Source: Silvibacterium acidisoli (GTDB lineage: Bacteria > Acidobacteriota > Terriglobia > Terriglobales > Acidobacteriaceae). Taken from it: 64,000 nt of DNA. Shown piece by piece: positions 1-64,000 of the stretch; within the stretch, counting starts at the first letter, position 1, and each line of letters begins with the position of its first letter. The notes under the pieces are model-generated. The model did no database searches. It was not told the origin of the DNA and saw only the letters and a list, made by a program, of their open reading frames with translations. The translations under genes were made by a program, and so were the position numbers. The stretch lies in NCBI GenBank assembly GCA_022870745.1, contig CP085323.1:4774001-4838000 (forward strand), given 5' to 3'.

Positions 1-2627
1 GCTACCAGCGCGGCGACCGAGACGATCAGCACCCAGGGGTCCCGCCCCGATGTCTCGTACAAAAACGAAGCCAGTGCTCGCGATGCAAGAATGGCAATGA
101 TCAACCCTGCAGCAGCTCCGGAAAAAGCGATCCAGGTGTTCTCTTTATAGACCATGCGCACGACCTGGCCGCGCTGCGCTCCCAACGCCATGCGAATGCC
201 GATCTCGCTGGTGCGCCGCGCCGTCTCATACGACAGCGTTCCGTAAAGCCCAATCGCCGTCACCAGCAACGCGCAGCCCGCGAAGTACACGGACAGCATC
301 GCCATCATGCGCTCCGTTCCGATGGAATCGTTCAGGACGCTCTGCATCGTCATCATTGTCGGTGCGGGAATGTCCGGAGCGAGGCGATGCGCAATCCCAC
401 GCGCCGCAGAGGCAAGCGGACCCGTCGCACCGCTGGTCCTCACGACCGCGAAGTATGTCGCTGTTTCGTCGTCCGCCTGAGTCAGCGCACTGTAGCCTAT
501 CGGGTTGAAGTTCTCACGCAGGCCGGAATATTTTGTATCGGCCACCACACCGATCACCTGGATGGGCCTCGGCTGTTGCCCTTCGCGCGCAGGCCCTGAC
601 AACACGGTTCGGCCGATCGGGTCCTGGTCACCAAAGAGCATAGTGGCGGCCTTCTTGTTCAGGATGACCTTTTCCGTATCGGTCGCGCTATCCGTCCATC
701 GGAAATCTCTGCCGCGCAGCAGCGGAATTCGCATCGTGTCGAAGTAATCCGGAGCGATGCGAGACATATAGACCGTCTGGTCTTTCGCATGCTGCGATGA
801 CAACCTGTTCGTCCATTGCATGCCGATAAGCGGCATCACGTTTACGAAACTCACCTGGCGAACACCCGGCTGCCGCCTTAGTTCTTCTTCGATCTGCTGG
901 TAAAGCGGAATCACTTCCCGTGGAGCCATCTTCTTTCGATCCATGTCGAAGGTGAGCCCGACAAGGCCCTGTGCATCGAAACCGGCCCCGGTGCGATAGA
1001 GCCGCACCAGGCTGGTCGTTAGCAGCCCCGCACACACGAGCAGAATCACCGCCAGCGATACCTCAAGGCTGAGCAGCAATCGCGGCGTCCACCGGCGGCG
1101 TTCTCCCGGTTCCATCGTGCGCCCCTGGCGCAGCCCGCGGTACAGGCCGCGTGAAGTCGCACGCAGGGCCGGGACCAATCCGATAATGACCGAGGCAACC
1201 ACGGCCGTGGACACTGCGAAGAACCAGACGCGGACATCGAGCGAGGTGTCGATCAGGGTCATGCGAGAGTTGTTGCCCAATAGAATCGCAGACAACGATC
1301 GGCCGATCATCGGCGCGACCGCAAGGCCCAGCCCGACACCACCCATTGCTACCAGGAAGCTCTCGATGAGCAACTGCCGCACCAGTGCGGTTCGGCTTGC
1401 ACCCAGCGCGAGGCGGGTTGCAATCTCCTGCGTGCGGGCGGCGCTGCGCGCCAGCAGCAGGCTTGCAAGATTAAGGCAGGCCAACAACAGAATTCCGCCG
1501 CACATGGCAAAGATCGCCACCAGCGGTCTGCGAAATACCCTGCGCAAGTAAGTGAATCCGCGCGAGCCTGGAATCGCACTGAAGTTGGCATGATGCTCTT
1601 CATCATCTTTCAGCCGGTCTGGCTCCCACTGCGCGGCGCGCAGCAAAGGCAATGTCCGGGTAGACAAGGCTGCATTCGCCGAGCCTAGAGTCACATCCGG
1701 CCGCAGCCGCCCCATGATCGTGAGCCACCAGGCATGATTCCCCATCGCCACCCAGCTTTTCGGCGCATGCAGGATCTCTTCAGAAGCCAGCGGAACGAAG
1801 AACGCTGGACGCACCGTGGGATCCGCTCCGAAAAACGAACCCGGCATCACCCCTACCACGGTGAAAACTCCGCTATCGACGACCAGCTTGCGGCCAATCA
1901 CCTGCTGGGTACCGCCAAACCAGCTTTTCCAGAAGGCCTCGCTGATTACCACTGAAAGCCCTGCGCCTTTAAGGTCGTCCGCAGGGCTCAACACTCGGCC
2001 GAGCAGCGGCGGCGTCTCTAACGTAGAGAAGAATTGCCCGGTCACAAACTGTGCGGTGGCTCTTTCGTTGCCTGAGGCTCCACGAATCTGCGTCTCGGAG
2101 TTTGTGTTGTAGGCGAAGATCCCGCTGAAGAGATCCTTCTGCTTTTCCATCTCCCTGACAATAGGAGCGCTTACTCCGTAATTCGGTCCAAAGGGTCCGT
2201 GCTCATCGAAACCCACCGCCACGAGTTGCTCACTATGTGGCACAGGCAGTGGACGCAGCAGGAGCGCATTGATCAGCGAGAAGATTCCCATATTCGCGCC
2301 GAACCCCAGGGCCAGCGTGGCAATGGCAACGAATGTAAAACCGGGAGACTTGCCCAGCAGTCGGAACGAAAAGCTGAAGTCGCGCGCGAGGTTTTCAAGC
2401 GGCTGGAACTGCCACAGTTCGCGCAGGCGTTCATGCCAGCGTGATGGATTGCCGAAGGCTCTGCGCGCCGCCGTGGCAGCCTCCTCTTCGGTCGAGCCAT
2501 TGCGCATGGCCTTCTCTCGTAGCATTGCCTGGTGGAAGGCAAGCTCTTCGGCCATCTCGCGATCCATCCGGCGGCGCATGAAGAGCGCTTTCAATCGAAG
2601 ACGAAATTCGTGCCAACCAGCTCGCAT
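1..2627 (-). CDS. ADOP-type ABC permease (MacB/FtsX family), 3' end outside window
   Basis: Acidobacterial duplicated orphan permease. Family members are inner-membrane proteins built from two FtsX units around MacB-type periplasmic domains and are thought to drive efflux or mechanotransmission; the substrate is unknown. About 875 codons are visible. Residues 1-80 are a charged cytoplasmic region (MADREMAEE-like, typical of PadR-linked ADOPs). The first membrane helix is at about 96-118 (LALGFGANMGIF), a periplasmic domain follows, and the C-terminal FtsX unit is recognisable by RRTSEIGIRMALGAQRG close to base 180. The ATG at 2627 follows ACGGAGG at good spacing. PadR lies 13 bases upstream on the same strand, so the two form an operon. 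No ATPase is encoded beside it, as usual for ADOPs. The stop codon lies beyond base 1. Confidence 0.9.
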   Translation of the reverse strand, partial: MRAGWHEFRLRLKALFMRRRMDREMAEELAFHQAMLREKAMRNGSTEEEAATAARRAFGNPSRWHERLRELWQFQPLENLARDFSFSFRLLGKSPGFTFVAIATLALGFGANMGIFSLINALLLRPLPVPHSEQLVAVGFDEHGPFGPNYGVSAPIVREMEKQKDLFSGIFAYNTNSETQIRGASGNERATAQFVTGQFFSTLETPPLLGRVLSPADDLKGAGLSVVISEAFWKSWFGGTQQVIGRKLVVDSGVFTVVGVMPGSFFGADPTVRPAFFVPLASEEILHAPKSWVAMGNHAWWLTIMGRLRPDVTLGSANAALSTRTLPLLRAAQWEPDRLKDDEEHHANFSAIPGSRGFTYLRRVFRRPLVAIFAMCGGILLLACLNLASLLLARSAARTQEIATRLALGASRTALVRQLLIESFLVAMGGVGLGLAVAPMIGRSLSAILLGNNSRMTLIDTSLDVRVWFFAVSTAVVASVIIGLVPALRATSRGLYRGLRQGRTMEPGERRRWTPRLLLSLEVSLAVILLVCAGLLTTSLVRLYRTGAGFDAQGLVGLTFDMDRKKMAPREVIPLYQQIEEELRRQPGVRQVSFVNVMPLIGMQWTNRLSSQHAKDQTVYMSRIAPDYFDTMRIPLLRGRDFRWTDSATDTEKVILNKKAATMLFGDQDPIGRTVLSGPAREGQQPRPIQVIGVVADTKYSGLRENFNPIGYSALTQADDETATYFAVVRTSGATGPLASAARGIAHRLAPDIPAPTMMTMQSVLNDSIGTERMMAMLSVYFAGCALLVTAIGLYGTLSYETARRTSEIGIRMALGAQRGQVVRMVYKENTWIAFSGAAAGLIIAILASRALASFLYETSGRDPWVLIVSVAALV

Positions 2628-2640
2628 CGCGATCCTCCGT

Positions 2641-2979
2641 TTATGAAGCCTGCATGACAAAGGCGACGGCCGCCGACAGGCGTGCCCAGCGCTGCGATTC
2701 CGCCTGCAGCCGCTTATTCCCCTCAACCGTCAACTGGTAGAACTTAGCCCGGCGATTATTCTCAGACGCGCCCCACTTCGACTGAAGCAGCCCCCGCAGC
2801 TCCAGCCGATGGAGCGCCGGATACAATGCGCCTTCCTCCACGCGCAGCACCTGCTGTGACGTTTGCTGAATCCACTCGGCTACACCATAACCATGCATGG
2901 GTCCGCGCAGCAGCGCTTTCAGCACCAGCATCTCCAGCGTGCCTTGAATGAGTTCTCCGGAATCGGTTTCTTTTCCCAT
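2641..2979 (-). CDS. PadR-family transcriptional regulator
   Basis: 112-residue winged-helix repressor of the PadR type. Diagnostic stretches are QGTLEMLVLKALLRGPMHGY at the N-terminus, EGALYPALHRLELRGLL in the recognition region and RRAKFYQLTVEG in the wing. It has the short C-terminus of subfamily 2 (one dimerisation helix). It is followed 13 bases later by the ADOP permease gene, the standard acidobacterial pairing, so it probably represses that permease. A 17-bp dyad covering its own start codon suggests autoregulation. The inducer is unknown. Confidence 0.93.
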   Translation of the reverse strand: MGKETDSGELIQGTLEMLVLKALLRGPMHGYGVAEWIQQTSQQVLRVEEGALYPALHRLELRGLLQSKWGASENNRRAKFYQLTVEGNKRLQAESQRWARLSAAVAFVMQAS

Positions 2980-3025
2980 AAGCCATTTATGGAAGAAGAG
3001 TAGACCGGGAGATAGCCTCTGTCAA
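2976..3025 (-). promoter_or_regulatory. padR promoter and overlapping operator dyad
   Basis: On the minus strand TTGACA (3025-3020) is followed after 17 bases by TACTCT (3002-2997), a good sigma-70 pair. The transcript would start about ten bases before the padR ATG at 2979, so the leader is almost absent and there is no clear Shine-Dalgarno. The dyad CCATAA-GCCAT-TTATGG (2976-2992) spans the start codon and the likely start of transcription, a position suited to autorepression by PadR. The function is inferred. Confidence 0.55.
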
Positions 3026-3049
3026 CAGCCATTTCATAGTGCGCCTCGA

Positions 3050-3138
3050 CGGCTGAAGCCGCCTTCGCTTGCATGCTCGTTGCGCGCGGACTGAAAGCTC
3101 GTACCTACAGCAGAAAAAGCAGGCGGGGCCTTCAGGCC
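3050..3138. repeat. Degenerate intergenic palindromic repeat
   Basis: The 204-base gap between padR and the next permease holds no convincing gene. It contains a run of short palindromes around tgaa/ttca: CGGCTGAAGCCG at 3050-3061, a GGACTGAAAGCTC stretch near 3098, and GGCCTTCAGGCC at 3127-3138. I recognise this only as the general style of intergenic repeats seen in acidobacterial and planctomycete genomes. Copy number elsewhere cannot be judged from here. Confidence 0.35.
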
Positions 3139-3183
3139 TTGAGGCCAGGTTTGAGTCAAGCTGCGATTACGGCGTCCAGGCAG

Positions 3184-5733
3184 TCAATCTGCACGAAGCG
3201 CCTGTACCGGCTCCACGCTTGCGGCGCGCTGCGCGGGAATCAGGCTTGCGATCAATGCACTGAGCAGTAGAGCGCTCGTTGCGATGATCAACGCAGTCAG
3301 ATCGATCTCACCGACCTGATAGAGGCTTGAATGCAACATCCTGCCGGCCGCGAAAGATAACGCAAGCCCCAGCGCCAATCCGACCGCTACCTGCGCGAAT
3401 GCGGAACGCAGCACCAGCAGGATGACGTGAAGGCGATTCGCACCTACAGCCATGCGCACCCCGATCTCTACCGTGCGCCGCGCCACCGCATATGCCATTA
3501 CTCCATAGAGCCCGATCGAGGCCAGCAGAATGGCAAGCGCACCGAAGAGCGTGCTGAGTTCGGCAACCGTGCGTTGCTGGTCGTAATGCACATCGACCTG
3601 CTGCTGCAGAGGATGCATGTCGATGATGGCGAAGTTCGGATCGACCTCGGCAAATGCCTGCCGGATCTGCGGTTCGAGACGTCTCATGTCGCCGCTGATC
3701 CAGAGTTGCGCGCCATTGATGAAGTGCGCCCACTTCTCATTTTCCTTGAGCGCCGCGTCCGTATAGTCGATGCTCTGCGAAAGCGCACCGAAGACCATGG
3801 GCCCGGCGGGCAGAGCCGGGTCGGAGTACTTTGCATCGCGGGCCACGCCCACAATCTCGAAGCTATCGCTGTAGGCCGGCAACGCAAAGCCGAAGTGACG
3901 GCCGATGACGTTTCCCTCCGGAAAAAACCTGCGCACGAAGGCCTGATTCACCACTGCGACGTGGCGGGTGTCTTCTTTATCGGAAAGCAGGATCCCGCGG
4001 CCTTCGACAAGGGGCTGGCCAATGGTCTCGAAGTACTCCGGGCCAACACGGTTGTATTGCACCTGTAGCGAGGTGTCATTAGGGGGCACGCCTTCGCCCG
4101 GCTTGACCACCACATCCATCCAGCGCCCGAGCATCGGTGTATCGAGCGCCATGCTAGCGCTGCGGACTCCAGGCAAAGCCTCGAGGCGAATCTGCAATGC
4201 GCGATAAAGCCTGTTGAGATCGGCCACCGTGTACTTCGCAAGCGGCGGTTCGATCGTCACGATCTCACGATTCTTTGCGTCAAAGCCGAAGTCCTGGTTG
4301 CGGAGGTTGTAGATGCTGTGCGTAAGCATGCCAGCCATGGCCACCAGCGAAAGCGAAAGCGCCGTCTGCAACACCACCAAAGTCTTTTGCGGAAGCCCTG
4401 CGCCGCCACCCATCGTACGGCTGGCTCCGCGCATTGAGACCATCGGATCGGTGCGCGATGCCAGCCACGCAGGAACCATGCCCGCGATCAATCCGGTGAT
4501 GATCGACAGCGCAAGACAGAAACCGAGCACCGGTAAAGATGGCGAGACGTGCACCGGAACCACCACAGCATGGCGGAAGGCTAATTGCACGATCAGCCCG
4601 GCGCCTGCCCACGCTATCGCCACCCCAAGCGCGCCGCCCATCACCGAAAGCAACAGGCTTTCGGTGAACGATTGCCGCAAGATCCTTCCCGAAGACGCAC
4701 CCAGAGCGCGCTGTAGCGCCGTCTGAGGGCGCCGCGCCATGCCCCGCGCCAGCAGCAGGTTGGCAACATTTGCACAACCGATCAGCAGCACCGCCGCACA
4801 AATGGCCAATAGGATACGCAGGCTGCTACGATACGAATCCCGCATCTCACCGATTCCCTGCCCGCCCGGTCCGAGATGGATCATCTGCCGCGAAAGCTGA
4901 TCCTTGAGCTGCGCCTGGAACTGCGGAGCCACCGCACCGTCGGTCGTGAGCCAGTGCTGCAAATCTGCGCTCAACCGTTCGGAAACGCCCGCCGTGGTTG
5001 CACCCGGCTTCAGCCGGCCGATCATCCGCAGCCAGGCCATCGACGGTACGTCGCTGTAAGGCGCTTCGGCATCGGTGAGGTATTCCGTCGAAAGCGGCAC
5101 CCACAAGTCCATCGGATTGCTGGTGAGCGTGTCACCGAAGAAGCCGGGCGGAGCGATGCCCACAACGGTGAACGGAAACTGTTCAATCTGAAAGGTCGCA
5201 CCGACGATCTTCGGATCGGCCCCGTAGTTCTGCTGCCAGGTGCGATAGCTCATGACTGCTACGGCCGGTGCGCCCCGCCTGTCGTCATCGGGTGTCAGCA
5301 TGCGGCCCACGACGGCGTTTACACCGAGGGTTTGGAAGTAGTTCCCGCTTACATATTCGCCCATCAGCGCCCGCGCCTGGTCGCGGTCATGTCCATAGCG
5401 CACGCTCACAACGCCGGGCTGCGCCTGGAAGGCCGCTACCTGCTCGAACTCAGGCAGCGCCGACTGGGCCAGACGCTTGTAGAGCTTGAAGGAGTAGAGG
5501 TCCCAGTCTCCCTGCATGTTGTTCAGCAGGCAGCATGGTTTGCCTGTGCCAATTTGATAGAGGCGCGAAGGGTCAGCGACGGGCAGAGACTTCAACATCA
5601 CTGCGTCGATCAGCGAAAAAATAGCCGTGCAGGCCCCAATGCCCAATCCAAGCGTGAGCACCACCGTTGCTGTAAACATGGGCGCAAGCTTCAGCTGGCG
5701 CAGGGCGTGGCGAAGATCCAGCAGAAACGTCAT
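3184..5733 (-). CDS. ADOP-type ABC permease (MacB_PCD/FtsX)
   Basis: Complete 849-residue second ADOP permease. It starts at the membrane-associated motif LRHALRQLKLAPMFTATVVL with no 80-residue cytoplasmic extension, unlike the permease at the left edge. The first helix spans residues 18-42 and is followed by a MacB-type periplasmic domain. Three helices form the first FtsX unit (ILLAICAAVLLIGCANVANL, about residues 310-330). A second periplasmic domain follows, then the C-terminal FtsX unit with RRTVEIGVRMAVGANR. No partner ATPase is nearby. It lies on the same strand as padR but upstream of it with its own promoter, so it need not belong to the same transcript. Confidence 0.92.
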   Translation of the reverse strand: MTFLLDLRHALRQLKLAPMFTATVVLTLGLGIGACTAIFSLIDAVMLKSLPVADPSRLYQIGTGKPCCLLNNMQGDWDLYSFKLYKRLAQSALPEFEQVAAFQAQPGVVSVRYGHDRDQARALMGEYVSGNYFQTLGVNAVVGRMLTPDDDRRGAPAVAVMSYRTWQQNYGADPKIVGATFQIEQFPFTVVGIAPPGFFGDTLTSNPMDLWVPLSTEYLTDAEAPYSDVPSMAWLRMIGRLKPGATTAGVSERLSADLQHWLTTDGAVAPQFQAQLKDQLSRQMIHLGPGGQGIGEMRDSYRSSLRILLAICAAVLLIGCANVANLLLARGMARRPQTALQRALGASSGRILRQSFTESLLLSVMGGALGVAIAWAGAGLIVQLAFRHAVVVPVHVSPSLPVLGFCLALSIITGLIAGMVPAWLASRTDPMVSMRGASRTMGGGAGLPQKTLVVLQTALSLSLVAMAGMLTHSIYNLRNQDFGFDAKNREIVTIEPPLAKYTVADLNRLYRALQIRLEALPGVRSASMALDTPMLGRWMDVVVKPGEGVPPNDTSLQVQYNRVGPEYFETIGQPLVEGRGILLSDKEDTRHVAVVNQAFVRRFFPEGNVIGRHFGFALPAYSDSFEIVGVARDAKYSDPALPAGPMVFGALSQSIDYTDAALKENEKWAHFINGAQLWISGDMRRLEPQIRQAFAEVDPNFAIIDMHPLQQQVDVHYDQQRTVAELSTLFGALAILLASIGLYGVMAYAVARRTVEIGVRMAVGANRLHVILLVLRSAFAQVAVGLALGLALSFAAGRMLHSSLYQVGEIDLTALIIATSALLLSALIASLIPAQRAASVEPVQALRAD

Positions 5734-5765
5734 CGGAGAGCCTTCCGCGGTTACAGGAATATTTC

Positions 5766-5794
5766 TTTATACCGCTCGTGTCTGACGGCTCCAA
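5766..5794 (-). promoter_or_regulatory. Promoter of the second ADOP permease
   Basis: On the minus strand TTGGAG (5794-5789) and TATAAA (5771-5766) are separated by 17 bases. The -10 is near consensus and the -35 is weak. The transcript would begin near 5759, leaving a leader of about 25 bases before the ATG at 5733. Confidence 0.5.
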
Positions 5795-5800
5795 GCGGAA

Positions 5801-6334
5801 TCAGTGCCGCGTGAGCGCGCGAATCATCTCCTCCGCGTCTGGATACTGCCCGGCCAGCGGCTCATAGTGGCCGGTCTCGTAGTCGGTGTAGTCGAAGCCG
5901 GGACTCACCGTGCATCCCAGCAGTGCGACCGAACCACCAGGCATGAGCCGCGAGCCCTGCCAAACATGCTTCGGCACGATCAACTGCGGATGCTGCCCCG
6001 CAGCGAGATCATTGCCCAGCACGAGCGTTCGCGAAGATCCATCAGGCAGCAGCTGCAACATCTCGATCGGATCACCGACGTAGAAGTGAAAAATCTCATC
6101 GGAAGCGAGACGGTGCATCTCGGAGAACGTACCCGGTTCGAGCAGGTAGTAGATGCACGTTCCCGCATAGCGTTCACCTTGATAGCGGGACGGCAATGCA
6201 GACTGCGGAATCGCTTCCTCCGCGCGCCATGTCTGCAGAAATGAACCACCCTCACAGGGGTGCGGCTCGAGCTTGAGGTACTTCTTGATCTCGTCAGCGG
6301 TCACGAGGCCATCATAACTTGGGAACCCTGCCAC
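5801..6334 (-). CDS. Cupin-5 / DUF985 family protein
   Basis: 177-residue single-domain cupin of the DUF985 (Cupin_5) type. Recognisable blocks are TADEIKKYLKLEPHPCEGG near the start, TCIYYLLEPGTFSEMHRLASDEIFHFY (H and E metal-ligand region of the first cupin motif) and VPKHVWQGSRL with LLGCTVSPGFDYTDYE in the second. Family members are cytosolic and mostly uncharacterised, with sugar-nucleotide epimerase-like folds suggested. The listed start is GTG at 6334. A second GTG at 6304, just before TADEI, fits the family N-terminus equally well and neither has a strong Shine-Dalgarno. It stands alone between two unrelated genes. Confidence 0.85.
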   Translation of the reverse strand: MAGFPSYDGLVTADEIKKYLKLEPHPCEGGSFLQTWRAEEAIPQSALPSRYQGERYAGTCIYYLLEPGTFSEMHRLASDEIFHFYVGDPIEMLQLLPDGSSRTLVLGNDLAAGQHPQLIVPKHVWQGSRLMPGGSVALLGCTVSPGFDYTDYETGHYEPLAGQYPDAEEMIRALTRH

Positions 6335-6395
6335 CTGCCCGGTGTCTATTCAAGCAGTTGTCTCGCTCTCTCTACCTCATTCGTGGAGAGAAAAC

Positions 6396-7109
6396 ATGTT
6401 CGAAGCAAGTCTCGTTGAGTCGACTGGCCGGATACGCACCAACAGCAGGCGGCTCGCCGCCGTTTCCTTCGTCATGCAGGCCGCCGTGCTGGCGGCCCTG
6501 ATCGCGTGGCCAATTCTGCATCCCGCAACCTTGCCGCGGTACAACGTCGTGTCGTTTCTCGCGCCGCCTTACTCGCCGCCCGCCACGCACATACAGAAAG
6601 CCACGCCTGCCAGCAGCGCCGCGCGGCCGATGTTCAGTCTTCTACAGAGTGCACGCCAGATCATTCACCCAGCATCGGCGGACCAGCAACAGGCGCAGGG
6701 TGCTCCCGAAGCAATTGGCTTAGTCGACGGTGCAATCGGCGGATCGGTGCCGGGAGCAATCCTTGGCATGGCGCAACCCGCAATGCCGCACGTCGCCGCA
6801 GCGGCTCCTGCGAAATCCGGGCCAGCACGCGTCTCTTCCGGTGTTGCAGCCGGACGGCTACTTACCCCAATCACTCCGCAGTATCCGGCGATTGCCCGGC
6901 AGGCGCATGTGCAGGGCACGGTCGTAGTGCATGCACTCATCTCGAAATCGGGCCAGGTGGTAGATGCGCAGGTAGTCAGCGGACCGCCGATGCTGGCGCA
7001 GGCGGCTCTTTCCGCAGTAGCCCAGGCGAGATATCGCCCTTATCTGCTCAACGGCGAGCCTGTAGAAGTGGAGACGACAATCAACCTGGTATTTCAACTC
7101 AGCGAATAG
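6396..7109 (+). CDS. TonB-family energy transducer-like protein
   Basis: 237 residues. A short cytoplasmic N-terminus is followed by one membrane helix (SFVMQAAVLAALIAWPI, about residues 27-44) and a Pro/Ala-rich periplasmic linker. A C-terminal TonB domain begins at LTPITPQYPAIARQAHVQGT and runs through VVHALISKSGQVVDAQVVSG to RYRPYLLNGEPVEVETTINL. Such proteins couple the proton-motive force to TonB-dependent receptors, or act as orphan TonB-box binders. I chose the ATG at 6396 because GGAGAG lies five bases upstream; an earlier in-frame ATG at 6342 would add 18 residues that do not look coding. No ExbB/ExbD is adjacent. Confidence 0.85.
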   Translation: MFEASLVESTGRIRTNSRRLAAVSFVMQAAVLAALIAWPILHPATLPRYNVVSFLAPPYSPPATHIQKATPASSAARPMFSLLQSARQIIHPASADQQQAQGAPEAIGLVDGAIGGSVPGAILGMAQPAMPHVAAAAPAKSGPARVSSGVAAGRLLTPITPQYPAIARQAHVQGTVVVHALISKSGQVVDAQVVSGPPMLAQAALSAVAQARYRPYLLNGEPVEVETTINLVFQLSE

Positions 7110-7270
7110 CCAGTGGCGATGCGACTCCAAGCCCTGAAAGGGGGCCGTCCGGTGCGGCCGGGCGGCTTCCGCGTCAGGCGAAGACTACTCCGCCACGTCC
7201 TGGCAAAATCGAGTTTCGCAATCTGAAATGATTCGGGTCAAAGCTTATATCCGTTGTGTATTATGTTCCG

Positions 7271-7525
7271 ATGAATTTGGTCCTTTACTCCGCTGTATGG
7301 TGCAGAGATTGCCGTGAGGCCAAGCGATTTCTCGAGAAACACCGTATCCCTTACACAGAAATCGATATAGAGGAAACCCCTGCCGCAGCCGCCGAGGTGT
7401 TGGCACACGTGGGCAAACGGGCAATCCCGCAGTTCGTCATAGATGGGGAGTGGGTCCAGCCCTACCGGCCCGGTGAAGGCTTTCTCTACGAAGAGATGGC
7501 GATCCGGCTGGGTGTACTGAAGTAG
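7271..7525 (+). CDS. Glutaredoxin-like protein
   Basis: 84-residue thioredoxin-fold protein with the redox motif WCRDC near residue 9, the cis-proline loop KRAIPQFVIDG, and a C-terminal helix. The CxxC with Arg-Asp between the cysteines resembles NrdH/glutaredoxin-like proteins rather than classical CPYC glutaredoxins, so it may use thioredoxin reductase or act as a monothiol-style exchanger. A GTG five codons upstream (7256) is the alternative start; neither has a clear Shine-Dalgarno. It is convergent with the small DUF2007 gene. Confidence 0.87.
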   Translation: MNLVLYSAVWCRDCREAKRFLEKHRIPYTEIDIEETPAAAAEVLAHVGKRAIPQFVIDGEWVQPYRPGEGFLYEEMAIRLGVLK

Positions 7526-7533
7526 CGCTGCCG

Positions 7534-7797
7534 TTATTCGGCAGATTCGGCTGCTGCTTCGGCGGCCTCGTCATCGCCGGGATCGGCGAGAACTGCGCGC
7601 GCGTCAACCTCGTCGGCCGCGCTAACCTGCAGCTGCAACGAACCCAGTCCCGGCTCGAGGATCGCTGCATTTTCTCCGGATAGAAATGTCTCGATTCCTG
7701 CCGACTGCAGCCGCAGCCGGGCCATCTCTGCTTCCAGCGGTTCAGTGAAACGGGCAATCGTTACGACATCGGGCAAAGGCTGATTTTGGGTACTCAT
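7534..7797 (-). CDS. DUF2007-like small protein
   Basis: 87-residue cytosolic protein. The core VVTIARFTEPLEAEMARLRL followed by SAGIETFLSGENAA and LQVSAADEVDARAVL matches the DUF2007 fold, described in databases as a putative prokaryotic signal-transducing domain. It has a short acidic C-terminal tail rich in Ala and Glu. The ATG at 7797 is preceded in frame by a GTG. It is transcribed divergently from purB across 60 bases. Confidence 0.72.
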   Translation of the reverse strand: MSTQNQPLPDVVTIARFTEPLEAEMARLRLQSAGIETFLSGENAAILEPGLGSLQLQVSAADEVDARAVLADPGDDEAAEAAAESAE

Positions 7798-7857
7798 CAC
7801 TCGATTAAGATGCGCAACCGGTAAAATGGTGGTTTGTAGTCGAAGGAGGAGTCAGGC

Positions 7858-9156
7858 TTGATCGCACGTTATACGCGCCCGCAGATGGGCAGCATCTGGA
7901 GCGAAGAGAACAAGTACCGCATGTGGCTGGAGGTCGAGGCCACGGCCAGCGAAACGCTCGCAGAGGACGGCATTGTCCCTGCCGAGGCCGCAAAGGCCAT
8001 TCGCGAAAAGGGCAAGATCGACGTGGCCCGCATCACCGCCATCGAGGCCGAGGTCAAGCACGACATCATCGCCTTTACCACCGCCGTTGCCGAGCACGTC
8101 GGTCCGGAGTCGCGCTGGCTGCACTACGGCCTGACCTCTACCGATGTGGTGGACACCGCTCAGGCGCTCCAGCTCAAGTCCGCTTCCGCGATCATTCGCG
8201 AAGATCTCGTGCAGCTCATCGAAGCCCTGAAGAAGCGCGCACTCGAGTTCCAGCACACGCCCATCATCGGTCGCACCCACGGCATGCACGCCGAGCCGAC
8301 CACCTTCGGGCTGAAGCTGCTGAACTGGTACGCCGAGATGCGCCGCAACCTGGTCCGCTTCGACGCTGCTGCTGAGCAGATCCGCATCGGCAAGCTTTCG
8401 GGCGCCGTCGGCACCTTTGGCCATCTGAAGCCGGAACATGAAGAGCGCATCGTAGCCAAGCTCGGCCTTGAGCCCGCGCCGGTTGCGACGCAGGTCGTTC
8501 AGCGCGACCGCCACGCTCACTACATTTCCACGCTCGCAATCATCACCGCAACACTCGATAAGATTGCGACCGAGATCCGTCACCTGCAGCGTACCGAGGT
8601 ACGCGAGGCGGAAGAATTCTTCTCGGAGAAGCAGAAGGGCTCGTCGGCTATGCCGCACAAGCGTAATCCCATCACCTGCGAGCAGATCAGCGGTCTTGCG
8701 CGCGTCGTCCGTGCCAATGCGCAGACTGCCTATGAGAATGTGGCCCTGTGGCATGAGCGCGATATCTCGCACTCATCCGCTGAACGCGTGATCTTCCCCG
8801 ACTCGACCATCCTGACCGACTACCTGCTTGCCAAGACGACCAACCTGATCGAGAAACTGGTTGTCTATCCGAAGCGGATGATGAAGAACCTCGAAAGCAC
8901 CGGCGGCCTCATCTTCAGCGGACAGCTCCTGCTCGATCTCGCCGAAGCTGGAATGCTGCGAGAAGACGCCTACAGGCTGGTACAAAAGCATGCGATGAAT
9001 GCATGGCAGAACGATCTTGTCTTCAAGGATCTCGTTGCCCAGGAGCCGGAGATTACGAGCAAGCTCAGCGCAGAGAAGCTCGCCAGGACCTTCGACCTGC
9101 ATCGTCAGCTCAAGAATGTCGACGCCATCTTTGCCCGCGTCCTGAAGGAAGCTTAG
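7858..9156 (+). CDS. purB: Adenylosuccinate lyase
   Basis: 432 residues, the normal length for the short bacterial form. It cleaves adenylosuccinate and SAICAR in purine synthesis. The N-terminus IARYTRPQMGSIWSEENKY is typical. The catalytic His region reads IIGRTHGMHAEPTTFG and HYGLTSTDVVDTAQ, and the fumarase/aspartase superfamily signature SSAMPHKRNP begins at residue 262. The start is TTG at 7858, fixed by an AAGGAGGA ribosome site seven bases upstream and by the conserved N-terminus; no ATG fits. Confidence 0.98.
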   Translation: MIARYTRPQMGSIWSEENKYRMWLEVEATASETLAEDGIVPAEAAKAIREKGKIDVARITAIEAEVKHDIIAFTTAVAEHVGPESRWLHYGLTSTDVVDTAQALQLKSASAIIREDLVQLIEALKKRALEFQHTPIIGRTHGMHAEPTTFGLKLLNWYAEMRRNLVRFDAAAEQIRIGKLSGAVGTFGHLKPEHEERIVAKLGLEPAPVATQVVQRDRHAHYISTLAIITATLDKIATEIRHLQRTEVREAEEFFSEKQKGSSAMPHKRNPITCEQISGLARVVRANAQTAYENVALWHERDISHSSAERVIFPDSTILTDYLLAKTTNLIEKLVVYPKRMMKNLESTGGLIFSGQLLLDLAEAGMLREDAYRLVQKHAMNAWQNDLVFKDLVAQEPEITSKLSAEKLARTFDLHRQLKNVDAIFARVLKEA

Positions 9157-9170
9157 AAGAATAAACTGCC

Positions 9171-9207
9171 TGTGGCTGGAAGCAATGATCTGCCGCTAAC
9201 AGCCACA
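9171..9207. terminator. Possible hairpin between purB and the convergent unknown gene
   Basis: TGTGGCTG (9171-9178) pairs with CAGCCACA (9200-9207) across a 21-base loop. The only T-rich run follows on the minus strand (CAGTTTATTC), so if it terminates anything it is more likely the minus-strand gene ending at 9221. The long loop makes this weak. Confidence 0.35.
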
Positions 9208-9220
9208 GCACCTCCGTTGG

Positions 9221-10240
9221 TCACCTTCCCCCGCTTCCCTTCGTGGCCTCGTTAGCCACTTTCTGCCTGTAGGCATTTCTGATTGCGAGAACATCACTGC
9301 AGACCAGGTCCAACTGCCGGGGATTTTCAACCGCGTTATAGTTTCTGCCTGACGAAAAGTCTGGAACCTGAGGTCCAACCTTATCGCGAAATGCAACGAG
9401 ACGCGGTTCAAGTTTTTCGTGGTATTCATCGAGTTTATTGTTATCCGACGGGCTCACCTCCGCATGGCGATCCGGCCGTGGGCTGTTGTTCAGTTCGGCG
9501 AGCAACGCGTGGTTCCAATCCTGTGAAAAGGCGATGCAGTCCGTCCAGGCTTTTTGTGCCGCGGCCACAAGTGCCGTATCGACCGGCCTGCCGCTTCGCT
9601 GCTGCTGAGTCTGATATTGACGCGCCAGTGAAAAGACCCGCAAGCCGAACTGGCTGGCTTCCATGGCCGAGGTTGGCTGGGTGAAGTCGGGGCTTGCAGG
9701 AGCATCGGGCATCGCTGCATGCAGCCGGTTGCTCAAGGCCGTGAGTCTCGGAGCATATTGCTCCCGGAAAATCTCGGCCTCTCTCTGGTTCGTGTCGGTG
9801 CCCGGCCTCGGCAGCTGCTGTCTGCTTTGTCTGGAGGCTTCCGATGAATCCATCCGGTTTGAAACCCACTCCAGCGAAAAGCTTGAGCAGGCATTCACTA
9901 CCGCGTCCGCCTCTTCCAGGTTGGAGCGCTCCGCCGGGGTCGCCATGGCAAAGGGATTCAGCGCCGCCCCGACACTGCCCAGTTGCTCGTGAATCTCGTC
10001 GAGCTTCGAGTTTACCTGGCTCAGGTCCATCTTCTCAGCGAGGATCTTGTTCATCAGCGCGATCATCTGATTAGCCTTCGCCGCGGACATGCCGGTGCAG
10101 CTAATGCTGACCTGGTTGTTACTGCCTGCAATCGCCGGGCTGCACGTGCCTGTCGTATGCGCGGTTGATGTGGTTTGGCAAAGCATGAACGGGGCAAGCG
10201 AGATGAAAAATAGAGCAAACGGCATTCCACGACGCTTCAT
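9221..10240 (-). CDS. Exported protein of unknown function with AGSNN motif
   Basis: 339 residues with an N-terminal signal peptide (PFALFFISLAPFMLCQ). After it comes CSPAIAGSNNQVSISCTGMS and then a predicted helical segment (AAKANQMIALMNKILAEKM, LSQVNSKLDEIHEQLG), probably a coiled coil. The remaining 230 residues are mostly helical and polar, with no motif I recognise. The ATG at 10240 has GAGG five bases upstream and overlaps the stop of the preceding gene by four bases (ATGA). The two are therefore translationally coupled. I cannot assign a role. Confidence 0.75.
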   Translation of the reverse strand: MKRRGMPFALFFISLAPFMLCQTTSTAHTTGTCSPAIAGSNNQVSISCTGMSAAKANQMIALMNKILAEKMDLSQVNSKLDEIHEQLGSVGAALNPFAMATPAERSNLEEADAVVNACSSFSLEWVSNRMDSSEASRQSRQQLPRPGTDTNQREAEIFREQYAPRLTALSNRLHAAMPDAPASPDFTQPTSAMEASQFGLRVFSLARQYQTQQQRSGRPVDTALVAAAQKAWTDCIAFSQDWNHALLAELNNSPRPDRHAEVSPSDNNKLDEYHEKLEPRLVAFRDKVGPQVPDFSSGRNYNAVENPRQLDLVCSDVLAIRNAYRQKVANEATKGSGGR

Positions 10241-10710
10241 TGTTGCCTCGACTTACGCTTCGGTTTCGGCTGATCGTCCGGATTCGCGTTATAGGTGACG
10301 GTATTGCCTGATCCTGCCACGGCCGGCGCAAAATCCCCGCTGCTGTGCGACTCATTTTTCACCGGCCCTGCAGTTGGAGTGGCCGGGGCGGTTGCAGCAG
10401 GTAAGCCGCGCCACGTCGCATACGTTCCTGCTGCAACAAGAATCGTCGTGGCAATGAGCATCGTGTTCCACTTCACATGTTTCTTGTTCTTGTAACCAAC
10501 GCAGTAGCCAAGTGTGTAGATCACACCTGCCGCGATGACACACCATATTGCGATTCGAAAATGGCTGGAGGTGAAGAATCCACCGACGGTTACAAAAAAT
10601 GCTGCCAGGGCCTGAATCGGCTTTGCCATGCCCTGCGGAAAGCCCATGAATCCTGATCCCAACTCCTCGACCAAACCTGCACCCCCGTTATGCCGAACAG
10701 AGCAACCCAT
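10237..10710 (-). CDS. Small membrane protein of unknown function with AGSGN motif
   Basis: Up to 157 residues. Two or three hydrophobic stretches (PIQALAAFFVTVGGFFTSS, FRIAIWCVIAAGVIYTLGYC, NTMLIATTILVAAGTYATW) precede a Pro/Ala linker and then FAPAVAGSGNTVTYNANPDD and a basic tail. The AGSGN segment echoes the AGSNN motif in its coupled downstream partner. The start is uncertain: the ATG at 10710 lacks a ribosome site, while an in-frame ATG at 10647 (GFPQGMAK) is preceded by AGGA. It is divergent from the exported protein at 10822. Confidence 0.65.
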   Translation of the reverse strand: MGCSVRHNGGAGLVEELGSGFMGFPQGMAKPIQALAAFFVTVGGFFTSSHFRIAIWCVIAAGVIYTLGYCVGYKNKKHVKWNTMLIATTILVAAGTYATWRGLPAATAPATPTAGPVKNESHSSGDFAPAVAGSGNTVTYNANPDDQPKPKRKSRQQ

Positions 10711-10821
10711 ATGAAACGGTTAATACCCTCCGCGGCAAGGGAAAAAACGCGGACAACGGTCTTTGCCATCGCATCGAAATCCCGCCCGGTCAATTTGCAG
10801 CATGCGATATTCTTAAGCCGT

Positions 10822-11298
10822 ATGCGTTATGCGTCTGGATGTCTCGTGTTGCTTTCTTTGCTGACCACGGCTGCGCCGGCGCAGCAGAATATCGCTGTGC
10901 CATCCGCCTGCACGCAGAGTGTGAACAGCAAGCTGGGCGGCCTTTTGTCGTCGCAGACGACGCAGGACACGGACAACGTCATGGTCTGCGGCGTGACCGT
11001 CTCTGCCTCACGCACGCAGCGCGGCGGTCGCCACGGCGATCATGAAATCCTGCCGCTGCGCGTGACTATGCCCGGCGGAAACGTACAACTTGTCGAGGTC
11101 GTCATCAATGACGATCTCGACGGCAGGGTTACAGCGCCGGCTAACGTCCAGGTCTATGCCTACGGCCAGGCGTTCTTCCCCACTCGCGGACGCTTCGTAG
11201 CCGGCATCCATGACGTACACTGCTCCACGCACCGCGGGGCCGACAATGGATGGGTCGTTGTCAACGGCGTGAAACATCCTTCGACCTGCAACCGTTAA
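10822..11298 (+). CDS. Small exported protein, weakly DUF3465-like
   Basis: 158 residues. The ATG at 10822 gives a clean signal peptide (MRYASGCLVLLSLLTTAAPA, cleavage before QQN); the frame stays open further upstream but that extension is not signal-like. The mature part has GDHEILPLRVTMPGG followed by GIHDVHCSTHRGADNGWVVV and a terminal Cys. This resembles DUF3465 proteins (RHQKFIV...GIHWTHHDP...GWV), a periplasmic nucleic-acid-binding-like (OB) fold family of unknown role, but the match is partial. Two Cys pairs could form disulphides. Confidence 0.65.
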   Translation: MRYASGCLVLLSLLTTAAPAQQNIAVPSACTQSVNSKLGGLLSSQTTQDTDNVMVCGVTVSASRTQRGGRHGDHEILPLRVTMPGGNVQLVEVVINDDLDGRVTAPANVQVYAYGQAFFPTRGRFVAGIHDVHCSTHRGADNGWVVVNGVKHPSTCNR

Positions 11299-11486
11299 AT
11301 TCTTCTTCAGCAAACATAATTTGCTCCCGCCTCTTCTCCAGCAGATGTTATAAGTTGAGCAACCCCATTACTTTGCGGCATTTTTCCCTCATCGATTTGC
11401 TTTGGACCAGTAAAGACTTCCATAAGAACCGGTTTGTGCGCAGCGGTGGATGAACAGCGGACGCGTACTGTCCAGGAGGCTCTCTT

Positions 11487-12104
11487 TTGATCGATTTTTC
11501 GCCCAGTACGATTGCAGCACTGGTCATCGCCGCCAGTTTTGCAGCGGGTTTGAACGTTTACGCCACCATGCTGACGCTGGGGCTATTGGCACGCGCTCAC
11601 TGGATCGAACTGCCGCCCGGGCTGGACCCTCTCACCCGCTGGTGGATCGTCTGCATCAGCGGATGTCTGTTCGGGCTGGAGTTCATTGCGGACAAGGTTC
11701 CGGGGCTCGATCTGATCTGGAACGGTCTGCAGACTTTTGTGCGTATTCCTGCAGCCGCACTCATGGCCTATCATGCCTCGGCGCAGCTCTCGCCAAAGAT
11801 GCAGCTGATCGCCACCATCGGCGGCGCAGCAATTGCAGCACTCTCACACAGCTCGAAGACGGCAGTGCGCGCCGCGGTCACGCCCAGCCCGGAGCCATTC
11901 TCGAATATGTCCCTGAGTGCAGGCGAGGACATACTGGTCATCTTCATGATGTGGCTGGTCACCAAGCACCCGTGGGCGTCAGCAAGCATCGGTATTGCCT
12001 TCATGGCGCTCGCGCTCATTTCAGCGCGCTGGCTGTACGTGATTGTCCGCAGGGCCTTCAACCAGCCGCATCGCCGCCAGCAAAGTAATCTCGTACGCGA
12101 CTAG
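11487..12104 (+). CDS. DUF4126 family membrane protein
   Basis: 205-residue integral membrane protein with about five hydrophobic segments. Family marks are AASFAAGLNVYATMLTLGLL near the start, FGLEFIADKVPGLDLIWNGL and FVRIPAAALMAYHA in the middle, and HSSKTAVRAAVTPSPEPFSN before the last helices, which fit DUF4126. The function is unknown. The start is TTG at 11487, supported by AGGAGG (11474-11479) seven bases upstream. The 188 bases before it show no other gene. It ends 20 bases before a strong terminator. Confidence 0.8.
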   Translation: MIDFSPSTIAALVIAASFAAGLNVYATMLTLGLLARAHWIELPPGLDPLTRWWIVCISGCLFGLEFIADKVPGLDLIWNGLQTFVRIPAAALMAYHASAQLSPKMQLIATIGGAAIAALSHSSKTAVRAAVTPSPEPFSNMSLSAGEDILVIFMMWLVTKHPWASASIGIAFMALALISARWLYVIVRRAFNQPHRRQQSNLVRD

Positions 12105-12124
12105 ACCCGCTTCGACAAGACGAT

Positions 12125-12167
12125 GCCCTCGCTTCTAGGATGGATAAAGCGAGGGCTTTTCGTTTTT
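12125..12167 (+). terminator. Intrinsic terminator that runs into the ubiX start codon
   Basis: GCCCTCGCTT (12125-12134) pairs perfectly with AAGCGAGGGC (12147-12156) across a 12-base loop, followed by TTTTCGTTTTT. It is well placed to terminate the DUF4126 transcript. The 3' arm contains GAGGG, the only ribosome-site-like sequence for ubiX, and the T-tract contains the first two bases of the ubiX TTG start codon. Confidence 0.8.
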
Positions 12168-12750
12168 GAACCTGACAGTAGCCATGACCGGCGCCAGCGG
12201 CGCCATCTTCGGCAAGCTTCTGCTTGCGACGCTTGATACCGACGAGCGCGTCGAACGAGTTCATTTCATCGCCACGGAAAGCGCACTGCGCGTGCTGGCC
12301 GAAGAGATGCAACTGAGCGGGCGCAATGGGCTGATTGAAAAGCTTCTTGGGCATGCGTCCGGCAAGATCACGCAGCATGTCGAGAATGACATCGGCGCCT
12401 CGATTGCAAGCGGCAGCTATCCCAGCAGTGGCATGATCGTTCTTCCCTGCAGCATGGGAACGCTCGCCTCCATTGCCAACGGCCTCGCGCAGAACCTGAT
12501 CGAACGCGCCGCCGACGTCTGCCTCAAGGAGCGCCGTCCGCTCATCTTATGTGTGCGGGAAACCCCCTTCAATCGCATTCACCTGCGCAACATGACGCTT
12601 GCCGCAGAGGCCGGAGCAACTATCTTCCCGGTGATTCCCTCGTTTTACAACCATCCCGTCGATTCGAACGAGATGGCGCGGCAGTTTGTCTTCCGGGTGC
12701 TGGCCCACATTGGACTGAGGCAGAGTGAGGCTTATGTCTGGGAAGGCTGA
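12166..12750 (+). CDS. ubiX: Flavin prenyltransferase UbiX
   Basis: 194 residues. UbiX makes the prenylated FMN cofactor used by UbiD-type decarboxylases. The Rossmann-like start NLTVAMTGASGAIFG, the PCSMGTLASIANGLAQNLIERAADV region and the phosphate-binding CVRETPFNRIHLRNM are diagnostic. The frame is closed upstream by a TAA at 12145, and TTG at 12166 is the only standard start that keeps the first beta strand; the ATG at 12184 would delete it. The start sits in a terminator U-tract, with GAGGG ten bases upstream inside the hairpin. No ubiD is visible in the window. Confidence 0.93.
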   Translation: MNLTVAMTGASGAIFGKLLLATLDTDERVERVHFIATESALRVLAEEMQLSGRNGLIEKLLGHASGKITQHVENDIGASIASGSYPSSGMIVLPCSMGTLASIANGLAQNLIERAADVCLKERRPLILCVRETPFNRIHLRNMTLAAEAGATIFPVIPSFYNHPVDSNEMARQFVFRVLAHIGLRQSEAYVWEG

Positions 12751-13208
12751 GCGGCAGCCATCGCAAAGGCCTTGCGGATGACCTCGCGGGTAAACGGCAG
12801 TACGTTGTCGAGCTCGTTGGGCGAGGCCCAGCGAGCGGCAGCGGCGTCGCTTGCGCAGCAGAGCGCTCCGCCGGTCACCCGGCACAGATAATCGATCAGC
12901 ACGTAGTGGTAGCGTACCCGGCCGTCTTCATCCCTAGCGATGCGATCCAGAACTTCTACGATAGCCACCGGCTCAACGAGCAGTCCGGTTTCTTCGAGCA
13001 CCTCACGGCGAATGCCTTCTTCCAGGGTTTCACCGGTTTCGAGCGCACCGCCCGGCAGCGACCACTCCCCTTTTAGCGGTTCCTGGCCGCGCTCAATCAG
13101 CAAAACCTGGTTCTGGTGAAGGACCACAGCGCCGACTCCGACGATGGGACGCTGCGGATATTCGCGACTCGCACCCGGGATCGCGTCAGAGCCGGAGAGG
13201 CTTGCCAT
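12732..13208 (-). CDS. Nudix hydrolase
   Basis: 158 residues. The Nudix box GGALETGETLEEGIRREVLE plus EETGL is intact (G-x5-E-x7-RE-x2-EE-x-G), so it should hydrolyse a nucleoside-diphosphate-linked substrate with Mg2+. The core begins PIVGVGAVVLHQNQVLLIER; the style resembles ADP-ribose or GDP-mannose-type house-cleaning enzymes, but substrate cannot be read from sequence. I take the ATG at 13208, which overlaps the end of the upstream nitroreductase gene by 23 bases. Its own 3' end overlaps the convergent ubiX end by 19 bases. Confidence 0.88.
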   Translation of the reverse strand: MASLSGSDAIPGASREYPQRPIVGVGAVVLHQNQVLLIERGQEPLKGEWSLPGGALETGETLEEGIRREVLEETGLLVEPVAIVEVLDRIARDEDGRVRYHYVLIDYLCRVTGGALCCASDAAAARWASPNELDNVLPFTREVIRKAFAMAAAQPSQT

Positions 13209-13836
13209 ACTCGCCGTCAAAGACCGTCTGCGACATGCTGAAACGGCCACCGTAAAACTTGTCTTCCCCATTGCGGTAGCCGACCGCAAGCAGCGCCGCA
13301 ACCTGGTAGCTGAGCGGCAGCTTGAGCACCTCGTGCACTTTGCCCTGCTCGAAGCCTTCCATGGGAGCGGTATCGTAGCCGAGCACCTCCGCCATCAGCA
13401 TCATGCTGGTAAAAGCCAGCATCACCTGCTTGAAGAGCCATGCTGTAGGGTTGGGAAGATTGGAAAGATAATTGGCGATCACGGTGCGAGCCTGCTCGGC
13501 GTAATTCTCAGGCATACCGCCTTCGCGACCCATGCGCAACGACTCATCGAGGTCACCATTGCGCCAGCCGTCGATATCGCCGCATGCGACGATCACCACG
13601 GAAGCTTCTTCGACCTTGGGCTGATTGAAGCTGGCCGCACGCAGACGGCGGCGCTGTTCGGGATTACGGACGACCACAAAACGCCAGGGCTGCAGGTTGT
13701 AGCTGCTTGGCGCGTGCAGGCCGGCGTCGAGGATTCGCTTCAGATCTTCATCTGGAACCGGGGCACCATTGAAGCTGGGAGAAGCGCGGCGTTGTTCGAT
13801 GGCCAGCGACAGCGGCTTTTCCGTGCGATTCGACAT
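13186..13836 (-). CDS. Nitroreductase family oxidoreductase
   Basis: 216-residue FMN-dependent NADPH oxidoreductase fold. The N-terminal IEQRRASPSFNGAPVPDEDL and the FMN-binding LHAPSSYNLQPWRFVVVRNP are typical, as is LMAEVLGYDTAPMEGFEQGK near the C-terminus. The family reduces nitroaromatics or quinones; the physiological substrate is unknown. AAAAGGAG lies about eleven bases before the ATG at 13836. It forms an overlapping two-gene unit with the Nudix hydrolase. Confidence 0.9.
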   Translation of the reverse strand: MSNRTEKPLSLAIEQRRASPSFNGAPVPDEDLKRILDAGLHAPSSYNLQPWRFVVVRNPEQRRRLRAASFNQPKVEEASVVIVACGDIDGWRNGDLDESLRMGREGGMPENYAEQARTVIANYLSNLPNPTAWLFKQVMLAFTSMMLMAEVLGYDTAPMEGFEQGKVHEVLKLPLSYQVAALLAVGYRNGEDKFYGGRFSMSQTVFDGEYGKPLRL

Positions 13837-13911
13837 GCGGGCAGCGTCTCCTTTTAAAGATAATCGGATGAAACAAGAATGGTTAGTTGGATGTTTCGAA
13901 ATCGATTCGCG

Positions 13912-14937
13912 TCAGTGTATCTGATCCATCGGCAATTCTATGGCATACGGATTCTGTCCCGGAGCCTGGGCGTAAACCCACAGTCCATGGAAGCCATTCC
14001 GAAGCTCCGGATACTGAGCAATAAGCGATTTCATCAGGTCAATAATTTGAGTATGTGTAGCTGCAGGATCGGAAACACTTGAAGCCTGGTACTCGACGAC
14101 CAGGTCGAGGTTTCCCGCAAACTCGGCTGTACGCATGCCGGTGATGTTGTATACGCTGCTGCCGCCCTTGAGAGCCATGGGAGTATTCGAGGAGAGTCCA
14201 GTGACAGGCATCGACGCCGGCAGAGACGACTGGGCCTCTTTCTGCAGCTTCTCCAGGTTCGGGCTGGAAATAAAATTGACTGGAGTAGAGAGGAAGAGCG
14301 CCGTCTGATAGTAGAAGTAGGCGTTCCATCCCTCCTTGCGGCTTGCGTAATCGCGGGCCCTTGTCCAGTACCAGACCCCGTCCTGTCCGCCCATGGTCAG
14401 TGGACGGTAGAAAAACCCTCCGAGCTTCCATTCATGCGACTCAGCAGGATCGTTCTGGAGAAGAAACGTCAACTGCTGCGGCGACGGCGTACCCGTGGCA
14501 TGCGCCAGCGCCAACACATAATTCCCGGGCGGCAGCTGCGGAATGACGATCGTAACCACCCGCGAAGACTCCGGAGGCGCACAGAAAAACTGTGCCTCAT
14601 CCTGACCGGCAGGCAGATCGGTTGCCTTCAGGTTGTAGACCGCCTCAAATGTCAGGGTCGAGCCCCTCAGTTGCGGAGAAACGGCCTTGATGCTCGCAGC
14701 CATGCCATCGAACTGCGCGGCCACAGCGGCGATAGTCTGTGAACGGACTCCGGCAACATCCCCGGCCCGGATGCGTGACGCCAGGGTAGTGACTGCATTG
14801 ATGTAGGTGTTGCGGTCGCCGGCAGGAATCTGGCTGGTGGTGACGCAGGAGACGGCATGCGCCATCATCGGCATCGCGGCGACCGCCAGGATGGCAGCCA
14901 GCCACCTGCGGATACGGAGCTTGGGATCGTGGGCCAG
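13912..14937 (-). CDS. Exported protein of unknown function, apparent CTG start
   Basis: About 341 residues, probably periplasmic. The first ATG in frame (14874) lies at the end of a signal peptide: RIRRWLAAILAVAAMPMMAH is encoded upstream of and across it. The frame is open back to a TAG at 15019-15021 and contains no ATG, GTG or TTG before 14874. A CTG at 14937 has GGAGGA nine bases upstream and yields a proper signal peptide, so CTG is the most economical start. The mature protein has GVWYWTRARDYASRKEGWNA in its middle, resembling acidobacterial secreted proteins of unknown role, and YNITGMRTAEFAGNLDLVVE near the end. No catalytic motif was recognised. Confidence 0.72.
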   Translation of the reverse strand: MAHDPKLRIRRWLAAILAVAAMPMMAHAVSCVTTSQIPAGDRNTYINAVTTLASRIRAGDVAGVRSQTIAAVAAQFDGMAASIKAVSPQLRGSTLTFEAVYNLKATDLPAGQDEAQFFCAPPESSRVVTIVIPQLPPGNYVLALAHATGTPSPQQLTFLLQNDPAESHEWKLGGFFYRPLTMGGQDGVWYWTRARDYASRKEGWNAYFYYQTALFLSTPVNFISSPNLEKLQKEAQSSLPASMPVTGLSSNTPMALKGGSSVYNITGMRTAEFAGNLDLVVEYQASSVSDPAATHTQIIDLMKSLIAQYPELRNGFHGLWVYAQAPGQNPYAIELPMDQIH

Positions 14938-15063
14938 TTGGAAGATTCCTCCGCCGGTCTGCTTTCTGGAGTTTTCGATGGGGGAAAAGGAAAACTCGCG
15001 AGCGATTGCGAACCACTGCTAGTCTAGTACATAGAAAGCGGAACGAGGCGCAAGCCGAAAGCA

Positions 15064-15837
15064 ATGAAGAAGATGAATTTCCATTTCGGAAATGTCACCG
15101 GCCGGATGCTCCTGATCGGCACGGCCTCGCTGTTTACCGCTTCCCTTTGTGCGCAGCCCCAGCAACCGGCAGGCTCCGCCGCGGCCCAGCAGCCGGCCGC
15201 AAACGCTCCGCACCACCGGCACCACGCAAAGCCTGTCGCAGCGACACCCAAGCCGGAAGAGCCACCTGTTCCGAAGGTTCTGCCGTCGCTATTCGATCAG
15301 CCGGCGCAACCGGCCACAATTTCGCTGAGCAACGGAACTCTGACGATTCATGCAGACAATTCCAGCCTGACCGCCATCCTTCAGCAGGTTTCGACCACCA
15401 GCGGCATGCACATCGAGGGGCTTTCGCGCGATCAGCGTATCTTCGGCGTCTATGGACCCGGCGATCCGCATGCCGTTATCTCGTCGCTGCTCAATGGCTC
15501 AGGCTATAACATCGTGATGCTCGGCCAGACGGCCGACGGCGCGCCTCGACAACTGACACTGACTCCGAGAAATGCCGCTCCTGCAGGCGCAGCATCCCGC
15601 CCCATGAACTCCGCAGCGGCAAACGCTGACGAAGATGCGGGCGACGAGGATACACAGCCACAGCAGCCCGAGCCTGCTCCCGAGCAGCCGCAGCCGGCCT
15701 CCGAGCGCCCCACTCCGAATTCGGTACGCACTCCTCAGCAGATGATGCAGGAGCTGCAACAGATGCGTCAGCAGCAGATGCAACAGCAACAACAACAACA
15801 ACAGCAGACTCCCGACAACGCAGCGCCGCCCCAGTAA
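15064..15837 (+). CDS. Exported STN-like domain protein with Q-rich tail
   Basis: 257 residues. It has a signal peptide (LLIGTASLFTASLCAQ) and a Pro/Ala/His-rich segment. A domain of about 75 residues (TISLSNGTLTIHADNSSLTA, ILQQVSTTSGMHIEG, HAVISSLLNGSGYNIVML) resembles the secretin/TonB N-terminal short domain. It then ends in an acidic Gln/Pro region with a run of eight Gln. Such a domain alone, without a secretin or receptor barrel, suggests a periplasmic adaptor for a TonB or type II secretion partner; this is inference. It is divergent from the CTG-start gene. Confidence 0.72.
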   Translation: MKKMNFHFGNVTGRMLLIGTASLFTASLCAQPQQPAGSAAAQQPAANAPHHRHHAKPVAATPKPEEPPVPKVLPSLFDQPAQPATISLSNGTLTIHADNSSLTAILQQVSTTSGMHIEGLSRDQRIFGVYGPGDPHAVISSLLNGSGYNIVMLGQTADGAPRQLTLTPRNAAPAGAASRPMNSAAANADEDAGDEDTQPQQPEPAPEQPQPASERPTPNSVRTPQQMMQELQQMRQQQMQQQQQQQQQTPDNAAPPQ

Positions 15838-15856
15838 CGGCTTTTTAAGCAACTGG

Positions 15857-15895
15857 TCATACCTTTGCGGTATGATCTCCTCCAGACTTTGGAGG
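15857..15895 (+). promoter_or_regulatory. Two consecutive stem-loops before glutathione peroxidase
   Basis: The first is a perfect 7-bp inverted repeat, TCATACC-TTTGC-GGTATGA (15857-15875), readable either as a DNA operator or an RNA hairpin. The second, CCTCCA-GACTT-TGGAGG (15879-15895), hides the ribosome site of the gene starting at 15900. Together they fill most of the 62-base gap. No known riboswitch class is evident. Confidence 0.5.
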
Positions 15896-15899
15896 TTCC

Positions 15900-16448
15900 A
15901 TGCGTAAGCTGGCTCTATTCGTAGCACTGTGCGCTGCCGGTGTTTCGTCCGCAGCGGTAAAAAACATCTACGACTTCACCATTAAATCCATCGACGGCAA
16001 ACCGGTCAGCCTGCACGAGTATCACGGCAAGGTTGTCATGATCGTCAACGTAGCCAGCAAGTGCGGATTCACTCCGCAGTACGCCGGTCTTGAATCGCTG
16101 TATGAGAAGTACAAGGATCGCGGCCTCGTGATCGTCGGCGTCCCGGCAAACAACTTTGCCCAGCAGGAGCCGGGCACCGATGCGGAAATCAAGAAGTTCT
16201 GCTCGAACAAATACAACGTCTCCTTCCCGATGATGCACAAGGTCTCGGTGCTCGGACCTGACCAGGCGCCGCTTTACGCCTTCCTGACTGACAAGTCGAC
16301 CGATCCCGCTTTTGCCGGTGACATCAAGTGGAATTTCACCAAGTTCCTTTTCGACCGCAACGGCACGCCGGTCGCCCGCTTTGAACCGAAGACCACGCCC
16401 GATTCACCGGAAGTGACCTCGGCAGTGGAAGCCGCGCTCAGCAAGTAG
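15900..16448 (+). CDS. Exported glutathione peroxidase-family protein (Cys type)
   Basis: 182 residues with a signal peptide (MRKLALFVALCAAGVSSA), so it works in the periplasm, unlike most bacterial homologues. It reduces hydroperoxides, probably with thioredoxin-like donors. The peroxidatic Cys is in NVASKCGFTPQYAGLESLYE, the catalytic Gln in NNFAQQEPGTD, and the Trp/Asn pair in DIKWNFTKFL, so the tetrad is complete with Cys in place of selenocysteine. GGAGG lies five bases before the ATG but is buried in a hairpin. It is convergent with the AsmA-like gene. Confidence 0.94.
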   Translation: MRKLALFVALCAAGVSSAAVKNIYDFTIKSIDGKPVSLHEYHGKVVMIVNVASKCGFTPQYAGLESLYEKYKDRGLVIVGVPANNFAQQEPGTDAEIKKFCSNKYNVSFPMMHKVSVLGPDQAPLYAFLTDKSTDPAFAGDIKWNFTKFLFDRNGTPVARFEPKTTPDSPEVTSAVEAALSK

Positions 16449-16494
16449 CCGAATTCCCTTCCTATCGAGAAGGCGTTCACTGTAAAAACTTAAA

Positions 16495-16523
16495 GGCCGC
16501 AAAGTCTCACGGACTTTGCGGCC
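16495..16523. terminator. Bidirectional terminator hairpin
   Basis: GGCCGCAAAGTC (16495-16506) and GACTTTGCGGCC (16512-16523) form a perfect 12-bp stem with a 5-base loop. On the minus strand it is followed by TTTAAGTTTTTA, a good U-tract, so it mainly serves the AsmA-like gene; on the plus strand the tail is only CTT. Confidence 0.85.
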
Positions 16524-16562
16524 CTTGCCTGAAGCGCACGATCTTCTCTGTGATTCGAAGAT

Positions 16563-18209
16563 CTACCGGTGGAGCAATCCACCCAGTGCGTTGCCAAGTG
16601 GATTCGAGGGAATCGACTTCCCCTGCGACTTAGCCGCGCCGCCGATCAGCTTGCCCATGTTTGCGCTGAAGGTCGGATTGGAGGTCGTTCCTGCAATCGT
16701 AACCGGGATGCCGTTCTTGATTGTCTGGCTCACACCTCCGCCGAGAACGCCAGAGAGCAGCCCCATTGCCTGTCCCGCAACCGATCCCTGCGCGGTGGAG
16801 AGCTTCACCACCAACTGATAATTCAGCGCGTTGGAGGGACTGATCGACCCATTACCCGACGCTGACCCCAGTCCGGCGATCACGACATTCAGATTGTTTG
16901 TCTGCGTGCCTTCCGGCCCGTAGCGCAGGTTGGTCGTCAGCGACTGGATGGTCGTGTTCGAACCAGTTTTAGCCCCGGTCATCGTCTGAATGCTGGAGAG
17001 TTTCTGACCCAGGTCGAAGCCGGCGAGCTGCGTATTGGCGATCTGCACCGGCCCGGTGATCGTTGGAGTCTTGGTGGGGCCGGCAATATTCAGATTGGTA
17101 GAGATTATTCCGCCCTGCACGCGGGCTCCCGGAGGCAGCTGCACACCCAGCGACGGCAGGAAGGCGGTAAGGTCATCGATCGGCATGTTCTGCCCGTTTA
17201 CCGTCATCTGGGTGGTCGTAGTGTTCCCCTTCGTCTGATAGGTACCGTTCGCCGCAAGGACCGCACGGCCGATCTGCACATTCGCGCTATCGATCTTTCC
17301 GGAAAGCGAACGCAGATCCTGGTCGACCGCAAAGGTCGCATCGAGAGGCTGCGCAGAAACCGTACCGTTCTTCGCCAGCTTGAGCTGCGTCAGGTGCGCC
17401 TTGCCATTCGCGTTGGCGGTTTGCCCGTTCGAGGTCAACTTCATGTCGAGGTCGGCAACTCCGGCGATGCCCTGGTCGGCCTCGACAAATCCTGCTGCGA
17501 CTAGGTCCGCGTGCTTAAGGGAGATCTGCGCTGTTAATGGAGTCAGCGAGGCGTCCTGCTGATTGATCGGTCCGGCGTTGCCGGTTACGTTGACACTGCC
17601 TCCCGCAGGCAGCTTCCCGCTCAGGCTGAACGGAAACGCCTTCTCAAACGAGAAGTTCTGCACATCCATGTCGAGGTTCTCGTACACATGCGGGCTGCCC
17701 TGCTGGGGCTTGCTGCCCACGGTCACCGTTCCATCATTGATATCGACTTTGCCTACGGTGAGGTTGGGAATCATGCTGTTGGTCTCTGCGGTCGGCGCCT
17801 TGCGCTTGCCAGTGCTGCCAATACTCGAGTAGTTCCACACGCCGTTGTCGCCGCGGATCAGCGTGATCTTCGGGGAATCGATAGTGAAGCCTGTGATGTG
17901 GAGTTCGCGATGAAAGAGCAGCGGGGCTACTTCTACACCGATCTTCACATCCTTCGCGGTGAGAAACGGATCGCTGCTGAAAGCAGGATCATCGGCAATC
18001 GCAGGGCTCTCGGCAAGCAGATTGCCGGTGAAGAGCGAGAAATCCAGATGCCCGAGCGTTACCTGCCTGCCGAGTGAATCCGACAGCGTCGCTTCGATGC
18101 GTCCGCGGTAGGTATCGGCATTGAGCAGGTGCTGGACAATCAGGAAGACGACGAGCAGCACAACGACGATGGCGCCGGCGATCACAAGACCGCGCTTTCT
18201 TTTATCCAT
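16563..18209 (-). CDS. AsmA family protein
   Basis: 548 residues, one N-terminal membrane anchor (GLVIAGAIVVVLLVVFLIVQ) and a long periplasmic beta-rich body. The AsmA mark is the start RIEATLSDSLGRQVTLGHLD followed by FLTAKDVKIGVEVAPLLFHR and IDSPKITLIRGDNGVWNYS. The family is linked to outer-membrane assembly and lipid bridging between membranes. The ATG at 18209 has GGAGAGG upstream; the frame extends 16 codons further but without a ribosome site. It is divergent from the sulfatase. Confidence 0.9.
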   Translation of the reverse strand: MDKRKRGLVIAGAIVVVLLVVFLIVQHLLNADTYRGRIEATLSDSLGRQVTLGHLDFSLFTGNLLAESPAIADDPAFSSDPFLTAKDVKIGVEVAPLLFHRELHITGFTIDSPKITLIRGDNGVWNYSSIGSTGKRKAPTAETNSMIPNLTVGKVDINDGTVTVGSKPQQGSPHVYENLDMDVQNFSFEKAFPFSLSGKLPAGGSVNVTGNAGPINQQDASLTPLTAQISLKHADLVAAGFVEADQGIAGVADLDMKLTSNGQTANANGKAHLTQLKLAKNGTVSAQPLDATFAVDQDLRSLSGKIDSANVQIGRAVLAANGTYQTKGNTTTTQMTVNGQNMPIDDLTAFLPSLGVQLPPGARVQGGIISTNLNIAGPTKTPTITGPVQIANTQLAGFDLGQKLSSIQTMTGAKTGSNTTIQSLTTNLRYGPEGTQTNNLNVVIAGLGSASGNGSISPSNALNYQLVVKLSTAQGSVAGQAMGLLSGVLGGGVSQTIKNGIPVTIAGTTSNPTFSANMGKLIGGAAKSQGKSIPSNPLGNALGGLLHR

Positions 18210-18317
18210 TAGGTCCTCTCCGATCAGGGAAACTTCGTGAAAATCTGATGACCACAACTTCTGGCGACTCCATTATGGATTGCTTCGATCGCCCAGAGGA
18301 TGCATTCCCTGCAGTGT

Positions 18318-18337
18318 TAACGATAGAGTTAGCTATC
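18318..18337. promoter_or_regulatory. Overlapping dyads upstream of the sulfatase
   Basis: TAAC-GATAGA-GTTA (18318-18331) and GATAG-AGTTAG-CTATC (18322-18337) are interleaved inverted repeats lying 24 bases before the sulfatase start and just before its ribosome site. They could bind a dimeric regulator. There is no candidate protein nearby and the role is inferred. Confidence 0.3.
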
Positions 18338-18360
18338 AGGCAAACAAAATTGGAGGAGCA

Positions 18361-19812
18361 ATGCCAGAAAATTCAGGAGCGACGCGACGAGAGTTCATGC
18401 AGGGAAGCGTTGCTGTCGCCGGGACAGTGCTGGCTTCATCGCTGGGGCGCAAGGCTGCGGCAGAACCCGCGGGGAAACGTCCAAACCTTGTCTTCTTTCT
18501 TGGAGAAGGACAGCGCGCCGACGCGCTCTCGATTGCAGGTAATCCGATCGTCAAGACGCCGAACCAGGATCGCATCGGCAAAGAAGGCATGCGCTTTACA
18601 AACGCCTTCTGCACGAATGCGCTCTGCGCCCCGGCCCGCGCAGCTGTACTGACAGGCATGTATTCGCGCTCGACGGGCGCGCTTGACAACAAGATGATGG
18701 ACCAGCCGCTGCCCAGCGACATTCCGCTCTTTACCGACCTGCTGAAACAGGCCGGATACGAGATCGCCATCCTCGGCAAGGTTCATATTCGCAACGGCGT
18801 GGAAGAGCGCAACTGGGATTATTACTTCGGCCACAACGACCCTGCCAACAACTACGCAAATCCGTTGTTCAAGGAAGGCCGCAAGGGGCAGGTAGGGCCG
18901 GAGAAGCAGTATTTCGGCGTCTATCCGGATGACCTGACGGTCGATCGTGCGATTGCATGGCTCGAAGAGGAGCGCGGCGACAAGCCATTCTGCCTGCTGG
19001 TCTGGTTCGTCGCGCCGCATGAGCCGTTCTTCCGGCCTCGCCGCCATTTCGATCTCTATCGCAACGGCACCATCATTCCCAAACCCGATACCTTTGACGA
19101 TGATCTAAAGGGATATCCCGGCAAGCCCAAGGGCTTCGTCGACGCTCACAACAAGGTCGGCACCACGCCCAGCCACGTTGCCTGCGGCTCGCTCGAAGGC
19201 ATCGCCAAGGACTACTATGCCGGAGTAGTCGCTACCGACGACAATGTGGGACGCATCCTGGAATATCTCGAAAAGAAAAACATCCTCGACGACACCGCCA
19301 TTGTCCACGGTTCCGACCATGGATACTTCCTTGGTGAGTGGAGGCTCTTCGATAAACGCCTGATGCACGAGCCCTCGATCCGTGTGCCGCTGATGATCCG
19401 CTACCCGAAGCGTATCCCTGCGGGCACGGTGCGCGATGAAATGGTGCTCGACACTGACCTTGCTCCGACCTTCCTCGACCTTGCCGGCATTCCCGTGCCC
19501 AGCCACATGCAGGGTAAGAGCATTCTGCCCCTGGCGAAGCAGGAGGATGCCACCTTTCGCAAGGAATGGTTCTACGAATACTTCGAGTGGCCGAACCCTG
19601 AGGCTGTGCGCCCGCACCGCGGCATTCGCACCGAGCGCTACAAGCTGATCCACTACACCATGGAGCCGCAGGAGTACGAGATGTACGATCTTCAGAGTGA
19701 CCCCGGCGAGACCAGCAATCTCTACGGCAAGCCCGAACACCATGCCCTGCAAAGCGATCTGTGGGCGCGCATGGAAAAGCTGCAGGCAGGCATTCCGAAA
19801 CGCGGCGCTTAG
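18361..19812 (+). CDS. TAT-exported sulfatase
   Basis: 483-residue type I sulfatase, active with formylglycine. A twin-arginine signal (TRREFMQGSVAVAGTVLAS) directs export. The maturation motif CAPAR has Cys at residue 89 and is followed by AAVLTG, so conversion to formylglycine is expected. IVHGSDHGYFLGEW supplies later metal-site residues. Where most sulfatases have an Asp-Asp metal pair after PN, this one reads PNLVFFLGEGQRADAL. The ATG at 18361 has GGAGGA five bases upstream. It is followed after 62 bases by a PhyH-type dioxygenase gene on the same strand. The substrate is unknown; no sulfatase-maturating enzyme is in the window. Confidence 0.92.
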   Translation: MPENSGATRREFMQGSVAVAGTVLASSLGRKAAAEPAGKRPNLVFFLGEGQRADALSIAGNPIVKTPNQDRIGKEGMRFTNAFCTNALCAPARAAVLTGMYSRSTGALDNKMMDQPLPSDIPLFTDLLKQAGYEIAILGKVHIRNGVEERNWDYYFGHNDPANNYANPLFKEGRKGQVGPEKQYFGVYPDDLTVDRAIAWLEEERGDKPFCLLVWFVAPHEPFFRPRRHFDLYRNGTIIPKPDTFDDDLKGYPGKPKGFVDAHNKVGTTPSHVACGSLEGIAKDYYAGVVATDDNVGRILEYLEKKNILDDTAIVHGSDHGYFLGEWRLFDKRLMHEPSIRVPLMIRYPKRIPAGTVRDEMVLDTDLAPTFLDLAGIPVPSHMQGKSILPLAKQEDATFRKEWFYEYFEWPNPEAVRPHRGIRTERYKLIHYTMEPQEYEMYDLQSDPGETSNLYGKPEHHALQSDLWARMEKLQAGIPKRGA

Positions 19813-19821
19813 TTTTCCTGT

Positions 19822-19855
19822 CCTGAACGGAGTACCAGTTCCCACTCCGTTCGGG
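19822..19855 (+). other. Intergenic hairpin between sulfatase and PhyH genes
   Basis: CCTGAACGGAGT (19822-19833) pairs with ACTCCGTTCGGG (19844-19855), twelve pairs with one G-U, around a 10-base loop. No U-tract follows, so it looks like an mRNA processing or stability element rather than a terminator. Confidence 0.5.
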
Positions 19856-19874
19856 ATGAAGAAAAGTTGGTTAC

Positions 19875-20645
19875 ATGAGCGACTACAACTGGATTACAGA
19901 TTTCGTTCGTGAAGGTTATGTTCACTTCCCTGGCCTGATCGATACGCAGACCATCGCCGCCGCGCGCGCGGTGATCGATACCGACCTGGCCGCGAATTAC
20001 GATCCGGCGCGAAAGCCCGAGTACGACTCCCGCAGCTTCTGCCCGGATGTGCTTGGCACGCCGCCTATCGTTGCTCTGAACGAGCACCCCGGCGTACGCG
20101 CGAAGATTGCGGCGCTGCTCGATCTCGACAATATCGCTTTCGATACCCACGGGCAGGTTGCCATTCGCCAGGCACATAATACCGGCCAGAACTTTCCGCC
20201 CCATCCCCACATCGACGGCTTCCCGGCCCCGCACAACGGCGTCGAAGCCAACCATATCCAGCCTTTTGCTTTATTGGCCGGTGTGTTTCTCTCCGAGGTG
20301 AACCGCGAGTTCGCGGGCAACTTCACGGTGTGGCCCGGCTCACATTACCTGTACGAGAAGCACTTCCGCGAACGCGGCGCCCTTGCGCCCAAGGAAGGCA
20401 TGCCCGAGCTTTCGCTGGGCCAGCCAAGGCAGCTTATGGGCTCACCTGGAGACGTGGTGCTTTGCCACTACCAGCTAGGGCATTCCGCTGCCGTCAACAC
20501 CTCGGACCATGATCGTTACGCGGTATTCTTCCGGAACAATCACAAAGACCTGTCCGACTGGGAGTCGCCGGATCGCTCCGAGGCCGTGATGAGGCATCTC
20601 GCGAATCTGTGGGATGGCTGGAAGGTTGATTCCGGACGATGCTAA
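19875..20645 (+). CDS. Phytanoyl-CoA dioxygenase (PhyH) family oxygenase
   Basis: 256 residues, Fe(II)/2-oxoglutarate-dependent dioxygenase fold. The iron motif is H112-I-D114 in HPHIDGF, the distal His is in CHYQLGHSAAVNTS, and the 2-oxoglutarate Arg is likely that of DRYAVFFRNNH. The start REGYVHFPGLIDTQTI is typical of PhyH proteins. The substrate is unknown; the sulfatase upstream suggests joint processing of a sulfated or hydroxylated compound, which is only inference. Its last four bases overlap the convergent membrane-protein gene. Confidence 0.88.
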   Translation: MSDYNWITDFVREGYVHFPGLIDTQTIAAARAVIDTDLAANYDPARKPEYDSRSFCPDVLGTPPIVALNEHPGVRAKIAALLDLDNIAFDTHGQVAIRQAHNTGQNFPPHPHIDGFPAPHNGVEANHIQPFALLAGVFLSEVNREFAGNFTVWPGSHYLYEKHFRERGALAPKEGMPELSLGQPRQLMGSPGDVVLCHYQLGHSAAVNTSDHDRYAVFFRNNHKDLSDWESPDRSEAVMRHLANLWDGWKVDSGRC

Positions 20646-21184
20646 GAGTCGTAGTCCTGCGCGTGGACACGGAAGCGCAGCCAGGATAGCAGGCCGAAAA
20701 GGCCTCCGATCAGCACGCAGTAAAGTATCGAAAGCTCGCGGGAAACCACCTCGGCAGCTGGATTATCTCCAGTAGGGTCAAGGATTGATCCGGAGAGATA
20801 AGCCACCGTCGTTCCACGAAAGACCAGCCGCGAAACGGATGCGCCGCGCTGGCTAACCTGCTCCGCCAACGCATCCGAGGCGATGACCTCTTCGGTCGAG
20901 CCATCCGGCGCCTGGACATCCATCGCGAAGTAAGGGCCACCCCGGCCCAGCCTGCGTTGCAGGTCACCGACGACTTGCACCGGCTCGATCCTGCAGGCCC
21001 CCGCTGCAACCTGCTCTACACCCGAAGGGTGGCAGGATGCATCCCGATCGAACTGGCGGCGCGTGACCATCTCCGCAGGCAGACGGACAGCGTTGTAGAC
21101 CGCGCCTGCGGTGGCCGAGCCAATAAGAAGGGCCAGAAACATCCTGCCGCCCCGATGCAATCGAGTTGGGGGGCTTCCTGGCAT
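20642..21184 (-). CDS. Membrane protein of unknown function
   Basis: 180 residues with an N-terminal helix (FLALLIGSATAGAVYNAVRL) and a C-terminal helix (LYCVLIGGLFGLLSWLRFRV). They enclose a periplasmic domain of about 110 residues with two Cys (DASCHP, GACRIE) that may form a disulphide. The start ATG overlaps the stop of the upstream DsbA-like gene (TAATG), so translation is coupled. Pairing with a thiol oxidoreductase fits a disulphide-containing substrate, but no family is recognised. Confidence 0.7.
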   Translation of the reverse strand: MPGSPPTRLHRGGRMFLALLIGSATAGAVYNAVRLPAEMVTRRQFDRDASCHPSGVEQVAAGACRIEPVQVVGDLQRRLGRGGPYFAMDVQAPDGSTEEVIASDALAEQVSQRGASVSRLVFRGTTVAYLSGSILDPTGDNPAAEVVSRELSILYCVLIGGLFGLLSWLRFRVHAQDYDS

Positions 21185-22134
21185 TAGTTGAGGGAAAGCT
21201 GGAACTCGATGATCTTCTTCAGTTCGTCGTAAGGAAGCTGGTTGCTTGTTACGCCGCTCAGCGGCACCTGGCGGCCGTTTACGAAGAGGGTCGGCGTCTC
21301 GTTCACGTTCATGTCTTCGGCCAGCTTGACCGAATCATCGACGGCCTTCTTCGCAGCGGCCGTGTAAGAGCATGAACCGATCTTCGCTGGGTCGAGCCCC
21401 GCGGCAGTCGCTGCATCGCCGAGCGTCACATCTGAGCTTTGCGGAGTCAGATTTTCCTGATTCGTAAAGACGGCGTCAGCAAACTTGAAGAAGGCATCGT
21501 TACCACCCTGCTGAGCAGCACATACGCTGTATGCCGCAGCCTTGTACGCCTCGGAGTGGATGGTGGTAAGCGGGAAATTCTGGAAGACAAAGTGGACATT
21601 CGGGAAGTCGGCTTCGAGGCGCGCAATGACCGGCTGCGCAGCCTTGCAGTGCGGGCACTGGAAGTCGGCAAACTCCACCATCTCGTTCTTCTTATCGGCA
21701 CTGCCCTTGCTCGGGCCATTTGCCCGCTGCTCCAGCATGCGGCGCGGCTCGTCAAATGGATGATCGCCAAAATTCAGCATCGAGAGATCATTCGAGATAA
21801 GGTGCTTGCCATCGGGAGTGACGAGGAAGGTCACCGGGGCAATCTGCTGAGGATTCGACTTCTGAGCGACGAGAATAGTGACCTTGCTGACGCCAGCCGC
21901 CGGGGTGGTCTGGATGGCCTGGACCTGCCAGATGCGGTCCTCATCATAGCCCCAGGAGAGTTTAAGAAAAGCTTCCACAGTCGCCTTGGAAGGTGCAGTG
22001 GCTGTGAAGTTTTTCGGATCGGCGGGCGGGAAACCGCTAGCGGCAGCAGTGTTCTGCGCAAGGGCTAAGACGGAAGGCGAAAGCGCGAGCAAAAGGGATC
22101 CGGCAATCTTCAGAGCAGAGCGACGTGCGAGCAT
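21184..22134 (-). CDS. DsbA/DsbG-like thiol-disulphide oxidoreductase
   Basis: 316 residues, exported (signal peptide ALKIAGSLLLALSPSVLALA). A 115-residue N-terminal domain precedes a thioredoxin-fold DsbA-like domain with the active site FADFQCPHCKAAQPVI and the cis-Pro loop ETPTLFVNG. FQNFPLTTIHSEAY matches the insertion of the thioredoxin_4 family. It probably introduces or isomerises periplasmic disulphides. It lies 47 bases downstream of nadE and overlaps the following membrane-protein gene. Confidence 0.9.
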   Translation of the reverse strand: MLARRSALKIAGSLLLALSPSVLALAQNTAAASGFPPADPKNFTATAPSKATVEAFLKLSWGYDEDRIWQVQAIQTTPAAGVSKVTILVAQKSNPQQIAPVTFLVTPDGKHLISNDLSMLNFGDHPFDEPRRMLEQRANGPSKGSADKKNEMVEFADFQCPHCKAAQPVIARLEADFPNVHFVFQNFPLTTIHSEAYKAAAYSVCAAQQGGNDAFFKFADAVFTNQENLTPQSSDVTLGDAATAAGLDPAKIGSCSYTAAAKKAVDDSVKLAEDMNVNETPTLFVNGRQVPLSGVTSNQLPYDELKKIIEFQLSLN

Positions 22135-22181
22135 TTGTATTCAATCCAGAGATAAATGTAATTTCTACAGAAACTTAAGGG

Positions 22182-23828
22182 CTAAACCTGAACCTTTACT
22201 GCAATCGGGAAGCGGCGTCCCATGCCGAAGGCCTTTGCCGTAACTTTCAGGACCGGCGCTGCCTGCTGGCGTTTGTATTCGCTGCGTTCGACCAGTTTGA
22301 CGATGCGACGAACCAGTTCGATATCGACCGTCTGCGAAGAGGCGATGAACTCGGCTGACTCATACCGCTCCACGTATGCCTCAAGGATCGGGTCCAGAAC
22401 ATCATACGGGGGTAGAGAGTCCGTGTCTTTCTGGTCGGGGCGCAACTCCGCGCTGGGCGGCTTGTCGAGGATGGCGTTGGGAATGACTTCGCGCTCGCGG
22501 TTGAGGTGATGACAAATGGCGTAGACCTGCGTCTTCGGCACGTCGCCGATGACGGCAAGGGCCCCCACCATGTCGCCGTAGAGCGTGCAGTATCCGGTTG
22601 CCATCTCGCTCTTGTTGCCGGTAGTCAGCACCAGCGAGTTGAACTTGTTGGACAGCGCCATCAGCAGGTTGCCGCGAATACGCGACTGGATGTTCTCTTC
22701 CGCAATGTTTGGCTCAAGGCCTTTGAAGAAGGGGTCTAACGATTTCTGGAACTGCTCAAACAGCCCTGAGATCGCAATCGTTTCGAAACGGATGCCAAGA
22801 TTCTCCGCCAGGTGCCGGCTATCGTCGATAGAGCCCTGTGAGGAATAAGGACTGGGCATGCCAATCGCTGTCACATTCTCTGCGCCCAGCGCTTCCACGG
22901 CGATTGCCGCAACCAGCGCGGAGTCGATGCCACCACTCAGGCCGAGCAGCACCTTGGAGAATCCGCATTTGCGGACGTAGTCGCGGGTACCGAGAACGAG
23001 CGCGCGGCGGATGGCTTCTTCTTCCGGTTCCTTCTGCTCGTGCATGTCACCGGTAAGCGTGGCGGTATCGACGAGAACGAGGTCCTCTTCGAACGAAAGA
23101 CCCTGTGCAATCACGCGGCCTGATGGGTCGAGCGCGAGACTGGATCCATCGAAGACCAGGCTGTCGTTGCCACCCACCTGGTTCACCATCAGCACCGGCG
23201 CATTATGCCGCTTCGCGATCGCGGCCAGCATCTCACGGCGGGTATTGCGCTTGCCGCGCCAATAGGGCGAGGCCGAAATGTTCAGAATGATCGAACCGCC
23301 TGCGCGCATCAGCTCTTCCACCGGATCGACCGTGTACAGACGGTTTTCCCAAAAGCTCTTGTCGTTCCAGGCATCTTCGCAGATGGTCAGCGCAGCCTTT
23401 TCGTTCTCGATGCAAAAGATGCGCTGCTTCTCGGCGGGCGCGAAGTAGCGCTGCTCGTCGAATACGTCGTAGAACGGCAGCAGCATCTTCGATTGCACAA
23501 ATTCGACGTGGCCGTTACGCAGTAGCGCGGCAGAGTTGCGCACATGCTTGCCGCTGCCATGCGGTGCAGGCGTGACGTATCCGCAAAGAATGGCTGTCGG
23601 GCTGCCAGCGGTCGCCGCTGCCAGCTCTTCGACAACCTCGCCGGCACGAGCCACGAAAGCAGGCTTTTCCAGCAGGTCGGCCGGAGGGTAGCCGCAAACA
23701 GAAAGCTCGGGAAAGAGTACGAGGCCGGCTCCGCGCTCTCGTGCACGAGCCGTAAAGTCCAGGATCTTCTGAGCATTCCCGTCGAAGTCTCCGACGGTGG
23801 GATTGATTTGTGCAAGCGCGATCTTCAC
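22182..23828 (-). CDS. nadE: Glutamine-dependent NAD+ synthetase
   Basis: About 548 residues, a two-domain enzyme. The N-terminal nitrilase-like glutaminase has the triad Glu41 (FPELS), Lys114 (QSKMLLPFY) and Cys150 (LTICEDAW). The C-terminal ATP-pyrophosphatase domain has SGGIDS at 298-303 and TTGNKSEMATGYCTLYGDM. It amidates deamido-NAD with ammonia channelled from glutamine. I place the start at GTG 23828 (VKIALAQINPTVGDF) by comparison with the family; the frame is open to 23942 but that part lies in the blaI promoter region. The ribosome site (GGAAG) is close, so the exact start is uncertain. Confidence 0.95.
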   Translation of the reverse strand: MKIALAQINPTVGDFDGNAQKILDFTARARERGAGLVLFPELSVCGYPPADLLEKPAFVARAGEVVEELAAATAGSPTAILCGYVTPAPHGSGKHVRNSAALLRNGHVEFVQSKMLLPFYDVFDEQRYFAPAEKQRIFCIENEKAALTICEDAWNDKSFWENRLYTVDPVEELMRAGGSIILNISASPYWRGKRNTRREMLAAIAKRHNAPVLMVNQVGGNDSLVFDGSSLALDPSGRVIAQGLSFEEDLVLVDTATLTGDMHEQKEPEEEAIRRALVLGTRDYVRKCGFSKVLLGLSGGIDSALVAAIAVEALGAENVTAIGMPSPYSSQGSIDDSRHLAENLGIRFETIAISGLFEQFQKSLDPFFKGLEPNIAEENIQSRIRGNLLMALSNKFNSLVLTTGNKSEMATGYCTLYGDMVGALAVIGDVPKTQVYAICHHLNREREVIPNAILDKPPSAELRPDQKDTDSLPPYDVLDPILEAYVERYESAEFIASSQTVDIELVRRIVKLVERSEYKRQQAAPVLKVTAKAFGMGRRFPIAVKVQV

Positions 23829-23923
23829 TGCTTCCAGTGTAACAATGCGCGGTTCGCAACCGCTCACGGTGTTCGTCGTGGAGTATGTGCCGAAGATGTT
23901 CTTCTCTCCCCTGGGAGAAAGTC

Positions 23924-23982
23924 CTAAAACGTTAGTTGACACGGCGAGCTTTCCGGGCGTAGAACTACTAACACATTAGGAG
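23924..23982 (+). promoter_or_regulatory. blaI promoter with two BlaI/MecI-like operators
   Basis: TTGACA (23936-23941) and TAGAAC (23960-23965) are spaced 18 bases. Operator 1, CTAA-AACG-TTAG (23924-23935), abuts the -35. Operator 2, CTAA-CACA-TTAG (23968-23979), sits at the expected transcription start and extends to CTACTAA...TTAGGAG (23965-23982, six of seven arm positions paired), overlapping the ribosome site. The two centres are 44 bases apart, about four helical turns. This is the geometry expected for autorepression by a dimeric BlaI protein. Confidence 0.7.
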
Positions 23983-23990
23983 ATGCGCTC

Positions 23991-24404
23991 GTGACGGCAA
24001 CAAAAAAACAGAAGGATGCGGTGCTGACTCCCCTGGAGCTGCGGGTGATGCAGGTGCTGTGGGAGCACGGAGCCGGGACAGTCGCCGAGGTACAGGCAGA
24101 GCTGGGCGGCGAGTTGGCCTATACCACCGTGCAGACCATGCTGAACGTGCTGGTGCGCAAGGGAAAGGCGCGCCGGCAGCAGGAAGGCCGGGCTTTTCGT
24201 TATGACGCAGCCGTCTCGCGCGAACGCGCTACGGGGAGCGCCGTCGGCGACCTGGTGAGGCGCATGTTTGGAGGCTCTCCTGAAGCCTTATTGATGGCAA
24301 TGGTGGATTCACGTCAGATCTCTGCTGCAGAACTCGCAGAGCTGGCAGCGAAGCTGACGGCGGCCGAGGAGGCCGCTGCGAAGAAAGACAAGGAGCGTGC
24401 GTGA
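23991..24404 (+). CDS. BlaI/MecI/CopY family repressor
   Basis: 137 residues. The winged-helix LTPLELRVMQVLWEHGAGTV, ELAYTTVQTMLNVLVRKGKA and RQQEGRAFRYDAAVSRE are characteristic of BlaI-type repressors, which are released from DNA by proteolysis triggered by a membrane M56 peptidase. The start is GTG at 23991 with TAGGAG eight bases upstream; the ATG at 23983 is followed at once by a stop. Its stop overlaps the start of the M56 peptidase gene (TGATG), so the pair is co-translated. Confidence 0.94.
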   Translation: MTATKKQKDAVLTPLELRVMQVLWEHGAGTVAEVQAELGGELAYTTVQTMLNVLVRKGKARRQQEGRAFRYDAAVSRERATGSAVGDLVRRMFGGSPEALLMAMVDSRQISAAELAELAAKLTAAEEAAAKKDKERA

Positions 24405-26479
24405 TGGAGCGTTGGCTGACCGAGTATCTCGTGAACGCTGTCTGGCAGATTCCGCTCATCTCGGCGGGAGCCGCCCTGCTGCTGCGATTGTCGGACCCGG
24501 ATGCGCACATCCGGCACAGGGTCTGGCTGGCCACGCTGCTGGGCGCAGTGCTGGTTCCGATGCCACACATGCATATGGAGCATCATCGTGTTGAGGCTCA
24601 TGGGCAGGCTGCCGCTGTAATCGCAAGTAAGCCTGGTCCCACCACTCCCGTTCAGACGACTACCGGCGATACGCCTGCGGGCACTGACTGGGTAACCGCA
24701 CTGGGCATGGCCGAAGCTTCACTGCCGCCGAGAGTGGACAATCCCGATCGCGCGACCGATATCGGCTTGCTGCCCCGGATCGAGCGCTGGTACCGGCTGT
24801 ACCGCCATGCCGTCAGCGTCGTAAGCGAGCCGCGGCTGAGCGCGCGGGCGATGCGCGATATCAGTCTGCTGTTCCTTACCATCGCCGCATTGGGGCTACT
24901 GCGGCTGGTGCGCGGCATCTGGCTGGCAAATCGTCTGGTGCAGCGGGCTGAACGATTCCGTCCGGATAGCATTCTGGCCTGCGAATTGGAGCGCGCTGCG
25001 AACCGGATGCGCGTCGCGATTCCAGAGATCAGAATCAGCCCGCAGACGCGGACGCCCGCGGTGGTCGGCGTGCGGCAACCAACATTGCTGCTTCCATATG
25101 ACTGGAAGCAGTACAGCGAAGCGGAGTTACGCGCAGTGCTGCTGCATGAGCTGGCGCATCTGCGGAGACGCGACTACGGCATAAACCTGCTGTGCCATCT
25201 GGCAGAACTGCCCGTCGTGTGGCATCCGGCGGTGCATCTTGTGCAGAGGCAGATTCACCGGACGCGTGAGCTGGCGTGCGATCGCATGGCAGCCGAATGC
25301 GAGGGCGTGTTGACCTATACGCGCAGCCTGGTGCGGCTGGCCGAAGTGGTTGGCGGCGCACCGGCATGGGGAGTGGGCGCCATGGGCATGGGCAGCCCAA
25401 GCGTGATGCGGGAACGGGTAACGGAACTGCTGGAGGAGAAGAGAAAGATGACAACTAAGATGCGGGTGTATCGGGTAGGTGCAGGCGTGATGGTGCTGGC
25501 TGCTGCATTCGGCATAGCGCTGTCTGTCCACGTAAAGCCGGCCCTGGCTAAGGAGGCTTCATCGCTTCCGCAGGCGATGCCACCACAATCGCAGGCCGCG
25601 GACACGATTGCACCGGCCGCGGAACCGGTGGTGGAGCAAAAACCGGGAGCAACAGACTCGACGCAAAACCCGTCCCCAGCTCCCATACCCGCGGCAGCGC
25701 CGTCGCCGAGTGCGCCTGCCGTATCGCCGGCCCCAGCGCCTGCGCCAGTTGCTCAGCCTGCACCGGCGCCTGCTGTTGACCCGGAAGCGACACTGGCGAT
25801 TCCGGCAGATGAACCTGCTCCCCAGCTCTTCACGCTGGAGTCCGCGGGCGGGCCGAATGCAATCGCCATTGAGACACATGAGATCGGCGGCCGGTACGAA
25901 CATCGCTGGAAGGCAGCGAACGGACACGAAATCGTTATCCGCAGTGATGAGAAGGCCGAGCCCAATCCTCAGGAAAAGCAAAAAATTGAGGCGCAGATCG
26001 CCGACGCGCAACAGAAGATGAAGGCGGCGCAACTGCAGATGAACGATGCGCTGAAGCATATGCAGGACGGCAACTGGCAGCAGCAGATGCGCGACGCCAG
26101 CCGCAAGATGGCAGAGGCCCAGACAGAGATGCAGAAGGCGCAGTTCTCAGGCGCTTTGACACTCCAGCCCCTGAACATCCCCACGCTGGAGACTCAGAAG
26201 CAGATCGATGACGCGCTTGCCGTAGCGGCGAATGTCCGCATCGAAAGCCTCGTAAACAGCAAAGAACTTCAGAAACACATGGAAGAAATACAAAAGCAGA
26301 TGGCTCGGGACTGGGGCCAGGATGCCAAAGACTTCTCGATGAAGTGGCAATTTGAGATGGCCCCCGAAGCGAAGCGGAAGGCACTCGAGAGCGCAATCGC
26401 TAATCTGAAGGCGGAGCAGGACCGGCTGCAGAAAGAGCTGGATGCGGTTGGAAAAGCATCACCCGGCGAAAAGAAGTAG
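24404..26479 (+). CDS. BlaR1-like M56 metallopeptidase with coiled-coil C-terminus
   Basis: 691 residues. N-terminal membrane helices flank an M56 peptidase whose zinc site is HELAH at 248-252 (LLHELAHLRRRDY) with a downstream Glu in TRELACDRMA. A further helix (GAGVMVLAAAFGIALSV, about 352-372) leads to a periplasmic part. That part lacks the penicillin-binding domain of true BlaR1; it has a Pro/Ala linker of about 100 residues, a short beta-like segment, and a Met/Gln/Lys-rich heptad region (about 520-600) ending in another helix. It likely senses an envelope signal and cleaves the BlaI protein encoded just before it. The ATG at 24404 has AAGGAG eight bases upstream. Confidence 0.9.
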   Translation: MERWLTEYLVNAVWQIPLISAGAALLLRLSDPDAHIRHRVWLATLLGAVLVPMPHMHMEHHRVEAHGQAAAVIASKPGPTTPVQTTTGDTPAGTDWVTALGMAEASLPPRVDNPDRATDIGLLPRIERWYRLYRHAVSVVSEPRLSARAMRDISLLFLTIAALGLLRLVRGIWLANRLVQRAERFRPDSILACELERAANRMRVAIPEIRISPQTRTPAVVGVRQPTLLLPYDWKQYSEAELRAVLLHELAHLRRRDYGINLLCHLAELPVVWHPAVHLVQRQIHRTRELACDRMAAECEGVLTYTRSLVRLAEVVGGAPAWGVGAMGMGSPSVMRERVTELLEEKRKMTTKMRVYRVGAGVMVLAAAFGIALSVHVKPALAKEASSLPQAMPPQSQAADTIAPAAEPVVEQKPGATDSTQNPSPAPIPAAAPSPSAPAVSPAPAPAPVAQPAPAPAVDPEATLAIPADEPAPQLFTLESAGGPNAIAIETHEIGGRYEHRWKAANGHEIVIRSDEKAEPNPQEKQKIEAQIADAQQKMKAAQLQMNDALKHMQDGNWQQQMRDASRKMAEAQTEMQKAQFSGALTLQPLNIPTLETQKQIDDALAVAANVRIESLVNSKELQKHMEEIQKQMARDWGQDAKDFSMKWQFEMAPEAKRKALESAIANLKAEQDRLQKELDAVGKASPGEKK

Positions 26480-26485
26480 GACCGT

Positions 26486-26510
26486 CCCGGCCTGTCTCAT
26501 TCGGGCCGGG
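26486..26510. terminator. Convergent terminator hairpin
   Basis: CCCGGCC (26486-26492) pairs with GGCCGGG (26504-26510) over an 11-base loop between the M56 peptidase gene and ruvX, overlapping the last codons of ruvX. No long U-tract follows (ATGTTTCC on the plus strand). Confidence 0.55.
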
Positions 26511-26964
26511 ATGTTTCCATCTCCGGCGCACCCTGCTTCCCTGTCCGTTGCTGTGCATCCATCCACCCCTGCAGGATGATCACGGCAGCAACCTGGTCGA
26601 TGATGTCTTTACGATCCCGGCGGTCGTGGCCGGCCTCGTCGAGAATCTCATGCGCAGCAACAGACGTGAGTCGCTCGTCCCAGAGATAAACCGGCACGCC
26701 CGATCGTTCGCCAAGTGTTCCGGCCAGTGCCTGCACCTTCGCTGCCCAGGGGCTGACCTCACCAGACATGTGTAGAGGATTGCCGACGACGATCTGTGTC
26801 ACTTCGTGCTTACGGACAAGGCGCAATAGGCTGCGCATGTCTTCGCCAGGAGTTTTACGCCATATGGTGAGGAGTGGCTGCGCGGTATAGCCAAGGGGAT
26901 CGGTGAGCGCTACTCCAATGCGCACCTTCCCAACATCCAGCGCCATAATCCGTCCGTGCTGCAT
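26497..26964 (-). CDS. ruvX: RuvX/YqgF pre-16S rRNA nuclease family
   Basis: 155 residues with the RNase H-like motifs MALDVGKVRIGVALTDPLG, VVGNPLHMSGEVSPWA and VYLWDERLTSVAAHEILDEA, ending in DIIDQVAAVIILQGW. The invariant acidic residues are all present. It takes part in 16S rRNA 5'-end maturation; earlier work called it a putative Holliday junction resolvase. It lies 81 bases downstream of an efflux pump gene on the same strand. Confidence 0.95.
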   Translation of the reverse strand: MQHGRIMALDVGKVRIGVALTDPLGYTAQPLLTIWRKTPGEDMRSLLRLVRKHEVTQIVVGNPLHMSGEVSPWAAKVQALAGTLGERSGVPVYLWDERLTSVAAHEILDEAGHDRRDRKDIIDQVAAVIILQGWMDAQQRTGKQGAPEMETSRPE

Positions 26965-27045
26965 AAGGCTAGTGTAACGACGGGCCGCCTCGTGGAGAAA
27001 TGAACCGTCATTCTTATATGTTTAGTGGACGAAACAGGCTGTCTG

Positions 27046-28269
27046 CTAGTGTGCGACGAGCGTTTCGCCTTCTTCGACTTCGACCAGCTCGCCGATGCGT
27101 CCGCGCCCGGCAAGCAGCAGGACCATTGCAGAGACTGCCGAGGCTGCGACAAAGGGTACTACCGAATGCACGCCGAGTACGCCGATGCCGATGGTGGTGG
27201 CCGATCCGATAGCCATCTGTGCAAAGCCCAGCAGCGCAGATGCGCGTCCGGCGTCCCTGGTGAACGGAGCCATGGCGATTGCTGCGGCATTCGGGTAGGT
27301 AAGTCCTACGCAGGAGAGGCACACCAGGAAGAGAAACAGCGTGGATCGCAGGTCGACGAGATGCATCGTGGAGCCGAGCAGAAAGATGGTCCCAGCGAAA
27401 ACCTGTGTAGTGAGCGCTGACAGAAAGATCTGCTGGCTGGTGAAGCGACGCAACAGAAAAACATTCACCTGGCTGCATCCGATAAAGCCCATCACCAGCA
27501 CCGCGAAGACGATACCGAAGCCCCTGGCGCTGATGTGGAAACCATCCATGAAGATGAGCGGCGAGCCGGCGACGAAGGCCAGGAGCGCGGCAAACGATAG
27601 CGAACCTGAAATGGCGTACACACTGAACTGCGCACTGCGCAGAATAGACCAGTATCCGGCGAGCATCGGTCCGGGCTTGAGTGAAACAGAATAGTCGGGC
27701 GTATGACCTTCGGGCAGCAGGAGCCAGGTCGCTAGGAGGATGATGGTCCCCATCGCGGTAAGCAGCGCAAAGATCCAGCGCCAGCCGATGCCTCCGACGA
27801 GAAACCCGCCAATCGTCGGTGCAAGCAACGGCGATGAGCCGATCATGAGAAAGAGCAGCGACAGGATCTTCGCGCTGTCCTTTACCGGAAAGAAGTCGCG
27901 CACCATGGCGACAGCCGCCACCTGCGCCACGCACACCCCAAGCGCTTCAAAGAATCGCAGGACGATCAGGCTGCGAAGATCGTGCACGAGTGCGCAGCCA
28001 ATCGAGCCTGCGACGAATGCAATCATTCCCACATAAAGAGGCCGCTTGCGGCCGAAGCGGTCGAGCAATGGACCATAAATGAGCTGACCGATGGCGAATC
28101 CAATGAAGTAGCTCGAGAGAGAAAGCGATACCTCGGCTGATGTGGTGTGGAACTCGGCAGCAATGCGCGAGAAGGCGGCAAGGTACATATCCACTGCGAA
28201 GGGCGAGATGATGCAGAGCGCACCCAGCAGCGGCAGAATCAGCCGGCGGTTATGTCGGGAAACTGGCAT
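27046..28269 (-). CDS. Bcr/CflA family MFS efflux transporter
   Basis: 407 residues with twelve predicted membrane helices. The drug:H+ antiporter-1 signature YGPLLDRFGRKRPLYVGM (motif A) follows helix 2, and ALGVCVAQVAAVAMVRDFF and SSPLLAPTIGGFLVGGIGWR (motif C region) match Bcr/CflA exporters. It probably extrudes small antibiotics or sulphonamide-like compounds; the actual substrate is unknown. The ATG at 28269 has no strong ribosome site. Confidence 0.92.
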   Translation of the reverse strand: MPVSRHNRRLILPLLGALCIISPFAVDMYLAAFSRIAAEFHTTSAEVSLSLSSYFIGFAIGQLIYGPLLDRFGRKRPLYVGMIAFVAGSIGCALVHDLRSLIVLRFFEALGVCVAQVAAVAMVRDFFPVKDSAKILSLLFLMIGSSPLLAPTIGGFLVGGIGWRWIFALLTAMGTIILLATWLLLPEGHTPDYSVSLKPGPMLAGYWSILRSAQFSVYAISGSLSFAALLAFVAGSPLIFMDGFHISARGFGIVFAVLVMGFIGCSQVNVFLLRRFTSQQIFLSALTTQVFAGTIFLLGSTMHLVDLRSTLFLFLVCLSCVGLTYPNAAAIAMAPFTRDAGRASALLGFAQMAIGSATTIGIGVLGVHSVVPFVAASAVSAMVLLLAGRGRIGELVEVEEGETLVAH

Positions 28270-28326
28270 GAAGTTTTTCTTAATGATAAAGGAGCGGTTT
28301 TAAAGGATTGCGACGGGACAATCTTG

Positions 28327-28785
28327 TCAGCTCACGCGTTCCCACACAAGCTGGGCCACCACCGTGTGTCTGCCGGAGCGTATCGGGCCGGTGCGAAGCG
28401 TCAAATTATTTTCTTCGAAGCTGTAGAAGCGAACCTCCGGGCGGCCGACCCAGTTGGGATACAGGCTGACCTCCACGTGATGAATGACCTTCTCGTCCTC
28501 AACACTGAAGCTGCCCGAATAAGCGATGTAATCGCGCCGGCGATTGCGTTCGCGCAACCGTTCTTCGCCTGGGTTCATCGACAGCTTCGCGGCAAGTCTT
28601 GCGCGACGCGCTGTCCAGTGAATGGCCGGACTCAGGTTCGCGCTCATATAGCCCTGGGCGGTGTACACGATGTATCCGCGGACGTCATCGCCCCATGGCT
28701 TTTCGACGCGTCCGTCGTCATGAAGGAAGGAATAGTCGAGCAGGCGCCAGGTTCCGATGAAATCGGCTGCAGTGCGTTTGACCAT
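28327..28785 (-). CDS. Lipocalin-like domain protein
   Basis: 152 residues, cytosolic. FIGTWRLLDYSFLHDDGRVE at the N-terminus, GYIVYTAQGYMSANLSPA and DYIAYSGSFSVEDEKVIHHV match the lipocalin_5 family (also seen in allophanate and fungal tailoring proteins). A small hydrophobic ligand or an isomerase-like role is possible; none is proven. The ATG at 28785 has GAGG six bases upstream and lies eight bases after the ABC ATPase stop, so it is in that operon. Confidence 0.85.
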   Translation of the reverse strand: MVKRTAADFIGTWRLLDYSFLHDDGRVEKPWGDDVRGYIVYTAQGYMSANLSPAIHWTARRARLAAKLSMNPGEERLRERNRRRDYIAYSGSFSVEDEKVIHHVEVSLYPNWVGRPEVRFYSFEENNLTLRTGPIRSGRHTVVAQLVWERVS

Positions 28786-28793
28786 GTGACGCC

Positions 28794-29645
28794 TCAGGCC
28801 TCCGGCAGAACAAGGGCGTCGAGTTCAAGGAACTGCCTGAGAATCTCGTCGTCCGAGGCCTTCATCTCATCCATCGTGCCGAAAAAATGCGCCTTACCCT
28901 GGTGCAGGAAGAGCACCCGGTCGGCAAGACGCTCAGCAAAGCGCATGTCGTGTGTAACCACGATGCTGGTGAGGCGAAGCTGATGCTTGAGCTTCTGAAT
29001 CAGGTCGCCGAGCAGGCGCGCAATCAGGGGATCGACCATGGTCGTCGGTTCGTCGTAGAGAATGGCCTCGGGTTGCGCAGCCAGCGCGCGCGCGATGGCA
29101 ACCGAACGCTTCATGCCTGTCGAAAGGTCGGACGGCACCAATGAAGCCATGCCGGAAACACCCACCATGTCGAGCAGGCCATTCACGATCTGCTGGATCT
29201 GATCCTCTGCCAGCTCACGGCGCTCGCGCAGCGGAAAGGCGACGTTTTCGCCAACGCTCAACGAGTCGAAGAGTGCCCCGTTCTGAAAGACCATGGTGAC
29301 CTTGCGGCGTACCGCCTGCATCTGCTGCTCGTTAAAACCGACAATGTCCTGCCCTGCAACTACGACCTCACCACTATCAGGCTTCAGGAAACCCATGATG
29401 TTCTGAAGGGAGACCGATTTGCCCACGCCGCTTCGGCCAAGGATGCACAGCGTCTCCCCGGCATTCACGAAAAAGCTCACGTCATCGAGCACGGTCAGAT
29501 CGCCAAATGATTTCGATACATTGCGAAATGCAATGTATGGCTCGACGGAGCCATTCGTGTTTGGCACCACGACCTCATGAATCTCTGTAGTCGGCTGCTT
29601 CTCTGCCGTCGGCTCCATGCTCACAAGCTTAGCGGATTCAGACAC
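28794..29645 (-). CDS. MlaF-type ABC transporter ATPase
   Basis: 283 residues. Walker A is LGRSGVGKSVSLQNI, the Q-loop is VFQNGALFDSLSVGEN, and Walker B is AILYDEPTTMVDP with switch VVTHDM. The signature reads DLSTGMKRSVAIARAL, with Thr-Gly in place of the usual Gly-Gly. GALFDSLSV and the DEPTTMVDP loop are typical of MlaF/Mkl ATPases that move phospholipids between membranes with MlaE and MCE proteins. Neither partner is nearby. A 36-residue N-terminal extension precedes the domain. The start is GTG at 29645, overlapping the mobA end by eight bases, with GGAGG just upstream. Confidence 0.88.
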   Translation of the reverse strand: MSESAKLVSMEPTAEKQPTTEIHEVVVPNTNGSVEPYIAFRNVSKSFGDLTVLDDVSFFVNAGETLCILGRSGVGKSVSLQNIMGFLKPDSGEVVVAGQDIVGFNEQQMQAVRRKVTMVFQNGALFDSLSVGENVAFPLRERRELAEDQIQQIVNGLLDMVGVSGMASLVPSDLSTGMKRSVAIARALAAQPEAILYDEPTTMVDPLIARLLGDLIQKLKHQLRLTSIVVTHDMRFAERLADRVLFLHQGKAHFFGTMDEMKASDDEILRQFLELDALVLPEA

Positions 29646-30270
29646 TTTCCTCCAAAGCAGCCCATTCCAGGTCTTCCGGACGATTGAAGTTGCGGAACCA
29701 GTGGCGCGGCCCCGGCCTCAATGGCCATTGCTGATATGGCTGCAACGCGGCGTATACACCTTCGATGCTGAGTCGGTCGATTTTCATTCCTGATTCTGTT
29801 GCTGCCTTTTCGATGCAGCGCGTGACCTTACCGTCTCCGGCTGAGAGGGCCTGCTGGATATGGGGCAGCATCGCCCGATGGTAAACGGCACAGAGAGGCT
29901 GAGGACGGCCCTCAAGGTACGGAAGGGTCACCAGCGCCTCGGTGCGCTCCGCGCGGTCGATCATCCAATCTAGAAAGCCGACTGGCACGAGCGGAAGATC
30001 GACAGCGATGATCATCGAGAGTTTTTCGTTGCTCGCTCTAAGCGCTGATTCCATACCGCCGAGCGGTCCACGCGCTGAAAATTGATCGGGGACAATCGCA
30101 GCGAAATTTTCGAGATCGGGCCGACGCCCTGCGATGGAAACAGAAGCGAGGTTCAGGCAGGAGAGCTTTGATACCATTCGCTCGATGAGCGGCACACCGT
30201 TCCATGCCACCAGAGCCTTGTCGCGCCCCATGCGGGTGCTGAGCCCGCCGGCAAGTATGAAAGCGTCCAC
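29638..30270 (-). CDS. mobA: Molybdenum cofactor guanylyltransferase
   Basis: 210 residues. ILAGGLSTRMGRDKALVAWN is the nucleotide-binding signature of MobA, with DQFSARGPLGGMESAL and AVDLPLVPVGFLDWM (metal-binding Asp) following. It attaches GMP to molybdopterin to make the bis-MGD cofactor. It starts at GTG 30270. No molybdoenzyme or other moa/mob gene lies in the window; it heads a unit with the MlaF-type ATPase and lipocalin-like gene. Confidence 0.93.
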   Translation of the reverse strand: MDAFILAGGLSTRMGRDKALVAWNGVPLIERMVSKLSCLNLASVSIAGRRPDLENFAAIVPDQFSARGPLGGMESALRASNEKLSMIIAVDLPLVPVGFLDWMIDRAERTEALVTLPYLEGRPQPLCAVYHRAMLPHIQQALSAGDGKVTRCIEKAATESGMKIDRLSIEGVYAALQPYQQWPLRPGPRHWFRNFNRPEDLEWAALEESV

Positions 30271-30572
30271 GTAAGGAAGTGTAATTCGCTCAATGACAAA
30301 ACAGCGGTAGCCGCATGCGCCGCAGCCACCGCGTCAAGGCGATTCAGGAGGCATCTGAGTACGTTGACGAATGACACAGGTCAAGAAGTTTCACATCCGG
30401 GCCGGAAATAATGCCGTTGAGCATCGTTGAAAATGAAGAACCAAAATTTGACGCAGATTAACCCACAATCGATCTAGCGGTTTACTTTCATGCGATTAGC
30501 AAATCTATATCAAGAAACACATGCACTGTTTTGTTCACTATTGTTCAAGCCGCTTTATGCGATTGCAGGGTC
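30271..30572. other. Intergenic region between mobA and the CLC gene
   Basis: 302 bases separating divergent genes, with the right half richer in A+T than the surroundings. A possible CLC promoter is TTTACT near 30481 with TCTATA 17 bases later, but it is weak. I see no gene, RNA structure or repeat here. Confidence 0.4.
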
Positions 30573-31919
30573 ATGAAAAACGCGCCGTCCAAAATCTCCA
30601 CCCCCTCCGCGAGACTGCGGCTTTTAGTGAGTGAAGCTAGCTCATTTCCATCCGTGTCGAGATATCTTCGGCTCTCCCTTCAGCTTCTGTATGCTGCCGC
30701 GACAGGCGCAGTCAGCGGAATGGCATGCGTGGCATTACGAAAGCTGTTGGTTGGACTGCAGTGGCTCTTCACCGGACATGCTGGTCTTCTCTCCGATGCA
30801 GCGGCTTCCCTGCCTTACTGGCGTCGCGCAGCCACGCCCTTGATCGGCGCAGCCATCGCCATTTTCATCATGTGGTATGGCATACACAAACGCCGCGCCC
30901 GCGCCTTTGAGGAATACATCGGAGCGGTCAGGCACCACGATGGGGAAATTCCGTTCGAGCCTACCTTCTGGAGAACCATCGCCTCCGCTTTCTCCGTCGC
31001 TACCGGGGCTGCCATTGGCCGCGAGGGCTCAATGATTCAGTTCGCCGCCGCCGTCGTCTCATGGTGTGGAGAGCGCGTGCCGGGCGTGAAACTCACGCGG
31101 CAGATAGCCTGCGGAGTCGCTGCGGCCGTCGCCGTGGTCTATCAGGCGCCAATCGCAGGAGTCTTTTTCGCCTCGGAGATCGTTTGCGGTGGCCTCCTAT
31201 GGAAAGAATTTCCATTTTTTGCGGTTGCGTCTTATACCGGTCTCTTTATCAGCCAGTTTTTTCTGGAGCCGGGACCGATCTTTCCGGCGATCGGCCCGAT
31301 CAGCCTCGATGCAAAGCAGGTTGCTCTGTGTGTTTTGCTGGCTGTCATCGCAGGGCTGCTCGGCCCGGTCTATTACTGGATCATCCACTCCACGAGCGCT
31401 GCGGGTAAGCTGCCGTTGGCCCTGGCGTGGGGCGGCGCGGCTGTCGGCGTGCTCTCGCTGCTGCGCACCGAGGTCTGGGGTAACGGAGACGCGGCTCTGC
31501 TCGAGATGATGCGTCTGCCGCTTGCGATGCACGTGGTTGTGCTGATTCTCGTTCTGCGGCTTTTCGCGACCACTTTCTGCGTCGGCACCGGAACCATCGG
31601 CGGCGTCTTCACGCCAACGGTATTCGCCGGCAGCGCTGTAGGGCTGATTTTCGGCCATATGCTACATCTTCCGACGCCGCTGCTCTTTGCCGTAGTCGGC
31701 ATCTGCGGATTACTTGCTGCCGCAACCCACTCTCCGCTTATGTCGGCATTTATGGCCGTCGAGCTGACCGGCGAGTGGAATCTGCTGTTGCTGACGCTCG
31801 CCTGCAGCGCAATCGCTTGGGGCATCGCGCGCAGCCTGAGCTCGCGCTCACTGTATATGCTGGCGACTCCGAAACCCGCGACCGGAGGCAAACACGTCGA
31901 ATCGGAGGTAAGGCTCTGA
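30573..31919 (+). CDS. CLC family chloride channel/transporter
   Basis: 448 residues, about ten or more membrane segments. CLC marks are GREGSMIQFAAAVVSW (the gating Glu is retained in GREG; Pro is replaced by Ser) and GTIGGVFTPTVFAGSAVG (GxFxP motif). The first anion-site motif, GSGIP in most members, is replaced by EEYIGAVRHHDG, which should alter the central Ser site and perhaps selectivity. The ATG at 30573 (MKNAPSK) is preferred over the one at 30531 because the added residues look non-coding. There is no CBS domain. A LysR gene follows after 32 bases. Confidence 0.9.
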   Translation: MKNAPSKISTPSARLRLLVSEASSFPSVSRYLRLSLQLLYAAATGAVSGMACVALRKLLVGLQWLFTGHAGLLSDAAASLPYWRRAATPLIGAAIAIFIMWYGIHKRRARAFEEYIGAVRHHDGEIPFEPTFWRTIASAFSVATGAAIGREGSMIQFAAAVVSWCGERVPGVKLTRQIACGVAAAVAVVYQAPIAGVFFASEIVCGGLLWKEFPFFAVASYTGLFISQFFLEPGPIFPAIGPISLDAKQVALCVLLAVIAGLLGPVYYWIIHSTSAAGKLPLALAWGGAAVGVLSLLRTEVWGNGDAALLEMMRLPLAMHVVVLILVLRLFATTFCVGTGTIGGVFTPTVFAGSAVGLIFGHMLHLPTPLLFAVVGICGLLAAATHSPLMSAFMAVELTGEWNLLLLTLACSAIAWGIARSLSSRSLYMLATPKPATGGKHVESEVRL

Positions 31920-31951
31920 TCGCAGCCACGAATTGATATATTGCAGACACG

Positions 31952-32893
31952 ATGGAGAATTTCCGGCTGAAGGTCTTCCGAGTGGTCGCCGCGCATCTGA
32001 GCTTCAGCCGCGCCGCCGAAGAGCTCCTGTTGACCCAGCCAGCTGTTACCCAGCAGATCAAGGCGCTCGAAGACGAATATGGAGTTCCACTCTTCGATCG
32101 CAGCGGCAACCGGATCACGCTGACGCCGGGTGGCCAGGTGCTGCTGCCTTACGCGATGCAACTGAAGGCGCTCTCCGACGATGCCTATGCAGCGGTCGTG
32201 GGAGCGACCGGCGAACGCGGCGGCAAACTGGCGCTGGGAGCTTCTCAGACAATCGGCCAGTACCTGCTGCCCAACCTTGTCGCAGGTTTTCTCAAGGAGA
32301 ATCCGCGCGTGTCAGTGTCCGCGATGAGCGGCAATACCAATGAAGTGCTCGATGAGCTGACGTCCCGACGGATAGAGCTGGCTATGGTCGAGGGCCCGGC
32401 TACGCGGCGCGATCTGCACGTCGAGCCATTCATGGAAGATCATATGGTCCTGGTGGTGCCTGCTGGGCACGAATGGGCAGATGCGCAGATTGACGTGGAA
32501 GCGTTGAGAGGCGCTCCTCTATTGATGCGCGAGGTCGGTTCCGGTTCGCGGCGGATCGTGGAGGGCGCACTCGCAAAGGCTGGCCTGAAGCCCAAGGAAC
32601 TGAATATCGCCATGGATCTCGACTCGACCGAAGGCCTGCTTAGCGCGGTGGAGGCAGGGCTCGGTGTGACTTTCGTCTCCCCCTGGGCCGTGCGCAATCA
32701 GCTTCGGCTTGGCACGCTTCGACTCGCGCACCTGCGCGGTGTCAAACTGGTAAGAATGTTCTCGCTTGTGTATCCGGCGGGCCCAATGCCCGGAGGCAAT
32801 GCGGGAGCCTTTCGCAGTTTCCTGCTGGCAGGCCTGGACCGTCTGACCGTGAGAACGACCGGCAAAGTTCGAAAGGAAGATCGGCGAAAATAG
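31952..32893 (+). CDS. LysR-family transcriptional regulator
   Basis: 313 residues. The N-terminal winged helix FRVVAAHLSFSRAAEELLLT plus QPAVTQQIKALEDEYGVPLF is classical, and the substrate-binding domain starts near residue 92 (GGKLALGASQTIGQYLLPNL), a form close to CysL/CbbR-like regulators. It is followed by rpiA after four bases, hinting at control of pentose phosphate or carbon metabolism. It is co-directional with the CLC gene rather than divergent from a target, so its regulon is unclear. Confidence 0.93.
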   Translation: MENFRLKVFRVVAAHLSFSRAAEELLLTQPAVTQQIKALEDEYGVPLFDRSGNRITLTPGGQVLLPYAMQLKALSDDAYAAVVGATGERGGKLALGASQTIGQYLLPNLVAGFLKENPRVSVSAMSGNTNEVLDELTSRRIELAMVEGPATRRDLHVEPFMEDHMVLVVPAGHEWADAQIDVEALRGAPLLMREVGSGSRRIVEGALAKAGLKPKELNIAMDLDSTEGLLSAVEAGLGVTFVSPWAVRNQLRLGTLRLAHLRGVKLVRMFSLVYPAGPMPGGNAGAFRSFLLAGLDRLTVRTTGKVRKEDRRK

Positions 32894-32897
32894 AAAT

Positions 32898-33599
32898 ATG
32901 AGTCAATCAGAGCAAGACCGGCAGAAGATTGAGGCGGCGCGCGCCGCCCTGCGCATGGTGAATAACGGGGACGTTGTAGGATTGGGCACCGGCTCGACGG
33001 CGACGCACTTCGTGAAGCTGCTCGGCGAACGCGTAAAGGAAGGGCTGCAGGTTCGCGGCATTCCCACGTCCGTCGATACGAAAACGCTCGCCACAAACCT
33101 CGGCATTCCGCTCACCACCTTCGAAGAAGTACAGATGATCGATGTGACCGTTGACGGCGCAGACGAGTTCGACCCTCGCCTGAACCTCATCAAGGGTGGA
33201 GGGGGCGCGCTGCTGCGTGAAAAGATCGTGGCCTCAGCCTCAAGACAGATGGTGGTTGTAGCCGACGGCAGCAAGCGCGTGGAGAAGCTGGGCCGTTTTC
33301 ACGTGCCCATCGAGGTCATTGTCTTTGCCCAGGAGCTGATTCTCGCAAAGCTTGCGGCCATTGGCGCCAAAGCTCAGTTGCGCGTGGTGGATGGATCGCC
33401 TTTCCGCACTGACGAAGGCAATCACATTCTCGATTGCGATTTCGGATTGATTGACGATCCTGCAGCGCTGGCACGTACTTTGAGCGACATGCCCGGTATC
33501 GTGGAGCACGGCCTCTTCATCCGCATGGCCAGCATCGTGCTCGTTGCCGATGCAAACGGGGTCATCGAAGTCAGGCCGGAGTCGCCGACGAAAGAGTAG
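32898..33599 (+). CDS. rpiA: Ribose-5-phosphate isomerase A
   Basis: 233 residues. It interconverts ribose-5-phosphate and ribulose-5-phosphate. Diagnostic motifs are VGLGTGSTATHFVKLL (phosphate loop), DVTVDGADEFDPRLNLIKGG (catalytic Asp) and GGALLREKIVASAS, with KLGRFHVPIEV and GNHILDCDF near the C-terminus. The ATG at 32898 lies four bases after the LysR stop. Confidence 0.96.
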   Translation: MSQSEQDRQKIEAARAALRMVNNGDVVGLGTGSTATHFVKLLGERVKEGLQVRGIPTSVDTKTLATNLGIPLTTFEEVQMIDVTVDGADEFDPRLNLIKGGGGALLREKIVASASRQMVVVADGSKRVEKLGRFHVPIEVIVFAQELILAKLAAIGAKAQLRVVDGSPFRTDEGNHILDCDFGLIDDPAALARTLSDMPGIVEHGLFIRMASIVLVADANGVIEVRPESPTKE

Positions 33600-33611
33600 C
33601 TGCCGACTGTT

Positions 33612-34742
33612 TCACGCGCGCGCCGCACCACCCCGCAGAGCAGTGAACCACTGTTCGCTGCTGAGGCGTTTGCCGGCGCGCATCGCGGGCTCTTCCACAA
33701 GCACACAGAAAACGTGCGCGATGCCAAGCGAGATAACGCCAAGCAGCAGACCGATCCACGGTGTGGCGATGCGTCCGTACAGCATGATCATGAGCGCATA
33801 GAGCACGGTCGCATGAACCAGGTAGAGACTGTACGAGATGCGCCCGAAATATTCCGGTACGGAGTGGCGCAGCACGCGACGGAACGGCTCCGCGTGCAAC
33901 GAGAGCACGATGACGGCTGCTGCTCCGCAGGCCGTTATCATGTCCGAGAACTCGACGGCGTGAGGCCACCGCGCCGGCAGTTGCAGAAAATAGGTCACGC
34001 AGGCCGTAATCGCCAATCCAACTCTCATTGGCTTTGAAGCACGGGCATACCATTCGCTGATCTGTCTGGCTCCGCGGCATAAGAGTGCGCCAACCAGGAA
34101 AAATGTCATGTACTCGATCAGCTTGACGCGAATGCCTATGCAGGCAAGCGGCAACAGCAGAAGAGTCGCAAGACGCAGCGGAAGTCTGCCCAGTGCAGCA
34201 CACAAGAATGGGAAAACGATCGACATTTCCATCTCGAAATGCAGCGACCAGAACGCTGTATTGAGCCCAGGGTTCTGGCTCATGAGCATCTGCCCCACGA
34301 ACAGCTTCCACGTAAGCGGTGTCTGCCAGGTGCGATAAAACCACATCGAGAGTGGCGTTTTAAAGAATACAAAATGCGTCGCGAGCGCCCAGGCAAACAG
34401 CAGCGCGCCTACGTACGGGACATATATGCGGAAGATGCGGCGCACGAGATAGCGCCCGTAGGGCAGCTGAGTTCCCTTCCAATAGGGCATGCTGAGCACA
34501 TATCCGCTGAGCACAAAGAAGAGCATCACAGCCTGGTGGCCGGCCAGCAGCGAGTATGCGAAGAAGTAGCGATCCGGTCCATTGGGCAACGCCAGCAGCA
34601 GGTGATGCCACACGACGCAGCAGGCTGCGATGCCACGCAGAGCGTCCAGCTCGAAGAGACGGTTGCGCGAGCGCGTCTGCAGGACAGACTCTTCGCGATT
34701 CTGCACCGTTTCGATTTGTGGCGAAACGCGGAGCGTAGCCAT
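33612..34742 (-). CDS. Acyltransferase 3 family membrane protein
   Basis: 376 residues with about ten membrane helices. The catalytic His is in RGIAACCVVWHHLLLALP near residue 43, and SGYVLSMPYW and RRIFRIYVPYVGALL are standard acyltransferase_3 features. These enzymes O-acylate exported sugars, lipids or antibiotics. GAGGG lies six bases before the ATG at 34742. It stands alone, convergent with rpiA, so its acceptor is unknown. Confidence 0.92.
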   Translation of the reverse strand: MATLRVSPQIETVQNREESVLQTRSRNRLFELDALRGIAACCVVWHHLLLALPNGPDRYFFAYSLLAGHQAVMLFFVLSGYVLSMPYWKGTQLPYGRYLVRRIFRIYVPYVGALLFAWALATHFVFFKTPLSMWFYRTWQTPLTWKLFVGQMLMSQNPGLNTAFWSLHFEMEMSIVFPFLCAALGRLPLRLATLLLLPLACIGIRVKLIEYMTFFLVGALLCRGARQISEWYARASKPMRVGLAITACVTYFLQLPARWPHAVEFSDMITACGAAAVIVLSLHAEPFRRVLRHSVPEYFGRISYSLYLVHATVLYALMIMLYGRIATPWIGLLLGVISLGIAHVFCVLVEEPAMRAGKRLSSEQWFTALRGGAARA

Positions 34743-34818
34743 TGCCTACCCTCACAATGAGGCAGACGGCCAGGCATTTGCCTTGATCGAGATTATTTCC
34801 GGTTCATCGAGCGAACGC

Positions 34819-36252
34819 TCACACCATCGATGAAGGATCGACGAGCCGGTCGAATGTTGCCCCATCGATCGCTCCGCTCTTTAGAGCGGCTTCCTTTAGA
34901 GTGGTGCCTTCCTGGTGCGCCATGTGCGCGATTTCAGAGGCCTTGTCGTAGCCGATCGCCGGACTGAGCGCAGTGACCAGCATCAGCGATTGCTGCAGGT
35001 CCTTGTCGATCTTTGCGCGGTTAATCTCAGTCCCTTCAATCACGTGCTTGCGAAACTTTTCGCAGCCATCGGCAAGTATTGTTGCTGAATGTAGAAAGTT
35101 GTTGATAATGATCGGCCGCATCGCATTCAGCTCGAAGTTGCCCTGCGAACCAGCGAAGGCGACGGCTGCATCATCACCGATGACCTGGATGGAGATCATT
35201 ACCAGCGCTTCGCAATGCGTGGGGTTTACCTTACCCGGCATAATCGACGATCCGGGTTCTGTAGCTGGCAGAACCAGCTCTCCGAGCCCACAACGCGGGC
35301 CTGATGCAAGCCAGCGGATGTCATTCGCGATCTTCATCGCGGCAACCGCCAGCCCTCGCAATGCAGCGTGCGCAGCTACCATGGCGTCAAGCGAGGCCTG
35401 GGCCTCAAACTTGTTCGGTGCTGTCTTAAATGGATCGCCCGTAAGCGATGCGATCTCGGCAGCAATACCAGCGGCGAATCCGTCCGGGGCATTCAGCCCA
35501 GTGCCTACGGCTGTTCCGCCCGCTGCCAGCAGGTAAAGGCCACCGAGTGAAGATTCAATCAGCGCCATGGCGTTACGCAGCTGGGCGGCATAGCCCGACC
35601 ACTCCTGCCCAACGGTGATCGGAACCGCATCCTGCAGATGGGTTCGGCCAATCTTGACGACATCCTTCCACTCATTGGACTTTCTCTCGATGGCCCTGGC
35701 CAGCATATCCACTTGCGGCAGCAAGGAACGGCGGATTGCGTCTACCGCGGCGATATGCATCGCCGTAGGAAAGGTGTCGTTCGACGACTGCGACATATTG
35801 ACGTGATCGTTGGGGTGCACCGGCTTCTTGCTGCCGATCTTGCCGCCGGCGAGTTGAATCGCGCGATTCGAGATGACCTCGTTCACGTTCATGTTCGACT
35901 GCGTGCCGGAACCGGTCTGCCAAACGTACAACGGGAACTCTGCATCGAGCTTGCCGGAAATCACCTCATCGCTGGCCCTGATGATCAGGTCGGCGATGCC
36001 GTGGTCGAGCTCGCCCAACTGTGCGTTGACGATGGCGGCAGCTTTCTTCACGAATCCATATGCGTGGTAAACCGCCTTAGGCATCCGGTCTTCCCCGATG
36101 GAGAAATGATCGAGCGAACGCGCCGTCTGCGCTCCCCATAACCGTTCCGATGGCACTGCTACCATTCCCATCGAATCGCTTTCGACGCGGAAGCGGCCAC
36201 TTGCGATCACATCTCCCGGATATGTCAGTTCGAGTTCCTGGCCTGGGTTCAT
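34819..36252 (-). CDS. fumC: Fumarate hydratase class II
   Basis: 477 residues, homotetrameric TCA-cycle enzyme. The signature GSSIMPGKVNP is present with TGSGTQSNMNVNEVISNRA, PNDHVNMSQSSNDTFPTAM and GRTHLQDAVPITVGQEWSGY supplying catalytic residues. An upstream in-frame ATG at 36264 overlaps the GGGAGG ribosome site, so the ATG at 36252 is the real start. A terminator immediately upstream separates it from the small exported gene. Confidence 0.97.
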   Translation of the reverse strand: MNPGQELELTYPGDVIASGRFRVESDSMGMVAVPSERLWGAQTARSLDHFSIGEDRMPKAVYHAYGFVKKAAAIVNAQLGELDHGIADLIIRASDEVISGKLDAEFPLYVWQTGSGTQSNMNVNEVISNRAIQLAGGKIGSKKPVHPNDHVNMSQSSNDTFPTAMHIAAVDAIRRSLLPQVDMLARAIERKSNEWKDVVKIGRTHLQDAVPITVGQEWSGYAAQLRNAMALIESSLGGLYLLAAGGTAVGTGLNAPDGFAAGIAAEIASLTGDPFKTAPNKFEAQASLDAMVAAHAALRGLAVAAMKIANDIRWLASGPRCGLGELVLPATEPGSSIMPGKVNPTHCEALVMISIQVIGDDAAVAFAGSQGNFELNAMRPIIINNFLHSATILADGCEKFRKHVIEGTEINRAKIDKDLQQSLMLVTALSPAIGYDKASEIAHMAHQEGTTLKEAALKSGAIDGATFDRLVDPSSMV

Positions 36253-36270
36253 CGTTCCTCCCAAAGAAGA

Positions 36271-36293
36271 AGCCCGGCCATCTCAGCCGGGCT
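36271..36293 (-). terminator. Terminator of the small exported protein gene
   Basis: AGCCCGGC and GCCGGGCT form an 8-bp stem with a 7-base loop. On the minus strand it is followed by TCTTCTTTG, so it ends the gene at 36310 and isolates fumC. Confidence 0.75.
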
Positions 36294-36309
36294 CTTCGGT
36301 CATTCGTGC

Positions 36310-36633
36310 TTAGTAACGGCCGTGTTGCATCAGGTGCTGCACGCCAACATCGTAGCCGCGACGGAAACCATCACGGTAGGCGCGCCGGTCGCGGTGCGGA
36401 ACGGACGGATGCCGGTATTCATCCCGGTTTTCCACGTTCGGGGGGCGATGATTCTCGGCGTCCTTACGAGCCCCTTCAATGCCATCATGGAAACCCTGCT
36501 GCTGTGCGCCCTGCAGTTCCGGAGGGGGAGCCGCCCACGGCTCCTGCGCATAGAGGGAATGGGTCGATGGCACAGCAACCAGCATAGCCCCGGCAAGGGC
36601 CGCAATCGAAAGGCCTGAGAACAGCTTTTTCAT
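36310..36633 (-). CDS. Small exported His/Arg-rich protein
   Basis: 107 residues. It has a signal peptide (KKLFSGLSIAALAGAMLVAV, cleaved after SLYAQ) and a mature part with repeated short hydrophilic runs: QGFHDGIEGARKDAENHRPP, EYRHPSVPHRDR, YRDGFRRGYDVGVQHL. This G-F-x-x-G-x-x-x-G/A-R pattern is common in acidobacterial exported proteins of unknown function. GGAG sits eight bases before the ATG at 36633. The frame is open far upstream, but that part has no ribosome site. Confidence 0.8.
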   Translation of the reverse strand: MKKLFSGLSIAALAGAMLVAVPSTHSLYAQEPWAAPPPELQGAQQQGFHDGIEGARKDAENHRPPNVENRDEYRHPSVPHRDRRAYRDGFRRGYDVGVQHLMQHGRY

Positions 36634-36927
36634 CTTCTTTACTCCCATCATTCGTGGATTGTTGAAACCAGCTTTCCTCAACACCCTTACGATGAAGAGC
36701 GAGGCCGCTGAGTTGTCCTCGATAGCGGCGCCAGGATACGCACTGCAGGCACAAACGAGTATTCCAAGCCCTTTATTGACTTCACTTCCATCGGGGTGAT
36801 AGCAAAGCAGAAGACGACGTGGTTGTGCAGGCCGATTCTGTGGAACGGACCGAACTGCCACGACGCACGCAATCGCCGCCATCAATCCAACAACCACTGC
36901 CGCACCCAATCTGAAAGGATCCAGCTT
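36634..36927. other. Divergent intergenic region, no gene recognised
   Basis: 294 bases between the small exported gene and yceI. The minus strand is open in frame with the exported protein and even encodes a hydrophobic run, but the signal peptide and ribosome site of that gene argue against an extension. I see no repeat or RNA structure. Confidence 0.4.
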
Positions 36928-37458
36928 ATGTCGACCACATGGAAAATCGACCCCGCCCACTCGAGCGCCGAATTCAAGGTGAAGCACATGATGATCTCCA
37001 ACGTGAAGGGCACCTTTAGCGGCCTGAGCGGCACGCTGGTCGAAGATCCGGCGAACCCGGCAAGCGACACGGTTGAAGCTGTCATTGACATCGCCACCAT
37101 CAGCACCGGCGATGCGCAGCGTGATGGCCACCTGAAGAGTGCCGACTTCTTCGATGCTGAGACGTATCCGCAGATCACCTTCAAGAGCACCTCGGTTGTG
37201 AAGAAGGACGAAGGCGCATACGAGGTTACCGGCGATCTGACGATTCATGGCATGACCAAGCCCGTCACTCTCGAAGTGGAGGGACCGAGCGCGCCTGGCA
37301 AGGATCCCTGGGGCAATACACGCATCGGCCTATCGGCAACGACGAAGGTCAACCGTAAGGATTTCGGCCTCACCTGGAACTCCGCGCTTGAAACCGGCGG
37401 TGTGCTTGTGGGTGAAGAAGTAAAGATCACCCTGGAAGTTCAGTTCATCAAGAGCTAG
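36928..37458 (+). CDS. YceI-like lipid-binding protein
   Basis: 176-residue lipocalin-like fold that binds polyprenoid or fatty amide ligands in characterised members. WKIDPAHSSAEFKVKHMMIS, VKGTFSGLSGTL, DAQRDGHLKSADFFDAETYP and GLSATTKVNRKDFGLTWN are classic. It has no signal peptide, so this copy is cytosolic. AAAGGA lies nine bases before the ATG at 36928; the frame extends upstream without coding character. Confidence 0.95.
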   Translation: MSTTWKIDPAHSSAEFKVKHMMISNVKGTFSGLSGTLVEDPANPASDTVEAVIDIATISTGDAQRDGHLKSADFFDAETYPQITFKSTSVVKKDEGAYEVTGDLTIHGMTKPVTLEVEGPSAPGKDPWGNTRIGLSATTKVNRKDFGLTWNSALETGGVLVGEEVKITLEVQFIKS

Positions 37459-37538
37459 CCGCGTTCCCCGCATAAGGATCGCCGCGGGTGATCTAGAATG
37501 GATCGCGCTCCAGACCTTTGCTGTGTGAAGGATCCTCG

Positions 37539-39062
37539 ATGCTTGAACCGCTAGAGATCGCCTGCGGCGATCAGCCTTTAAATTTGCTGCCCGGCATGGC
37601 CAATCGGCATGGCCTTGTTGCCGGCGCCACCGGCACCGGCAAGACCGTCACGCTCCAGGTGATGGCCGAGGCTTTCAGCCGTATCGGCGTGCCTGTCTTC
37701 GCAGCCGACGTGAAAGGAGACCTATCTGGCATCGCCAAGGCAGGTACTCCTAATACAAAGATCACGCAACGCATCGAGCAGTTGAAGCTCGAAGGCTTCG
37801 ACTTTGCCGGCACCCCTGTTACCTTCTGGGATGTATTCGGCGAAGCCGGACACCCCATCCGCACCACTGTCTCTGAGATGGGACCGCTCCTGCTGAGCCG
37901 CCTCATGGGCTTGAACGATACCCAGGAAGCGGTGCTGGCGCTCGTCTTCAAGCTGGCAGACGAGCAGAGCCTGCTTCTGCTCGACCTGAAGGATCTTCAG
38001 GCCATGCTGCAGTTTGTCGGTGAGCATGCGAAGGAGCTTCAGACGCGCTACGGCAACATCTCCTCCGCGTCTGTTGGCGCTATTCAGCGATCTCTCGTCG
38101 CGCTCGAGCAGCAGGGGGCGGAGAAATTTCTCGGCGAACCCGCCCTCAATATCGACGACCTGCTCCAGACCGACTCCAACGGCCATGGCGTTGTCAACAT
38201 TCTTGCGGCAGACAAGCTGATACAGTCTCCAAAACTCTATGCCACATTCCTGCTGTGGCTGCTCAGCGAGATTTTCGAAAAACTGCCAGAGGCCGGCGAC
38301 CCGGATAAGCCGAAGCTCGTCTTCTTTTTCGACGAGGCACATCTGCTCTTCAGTGATCTGCCCAAGGTTGTTGCCGACAAGGTCCAGCAGATTGTGCGCC
38401 TCATACGATCCAAAGGCGTGGGCATCTACTTCGTCACGCAGAACCCTATCGATGTACCGGACGAGATCCTCGGCCAGCTGGGCAACCGGGTTCAGCACGC
38501 GCTCCGGGCCTTTACACCACGTGATCAGAAGGCGGTGCGTGCAGCGGCTGAGACCTTCAGAACCAATCCGAAGCTAAAGGTCGAAACAGAGATCACACAA
38601 CTCGGTGTCGGCGAGGCGCTGGTTTCCTTTCTCGATGAGAAAGGAACGCCGGGAATTGTAGAACGAGCCCTGGTACTGCCTCCTCATAGCCAGATCGGCC
38701 CCATCACACCGGAAGAACGAACCGCCCTGATCAAAAGCTCGCTCGTAGCCGGAGTTTATGAGGAGCCGGTCGATCGCGAATCCGCATACGAGATGCTTAA
38801 GGCAAAAGCGGCCGTGGTTGAACCCGCTGCCGCACCCGCTCCTACTTCAGGCAGCGCACCGGGTTGGATGGAAGGGCTTGCAGGAACCATCGGAACGATT
38901 GCAACCGCAGGCACAGGGCGCTCCGGACGCGGAGACTCGCTGATCGAAACCATGGCAAAGAGCACCGTGCGAACGATTGGCACCAGTGTAGGCCGCGAAC
39001 TCGTACGCGGCGTATTGGGTTCCCTGCTCGGCGGAGCCGTTACAACCAGGAGACGGCGCTGA
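37539..39062 (+). CDS. HerA-like ATPase (DUF853 / YjgR family)
   Basis: 507 residues. Walker A is [15 protein letters not shown] near residue 35, Walker B is [16 protein letters not shown], and [20 protein letters not shown] follows with the arginine-finger-like [20 protein letters not shown]. This is the DUF853 branch of the HerA/FtsK superfamily, cytosolic, function not established. The C-terminus is Gly/Ala-rich and basic (TTRRRR). The ATG at 37539 has AAGGA six bases upstream. It ends one base from the convergent DUF1275 gene. Confidence 0.93.
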
Positions 39063-39063
39063 A

Positions 39064-39831
39064 CTACGAGTTCAGCGTCTGCTCCTCGACGATCGGATTT
39101 CGCAGGTCATCGGCCACGGGAACCACGGCCAGCAGCAGCAGCACACCAGCTACCGGCAGCATGAAGTTGAGACCGAAATAGTTGAAGCCGAATGCGCCGA
39201 CCACGCCTCCGAGAAAGAAAAGAAACACCAGCGAGCCGAGCAGCTTCAACACGCGACGCTCGCGCTCCACGTTGACGGTTTCATCGCCCGTGCCGGCGAA
39301 AATGAGGCGTCCGCAGGCAATGCCGATGTCCGTAACCATTCCGGTAAGGTGAGTGGTGCGGATGGCGCTGCCTGAGAGCTTCGTGATCATGGCGTTCTGC
39401 AATCCCATGCCAAAACACATGACCGAAACCAGCAGCAGAATGTGGTGCCCGTTGAAGATCGGAGCCGTCAGGCAGACCGAGGCGAACAGCAGGGCCTCCA
39501 GCAGCAGCGGCAATGCGTACTGGCTGCGCAGCCGGTGATGACGCGCCCAGCGAACCAGAAGCGTCGTAATCAACGAACCGCCGAAGAAGGAAGCAACAGC
39601 TGCCAGGCCGTTCGCGGCAGCGCTCCACCGTGCAACCGCGACATTACCAGCCATCATCGACACGATTCCCGTCATGTGCGAGGTGTATTGGCGCACCACG
39701 AGGAAACCGCCGGCGTTCGCTGCTCCGGCAAGAAAGGCAAGGCACCACCCCAGGTCCCGATTGGACTTCTCAGTACGCTGAGGGCTGGTAAGGCTGCGAA
39801 GGTACGGGATAGGCATCGCCCTTATTCTCAC
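39064..39831 (-). CDS. DUF1275 (YoaK-like) membrane protein
   Basis: 255 residues, six predicted helices. CLAFLAGAANAGGFLVVRQY, TSHMTGIVSMMAGNVA and GLQNAMITKLSGSAIRTTHL plus TGMVTDIG are the repeated motifs of this family of uncharacterised transporter-like proteins. It is convergent with the HerA-like gene with one base between stops. Confidence 0.9.
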   Translation of the reverse strand: MRIRAMPIPYLRSLTSPQRTEKSNRDLGWCLAFLAGAANAGGFLVVRQYTSHMTGIVSMMAGNVAVARWSAAANGLAAVASFFGGSLITTLLVRWARHHRLRSQYALPLLLEALLFASVCLTAPIFNGHHILLLVSVMCFGMGLQNAMITKLSGSAIRTTHLTGMVTDIGIACGRLIFAGTGDETVNVERERRVLKLLGSLVFLFFLGGVVGAFGFNYFGLNFMLPVAGVLLLLAVVPVADDLRNPIVEEQTLNS

Positions 39832-39878
39832 TGAATTCCAGATGGGTTCAAGAAGAATATGCGAACGCCCGCAACCTG

Positions 39879-40679
39879 TTACTGACTGCTCAACTGCAGT
39901 AGCATACGCGTAATCGGGTTCGGCAGATCATGCTCCTGGGCCCTCTCATTGAACAGACCCAGGTCTTTCGCGGGGATCGGCGATGATCTCAGGCTCCCTT
40001 TTTTCTCCGCCAGCATCCTGCCATAGTTGCGATAGATTGGCGCCGGGAAGAGTGTCTGCGTAAGAAACTCCATAGCAGCGAACGGGTCGGCGCCTTCCTT
40101 TTCCACCACGGCAAGCCCTTCCTCCAGCGATCGGCCTGCGGAGATGATGAGGAAGTTCCCAAACTGCTTAATGACTGTTGGAATGCCCATCGCCTCACCG
40201 GTATCAAATAGCGTCTGGCCGCCCAGCGCCGTGAGGACTGGTTTGACCCGCTCCTTCGCCGCTTGTGACCCGGCATAGGGAATGGCAAGCTGTCGCGCCG
40301 CCGCGGCTTCCGCCCTGCCGAAGACAGGCGCCTCTATGTAGGCAGAACCGTGTTCAGCATGCAGCTTCGTCAACCGCCTGGCTGCCTCTGGAGAACCGGT
40401 ACACATACAAATGTGAATCCCACCCTCCATTCGCTTGAGAAACTCCGGCGTCACAATGCTTTCCGTCGCGTCCGAATCCCACAGAACAGACACGACGATG
40501 CCGCCCTTTTCTACTGTTCCGGCGGGACTTTCGGCGATCTGTGCGCCGTTTTGAACGAGAGGCTCTGCCTTCTCCCGGCTGCGGTTGTAGACGACGACCT
40601 CGTAGCCGCTCTCAAGCAGGTTGGCAGCCATCGGGGCTCCCAGCCGGCCTAACCCTATCCATCCGATCCGTTCGCGCAT
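39879..40679 (-). CDS. Beta-hydroxyacid dehydrogenase family oxidoreductase
   Basis: 266 residues. The N-terminal Rossmann domain WIGLGRLGAPMAANLLESGY and YNRSREKAEPLV binds NADP, and the C-terminal helical domain holds the catalytic Lys in TVIKQFGNFLI. The family includes 3-hydroxyisobutyrate, tartronate semialdehyde and glyoxylate/succinic semialdehyde reductases. GAGGAGGAG precedes the ATG at 40679. It follows a MerR gene by 67 bases, suggesting control by it, possibly in an aldehyde or stress response. Confidence 0.88.
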   Translation of the reverse strand: MRERIGWIGLGRLGAPMAANLLESGYEVVVYNRSREKAEPLVQNGAQIAESPAGTVEKGGIVVSVLWDSDATESIVTPEFLKRMEGGIHICMCTGSPEAARRLTKLHAEHGSAYIEAPVFGRAEAAAARQLAIPYAGSQAAKERVKPVLTALGGQTLFDTGEAMGIPTVIKQFGNFLIISAGRSLEEGLAVVEKEGADPFAAMEFLTQTLFPAPIYRNYGRMLAEKKGSLRSSPIPAKDLGLFNERAQEHDLPNPITRMLLQLSSQ

Positions 40680-40746
40680 CGACTCCTCCTCGTGCTGCAG
40701 GTCCTGAACATAATCATAACGTAAACGTCATGTTGGAGACAAAAAA

Positions 40747-41121
40747 TCAGGACGGATTCGTGTCCAGCCATTGCTCAAACCGGGTGATATGCGCTTCTAA
40801 TTCCGAGCGGAACCGTTTAAGCGAGGTCAACTGGGATTCGGTTTCGGCCAGGTGCTGGCGCAGCATCTCAAGCACACGGATTTTCGCCCGCTTCCCTGTC
40901 GAGTCTTCGAAGTAGAGGTGAATGACAGTGCCGATTTCATCGAGGCTCAGGCCCAGGTGTTTCAACTGGTCTATCTTCTCAAGCCGTGCGATGGTCTGTG
41001 CCGGGTAATAGTGCTGTCCGGATCCTTCGCGCTCGCCGTGAGGAATCAGGCCGAGGCTTTCATAATAGCGAACCGTACGCGGCGTGACTTTGGCACGCCT
41101 GGCCAGCTCACCGATTCTCAT
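40747..41121 (-). CDS. MerR-family transcriptional regulator
   Basis: 124 residues. The winged helix MRIGELARRAKVTPRTVRYY plus ESLGLIPHGEREGSGQHYYP is standard. A dimerisation coil follows with no cysteine metal-site, so it is not a metal sensor of the CueR/ZntR type; SoxR-like or AdhR-like stress sensing is possible. I prefer the ATG at 41121; a GTG four codons upstream (41133) is the alternative. It is divergent from the SGNH hydrolase. Confidence 0.9.
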   Translation of the reverse strand: MRIGELARRAKVTPRTVRYYESLGLIPHGEREGSGQHYYPAQTIARLEKIDQLKHLGLSLDEIGTVIHLYFEDSTGKRAKIRVLEMLRQHLAETESQLTSLKRFRSELEAHITRFEQWLDTNPS

Positions 41122-41191
41122 TTTTTCGTTCACATTATGGATGATATCCGCATGCGGGCCATCGAGGAATGGATCACTACGAACCAGCCCT

Positions 41192-41248
41192 TTGCGTATT
41201 TCACTGTTAATGAAATAGGATGGTGGCGCCTGAATGGTACCGGTTCCA
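41192..41248 (+). promoter_or_regulatory. SGNH hydrolase promoter with LacI-type operator
   Basis: A weak -35 TTGCGT (41192-41197) and -10 TAGGAT (41216-41221) are 18 bases apart. Thirteen bases later lies TGGTACCGGTTCCA (41235-41248), which fits the TGGWANCGRTWCCA dyad found at three other promoters of this locus. It would overlap the transcription start region and ends 55 bases before the ATG at 41304. Confidence 0.6.
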
Positions 41249-41303
41249 CACGTCTGTAAGGTCCGGAGACGTGCCCAGCCTTACCAACGGAAAGGGAAAG
41301 ATA

Positions 41304-42620
41304 ATGATGAAGGTTGCAGGGTTGTTTCTGGCTGCGGTTGCGGCTCATTCTGCCTGGGCTGCGCCCGATACATTCACACTCAAAAACGGAGACTCCGTAG
41401 TGTTCTACGGAGACAGCATCACTGACCTGCGTGACTACACCACCATCATCGAGACCTTCGTTGCGACTCGTTATCCGCACCTCGATGCCAGCTTCGTCAA
41501 TTCAGGCTGGGGCGGAGACACCGTAAACGGCGGCGGAGGCGGTCCGATCGATACCCGTATCAAGCGGGATATCTTCCCCTACCGGCCAAACATCGTCACC
41601 ATCATGCTGGGAATGAACGACGGCGGCTATAAGGCCGAGACAGAGAGCAACGACCAGAAGTATTTCAGCGGCTACAAACATATCGTCTCGTCTATCCACC
41701 AGGAGCTCCCGCAGGCGCGAATCTTCGCTATTGAACCATCTCCTTACGACGATGTGACGAGGCCTCCGGCGTTCCCGATCTCGGGAGACATTCAGTACAA
41801 CGAGGTCATGCGCAGCTTCGGCAAGTGGATTGCCGCCAATGCCAGCGAACTGAACGTAGAACCCATCGACGGCAACACGAATTTTGTGAAAGCACTCAAG
41901 AAAGCCAATGAACTCGATCCGCAGACTGCAAAACAGATCCTTTCCGATCACATTCATCCCTCGTTTGGCGGGAGCCTGATTCTCGCGGAAAGCATTCTGA
42001 AGGCCTGGCAGGCTCGGCCTGTCGTCTCCGAAGTGGTTCTTGAAGCCTCGAAAGACAAAGCCAAGCTGAAGTCGAGCCAGTTCGCGACCGTTTCCAATCT
42101 CTCATCAGGCACAGGCCTTTCCTGGACGCAGCTCGACGAATCACTTCCCTTGCCCTTCCAGCAGTGGATCGATATGTGGGGCGGCGGTGCTTCCGTCTCT
42201 CTCGCAATCAAGAGCTCCGATGTCACGACGGCCCTGAATCAGCAGATTCTCAAGGTTCACGGAATGCCGGGTGGCACCTATTCACTCAGGATCGACGGCA
42301 CGTCTGTGGGTGCCTTCAACAACGACCAGCTTGCCGAGGGCATCAACCTCGCTGTGTTGAAAACGCCGGCTACCGAACAAGCGATGAAGGTCTTTCAGCT
42401 GGCGAAGTCACACGAAGAGATCCATAACGACCGGTGGCGGCATATCGATGTCCCGCTTGCCGACTACAACTTCGCGCAGGCAGCACCGGCAAGCACCGCT
42501 CTCGATCAGCTCGACGATGCCATTGCAAAAAAGATGCGCGAGGTCGCGGCGCCGGCCCCTCACAAGTTTGAACTGTTGCCCATCACGGATACCCAGCCCA
42601 GCCCCGCACCTGGCAAGTAG
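41304..42620 (+). CDS. Exported SGNH/GDSL hydrolase
   Basis: 438 residues with a signal peptide (MKVAGLFLAAVAAHSAWA). The catalytic Ser is in VVFYGDSITDLRD (block I), block II Gly is in NSGWGGDT, block III Asn is in MLGMNDGGY, and the Asp-His pair is in SDHIHPSFGG. It probably deacylates a glycan, such as acetylated sugars. About 190 further residues follow the hydrolase core, perhaps a binding domain. Tandem ATGs at 41304 and 41307 follow GGAAAGGGAAAG. It is the first member of the glycan locus and has its own LacI-type site. Confidence 0.9.
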   Translation: MMKVAGLFLAAVAAHSAWAAPDTFTLKNGDSVVFYGDSITDLRDYTTIIETFVATRYPHLDASFVNSGWGGDTVNGGGGGPIDTRIKRDIFPYRPNIVTIMLGMNDGGYKAETESNDQKYFSGYKHIVSSIHQELPQARIFAIEPSPYDDVTRPPAFPISGDIQYNEVMRSFGKWIAANASELNVEPIDGNTNFVKALKKANELDPQTAKQILSDHIHPSFGGSLILAESILKAWQARPVVSEVVLEASKDKAKLKSSQFATVSNLSSGTGLSWTQLDESLPLPFQQWIDMWGGGASVSLAIKSSDVTTALNQQILKVHGMPGGTYSLRIDGTSVGAFNNDQLAEGINLAVLKTPATEQAMKVFQLAKSHEEIHNDRWRHIDVPLADYNFAQAAPASTALDQLDDAIAKKMREVAAPAPHKFELLPITDTQPSPAPGK

Positions 42621-42627
42621 TTAACAG

Positions 42628-42686
42628 AGAGGCATGACCGCGTCCGTTTCGGGCCAGGCTGGCCCGTAGCGGACGCACCTCTTTTT
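42628..42686 (+). terminator. Terminator of the SGNH hydrolase gene
   Basis: A long nested hairpin: AGAGG (42628-42632) with CCTCT (42678-42682), GCGTCCG (42640-42646) with CGGACGC (42670-42676), and inner GGGCC/GGCCC, followed by TTTT. It is a strong factor-independent terminator. Confidence 0.8.
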
Positions 42687-43036
42687 GATCTGGTCGCACT
42701 CGCGAGGCCTCAGCTTTCGCTGGCGCGAGGCTGAAACTGATTCCAGATTTTCCCTTTCTCCCCGAGCCCCGCTGCCAGCCCGCCCTACTCCTTTCTTGCG
42801 CTCAACGACACTGCATCTCCTCCTTAGGTCGCATGCAGACGGGTTTATTACTGATGGTTTTCCCCTGTTTATCCGGCGTTTCATTGGTTCCGTGAGGCCC
42901 GGTGGCTACAAAAAACGAGTACGGGATAAATCTGCTTGACAACTCATTTTGCGAAGCGGTTAGATAGGTTCGCTCTGGAATCGGTACCACAATCCACCGC
43001 TAGTCCGGCATTTTGGGAAGGAACATCAAGAACGCT
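42687..43036. promoter_or_regulatory. Receptor upstream region with promoter and LacI-type operator
   Basis: About 350 bases without a gene. TTGACA (42936-42941) and TTAGAT (42960-42965) form a promoter with an 18-base spacer. The operator TGGAATCGGTACCA (42976-42989) begins ten bases after the -10, over the expected transcription start. The stretch 42690-42930 shows only short low-quality open frames. Confidence 0.65.
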
Positions 43037-46000
43037 ATGTCGATTGATTCTGTTGTAAGGTTTTATCGCTCTGGGGCAAGCCCGCAAAGAGCTTCCGGCC
43101 AATTCGCAAAGACCGCAAGGCTGAAGAGCTGCCTGCTCATTGCCTTCGCGGTAGTATTTCTCTTCGCCGCTCAGGCGCAAGCGCAGCTCGATACCAGCAC
43201 CATCACAGGCGTAGTTACAGACCGCAGTGGTGCAGTCGTGCCGGGAGCAAACGTAACAATTACAGACACAAAGACCAACCGTTCTTTTAACACCGTCACC
43301 AATTCCAAGGGAGAATACTTTGCTCCCTCGCTCAGTGTGAGCGTGTACCAGCTCAAGGTTTCGAAAGAGGGATATCGGGCTACGACACTGGAAGGCATCG
43401 TTCTCCACGCCAACGACAGCATCTCGGAGAACGCGGTGCTCGAAGTAGGCCAAGTCAATGAAACAGTGACCATCCAGGCTGACAAGGTGAAGGTCGACAC
43501 GGAAACGAGCAATCTCGGCGTGACCATCAACGCCAGCCAGGTAAGCCAGCTCCCGCTGAATGGCCGCGATGTCACCAACCTGCTCGCGCTTGTTCCCGGC
43601 GCAGTCCAGAATACGAACAGCGTGAACAACGACTCGCTTGGCGGTTTCCCGAGCGGACAGTTCGGCGCGAACATGCTCCTCGACGGCGGCGACTCGACTC
43701 GCGTCGATGCCAACGTTACATTCACCACCTTTGGACGCGGCAATGCTCGCGTGACCCGCTCCAGCGTCGACAACGTGCAGGAAGTGAAGGTTCTCTCCTC
43801 CGACTACTCGGCTGAGTATGGACGCGCGGTCGGTGAAATCGTCAATCTGATTACCAAGTCCGGCAGCAACACCCTGCACGGCGAGGCCTTCGAGTTCTTC
43901 CGCAACGACGCCATGGACGCCAAGAACTACTTCGACAATGGCGAGGCAGTTCCGCTGCGCCTGAACCAGTTCGGTGGCAACCTGGGCGGCCCCATCCTCA
44001 AAGACAAGCTCTTCTACTTCGGCAACTACGAGGGGGTGCGGCAGCGCGTGACCAATCTCCAGACTGGACAGACGCTCGTACTGAACCAGGCGATGCGCAA
44101 CATGGCTGTTCCCTCCATGCAGCCGATTGTGGCTCTGATCCCCAAGGGCAACGCTGGCCCCGCCGCGCCGCAAGGCAACATCAACTACGGCTACTGGTTC
44201 GATATCCTGAACGGAACCACCTACAGTGATATTAACGAGAACACCTTCGCTCTGAAGCTCGACTACGTCCTGTCGCCGAAGAACAACTTCGCCTTCCGCT
44301 ACAACTACAACCAAAGCAATACCTACGGAACCTACGGCCTGGCGCTTGGGCAGTACTCGTCGGCTCCTGAGCTTGCGCAGCTTGGCAAAGCCACGTGGAA
44401 CTACATCGGCTCTGAAACCTTCCTCAACGAACTCGGTTTCAACATCAACAGCCCTCATTCGCACCAAGGCGCGGGCGAGCCCGGGCTTCCTATCTGGGGC
44501 TGCCTGTCCTGCCAGGTGGGACTCGGACTGACGCCATCCCCTGCAACCTTCGAATCGGCCGAGCCGGCGATTTCTTATGAAGTAACGGACACCGCAACCA
44601 AGATCAAGGGAAGAAACCAGATCCGCTTCGGCGCGGACGTGCGCTGGAACAACGTAGGCCGCGAGCTCTTCCCGCAATACAACATCACCTACAACGGCGG
44701 CCCTTCGGTTGCGGCCGCGTCCACTATTCCCTGCGTCGCGACCGGCACCAACCCGACCTGCCCCAGCGGCGGCCCAGAAGGCTTCCTGGCGAATAACGGT
44801 GAGGGTTACTCTGTCCTTGGCTACCCCATGACGCACATGGAAAATGCCATGACAGCATATTTCATCAACGACGAAGTGAAGCTGTTTCCGAACCTCTCGC
44901 TGAACCTCGGCATTCGCTACGAATACAACACCGTTCTCCACGACTCCAACAGCACGCTGCAGAATTTCGACATTCCGACGCTCTCGCTTGAGAAGCCGGG
45001 AACGCAGCTTTACGCCCCCTCTTATGTCGACTGGGCTCCGCGCTTCGGTTTCAACTGGGATCCGTTCAGCAAGGGCCTGACCACCGTCAAGGGTGGCTTC
45101 GGCCTGTTCTTCCTTCCCATCGCTCCCGGCGGTCCGTTGAACATCGCAGAGAACACGGAGCAGAACGTCTCCATCAACCTGCTGAGCATCAACTCCGGAG
45201 CTCTCACCTGCACACCGGCAATCACTACGGTCACATATCCCCTGCCGACACAAGTGCCGAACTGTACACCCCAGGCACCGGTCAATGTCACGGCATTCGA
45301 TCCAAAGCAACGCGATCAGTATGCGGAGCAGTGGAGCCTTGCGATCGACCAGCAGATTGCAAAGAATACCGTGGTGACCGTTGCCTATCGTGGAAACCGC
45401 GGACTGCGCCTTGGAGGTGGTTACAACACGAACTCGGCTGAAACCCTTCCCGACGGTAAAGCAATCCCTCAACAAGAATGCACAACGAATCCCGACGGAA
45501 CTCAAACATGCGTTCCCTATCCGATTACGTATCGCCTTAGCCCTCTTTGGGGCAGCATCAACTACTCGGGGCAGTTCGCTTCATCTAACTACAACGCTCT
45601 CGTGGTGAGCGGCCGCACAGAGACGCATGGACTGAATCTGCAGGCGAGCTACACCTGGTCGCACGAGTTCGACGACTACATGGGCCTGTTCGAGGCTTAT
45701 CAGAACCCACAAAATCCAAAGGGAGACTGGTCGCAGGGCGACATCGACGTTCGCCATTCGTTCAATGTCGGAGCCGTCTACAACGCGCCTCGCATTCCCG
45801 GATTGCCAAGAAGAGCCGGCGAAGGCTGGCAGATCACATCCATCGTGCAAGCGAGAACCGGCGTTCCCGTGAACTTCGGCTACAGCATGTATGACCCATC
45901 TTCGCCGAGCCTCCGTCCGGATTGCGTCCTGGGAGTTTCGACCCGCGCGGCACACTATTCGTATACCAATCAGTTCAACCCCGCGGCCTTTACCGCACCG

Positions 46001-46273
46001 GCGCTTGCGTACGGCAACTGCCCCCGTAACTACGGACGCGCGCCCGGCTATGTTCAACCTGACTTCGGACTCGTGAAAAACACCAGGATTCTCGGCCGCG
46101 CCACCTGGGAGTTCCGCGCTGAGGCCTTCAACATCTTCAACCATCCGAACTTTGCCGGTCCTGGCGCGACGGTGAATGGATTCAACTTCGGTATCAGCAC
46201 TTCGACCATCGGCAGCCTCGTAGGTCAGGGCACGTCGCGACAATTGCAGATATCGAGCAAGATAGTCTTCTAG
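43037..46273 (+). CDS. TonB-dependent receptor with carboxypeptidase-regulatory domain (Oar-like)
   Basis: 1078 residues, outer-membrane transporter. A long basic N-terminus leads to a signal peptide (LLIAFAVVFLFAAQAQA). A carboxypeptidase regulatory-like beta-sandwich follows (TITGVVTDRSGAVVPGANVT), then a plug domain (QLPLNGRDVTNLLALVPGA, EYGRAVGEIVNLITKSGSN) and a beta-barrel ending in QLQISSKIVF with a terminal aromatic. This architecture is typical of acidobacterial glycan or oligomer importers. The ATG at 43037 is preferred; a TTG at 43013 overlaps the GGAAGG ribosome site. Placed directly before a GH38-like gene under a shared operator type, it probably imports mannose-rich oligosaccharides. 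Confidence 0.93.
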   Translation: MSIDSVVRFYRSGASPQRASGQFAKTARLKSCLLIAFAVVFLFAAQAQAQLDTSTITGVVTDRSGAVVPGANVTITDTKTNRSFNTVTNSKGEYFAPSLSVSVYQLKVSKEGYRATTLEGIVLHANDSISENAVLEVGQVNETVTIQADKVKVDTETSNLGVTINASQVSQLPLNGRDVTNLLALVPGAVQNTNSVNNDSLGGFPSGQFGANMLLDGGDSTRVDANVTFTTFGRGNARVTRSSVDNVQEVKVLSSDYSAEYGRAVGEIVNLITKSGSNTLHGEAFEFFRNDAMDAKNYFDNGEAVPLRLNQFGGNLGGPILKDKLFYFGNYEGVRQRVTNLQTGQTLVLNQAMRNMAVPSMQPIVALIPKGNAGPAAPQGNINYGYWFDILNGTTYSDINENTFALKLDYVLSPKNNFAFRYNYNQSNTYGTYGLALGQYSSAPELAQLGKATWNYIGSETFLNELGFNINSPHSHQGAGEPGLPIWGCLSCQVGLGLTPSPATFESAEPAISYEVTDTATKIKGRNQIRFGADVRWNNVGRELFPQYNITYNGGPSVAAASTIPCVATGTNPTCPSGGPEGFLANNGEGYSVLGYPMTHMENAMTAYFINDEVKLFPNLSLNLGIRYEYNTVLHDSNSTLQNFDIPTLSLEKPGTQLYAPSYVDWAPRFGFNWDPFSKGLTTVKGGFGLFFLPIAPGGPLNIAENTEQNVSINLLSINSGALTCTPAITTVTYPLPTQVPNCTPQAPVNVTAFDPKQRDQYAEQWSLAIDQQIAKNTVVTVAYRGNRGLRLGGGYNTNSAETLPDGKAIPQQECTTNPDGTQTCVPYPITYRLSPLWGSINYSGQFASSNYNALVVSGRTETHGLNLQASYTWSHEFDDYMGLFEAYQNPQNPKGDWSQGDIDVRHSFNVGAVYNAPRIPGLPRRAGEGWQITSIVQARTGVPVNFGYSMYDPSSPSLRPDCVLGVSTRAAHYSYTNQFNPAAFTAPALAYGNCPRNYGRAPGYVQPDFGLVKNTRILGRATWEFRAEAFNIFNHPNFAGPGATVNGFNFGISTSTIGSLVGQGTSRQLQISSKIVF

Positions 46274-46296
46274 ACCTTTTCATGTACTGCCTCCTA

Positions 46297-46337
46297 CCAT
46301 GGCCGCGTTCTGTCCGCATCGTGGAACACGGCCATGG
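46297..46337 (+). terminator. Terminator after the receptor gene
   Basis: CCATGGCCG (46297-46305) pairs with CGGCCATGG (46329-46337), extended inward by GTTC/GAAC with one mismatch, followed by CCTTTGTCT. It separates the receptor transcript from the GH38 operon. Confidence 0.65.
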
Positions 46338-46381
46338 CCTTTGTCTCCGCTCCATGAGACTTCTTCCCTGTGTTCCTTCAA

Positions 46382-46433
46382 TTGACACCACCCATACCCA
46401 ATGCTAAGTTCCAGAATTATGGAATCGGTTCCA
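46382..46433 (+). promoter_or_regulatory. GH38 operon promoter and LacI-type operator over the start codon
   Basis: TTGACA (46382-46387) and TAAGTT (46405-46410) are 17 bases apart. TGGAATCGGTTCCA (46420-46433) starts nine bases after the -10 and covers the second base of the ATG at 46419 onward. It has perfect 5-bp arms (TGGAA/TTCCA). The predicted transcript start is close to 46417, so the message may be nearly leaderless. Confidence 0.6.
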
Positions 46434-49151
46434 CAGCCACGCCGCCGCACTGCCCTGCACGGGTGCCTTATAGCGGCCTGTTCCCTCTTCATGCTTGCGC
46501 CTGTCGCGGTTGCCGCAACCGATAGTTCCGCGCAAATCAAGACCGTATACATCATCCCCAGCTCTCACTGGGACTATGGTTTTGTAGACACGCCTGAAGG
46601 CGTCAGGCGGCGGATCAAGCCACACATCGATGCTGTCATGGCCGCTTGCGACGCCGACCCGCAGTTCCGATGGACCATAGAGAGTGTCTGGCAGCTCCAG
46701 GCATGGCTTGAACAGACGAAAGATCCCGCGCAGATCCAGCATCTTGCCGACCTGATGCATAAAGGACAGATCGAGCTGTCAGCAGCCTACGGCAGCATGC
46801 ATACCGAATTCATGGGCTCGGAAGAACTGAACCGCCTGGTTTCAAGCGGCCAGCAGGTAGAGCAACGCTTCGGAGTGCATCCGACCGTCGCCATGATGAA
46901 CGATGTTCCGGGCTTCTCGATGCGCCTGCCACAGGTCTTCGCACGCTCCGGTATCAAGTACTTCATCACGGGATCGAACATCGCTCTCGGGGGCGGCGCA
47001 GCCCTCTGGCCGGGCAAGGTTCCCTTCTACTGGAAGTCGCCCGATGGCAGCGGCGTACTGGTCTGGCAGACCCAGGGTAAGAACGGTGGATACACCGAAG
47101 GCATGGCGGATTTCTATCTCGCGCCACAGGCTGAAGACCCCTACGAGCACACGAAGTTCTATCCAAAGGAGTGGAAAGGGCTGCCTGACCTTGAAATCAT
47201 GCAGCGCGGCATCGACAAGATGCTCAAGCAGTATGCCGACGCCGGCTACCAGCACCATATCGCGGCGGTCTTTTTCATGCATGACGCGGTCGGGCCCGAT
47301 CTCGAAGCGAAGTACCTTCTGCCGAGCGTACGCGCATGGAATGCCGCCGGCAAGCTTCCTCATCTCGTCGTCGCTACGCCTTCGGAGTTCTTTGCTCATC
47401 TCGAGTCCGACGGCGGCAGCACCAGCCCTGCATACATGGGGGACTGGAGCGGTCTGTGGGCCGAGGTGAAGGTGAATTCGCCAGCCATGAGCGCCGATGC
47501 ACGCTTCCTGCAGGAGCGCATCCCGCAGACCGAGACACTCTGGTCGCTGCTGAAGATGCAGCATATGGTTTCGGAATATCCCGGCAAGACATTCGACACC
47601 GGCTACAACGACCTCTTCCAATATGACGAGCACAACGGCGCAGGTCAGGGCGGCTGGCCAGACGTGCTGACCAAAGAGCAGGTGTTCGAACAGAATCGCG
47701 AATATTCGGAGTGGCTGCGCTCTGGCCGCGAGTCAACCTCGAAGCTGTTTGATGAGGGCCTCGAAGAGCTCGCGCCCGTCCAATCATCCGGCCAGGTCGT
47801 GCTGGCTTATAACCCGCAAAGCTGGACTCGCTCCCAGCTTGTAAAAGTGTCACCTGGCGCTGGCTCCTGGAATGTGCGCGACGCGTCCACAGGAGAACTG
47901 ATTCCCTCTCAGCGGCTGGCATCGGATGAGCTCTACTTCGAAGCCAAGGATGTACCGTCGGAGGGCTACCGCACCTATCGAATCGAATCCGCCACGAGCA
48001 ACAAGGATGCCTCATCTTCAAGCGACGGCGCCGCCCTTGAGAGCCCCTACTTCAAAGTAGAGTTGGATTCCAAGACCGGCAACATTACACGCATTACCGA
48101 TCTGCGTGCCCAGCGTGTGATCGTCGATCACAAAGACGGCGGTGCTGCCGGTGAGCTCATGCTGAATGACTCAGCATACGAAGCACCTGCTGACTCCGCC
48201 GCAGTCCTGCTGCGCCACGATCGCGGACCCGTCGTCGATCGCCTCGTGATCAGCCGGCCTGGCTCCCTGTGGCCTGAAACTACCATCACACTGCCACAGG
48301 CTGAACCGGTGGTGCGCATCGATCAGGTGCTTGACCGCAGCAGGATGCCCTTTGTTGCCGACAAGCAGCGGCGCGCCCTGTATTCCTTCGCCTTCAACTT
48401 CTCGGTTCACGGTAAGGCCGAGCACTGGATCGATAACGGGGCAGGTCTCTATCGCTTTCCCGATGAACTCTTACCTGGAGCGAGAAAAGATGGTGTGGTG
48501 CCGCGCCACACGCTGGTGTGGGACGATAACGGTTCTTACCAGCTGATGCTCACCCAGAAGCAGTCCTTTTACGATCGTCTTCGCACGCACACTGCCTCAT
48601 CGGATCAAAACCTGCAATCGACGGATGGAGTGCTGATCGACGCGATGATCAAGCACGATGAGGCCAAAACCAAGGACACCGGAGTTACGAGCTTCGAAAC
48701 CTACGAGCCCGGCTACCCAAAGGACTATACGTTTTCCTTTGCGTTAACCGGTCAGGCCGGCCCGGTTGACCCTGTATCCGCACATCGCTTTACGGTCCCG
48801 GAGGATTCCGACGCCATTGAATTGTCACCAGGCCGCGGCGCCTCTCACCCGACAGCATCGCTTCTTTCGCTCAGCGCGGCGAACGTCGTTGTCGAGGCGC
48901 TCAGACCCAGTTCCGATGGCAATGCGAACGACTACCTGCTGCGGCTGCGGGAACTGAGTGGTAAGGCGACAGATCTCAGTCTCACTCTTCCGGTAAAGCT
49001 TGCTGCCATCGCAGAAACGAACCTTACCGAGGACAGCGTAATCCGAACGGGCCTGCGAGCCAACGCTATCCACATCTCACCTCACCAGACACTCACTTTG
49101 CGGTTATCGGTGGCGCACTCCGCTGGCGCCACATCAGGAGAAATCAAGTGA
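46419..49151 (+). CDS. Exported GH38-like glycoside hydrolase (alpha-mannosidase family)
   Basis: 910 residues with a signal peptide (GCLIAACSLFMLAPVAVA). The N-terminal metal site reads IIPSSHWDYGFVDTPEG, the counterpart of HSHxDxGW in GH38. The nucleophile region is MMNDVPGFSMRLPQVF, and IELSAAYGSMHTEFMGSEEL and VFFMHDAVGPDLEAKYLL add further ligands. It is closer to the DUF5054-type GH38 relatives than to lysosomal enzymes. The beta-sandwich C-terminal half fits the family. It should cleave alpha-mannosides. The promoter position argues for the ATG at 46419 over the one at 46401; neither has a ribosome site. It overlaps the next gene (GTGA). Confidence 0.85.
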   Translation: MESVPQPRRRTALHGCLIAACSLFMLAPVAVAATDSSAQIKTVYIIPSSHWDYGFVDTPEGVRRRIKPHIDAVMAACDADPQFRWTIESVWQLQAWLEQTKDPAQIQHLADLMHKGQIELSAAYGSMHTEFMGSEELNRLVSSGQQVEQRFGVHPTVAMMNDVPGFSMRLPQVFARSGIKYFITGSNIALGGGAALWPGKVPFYWKSPDGSGVLVWQTQGKNGGYTEGMADFYLAPQAEDPYEHTKFYPKEWKGLPDLEIMQRGIDKMLKQYADAGYQHHIAAVFFMHDAVGPDLEAKYLLPSVRAWNAAGKLPHLVVATPSEFFAHLESDGGSTSPAYMGDWSGLWAEVKVNSPAMSADARFLQERIPQTETLWSLLKMQHMVSEYPGKTFDTGYNDLFQYDEHNGAGQGGWPDVLTKEQVFEQNREYSEWLRSGRESTSKLFDEGLEELAPVQSSGQVVLAYNPQSWTRSQLVKVSPGAGSWNVRDASTGELIPSQRLASDELYFEAKDVPSEGYRTYRIESATSNKDASSSSDGAALESPYFKVELDSKTGNITRITDLRAQRVIVDHKDGGAAGELMLNDSAYEAPADSAAVLLRHDRGPVVDRLVISRPGSLWPETTITLPQAEPVVRIDQVLDRSRMPFVADKQRRALYSFAFNFSVHGKAEHWIDNGAGLYRFPDELLPGARKDGVVPRHTLVWDDNGSYQLMLTQKQSFYDRLRTHTASSDQNLQSTDGVLIDAMIKHDEAKTKDTGVTSFETYEPGYPKDYTFSFALTGQAGPVDPVSAHRFTVPEDSDAIELSPGRGASHPTASLLSLSAANVVVEALRPSSDGNANDYLLRLRELSGKATDLSLTLPVKLAAIAETNLTEDSVIRTGLRANAIHISPHQTLTLRLSVAHSAGATSGEIK

Positions 49152-50098
49152 ACGTAAGCAAGTCTGTTTCGAAGGCCTGCAAGGCAGCTCTCTTGGGAGT
49201 CTTTGTTTTATGCAGCGGCACAATCGCTTCGGCACAACAGAATGACTGGGCCGAATCAGCTTCTTTCGGATACGGCATCGGCGCCAACATCACCTACGGC
49301 ACCTTCGGGAACGTCCCTGTTCACCTGGATGTATGGCGGAATATGAAAGCTACGGGTCCAGTGCCCACGCTGATGTATATCCACGGCGGAGGCTGGGTCT
49401 TCGGCGACAAAGGCGGCGCAGACAATCTCTTTCTTCCCTACATCGAGCGCGGCTGGAATGTCGTGAATGTTGAATACAGGATGGCCGGCGACGCTCCCGC
49501 TCCCGGCGCCGTCGAAGATGTTCGCTGCGCCCTGCGGTGGATTTACAGAAACGCCGGGGAGTACCACTTCGATACCACCCGCATCGTCGCTACGGGTCAT
49601 TCCGCGGGCGGACATCTCGCCCTGATGGTAGGCATGCTGCCTTCCGGCGGCGACCTCGACAGCGCGTGCCCTGCAGATGCGGGAGATCCACCTCTGAAGG
49701 TGGCGGCTATCGTGAACTGGTTTGGCATCACCGATGTGAACGAAATTCTCAGCGGACCTGACCGCAAAACCTATGCCGTTGCCTGGATCGGCGCACAGCC
49801 CGACAAGGAAGCGCGCGCGAAGCGGGTTTCTCCGATTACGTATGTACGTTCAGACCTGCCGCCTATCATCACGGTTCACGGCGACCACGACCCGGTTGTT
49901 CCCTACTCCCAGGCGGTTCACCTGCGCGATGCACTGAGCCAGGCTGGAGTGCCGAATGAGCTGGTCACTGTTCCGGGAGGCAGTCACGGTGGCTTTTCAG
50001 ATGATCAGTTGCACATGGCGTTTGCGCAGGTCTGGAAGTTTCTCGACGCGCATCATCTGCCAGTGACGATCCCATCGGCTTCCACAGAGGCACGCTGA
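49148..50098 (+). CDS. Exported alpha/beta-hydrolase (esterase)
   Basis: 316 residues with a signal peptide (ALLGVFVLCSGTIASAQ). The oxyanion motif is YIHGGGWVFGD, the nucleophile is in ATGHSAGGHLALM, and the Asp and His are in VHGDHDPVVPYSQAV and PGGSHGGFSDD. It resembles carbohydrate-linked carboxylesterases (BD-FAE/acetyl esterase type). The start is GTG at 49148, overlapping the GH38 stop by four bases, and the next gene overlaps by one base, so the three are one translationally coupled unit. It likely removes acyl groups from the glycan. Confidence 0.88.
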   Translation: MNVSKSVSKACKAALLGVFVLCSGTIASAQQNDWAESASFGYGIGANITYGTFGNVPVHLDVWRNMKATGPVPTLMYIHGGGWVFGDKGGADNLFLPYIERGWNVVNVEYRMAGDAPAPGAVEDVRCALRWIYRNAGEYHFDTTRIVATGHSAGGHLALMVGMLPSGGDLDSACPADAGDPPLKVAAIVNWFGITDVNEILSGPDRKTYAVAWIGAQPDKEARAKRVSPITYVRSDLPPIITVHGDHDPVVPYSQAVHLRDALSQAGVPNELVTVPGGSHGGFSDDQLHMAFAQVWKFLDAHHLPVTIPSASTEAR

Positions 50099-51099
50099 TG
50101 GACGAACATCCAATTCCCCAGGAACTGGAAGGGCCCCTGCAGGAAGAGATTGCGAAAGCTGACGAAGCTTACTCGAGACTGTCGTCGTTCGATCGCAACT
50201 TTCTCGAACAACTTCACCGGCTTCCTCCTCTCGGGCTGCTGTCCGTAGAGGAGGAGCGTGTTCGCATGCGTGCTGGACAAACTACGAAAACCGGCGAATA
50301 TCCTGTCGACGTGGAAACATTTCAAACATCGGCCTGCCCTGTCCACCTGGTTCGGCCGATCGAAGCCCCATCGTTGTCACCCGTCCTCTTTTTTCTGCAC
50401 GGCGGCGGATGGGTGCTTGGGGATTTTGACACACACGCCAAGCTTATCTGCGAACTTGCTGTGAGTATCGGGTGCGCGGTCGCATTCATCGACTACCCGC
50501 GTGCTCCCGAGCACCCTTTCCCTGCGCCGCTCGAGGCCTCGATCGTCGCGCTCTACGAGGTTCTGGAAGCATCCGCATCCTTAAGGCTCGACAGAGAGAA
50601 ATTCGCAGTCGGAGGAGACAGTTCGGGGGGCAATCTGTCAGCCGCACTCATTCTGTCAGCAGCTGCGCGAGACCTGCCTCTACCGCTCCGGCAGGTTCTT
50701 CTCTACCCGGTGATGGATCATAAAGTCGATTCGGCATCGTACCGGCAGTTCAGGGACAATCCCAACCTCAGCCAAGCCACGATGGAATGGTTCTGGAGCA
50801 ACTATCTTCCGCAGGGCTCTGTCGGGGCCGATCCACTCGTTTCGCCACCGAACGCCTCCGCTGAAATGCTTGCGCAATTCCCTCCCACCCTGCTCGTAAC
50901 CTGTGAGTACGACGTTCTGAGGGATGAGGGAGAGCAGTTTGCCGCCCGCCTTGTCCACGCTGGTGTTGAAGTGACGGCAGTGCGCTGGCTGGGAGCGCTT
51001 CACGGCTTCCTCGTAACCGAGTCGCTCTCGGCTTCATCATCCGCGCAGGCGTGTATCGACACCATCGCGCAGTATATCCGCCGCGGGTTCGAAAGCTAG
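50098..51099 (+). CDS. HSL-family alpha/beta-hydrolase (esterase)
   Basis: 333 residues, no signal peptide, so cytosolic. FFLHGGGWVLGDFDTHAKLI is the HGGG oxyanion motif of the hormone-sensitive-lipase family, the nucleophile is in VGGDSSGGNLSAALILS, and the Asp and His are in CEYDVLRDEG and GALHGFLV. It may deacetylate sugars after import, complementing the exported esterase encoded just before it. The ATG overlaps the previous stop (TGATG). Confidence 0.9.
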   Translation: MDEHPIPQELEGPLQEEIAKADEAYSRLSSFDRNFLEQLHRLPPLGLLSVEEERVRMRAGQTTKTGEYPVDVETFQTSACPVHLVRPIEAPSLSPVLFFLHGGGWVLGDFDTHAKLICELAVSIGCAVAFIDYPRAPEHPFPAPLEASIVALYEVLEASASLRLDREKFAVGGDSSGGNLSAALILSAAARDLPLPLRQVLLYPVMDHKVDSASYRQFRDNPNLSQATMEWFWSNYLPQGSVGADPLVSPPNASAEMLAQFPPTLLVTCEYDVLRDEGEQFAARLVHAGVEVTAVRWLGALHGFLVTESLSASSSAQACIDTIAQYIRRGFES

Positions 51100-51121
51100 C
51101 GAACCCTGCGCAGGCCGGGGA

Positions 51122-52138
51122 TCAGGCAGTCGTGCAACCGCACGATTGCCTGATCACGAGGTTCGAGGCTACCTCGATATGCTGCGGTGAGTTGTTCTCT
51201 CCTGCCATGTGGCTGAGCAGGAGCTGCGTCGCTGTTTGTGCAAGCTCCTCGATCGCCTGCCTGACCACGGTGATCGAAGGACGAAGCGTGGCAGCCAGTG
51301 CGAAGTCGTCGAACCCTATCAGGCTTACGCGCTCAGGAACCCGGATACCGTGGTTCTGCATGACCTCATAAGCAAGAATTGTCGACTGGTTGTAGAGGCC
51401 GAAGATCGCGTCGATCTTGCCCTTCGCCGACATGTGCTTCATGATCGCCGCTTCGGCGGACGGATAATCTGCGGCTTCCATCTCGGCCAGCACGTCGAGG
51501 CCGGCCGCCTTCAAAGCCGTGGTAGCACCTTTCATTCGTTCCCTGATGGTATGAAGGTTCGGATCACCGCCCAGGCAAAGGATCCGCTTGCGGCCATGGT
51601 GGATGAGATGACGCACGGCGTGCTGGGCAGCGGTGTTGTTATCCGAGACAACGCTCGAGAACTCCCTGCTCGCAATGGGGCGATCGAAGGCCACGATAGG
51701 TACGGAAAGGCGGCGCAGATTCTGCAGCAACGCCTTGGAACTGGAACGTGGAGGAACCAGAAGAAGCCCATCTACGCGGTGACGTTCCAGGATCTGCAGA
51801 TCCTCGAGCTCCAGCTGCGCCTTGTCCTGGGAGGTGAGCAGAAGCAGGACATAATCCTTGCGTCGCGCATGCACTTCCGCCACGGATGCGAACCGGGCAA
51901 AGAAAGGATCGGTAATCGATGGAACAATCAGACCGATGGTACGGGAACGGTCACTCTTCAGCGAACGGGCGGCGACATTCGGCTGGTATCCGAGCTCTTT
52001 CATGACGCGCTGAATCCGCGCCAGCATCTCCGGGCCAACATAATGGCCACCGTTGATTACACGAGAGACGGTGGTGGTGCCGACTCCGGCTGCTCTTGCA
52101 ACATCATGGAGAGTAGGGCGACTCCTACGGATGTTCAT
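51122..52138 (-). CDS. LacI-family transcriptional repressor
   Basis: 338 residues. The HTH is TLHDVARAAGVGTTTVSRVI, the hinge helix is GYQPNVAARSLKSDRSRT with the Leu that inserts at a central CG step, and the periplasmic-binding-like effector domain runs to the end (SLIGFDDFALAATLRPSITV). It probably binds a sugar. The ATG at 52138 begins MNIRRSRPTLHD; the upstream open frame is not coding-like. It is convergent with the esterase operon and is the natural candidate to bind the four TGGWANCGRTWCCA sites in this locus. Confidence 0.93.
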   Translation of the reverse strand: MNIRRSRPTLHDVARAAGVGTTTVSRVINGGHYVGPEMLARIQRVMKELGYQPNVAARSLKSDRSRTIGLIVPSITDPFFARFASVAEVHARRKDYVLLLLTSQDKAQLELEDLQILERHRVDGLLLVPPRSSSKALLQNLRRLSVPIVAFDRPIASREFSSVVSDNNTAAQHAVRHLIHHGRKRILCLGGDPNLHTIRERMKGATTALKAAGLDVLAEMEAADYPSAEAAIMKHMSAKGKIDAIFGLYNQSTILAYEVMQNHGIRVPERVSLIGFDDFALAATLRPSITVVRQAIEELAQTATQLLLSHMAGENNSPQHIEVASNLVIRQSCGCTTA

Positions 52139-52404
52139 CAGGTAGTTTGACGTCCTTCTTACGCGTTCTAACAATGGCCCGCGCACAACAGCGGCCAACC
52201 GACATTATGACATCAACCTGCACGGAAGATAAGTCAGTTACAACGACATAGCTGCCGCCCGTGAAAGCCGATTCGGCATTCAGATCGTCACAATCTGAAG
52301 CTTTTCGCGGGCCTCGTAGCCCGCGATCTCAAGTTGGCTTTTGGCAATCCCGATGCGCAGGCTTCCGGCAACTTCATCGACTTCGATCCGGCCGGATAGG
52401 GATG
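52139..52404. other. Intergenic region with two hairpins
   Basis: 266 bases upstream of the LacI gene and downstream of the XRE/cupin gene. TTCAGAT/ATCTGAA (52279-52285 with 52293-52299, 7-base loop) and CGCGGGC/GCCCGCG (52306-52312 with 52319-52325, 6-base loop) lie seven bases apart. Neither has a U-tract, but together they may end the XRE/cupin transcript. I see no copy of the 14-bp LacI dyad here. Confidence 0.4.
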
Positions 52405-53058
52405 CTACAGGCCTTTGGCTTCCCTTCGAGGCAGGACGCGCCTGCCGCCGGCCTGGGGACAGGTCAAAATCATGACCTTCACGCTCTCCCCGGCCTTGCA
52501 CCTGTACTCCCGCTCAGCGCCTCCCTGTGCCCATAGAACATCTCCGGGAGCGAGAATCTCTTCTCTCGATGCTGAAATGAATACAACCGAGCCCTCCATG
52601 ACGTATGCGAACTCTTCGCCGTCAAAGATCTCCGGGAAAAAGGAAGAGTCCGCATCGCTCACTGGAAACTCCGCAATGCACGGCACCAGGCTCCGGTCCG
52701 GAATCAGCGCGCTCATGCTCTCCGAGATCATGGACCCCGACCGATTATTGATCGTGAGCCGCGATCTGACCTTCCCTCTCGAAATCCTGAAGCAGTTCCG
52801 GTTAGCGGTCTCGAAGAAGTAATCCAGGTTTCGCTCGAAGACCAACGCGATGCGGGAGAGGTTCCTTAGAGTCGGAACGACGCGCCCTGTCTCAAGCTGA
52901 GAAAGAAAGCTCGCCGAAAGGCCGGTTCTCCGCCCTAAATCGACCAGCCCCATGGAGCGTTTAAGGCGAAGTCGACGAATCTTACCGCCAATTCCTGCCG
53001 CCACAATGGCATTCTCGACCTGTTCTTCCCAGGCCTCCCTGGCCTCTGCGTCGAACAT
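52405..53058 (-). CDS. XRE-family HTH regulator with cupin domain
   Basis: About 217 residues. An N-terminal helix is followed by a Cro/XRE HTH (IRRLRLKRSMGLVDLGRRTG, LSASFLSQLETGRVVPTLRN) and a C-terminal cupin (GEEFAYVMEGSVVFISASRE, LAPGDVLWAQGGAEREYRC). Such proteins commonly sense a small metabolite. The start is uncertain: the ATG at 53058 has GGTGG ten bases upstream, and the frame stays open to 53199. It is encoded in tandem with the LacI gene and may control part of the glycan locus, for example the GH92 and amidohydrolase genes that lack a LacI site. Confidence 0.85.
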   Translation of the reverse strand: MFDAEAREAWEEQVENAIVAAGIGGKIRRLRLKRSMGLVDLGRRTGLSASFLSQLETGRVVPTLRNLSRIALVFERNLDYFFETANRNCFRISRGKVRSRLTINNRSGSMISESMSALIPDRSLVPCIAEFPVSDADSSFFPEIFDGEEFAYVMEGSVVFISASREEILAPGDVLWAQGGAEREYRCKAGESVKVMILTCPQAGGRRVLPRREAKGL

Positions 53059-53134
53059 CTTTTTGCGTCCACCTTTCCCGTCGGCTTTAGGCCGAGTCGA
53101 ACCACAGGATATTGATTCGTCGATTACGATGACT

Positions 53135-53154
53135 CTACCTAGTGTACCGGGTAG
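53135..53154. promoter_or_regulatory. Imperfect dyad upstream of the XRE/cupin gene
   Basis: CTACC (53135-53139) and GGTAG (53150-53154) are inverted repeats around a 10-base centre with an inner GT/AC pair. It lies about 75 bases before the preferred start and could be an autoregulatory site. This is a weak inference. Confidence 0.3.
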
Positions 53155-53233
53155 TCGACGGCAGCCGGAATAGGTGAAACCATCCAGCGCAGCCGGCAAT
53201 GTCGAGAAGACAACCCTCGGGCTTTCAATAAAT

Positions 53234-55468
53234 TTAATGGACGGAAACCGGCAGCGGTTTCCAGTGGCTTCCCCATTGGGATGGCTTGCTCCCCATCACA
53301 AAATGCAGAATGCCTCCGGCCTGGATCTGCTCCCACGTGATTACCGGGATATCGAGGGGCCTCCCATTCAGGGTGGCCGACTGGATATAAACGTTCGCCG
53401 CCGAGTTGTTGACCGCCTCGACGCGAAAAGTCTTTCCATTCTGCAGCGAGAGCGAGATCTTCCCGTACATCGGGCTCCCAATCATATATTCCCCGCTTGC
53501 CGGATTCACCGGATAGAATCCCATCGCGGTAAACAGCAGCCACGCTGACATCTGGCCGCAATCGTCGTCGCCATCGAGCCCGCCGGGAGTCGCGTCGTAT
53601 TCCTTCGCGGCGATTTTTCGGACCATCGCCTGAGTCTTCCACGGCTCTCCGCCAAAGTCATACAAATAACCATAATGATGACTTGGCTCATTGCTGTGTA
53701 CGTTGTGGCCGCCACTAAAGTGTTGATCGAGCTTCCGGTCGTAGTTTTCTGCCCCGCCCATCAACTGGATCAATCCTGCCTGGTCATGGAATGGCGAAAA
53801 TGTGTAGACCCAGGCGTCGCCCTCTGTCCATCCCGAAACACCGCGGTTACCGGGATCGTCCCTTGTGCCACCGATCGGCGCCCACTTGCCGTCGGATGTC
53901 TTGCCGTTCATGAGCCCTAATGCCGGGTTGTAGAGGTTGCGGTCATTCAGCGAGCGTTTCAGGAAGAACTGATAATCCTCGGTTCGTCCTAGCGCTTTCG
54001 CAATCTGGGCTACACACCAGTCGTCATAGCTGTCTTCCAGTGTCCGGGAAGAGGCTTCGTCGGTCCTGTCCGTCGGAATGTAGCCGAGCTGCTTATAGTA
54101 GGTGAGACCGGCGCGGGCCTCGTAAGGAGTATGCTCTTCGCGGTCCAGCCAACGGCGCGTGGTATCTCCATCGGGCGGCGTCATGGCGTCTTTGTAAACC
54201 GCCTGCCATGCGAGCTGCTGGTCGAAGCCATGAAAGCCTTTCCTGAAGGCTTCGGCGACGAGCGAATCGGCGTGCGTTGCAATCATGATGTTGGTGTAGC
54301 TGGGATTCGGCCACTTGGGCATCCAGCCGCCTTCCCTGAAGTTCTGCAGAAGGGCCGTGATCATGCCGTCGATTCGCTCCGGAGCAACCAACGTCAGCCA
54401 GCTGTTCTCGGCGCGGAAAGTGTCCCAGATGGAGTAGGCGGTATAACTTTCTCCGGAGTGTATCTTGTCGTCGAAGGCGCTGTAATAGCGGCCATATTCG
54501 GAGAAGACGCGCGGGTAGAGCAGCGTATGGTACATCGCCGTGTACAGCAGCCGCTTCTCGTCATCCTTCGCTTCGGGCATTTGAAGCCGCGATAGCTTCT
54601 GGTTCCAGACGGCGTGAAGATTCTTGCGCACTGCCTGGAAATCCCAGGCGGGAATTTCCCTCCGAAGATTTTCACGGGCCTGCTCAACACTGATGAACGA
54701 TGTCCCGACACGAACCTGGATCGTCTGCCCGGGTTTGAACTCCGCGTAGGCGCCACGGCTTGAAGCGGCAGTGGCATCGCCCATGCCGTAGGTCTTCATG
54801 TCCTCGGGCGCCTGCTGAAACTGGACGACGAAGTAGCCTTTGAAGTTCTTCAGCGCCAATGGCCCCAGGTGCGCATCCATGCGATGCGGATTGAAGCCGG
54901 AGATTTCCCGGGTTGCAGGATCGACCGCGGCCATGCCCGCGATGCCGGGCCGCGATGCTTCGACGATGACACGGGCTTTTCCCGTCTCTGGAAAGGTAAA
55001 ACGGAAGATGGAGCAGCGCTCGGTTGCCGTGAGCTCTGCCTGAATCCTGCCATTCGCGCCCGCGTCAAGCGAGACGCGATAGTAGTCCGGCTGAGCTGTT
55101 TCCGACGCGTGGCTGTAGGCCAGCTTGCGCGATTCCGGTGTGGTGCGCAATTCCCCAACCTGCGGAATTACGGTCACGTATCCATAATCACCCATCCAGA
55201 TGGCCGGCTGATGCGTGCCGATGAATCCCGAGATGGTCGCGTCGTCAAAGTTGTACGACGTTACGCTGATCTTGTTCTGCCTGGTCTGCGGCGTCCAGTC
55301 CGTCATGCCGAATGGCGCCGTCACGAATGGCATGGTGCCGCCATAGCCGATGGCGCTGCGCTGACTGCCGAGCAGCGGATTCACATAGGACACGGCGTCA
55401 TTCTGAGCGGAGAGGCAGGAAAAAGAGCCTGCCAGAAGAATTACAAGGGCAGTTGCAAGCCTGTTCAT
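53234..55468 (-). CDS. GH92 family alpha-mannosidase, canonical type
   Basis: 744 residues with a signal peptide (RLATALVILLAGSFSCLSAQ). YVNPLLGSQRSAIGYGGTMP at the start, the substrate-site motif SNEPSHHYGYLYDFGGEPWK, and GLDGDDDCGQMSAWLLFTAM plus GFYPVNPASGEYMIGSP are characteristic. GH92 enzymes are Ca2+-dependent exo-alpha-mannosidases acting on N-glycans and mannan. It lacks the 14-bp LacI dyad in its upstream region and is divergent from the amidohydrolase. Confidence 0.95.
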   Translation of the reverse strand: MNRLATALVILLAGSFSCLSAQNDAVSYVNPLLGSQRSAIGYGGTMPFVTAPFGMTDWTPQTRQNKISVTSYNFDDATISGFIGTHQPAIWMGDYGYVTVIPQVGELRTTPESRKLAYSHASETAQPDYYRVSLDAGANGRIQAELTATERCSIFRFTFPETGKARVIVEASRPGIAGMAAVDPATREISGFNPHRMDAHLGPLALKNFKGYFVVQFQQAPEDMKTYGMGDATAASSRGAYAEFKPGQTIQVRVGTSFISVEQARENLRREIPAWDFQAVRKNLHAVWNQKLSRLQMPEAKDDEKRLLYTAMYHTLLYPRVFSEYGRYYSAFDDKIHSGESYTAYSIWDTFRAENSWLTLVAPERIDGMITALLQNFREGGWMPKWPNPSYTNIMIATHADSLVAEAFRKGFHGFDQQLAWQAVYKDAMTPPDGDTTRRWLDREEHTPYEARAGLTYYKQLGYIPTDRTDEASSRTLEDSYDDWCVAQIAKALGRTEDYQFFLKRSLNDRNLYNPALGLMNGKTSDGKWAPIGGTRDDPGNRGVSGWTEGDAWVYTFSPFHDQAGLIQLMGGAENYDRKLDQHFSGGHNVHSNEPSHHYGYLYDFGGEPWKTQAMVRKIAAKEYDATPGGLDGDDDCGQMSAWLLFTAMGFYPVNPASGEYMIGSPMYGKISLSLQNGKTFRVEAVNNSAANVYIQSATLNGRPLDIPVITWEQIQAGGILHFVMGSKPSQWGSHWKPLPVSVH

Positions 55469-55746
55469 CAGGAGAAATTGTATCGTCGCCGCTGCCCCAA
55501 CGCCACGCTCCTGGGCTCCTGCTCACCGCGTTCGGGTCATGCGCGTCACCAGCTCGTCCCGGAAATAGGCACCGACTCCGCCGGCAGATGAATTGCCAGA
55601 TAAGCGGTGTCAGGCGAAGCGACCCCGTCCCCATCTACCTCTCGCTTATGTTTCTCTTTGGATTTCCCCTCCTTCCTGTTACTGTCTTTCTCTATCGAAA
55701 ATGGCCTCGAAGCATTTCATGTAGCGGCCGAAATGGGGGAGGCATC
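55469..55746. other. Divergent intergenic region between GH92 and amidohydrolase
   Basis: 278 bases. I find no clear promoter pair and no good copy of the LacI dyad; GATAAGCGGTGTCA (55599-55612) is only a poor match. A pyrimidine-rich stretch lies at about 55650-55695. Confidence 0.35.
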
Positions 55747-56952
55747 ATGAATCGCCGTGATTGGCTTCGCGGAGCAAGCATGCTGGCGGGCGCGGCTCTA
55801 CAACGAGGAGTCGTACCGGCCGCTCCTGCGGAAGCACCGGTCAAAGGCCGCCCTTGCGCACTGGCGCTCGAGGACTTCCAGCCGAAGAGCATGTTGAAAG
55901 TAAAGGAAACCCACGTGCCACGGGCAAAATTCCCGGTGATCGACTTCCACACCCATCTCAGCCACTCGGCAAGAACCGTGAACGGTGTCGCGATGGTTTC
56001 GGCGCGGACGTATGCCTCTCCCCCTGCACCGTTGGTCGCGGTGATGGATCGCAAGAATATCCGCACCATGGTGAACCTGACCGGCGGTTACGGAGAGGGG
56101 CTTCGCGAGACGATTGCGAAGTACGATCGCGCCTATCCCGGCCGCTTCGTCACTTTTACTGAGCCCTGTTACGAGTTCTGGAGAGAGCCCAAGTATACGC
56201 AGATTCAGGCGGACGCAATCGCGCGTGCGCATCAGGACGGCGCACGCGGATTGAAGATCTTGAAGACGCTTGGACTCTATCTGCGCGAGAACATCACGAC
56301 AGGAAAGCTGGTGCGTGTGGACGATCCCAGGTTCGACCCTATGTGGGACGCCTGCGGCCAGCTCGGCATGCCGGTAGCGATCCACGTTGCCGACCCGGAG
56401 GCGTTCTTTCTGCCGACTGACCGCTTCAACGAGCGGTATGAAGAGCTGAGCCATCACCCTGACTGGTCGTTTTATGGCCGCGATTTTCCGACTGTGGCGG
56501 AGATCCTCGAGGCCCGCAATCGCATTCTGGCACGGCATCCGAAGACGAACTTCGTAGTGCTGCATGTAGGCAATCATGCGGAGGACCTTGGAGATGTCAC
56601 CGCGTGCCTTGACCGCTTCCCCAATATGCATGTCGACCTTGCCGCGAGAATCGGCGAGTTGGGACGACAGCCGCGTACAGCGCGGAAGTTCTTCGACAAA
56701 TATCAGGACCGGATCGTGCTGGGCACGGATGCGACGCCGCATGGAGATTCCTATCCGCAGCAGGTCTTCAACGACAGACTTTATGAGATCTACTATCGCT
56801 TTCTCGAAACCGATGATGAGTACTTCGACTACGCTCCTTCGGATATTCCTCCGCAGGGACGGTGGCGCATCTATGGCATCGATCTGAGCGAGACAATATT
56901 GCGGAAGGTTTACCACGAGAACGCTGCGCGTCAGCTGGGCATGAACGCATAA
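55747..56952 (+). CDS. TAT-exported amidohydrolase-2 family protein
   Basis: 401 residues. A twin-arginine-type signal (NRRDWLRGASMLAGAALQRG) precedes a TIM-barrel metal-dependent hydrolase with FPVIDFHTHLSHSA (HxH metal pair), GLKILKTLGLYLRE, MPVAIHVADPEAFF and IVLGTDATPHGDSY (terminal Asp). This is the amidohydrolase_2 type that includes decarboxylases and lactonases. Export is unusual for the family. GGGGGAGG precedes the ATG at 55747. It is followed after 13 bases by another TAT-exported gene, probably in one transcript. Confidence 0.9.
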   Translation: MNRRDWLRGASMLAGAALQRGVVPAAPAEAPVKGRPCALALEDFQPKSMLKVKETHVPRAKFPVIDFHTHLSHSARTVNGVAMVSARTYASPPAPLVAVMDRKNIRTMVNLTGGYGEGLRETIAKYDRAYPGRFVTFTEPCYEFWREPKYTQIQADAIARAHQDGARGLKILKTLGLYLRENITTGKLVRVDDPRFDPMWDACGQLGMPVAIHVADPEAFFLPTDRFNERYEELSHHPDWSFYGRDFPTVAEILEARNRILARHPKTNFVVLHVGNHAEDLGDVTACLDRFPNMHVDLAARIGELGRQPRTARKFFDKYQDRIVLGTDATPHGDSYPQQVFNDRLYEIYYRFLETDDEYFDYAPSDIPPQGRWRIYGIDLSETILRKVYHENAARQLGMNA

Positions 56953-56965
56953 AGGAGAGGATTCG

Positions 56966-58549
56966 ATGCGGCGCAGGGATTTCCTGAAAAGCGGTGCGAT
57001 GCTTGCCGGGGGTCTGAATCTGGCGGTGGGCAAAGCTGAGGGCATGGTTCGTGCCCACAATTGGAACGATTACAACTTCGGCTCTGGGCCAGAGGTACAC
57101 GACCGGCTGAATCAGGGGCCGTTCCCGCAGTACGAGCCGGACGCCGCGATTCCATCAGACGAAGTCGTAATGGCGACAACGCCGTCGGACGATCCGGTGC
57201 CGCACTATGGCAAAGGCCTGGTTACATATATTACGGCCGACATGGGGACGGAGGAGATCAAGTCCGGCAACATACCCCAGGCGATTGAAGACCTGGTGAA
57301 GTTTTCACTCGGAGATGTTTTGTATATCCGGCCTACATGGCGAGAGGTGCAGCCCAAGCCCGGGCCGCTCCAGCTGCCGGATTATGTGAAGCAGGTCTTC
57401 GAGCTGAGCAGGAAATACAACAAGCGCGTGGGCCTGCGCGTACAAATGAGTGCTCCGGACCATACACACAGTGCTGCTCTGCCGGATTTCGTGCTGGAAC
57501 GCGTGCCGAAGGTGGATCTTGTTCTGAATAACGCGAGCGGAGAAGACCGAAAGGCAGGACAGCGATTCATCGATAACCCTCACAGCAAGTATCAGCCGCG
57601 CTTTGACGATCCCTTCTTTCAGAGCGCCTTTGCTGACCTGGTGGGAAGCATGGCTGCTGAATTCAACGGCAGTCCTCATGTCGAGTTCATCGATACGTTC
57701 ATGTATGGCTTCTGGGGCGAAGGCCACACATGGCCCTTTAGCAACAATCCCTTTCCCGATTACCAGACCGCGGAACGCACATGGACGAAGATGCTCGAGG
57801 TTCAGCTTGAGCACTTTACGAAGACTCCACTCCTGACGAACACGCAGCCGGACTTCAGCCGGGTGGGCAACTCCGAGTTGCTGGACCGCACGGTGCGCAG
57901 CAATAACTGGATTCGCAGCGACACTATCTTCATCGAGAACGAGCAGATCGAGGCATTGAGTAACCGCCCTCCGTGGATCGGCGCTTTGCTCGAGCAGGGC
58001 TTGCCGGGAAAGCCTCCTGACACGCAGCCCAGCGACGACGGTGTTTCACCGGCAGAGAATATGATCGCGCACGTAATGGATATCGGCGCGAATTACTGGT
58101 CGCTCTGGAACTTTCACAACATCAGCGCGCAGAATTTGCAACGCTACTACGCTGCGTATCCGGAATGGTTCAACCGTATTCACCGCCGTATCGGATTTCG
58201 AGTGCGGCCTTCGTTCATCTGGAGCTATGAGACAGGCAGCTACACAGGACTGATCGTGGGCTTTGCAAACGACGGCATTGCGGGAGTGCCGGGCGTGCTT
58301 CGCGTGACGGTGGAGAGCGAAGATGGCAGACAACTGGTGAGCGGATGCCTGGATGCAGGTTATCCGCTACCGGGAAAGATACGGCAGGCACAGTTTGTGC
58401 TGCCTGCCGGGGTGAAATGGCAAGGAACAAAACTCCGTGCAGAGATCGAGGTCAAAGGCATGCGCTATCCCGTGCCGTGGGCCTGTCGCCAGAAGCTGAA
58501 TGAAGACGGCTCGCTGACGCTGAGGGGAAATCTGCGGCACGGGGTATAG
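56966..58549 (+). CDS. TAT-exported TIM-barrel-like protein of unknown function
   Basis: 527 residues. It starts MRRRDFLKSGAMLAGGLNLA, a TAT signal. The central part reads like a glycosidase barrel: LVTYITADMGTEE, VLYIRPTWREVQPKPGPLQL, YNKRVGLRVQMSAPDH, VEFIDTFMYGFWGEGHTWPF (conserved-looking acidic residues) and TPLLTNTQPDFSR. The C-terminal 120 residues look like a beta-sandwich (GLIVGFANDGIAGVPGVLRV). The layout recalls DUF4832 or GH42-like proteins, but I do not recognise a definite family. AAGGAGAGG precedes the ATG. It is paired with the amidohydrolase and ends at a strong terminator. Confidence 0.8.
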   Translation: MRRRDFLKSGAMLAGGLNLAVGKAEGMVRAHNWNDYNFGSGPEVHDRLNQGPFPQYEPDAAIPSDEVVMATTPSDDPVPHYGKGLVTYITADMGTEEIKSGNIPQAIEDLVKFSLGDVLYIRPTWREVQPKPGPLQLPDYVKQVFELSRKYNKRVGLRVQMSAPDHTHSAALPDFVLERVPKVDLVLNNASGEDRKAGQRFIDNPHSKYQPRFDDPFFQSAFADLVGSMAAEFNGSPHVEFIDTFMYGFWGEGHTWPFSNNPFPDYQTAERTWTKMLEVQLEHFTKTPLLTNTQPDFSRVGNSELLDRTVRSNNWIRSDTIFIENEQIEALSNRPPWIGALLEQGLPGKPPDTQPSDDGVSPAENMIAHVMDIGANYWSLWNFHNISAQNLQRYYAAYPEWFNRIHRRIGFRVRPSFIWSYETGSYTGLIVGFANDGIAGVPGVLRVTVESEDGRQLVSGCLDAGYPLPGKIRQAQFVLPAGVKWQGTKLRAEIEVKGMRYPVPWACRQKLNEDGSLTLRGNLRHGV

Positions 58550-58581
58550 TCAGCCTTTGCCTCGAAGGCTGACGGTTTTTA
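58549..58581. terminator. Convergent terminator between the TAT-protein and GH92 genes
   Basis: GTCAGCCTT (58549-58557) and AAGGCTGAC (58565-58573) form a 9-bp stem with a 7-base loop, followed by GGTTTTTA. The hairpin begins at the last base of the upstream stop codon and its U-tract abuts the stop of the convergent GH92 gene. Confidence 0.85.
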
Positions 58582-60891
58582 GGGCTTCTCCTCACTTAAG
58601 GATGGCGGAGCGTCCTGCGGCTGCGCTCCCCATGACTTGTTTGGCTCTGCTCCGAGCGTGAACCTGATCGCGCCACCGTCGGTCATATCCTGGAAGCGGA
58701 TCCAGTTCTTTGCGTGTGCCTTTCCATTCAGCTCGACGCTCTGAATGTACGGCAGGTGTTCAGGATCAGGAGAGGACTCGATGGTGAAGGTCCTGCCCTT
58801 GTATGGCGCATTCAGATGAATAACGACCTTTGGGAAGACCGGGCTGGTCAGCTCGTAGGCGAGACTGGTGGGATCGACCGAGTAGAAGCCCATCATGCTC
58901 ATCACTGCCCACGATGACATCGCGCCGCAATCGTCATTACCGGGAATGCCATCCGGAGTGTCAGGATAGTTCTCCTTCAGCACGCGGCGTACAACCCTCT
59001 GCGTCTCCCACGGCTTGCCGGAGAAATTGAACTCGAAAGGCGCCTGCAGGTCGGTTTCGTTGTAGGGGTTGTAGTATTGCCCGAACCAGCTTGGATATTC
59101 GTAATCGAAGAAGTTCGTCAGGCGCTTATTGAAGAGATCCTGCCCCATCGACTTCACCACCCAGGCCATGTCTGTGGGCTCGAACCATTGATAATGCCAG
59201 CCGGAACCCTCGATGAAGCCATGCCACTCTTCCGCTGGGTCGAAGATCGGCACCCACGAGCCGTCAGCGTTCCTCGGCCGGAAGAAGCGTGTCTCCGGAT
59301 CGAAGACATTGCGGTAATACAGCGAGCGATCGTACATGGTCTTCGCTTCCGCCGTCTTGCCGAGCGCTTTGCCCAGCCGGTAAAGCGAGGCATAGGCAAT
59401 CACGTCTTCCTGGATCTGCGAAACCGATCCGTACTCGACTTTATCGTTCGGCGCATAATGCAGCTTGTTAATCCAGTCGATGCCGATCTGCCCCTGGTAA
59501 GGCTTGCCAGCCGGCGCGGGCTCGGTCGCGTCACGGTACATGCCCTCCCAGGCCGTCTTCATATCGAAGTCATGGAGTCCGTCGAGCCACGCGGTGCTCA
59601 CGATCACCGTCAACGGGCTTCCCGCCATGATGTTCGTGTACCGGTTGATCTGCGGCCAACGATCGATCCAACCACCTTGCTTGTACATCAGGGCGACGGA
59701 GTCAGCCATGTCCTCCATGCGCTTCGGGTCGATCATTGCTACGAGCGGCATCTGGTCCCGGTAGATGTCCCAGCCGGAGAAGTTTCCGTAGAGCTCGTGT
59801 CCTGGCTTCACATTGTGAATCGCATCGTCGAAGCCGATGTACCGGCCGTCCACGTCGCTCAGGATGCTCGGCATCAGAAGGCTGTGATAGAGCCCTGTAT
59901 AGAAGACGCGCTGCTGCGTCTCAGACCCTCCCGTGGCTTCGATCACACTCAGGGCCTTGTTCCACGAGGCTACCGCACTGCTATGAATCTGGTCGAAGCT
60001 CTTGCCCTCGGCCTCGGACTTGAGGTTGTTCCGCGCACCCTCCAGGTCGACATAGGAGATTCCGATCTGCGCGGTGACAGTCTGAGCCTGCGCTGCCGAT
60101 GGCCAGCTTGCATACGCGCCTACCCACTGCTCATGGTTCGTCTGCTTTACTGCTTTCACTTCCGGATTCGGCGAAGCCGCGCCGCCCTTCAGCGTTCCGT
60201 TCCACGTGCCCGACTCCGCGAAAGAATGGTCGAAGCGGATGACAAAGTAAACCTTGTACGTGCCTTTCGCGTCGCAGAAGACCTGATTTTCGACATAGCC
60301 TTCCATCTCGCGGTCGCCTGTCATGTGAATCTCTGCGCTGCTTGTGTTGTTCAGCGTATGGCTGATCGGCACTACGATGTTCGCTGTCTTCCCGGCAGGA
60401 AACGTAAAGCGCAGCATGCCGGTGCGCTCGGTCGCGGTCAGCTCGGCATTCACATCCCAGCGCTTCAGGCGAACCTGGTAATAGCCCGGTGAAGCCGACT
60501 CCTGGTCGTGCGAGTACGGCGATTCGAGGCCAGCCTTGTCTGTAACCACCGCTCCGGTCGTCGCCGTTACGGAGACCTCACCTTCGTTGGCGCAGCCCAC
60601 ACCGCTCATGTGGGTCATGCTGAATCCTTTCAGGGAGTCCTGATAGTAGTGATATCCGAGGCCCTTGTCTTCGGTATCGGGACTTAGCTGCACCATTCCA
60701 AACGGTACAACTGCCCCCGGAAACAGGTTTTCGCTGTCGCCAGGACCCTTACCGGTTCCGATAAACGGATTGACCTTCCCGGCAGGTCCGCCATTGGCTT
60801 CACCGGCAGCAGCAGCAACAGGCAGAACAGACGTCACCGCAAACAACATCAATAGCGGCGCGCAAAAACCCTTCGCCGGTCTCTTAAACAT
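58579..60891 (-). CDS. GH92 family glycosidase, divergent type
   Basis: 770 residues with a signal peptide (LLMLFAVTSVLPVAAAA). VNPFIGTGKGPGDSENLFPG at the start and GIPGNDDCGAMSSWAVMSMM plus GFYSVDPTSLAYELTSP mark GH92. The segment equal to NEPSHH in the other copy reads NETDLQAPFEFNFSGKPWET, so the mannose-binding subsite differs and linkage preference is likely different. The ATG at 60891 has GAGGAAGAG upstream; a GTG five codons earlier (60906) is the alternative. A LacI-type operator lies 52 bases before the start. Confidence 0.92.
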   Translation of the reverse strand: MFKRPAKGFCAPLLMLFAVTSVLPVAAAAGEANGGPAGKVNPFIGTGKGPGDSENLFPGAVVPFGMVQLSPDTEDKGLGYHYYQDSLKGFSMTHMSGVGCANEGEVSVTATTGAVVTDKAGLESPYSHDQESASPGYYQVRLKRWDVNAELTATERTGMLRFTFPAGKTANIVVPISHTLNNTSSAEIHMTGDREMEGYVENQVFCDAKGTYKVYFVIRFDHSFAESGTWNGTLKGGAASPNPEVKAVKQTNHEQWVGAYASWPSAAQAQTVTAQIGISYVDLEGARNNLKSEAEGKSFDQIHSSAVASWNKALSVIEATGGSETQQRVFYTGLYHSLLMPSILSDVDGRYIGFDDAIHNVKPGHELYGNFSGWDIYRDQMPLVAMIDPKRMEDMADSVALMYKQGGWIDRWPQINRYTNIMAGSPLTVIVSTAWLDGLHDFDMKTAWEGMYRDATEPAPAGKPYQGQIGIDWINKLHYAPNDKVEYGSVSQIQEDVIAYASLYRLGKALGKTAEAKTMYDRSLYYRNVFDPETRFFRPRNADGSWVPIFDPAEEWHGFIEGSGWHYQWFEPTDMAWVVKSMGQDLFNKRLTNFFDYEYPSWFGQYYNPYNETDLQAPFEFNFSGKPWETQRVVRRVLKENYPDTPDGIPGNDDCGAMSSWAVMSMMGFYSVDPTSLAYELTSPVFPKVVIHLNAPYKGRTFTIESSPDPEHLPYIQSVELNGKAHAKNWIRFQDMTDGGAIRFTLGAEPNKSWGAQPQDAPPSLSEEKP

Positions 60892-60942
60892 GCTTCTCTT
60901 CCTCACTCGTCAGGATCCGCCCGGAGACTTCAAAGCGGCATG

Positions 60943-60956
60943 TGGAAACGATACCA
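60943..60956 (-). promoter_or_regulatory. LacI-type operator upstream of the second GH92 gene
   Basis: TGGAAACGATACCA on the plus strand, reading TGGTATCGTTTCCA toward the gene. It fits TGGWANCGRTWCCA and, like the other three copies, the general LacI/GalR pattern with a central CG. No clear -35/-10 pair is visible beside it. Confidence 0.6.
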
Positions 60957-61142
60957 TGTGAATCTCAGCGGAGCTTTTTGCTGACGCCATGAAGTTCTTG
61001 CAAGCCTCATAATGGATGGCACGCGTTCGGGCGGTTGTTTTCTATCTGATGCTTGCGACTTTCAAATCTACCGGCTGCAAATAATTCATGGCCCACGCGA
61101 ACAAATGCGCAGGCCATGGTTACGTAAAATCTCTGACTGCCT

Positions 61143-62027
61143 TTAGTACTTCATGTTGGTCAGGTCTTCGATCAGACCGGGCCCGACTGGCTCCCAACCC
61201 AGCGTCTTCCGGGTCCATTCGCTCGAGGCCGGCATGTCGAGACCTGCGAAGCCGGCAAACCAGCCAAAGTGCTCGGCAGCTTGTTCCGGTGCGATTGAAA
61301 CAACGGGTACATTGAGCCCCTTGCCAATCGTTTCCGCAACATCCTTAATTGCGACACCCTCTTCGTCTACTGCGTGATAGACCGTATAGCCGGGACCAGT
61401 TTTTTCTACCACCAGGCGATAGAGTTCGGCCACTGCCTTCAGCGGAGCGGCTGCCCAGCGATTAGCACCGTTGCCTACGTATGCGGAGACGCCCTTCTCG
61501 CGAGCCGTCTGGGTCAACAGAGGCACCAATCCCTGCTTGCGAGTGTCGTGCACTTGCGGCAGGCGGACAATCGCCACATGCACCCCCTTTTCAGATACCG
61601 CCTTAGCAGTCTGCTCAGGTCTGCGCGGAATGGCCTGGTGGCTAGCCGGCGGGTCGCTTTCCACGCGCAGGTGGCCGGGGCCGCCGCTCGCCAGCCCGGT
61701 GCCCGAGGTCACCACCAGCAGCTTGCCAGGTTCCATCGCTGATCCCAGTGCCTCAATTGCCTGCTTCTCGTCTTCTGCATTCTGTGCAAACTTCGAGAAG
61801 TCGTGGCTGAATGCGAGGTGAACCACCACGTCCATCCCTTTCGCACCGCTTCGCAGACTGGCTAGATCTGTGAGATCGCCGCGATGTACTTCACCCCCCA
61901 CAGCCTTCAGCTGCCCCGCCCCCGCATCGCTGCGCGTTAGGCCGCGCACCTGGTGGCCAGCAGCGATCAGCTCCTTCACCAGCTCAGTTCCGATAAATCC
62001 TGTCGCACCTGTTACGAATACACGCAT
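61143..62027 (-). CDS. NAD(P)-dependent atypical SDR (NmrA/epimerase-like)
   Basis: 294 residues. VFVTGATGFIGTELVKELIA is the GxxGxxG dinucleotide-binding motif, followed by GHQVRGLTRSDAGAGQLKAV and VVHLAFSHDFSKF. Later parts (YTVYHAVDEEGVAIKDVAET) match the SDR_a group often annotated as 3-beta hydroxysteroid dehydrogenase or nucleoside-diphosphate-sugar epimerase. The ATG at 62027 has GGAG nine bases upstream. It is divergent from a TetR gene, which probably represses it. Confidence 0.9.
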   Translation of the reverse strand: MRVFVTGATGFIGTELVKELIAAGHQVRGLTRSDAGAGQLKAVGGEVHRGDLTDLASLRSGAKGMDVVVHLAFSHDFSKFAQNAEDEKQAIEALGSAMEPGKLLVVTSGTGLASGGPGHLRVESDPPASHQAIPRRPEQTAKAVSEKGVHVAIVRLPQVHDTRKQGLVPLLTQTAREKGVSAYVGNGANRWAAAPLKAVAELYRLVVEKTGPGYTVYHAVDEEGVAIKDVAETIGKGLNVPVVSIAPEQAAEHFGWFAGFAGLDMPASSEWTRKTLGWEPVGPGLIEDLTNMKY

Positions 62028-62102
62028 TGTCGTCATCTCCTGCCGTTATTAGCGCAATCTGGGTCGCGCCGGGTTGACTTCTGCGCCCCCGCTCTATAAA
62101 AC

Positions 62103-62144
62103 GGGGACAGTCCCCGCATATAGAGATAAGTGGGGACAGTCCCC
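62103..62144. repeat. Two GGGGACAGTCCCC palindromic repeats
   Basis: Identical 13-bp near-palindromes at 62103-62115 and 62132-62144, centres 29 bases apart, separated by an AT-rich spacer. They sit between the divergent SDR and TetR genes. They could be operators or a short REP-type repeat; sequences of this kind occur in multiple copies near REP-associated transposases in other genomes, from general recall. Confidence 0.55.
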
Positions 62145-62188
62145 GGTTGCAAAATTTATTTCTGTAAACGGTTCCGGTAGCGAAAACG

Positions 62189-62779
62189 ATGCCCGCTTCT
62201 ACTCAACCTGAACGCAAAGTTCGCGCTGATGCGCAGCGAAATCGCGAACTGATCCTGGAGTTCGCAAAGAAAGCCTTCACTCGCGATGGTGCAGCGGCCA
62301 GCCTCGACGATATCGCCCGCAAGGCCGGAATCGGCTCTGCCACGCTTTACCGGCATTTTCCTACCCGCGAAGCACTCATCGAAGCGGTTTATCGGAGCGA
62401 GGTGGAGAAGCTCGCGGCCGCAGAAGAACGGCTCGCAGCCACAAAGCCTCCGCTGGAGGCCCTGCGCACCTGGATGCTGCTCTTCATCGATCACGTGGCC
62501 GAGAAGAAACTGATCATTCCGGCAATGGAGATTGTGGATGGCGGCTCAACGCGACTCATCGAAGGCTCGCGCGACCGCATTCACCCCGCTTTTTTTCGTG
62601 CGGTGGAGCGCGCCGTTGCAAACGGCGACCTGCGCGCGGACACCGATCCGAATGATTTCATCCGGGCTCTCGTAGGCATTTTCCATACGACAGCAATACC
62701 GGGCTGGGAGGAGAGTGCTCGCCGGCTCGTCGGCATCCTCATCGACGGCTCACGTCCGTCCCCCAAAAACGCTCAGTGA
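62189..62779 (+). CDS. TetR-family transcriptional regulator
   Basis: 196 residues. The HTH LEFAKKAFTRDGAAASLDDI, ARKAGIGSATLYRHFPTREA is standard TetR, and the all-helical C-terminus matches the TetR_C groups found next to SDR or quinone reductase genes. No strong ribosome site precedes the ATG at 62189. It overlaps the convergent chelatase-like gene by seven bases. It probably represses the divergent SDR gene. Confidence 0.93.
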   Translation: MPASTQPERKVRADAQRNRELILEFAKKAFTRDGAAASLDDIARKAGIGSATLYRHFPTREALIEAVYRSEVEKLAAAEERLAATKPPLEALRTWMLLFIDHVAEKKLIIPAMEIVDGGSTRLIEGSRDRIHPAFFRAVERAVANGDLRADTDPNDFIRALVGIFHTTAIPGWEESARRLVGILIDGSRPSPKNAQ

Positions 62780-64000
62780 ATTGACAGCTTATCGAGCGTG
62801 CTCAGGTCAGCTAAGGAGACCATGGTTGCCCGGATTGCTTCTGCGAGCGCCGAGGATCGATGAAGAAGCCGATTCCCGGTTTCGGTATCGACGATCAGAG
62901 CTCGGCATTGAAGAGAGGACGCGATCTCGAGCGCTTCCTGCCATGGGTCTCCATCTCGCAGAGGCACGTTTGCTCGACCGTCGCTCATTACGATGAGAAG
63001 CGAAACCGGAGTCAGGTAGGTTTTTGCCAGCTCAAGAGCGTGCGCCAGAGGTGTCCGGCCACCTGTCGGCAGGTACTCCAGCGCTACCTCTACGTCTTCA
63101 ATCTGACGTGAAGGTTCGAGCAACACCTGAGCTGCGGTTCCACGGAACGCGATGAGCACTACTTCATCATTCTCCTGAAACGAACGGCGCAACATTGCGA
63201 GTGTGGCGCCTTTCACAAGGCACATCTTTTCCTGTTCCGCATGGGATCCGCTCGAATCAATGAGCACGATGTATCGCGTGCCACTCGCTGAAGAGCGTAC
63301 CTTCTCGCGAAGATCACTCGCGCGGGGTTTAATGTCTCCCCGGTCAAGTAATGCGTGCGTCAGCGTTGCCCGAACGTCGAGCTCGCGTGGTTCACCGGTG
63401 CTTCGGCTACCGATAACTCGCCCGGGGTGCGTCGCTGCCGTCTCACGTTGATTGAGCGATCGTAAGGCATCATCCGAATCGAAGAGAATGGATACTGAAT
63501 TCATCTCCAACGGTTTGAAGACCCGCTCTCTGCCAGAGGATGAACTCTTATCCTCTGGTTCAGCAGCCGATTCTTTCGGTTTTGGAAGCGGTGGCGAGGG
63601 ATTTGAGCGGCCCCCGGCCTTTGCCCTGTGGTTCAGAACCAGTGGAAGTATGGCATCGAGATGATGCTTTGTAACCGTGGCATCACCAATCAGGGCCGCA
63701 TAGGCGATGCTGGCACGCACGGCCGCAAGATCTGCTCGCAGTGAGCGAACTCCCGCCGCACAAATTGCCTTTGATATCTCTTCGAGTATGTAACCGGGAC
63801 ATTCGATCGATGCTCTTCGATTTCTCGCGGCAAGCAGGGTGATCCTAAGCTCTTCCTGTTCGCCCTCGTAGTGTTCTGAAAACATCGAAGGATCGCGCTC
63901 AAAAGACAGCCGCCGCTCCAGGATCGACCGGCGTTCGTCTGTGTCGAGCGGCGCCGCAACTTCCACAGAGAGAGCAAAGCGATCGAGCAGCTGTGGACGC
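62773..64000 (-). CDS. Magnesium-chelatase subunit D-like AAA+/VWA protein, 5' end outside window
   Basis: About 409 residues of the C-terminal part are visible. It begins in the AAA+ module: RPQLLDRFALSVEVAAPLDT followed by SILERRLSFERDP, the lid region typical of BchD/CobT-like subunits. A Pro/Ser-rich acidic linker leads to a VWA domain with an intact MIDAS (YIVLIDSSGS, Thr in TGGRTPLAHALE, Asp in IVMSDGRANVP). An ATG at 63966 exists but lies inside the AAA+ domain, so the gene continues past 64000. No BchH or CobN partner is visible. Confidence 0.88.
   Translation of the reverse strand, partial: RPQLLDRFALSVEVAAPLDTDERRSILERRLSFERDPSMFSEHYEGEQEELRITLLAARNRRASIECPGYILEEISKAICAAGVRSLRADLAAVRASIAYAALIGDATVTKHHLDAILPLVLNHRAKAGGRSNPSPPLPKPKESAAEPEDKSSSSGRERVFKPLEMNSVSILFDSDDALRSLNQRETAATHPGRVIGSRSTGEPRELDVRATLTHALLDRGDIKPRASDLREKVRSSASGTRYIVLIDSSGSHAEQEKMCLVKGATLAMLRRSFQENDEVVLIAFRGTAAQVLLEPSRQIEDVEVALEYLPTGGRTPLAHALELAKTYLTPVSLLIVMSDGRANVPLRDGDPWQEALEIASSLQCRALIVDTETGNRLLHRSSALAEAIRATMVSLADLSTLDKLSIH

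Follow-up and report, generated by a model that had tools for sequence, protein, structure and literature searches.

A shared LacI-type operator in Silvibacterium acidisoli probably joins a dispersed alpha-mannoside regulon under one LacI-family repressor

A 64 kb stretch of contig CP085323.1 of Silvibacterium acidisoli (the window, whose positions serve as coordinates throughout) raises the question of what a 14-bp dyad that recurs at 41235, 42976, 46420 and 60943 does, and which protein and genes it connects. A reading made from the sequence alone had named these four positions, and all four are exact, without a mismatch. The pattern proposed there recovers the sites but, with an R at its centre, misses symmetric ones such as TGGAAACGTTTCCA. 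A better description is the symmetrical form TGGWANCGNTWCCA, an even palindrome with a central CG, as a LacI-type operator requires. The motif tends towards 16 bp: a purine stands in front of the 14-mer in 55 of 71 cases, and a pyrimidine follows it in 51 of 71. The features of the locus are as follows.

41235 to 41248, no strand assigned: operator 1, TGGTACCGGTTCCA; the probable GDSL/SGNH start, ATG 41304, follows 55 nt later
41304 to 42620, plus strand: GDSL/SGNH hydrolase with signal peptide (PF13472), start placed by eye, guided by the signal peptide and a purine-rich stretch upstream
42976 to 42989, no strand assigned: operator 2, TGGAATCGGTACCA, 47 nt before ATG 43037; TTGACA begins 40 nt upstream
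43037 to 46273, plus strand: Oar-like/TonB-type outer-membrane receptor (PF13620, PF25183)
46420 to 46433, no strand assigned: operator 3, TGGAATCGGTTCCA, which shares bases with the GH38 start codon; TTGACA begins 38 nt upstream
46419 to 49151, plus strand: GH38 alpha-mannosidase-like enzyme (PF01074), first of a three-gene run
49148 to 50098, plus strand: BD-FAE type esterase (PF20434)
50098 to 51099, plus strand: alpha/beta hydrolase (PF07859)
51122 to 52138, minus strand: LacI-family regulator, proposed repressor, recognition stretch VGTTTVSR
58579 to 60891, minus strand: second GH92 gene (PF07971, PF17678), likely start ATG 60891, picked by eye
60943 to 60956, no strand assigned: operator 4, TGGAAACGATACCA, 51 nt before ATG 60891 of the minus strand

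The sites had been said to precede four transcription units. This is the case for the SGNH hydrolase, the receptor and the second GH92 gene, but the site at 46420 overlaps the GH38 start codon instead of preceding the gene. From the window base composition, 0.013 exact matches are expected in 64 kb; four were observed, and the chance of at least four is about 1e-9. The whole genome (5.36 Mb) holds nine exact places, compared to 1.06 expected from the window base composition. A reversed control pattern occurs at three exact places in the genome, and at this rate at least nine matches have a chance of 0.004. Seven of the nine genomic sites are located at gene 5′ ends (GDSL, two Oar, GH38, two GH92 and GxGYxYP) and two within unrelated coding sequence. 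One-mismatch sites showed no excess in the genome (59 versus 81 for the control, that is 68 and 84 minus the exact 9 and 3), and the extended 16-mer with at most one mismatch gave 23 places versus 21 for the control. On these counts, a regulon enlarged by one-mismatch sites was rejected as a general claim. The one-mismatch site at 58691, which sits within the GH92 coding sequence, is probably a chance match. Another at 711929 faces a serine-carboxypeptidase-like gene and was left out of the counts.

A uniform -35/-10 spacing had been described for three of the sites. It was found at 42976 and 46420, both with a clear TTGACA, but not at the other two window sites: no TTGAC lies within 45 nt at 41235 or 60943. 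A strict sigma-70 scan of 41000 to 47000 returned a single promoter-like site, which coincides with no operator; over 60800 to 61200 the scan returned none. The TTGACA geometry of the window sites recurs in relatives. Within 150 nt upstream of the operators in 92 oriented site-gene rows, TTGACN begins 31–50 nt before the operator in 31 of 43 matches.

At GH38, the ATG at 46419 (peptide MESVP) falls on operator 3, and an in-frame ATG at 46401 is an alternative start. In three species the start codon of GH38 lies within the operator, and the upstream region in three species reads TTGACA, 17 nt, TANNTT and a further 9 or 10 nt up to TGG. JOPF067 has no in-frame ATG, GTG or TTG past the upstream stop of GH38 other than the operator ATG; the GH38 gene of S. 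acidisoli and that of locus L125 carry further in-frame ATGs upstream of it. This position of the start codon suggests that the GH38 transcript may be a leaderless mRNA. We offer a tentative proposal, to which we would give somewhat less than an even chance, with two parts. Operator, transcription start and initiation codon may coincide at GH38, with the dyad A-TGG-AAT-CGG-TWC-CA giving the ATG and codons 2–5 (MESVP) of a leaderless mRNA, so that coding and repressor binding would both constrain it. As the second part, the regulon may link the orphan GxGYxYP family to the breakdown of alpha-mannosides beyond Bacteroidota. A general rule of start-codon overlap was rejected, since the 10 of 92 oriented rows with a long in-frame frame from an operator ATG or GTG are not above a chance level that is our own guess, and the overlap is argued for GH38 only.

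The LacI-family gene that had been noticed among the sites encodes a protein with the build of this family, an N-terminal LacI helix-turn-helix and a periplasmic-binding-protein-like core (PF00356, 62.4 bits; PF13377, 111.4; PF00532, 111.9; all above cut-off). Its orthologs (n = 30) form a single clade with 100/100 support, and VGTTTVSR is present in 24 of the 30. In S. acidisoli itself no exact operator lies within 1.5 kb of the gene, and the upstream stretch 52139 to 52450 has no site even at up to three mismatches. The LacI promoter thus carries no operator of the kind found in an autoregulated local regulon.

To relate the clade to the sites, exact matches were counted in 150 Acidobacteriaceae genomes. 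The mean is 5.04 in the 26 genomes with an ortholog and 1.22 in the 124 without (range 0 to 16; Mann-Whitney p 8.6e-11, or 2.6e-10 excluding the S. acidisoli genome), where genomes of one family are not independent samples. The reversed control showed no such difference, with means of 2.65 and 2.70 (p 0.86). Ortholog search and site counts were taken as the same 150-genome draw: the ortholog search lists 46 genomes, all of which recur in the site counts, and leaves the other 104 unlisted. Of 27 ortholog loci, 13 have an exact site no more than 600 bp from the LacI gene, seven of them with one upstream of it; the reversed pattern was found at none of the 27 in the flanks examined. A few genomes with the ortholog have one exact site (G027, G147) or none (G006). 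The G006 protein reads VGVGTVSR, and TGGAAACGTTCCCA and TGGGAACGTTCCCA lie between its LacI gene and its receptor gene. A search for this TGGGA-type pattern in 14 genomes gave these two and one other in G006, five in G023 and four places in G036, a genome without a LacI ortholog at the cut-off used. As such sites also occur in G023 and G036, a specificity shift in G006, with protein-operator covariation, stays a single-case hint.

Scanning the genome and its relatives for the motif had been suggested as a check. As in a conserved regulon, the operator is kept at orthologous genes and is rarer without the regulator. Both of two close relatives (LacI 81–82% identical) keep it at GH38. The receptor operator is kept in one of them; the sequence of the other ends 41 bases beyond the receptor frame and cannot be judged. 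Orthologs with an operator were also found for GxGYxYP in G001 (71%) and G027 (67%), for GH92 in G001 (53%) and for the second receptor in G025 (53%), and in G103 an operator stands at a short 222-residue GxGYxYP frame (67% over 190). In Acidipila sp. EB88 (LacI 67%) one-mismatch sites alone were found.

In six relatives with the LacI ortholog, 30 of 43 exact sites face an Oar, GH38, GH92, GH76, GxGYxYP or ROK gene (three receptor genes with doublet operators counted twice), compared to 0 of 26 in genomes without it (Fisher p 1e-9), a partly circular tally in that some reference proteins come from the same LacI-containing loci, with the control set classified against the same references. The control comprises 26 of the 27 places found with the narrower pattern of the sequence-only reading in genomes without the ortholog, and the loci used for G101 cover 13 of its 16 sites. 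From a raw tally of 33 of 43, three rows were dropped as doubtful: L082 and L084, which BLAST but not Pfam assigns to GH76, and L079, with a CBM-like domain only. The 13 sites outside the count are these three, six at other genes, among them ruvB, two that face no frame of at least 200 residues and two at Gfo/Idh/MocA genes, which were left uncounted as targets. Recurrent targets are Oar/TonB-type receptors, GH38, GH92, GH76, GxGYxYP and ROK kinase, and the wider regulon adds beta-mannosidase-like GH2 and a sugar porter.

The description of the locus as a compact, self-contained regulon did not hold. Of seven promoter-type operators in the chromosome, four are in the window and three far off, and a site is missing from two genes of the window, the LacI gene and the first GH92 gene. 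Eight of the ten GH92 genes of the genome lack a site, at up to two mismatches, over the 1500 nt that precede the catalytic domain. Computation establishes the sites, their over-representation and conservation, their link to the LacI clade and the recurrent TTGACA position. We consider it very likely that a single LacI-family repressor, the 51122–52138 protein, uses the four sites as operators and has a dispersed alpha-mannoside regulon. In S. acidisoli this would comprise two Oar/TonB-type receptors, GH38 and two esterases, two GH92 enzymes, the GDSL hydrolase and a putative glycoside hydrolase of the GxGYxYP family. Binding of the sites, a repressing and not an activating role, and the effector are predicted parts of this LacI model. 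A LacI dimer would sit on the 14–16 bp dyad (RTGGWANCGNTWCCAY) just 3′ of the -10 element, roughly at +3 to +18, and would block RNA polymerase. The inducer may be mannose or a small manno-oligosaccharide, produced by the enzymes at their basal level; it would bind the LacI core domain and release the repressor. Since GH38, GH92, GH76, beta-mannosidase-like GH2, ROK kinase and sugar porter are among the targets, alpha-mannan or mannosides in general fit the wider regulon at least as well as N-glycan fragments.

The sites might also be real LacI-type operators that are bound by another LacI paralogue of the genome or are common to several. The genome holds 12 LacI-domain matches, 11 above cut-off, and the focal gene has no adjoining exact site in its own genome. 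However, no exact site was found in the examined flanks of 20 paralogue loci (0 of 11 other loci in S. acidisoli, 0 of 9 in relatives), whereas it is present close to the gene at nearly half of the ortholog loci, and site numbers track the LacI clade. The paralogue loci of S. acidisoli were also scanned for other central-CG dyads, with nothing resembling the operator motif. We regard a paralogue as an unlikely reader of the sites; co-occurrence, adjacency, absence at the paralogue loci and conservation at orthologous genes support the early reading of the 51122–52138 protein as the likely regulator.

A slightly less improbable, though still unlikely, alternative is that this protein is a broader, catabolite-control-like carbohydrate regulator and not a mannoside-specific repressor. 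The operator dyad resembles CcpA-type boxes, and one JOPF067 site faces a gene with a rhamnosidase domain. Sites in two genomes face Gfo/Idh/MocA oxidoreductases, and at one of these (L137) an isocitrate/isopropylmalate dehydrogenase gene lies on the opposite side, 201 nt off. Such a role is opposed by the small number of sites per genome, at most 16, and by the predominance of receptors and alpha-mannosidases among the targets examined. Chance palindromes or a repeated mobile element are extremely improbable, even though two of the nine genomic matches fall within coding sequence unrelated to the regulon and the reversed control has three matches of its own: four matches in one window are far beyond chance, and sites are conserved at orthologous genes. 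The sites are also not copies of one element, because they differ at free positions and their flanks do not match by eye.

With a dedicated LacI-family repressor as the preferred reading, the Acidobacteriaceae mannoside regulon looks like a new case of a well-known type of gene control. In the LacI regulon survey PMC4052901, the RegPrecise carbohydrate regulons likewise have an even palindrome with a central CG that stands upstream of sugar genes, a local to medium size, and LacI DNA-binding and sugar-binding domains; the seven phyla named there do not include Acidobacteria. According to the same survey, 72% of the LacI regulators are autoregulated and <1% of sites lie in coding regions, whereas the S. 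acidisoli genome shows no autoregulation and a start codon lies within one of its operators. ManR, a LacI-family regulator for mannose/mannosides with five orthologous groups (Table 1 of that survey), is alike in predicted control of mannoside use; the receptors of the present regulon are Oar-like. GH92 and GxGYxYP are shared with the alpha-mannan responsive PUL of Bacteroides, as described in PMC4071793, but the genes here are scattered and joined by a LacI-type operator. That paper also reports that GxGYxYP genes of Caldithrix have GH38, GH92, MFS and ROK genes nearby and cites, in 2014, a personal communication on a failure to find catalytic activity of GxGYxYP. Our literature search gave no title on such a regulon in Acidobacteria among the matches listed, and a search on Xanthomonas N-glycan found nothing related.

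A family-wide operator and regulator would let mannoside-acting Oar-like receptors and glycosidases be predicted. For GxGYxYP proteins, the operator-regulator pair provides regulatory support for a mannoside role. The operator promoters could also become inducible tools in Acidobacteriaceae.

All four 14-mers that the sequence-only reading had proposed as a shared operator were found at their assigned positions without mismatches. The relevant features in the window are:

41235: operator at the GDSL/SGNH hydrolase gene
42976: operator at the Oar/TonB-type receptor gene
46420: operator at the GH38 gene
60943: operator at the second GH92 gene
51122-52138, minus strand: LacI-family gene, proposed repressor

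Given the base composition of the window, 0.013 matches to TGGWANCGNTWCCA are expected per 64 kb versus the four present, and the Poisson probability of at least four is approximately 1e-9. The window is part of one 5.36 Mb contig, and the whole genome contains nine exact places, whereas composition predicts 1.06 and the reversed control pattern occurs at 3. Places with one mismatch showed no genome-wide excess (59 versus 81 for the control). Two of the nine exact matches lie within coding sequences for unrelated proteins; both appear to be chance occurrences. The other seven are promoter-type sites: the four in the window and three elsewhere, which lie at the 5′ end of the gene for a second Oar/TonB-type receptor (L002), upstream of a third gene of family GH92 (L004) and upstream of a GxGYxYP protein gene (L005). 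The regulon is thus scattered, and the initial proposal of a compact, self-contained unit was not borne out.

At the second receptor gene, in each of two genera (L002:4978-4991 and L076:4242-4255), the longest open frame contains the operator; the L002 operator lies 3′ of an ATG that, judged by eye, follows a Shine-Dalgarno-like stretch. Either the true start is located later, or the operator is intragenic. Within approximately 300 nt upstream of the first GH92 gene in the window (53234-55468) and of the LacI gene itself, no site with up to three mismatches was observed. Of the ten GH92 genes genome-wide, two carry a site with up to two mismatches in the 1500-nt stretch that precedes the catalytic domain. 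A co-directional gene immediately 3′ of the first GH92 gene encodes an HTH-cupin type regulator (52405-53199) that may control this GH92 gene, itself without a LacI operator. The gene at 56966-58549, between the two GH92 genes, encodes a protein of 527 residues that carries an RRR stretch at its N-terminus and for which no Pfam or NCBIfam match was obtained at E 0.001.

A domain search identified the 51122-52138 product as a full-length LacI-family protein. Orthologs were searched in 150 Acidobacteriaceae genomes (E <= 1e-80), and exact sites were counted in 150 genomes, taken as the same draw. The 26 genomes with an ortholog carry on average 5.04 exact sites versus 1.22 in the 124 without (Mann-Whitney p 8.6e-11, or 2.6e-10 excluding the focal genome, values that serve only as a guide, because the genomes are related to one another). 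The reversed pattern showed no difference (2.65 versus 2.70, p 0.86). At 13 of 27 loci the ortholog gene has an exact site no more than 600 bp away (downstream at 8, upstream at 7, both at 2); the downstream one is directed at a ROK kinase gene in G025, G149 and G101. The reversed pattern was absent from the available flanks of all 27 loci, and exact sites were absent from 20 loci of paralogous LacI-domain genes. The 30 orthologs form a single clade (support 100/100), and 24 share VGTTTVSR within the recognition helix. The ortholog of G006 carries VGVGTVSR in a genome with no exact sites; its LacI-receptor intergenic region contains TGGAAACGTTCCCA and TGGGAACGTTCCCA (L090:10537-10550 and 10666-10679), and a shifted operator specificity is possible.

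In two uncultured relatives (L125 and L126, LacI 81-82% identical), the operator is found at the GH38 start, and a further one precedes the LacI gene, towards a divergent neighbour that carries beta-mannosidase-like GH2 domains in L125 and a rhamnosidase domain in L126. The receptor operator is kept in L125; the L126 contig ends 41 bases beyond the receptor frame. Acidipila sp. EB88 (L127, LacI 67%) shows one-mismatch sites only, one of them upstream of a GDSL gene. Sites were also observed at orthologs of the GxGYxYP gene (G001, G027), the GH92 gene (G001) and the second receptor gene (G025), and at a short GxGYxYP frame of 222 residues in G103. Among 43 exact sites in six relatives that carry the LacI ortholog (G001, G023, G025, G027, G101, G149), 30 face an Oar-like receptor, GH38, GH92, GH76, GxGYxYP or ROK gene after three doubtful rows were dropped (33 before); 6 face other genes, 2 face oxidoreductases and 2 have no long frame in front of them. 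Genomes lacking the ortholog yielded 26 sites, none of which faces such a target (Fisher p 1e-9). Doublet operators with starts 21-22 bp apart, which suggest cooperative binding, occur upstream of Oar-like receptor genes in G025 (L073:3836-3870), G149 (L134:4000-4035) and G101 (L142:4054-4089); a fourth is found at G171:C10:1234-1269.

Promoter position was assessed in the 150 nt upstream of the operator. In 92 rows pairing an exact site with a gene facing it, 31 of 43 TTGACN matches start 31-50 nt 5′ of the operator, compared to 2 of 6 in 56 rows of other orientation and 1 of 7 in 48 rows of ortholog-lacking genomes. With a 17-nt spacer, the dyad would lie at about +3 to +18, as in a classical repressor site. 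The three identical promoter geometries described for the window were recovered in part: TTGACA is present at 42976 and 46420 only, and strict promoter scans found none at the window operators. Because the regulator belongs to the LacI family and ROK kinase and MFS sugar porter genes lie behind the relatives' operators, we propose that the protein represses its targets and would be released by mannose or a small manno-oligosaccharide.

The GH38 dyad begins with the TG of the ATG at 46419 and encodes MESVP, an overlap also found in L125 and L126. Upstream, TTGACA, 17 nt, TANNTT and 9 nt (10 nt in L125 and L126) precede the TGG. One additional in-frame ATG exists in the focal gene (46401) and two in L125; in L126, the stretch from the upstream stop to the operator contains no other in-frame ATG, GTG or TTG. 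Judged from sequence, the simplest reading would be a leaderless GH38 mRNA. At the other three window targets the operator-to-start distance is 47-55 nt, using start codons that we chose. Long open frames from an operator ATG or GTG were seen in 10 of 92 rows, which is not above our guessed chance level, so the overlap is argued for GH38 alone.

In a survey of reconstructed LacI-family regulons (PMC4052901), five ManR groups are described and seven phyla are named, Acidobacteria not among them; palindrome type, position and target class are alike here. GxGYxYP proteins are reported (PMC4071793) in an alpha-mannan PUL and also near GH92, GH38, MFS and ROK genes. Much the same gene company is found here, joined by an operator. 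Among the literature matches listed, none described this regulon. We read these sites as a conserved, dispersed LacI regulon of S. acidisoli and its relatives, very probably mannoside-related.
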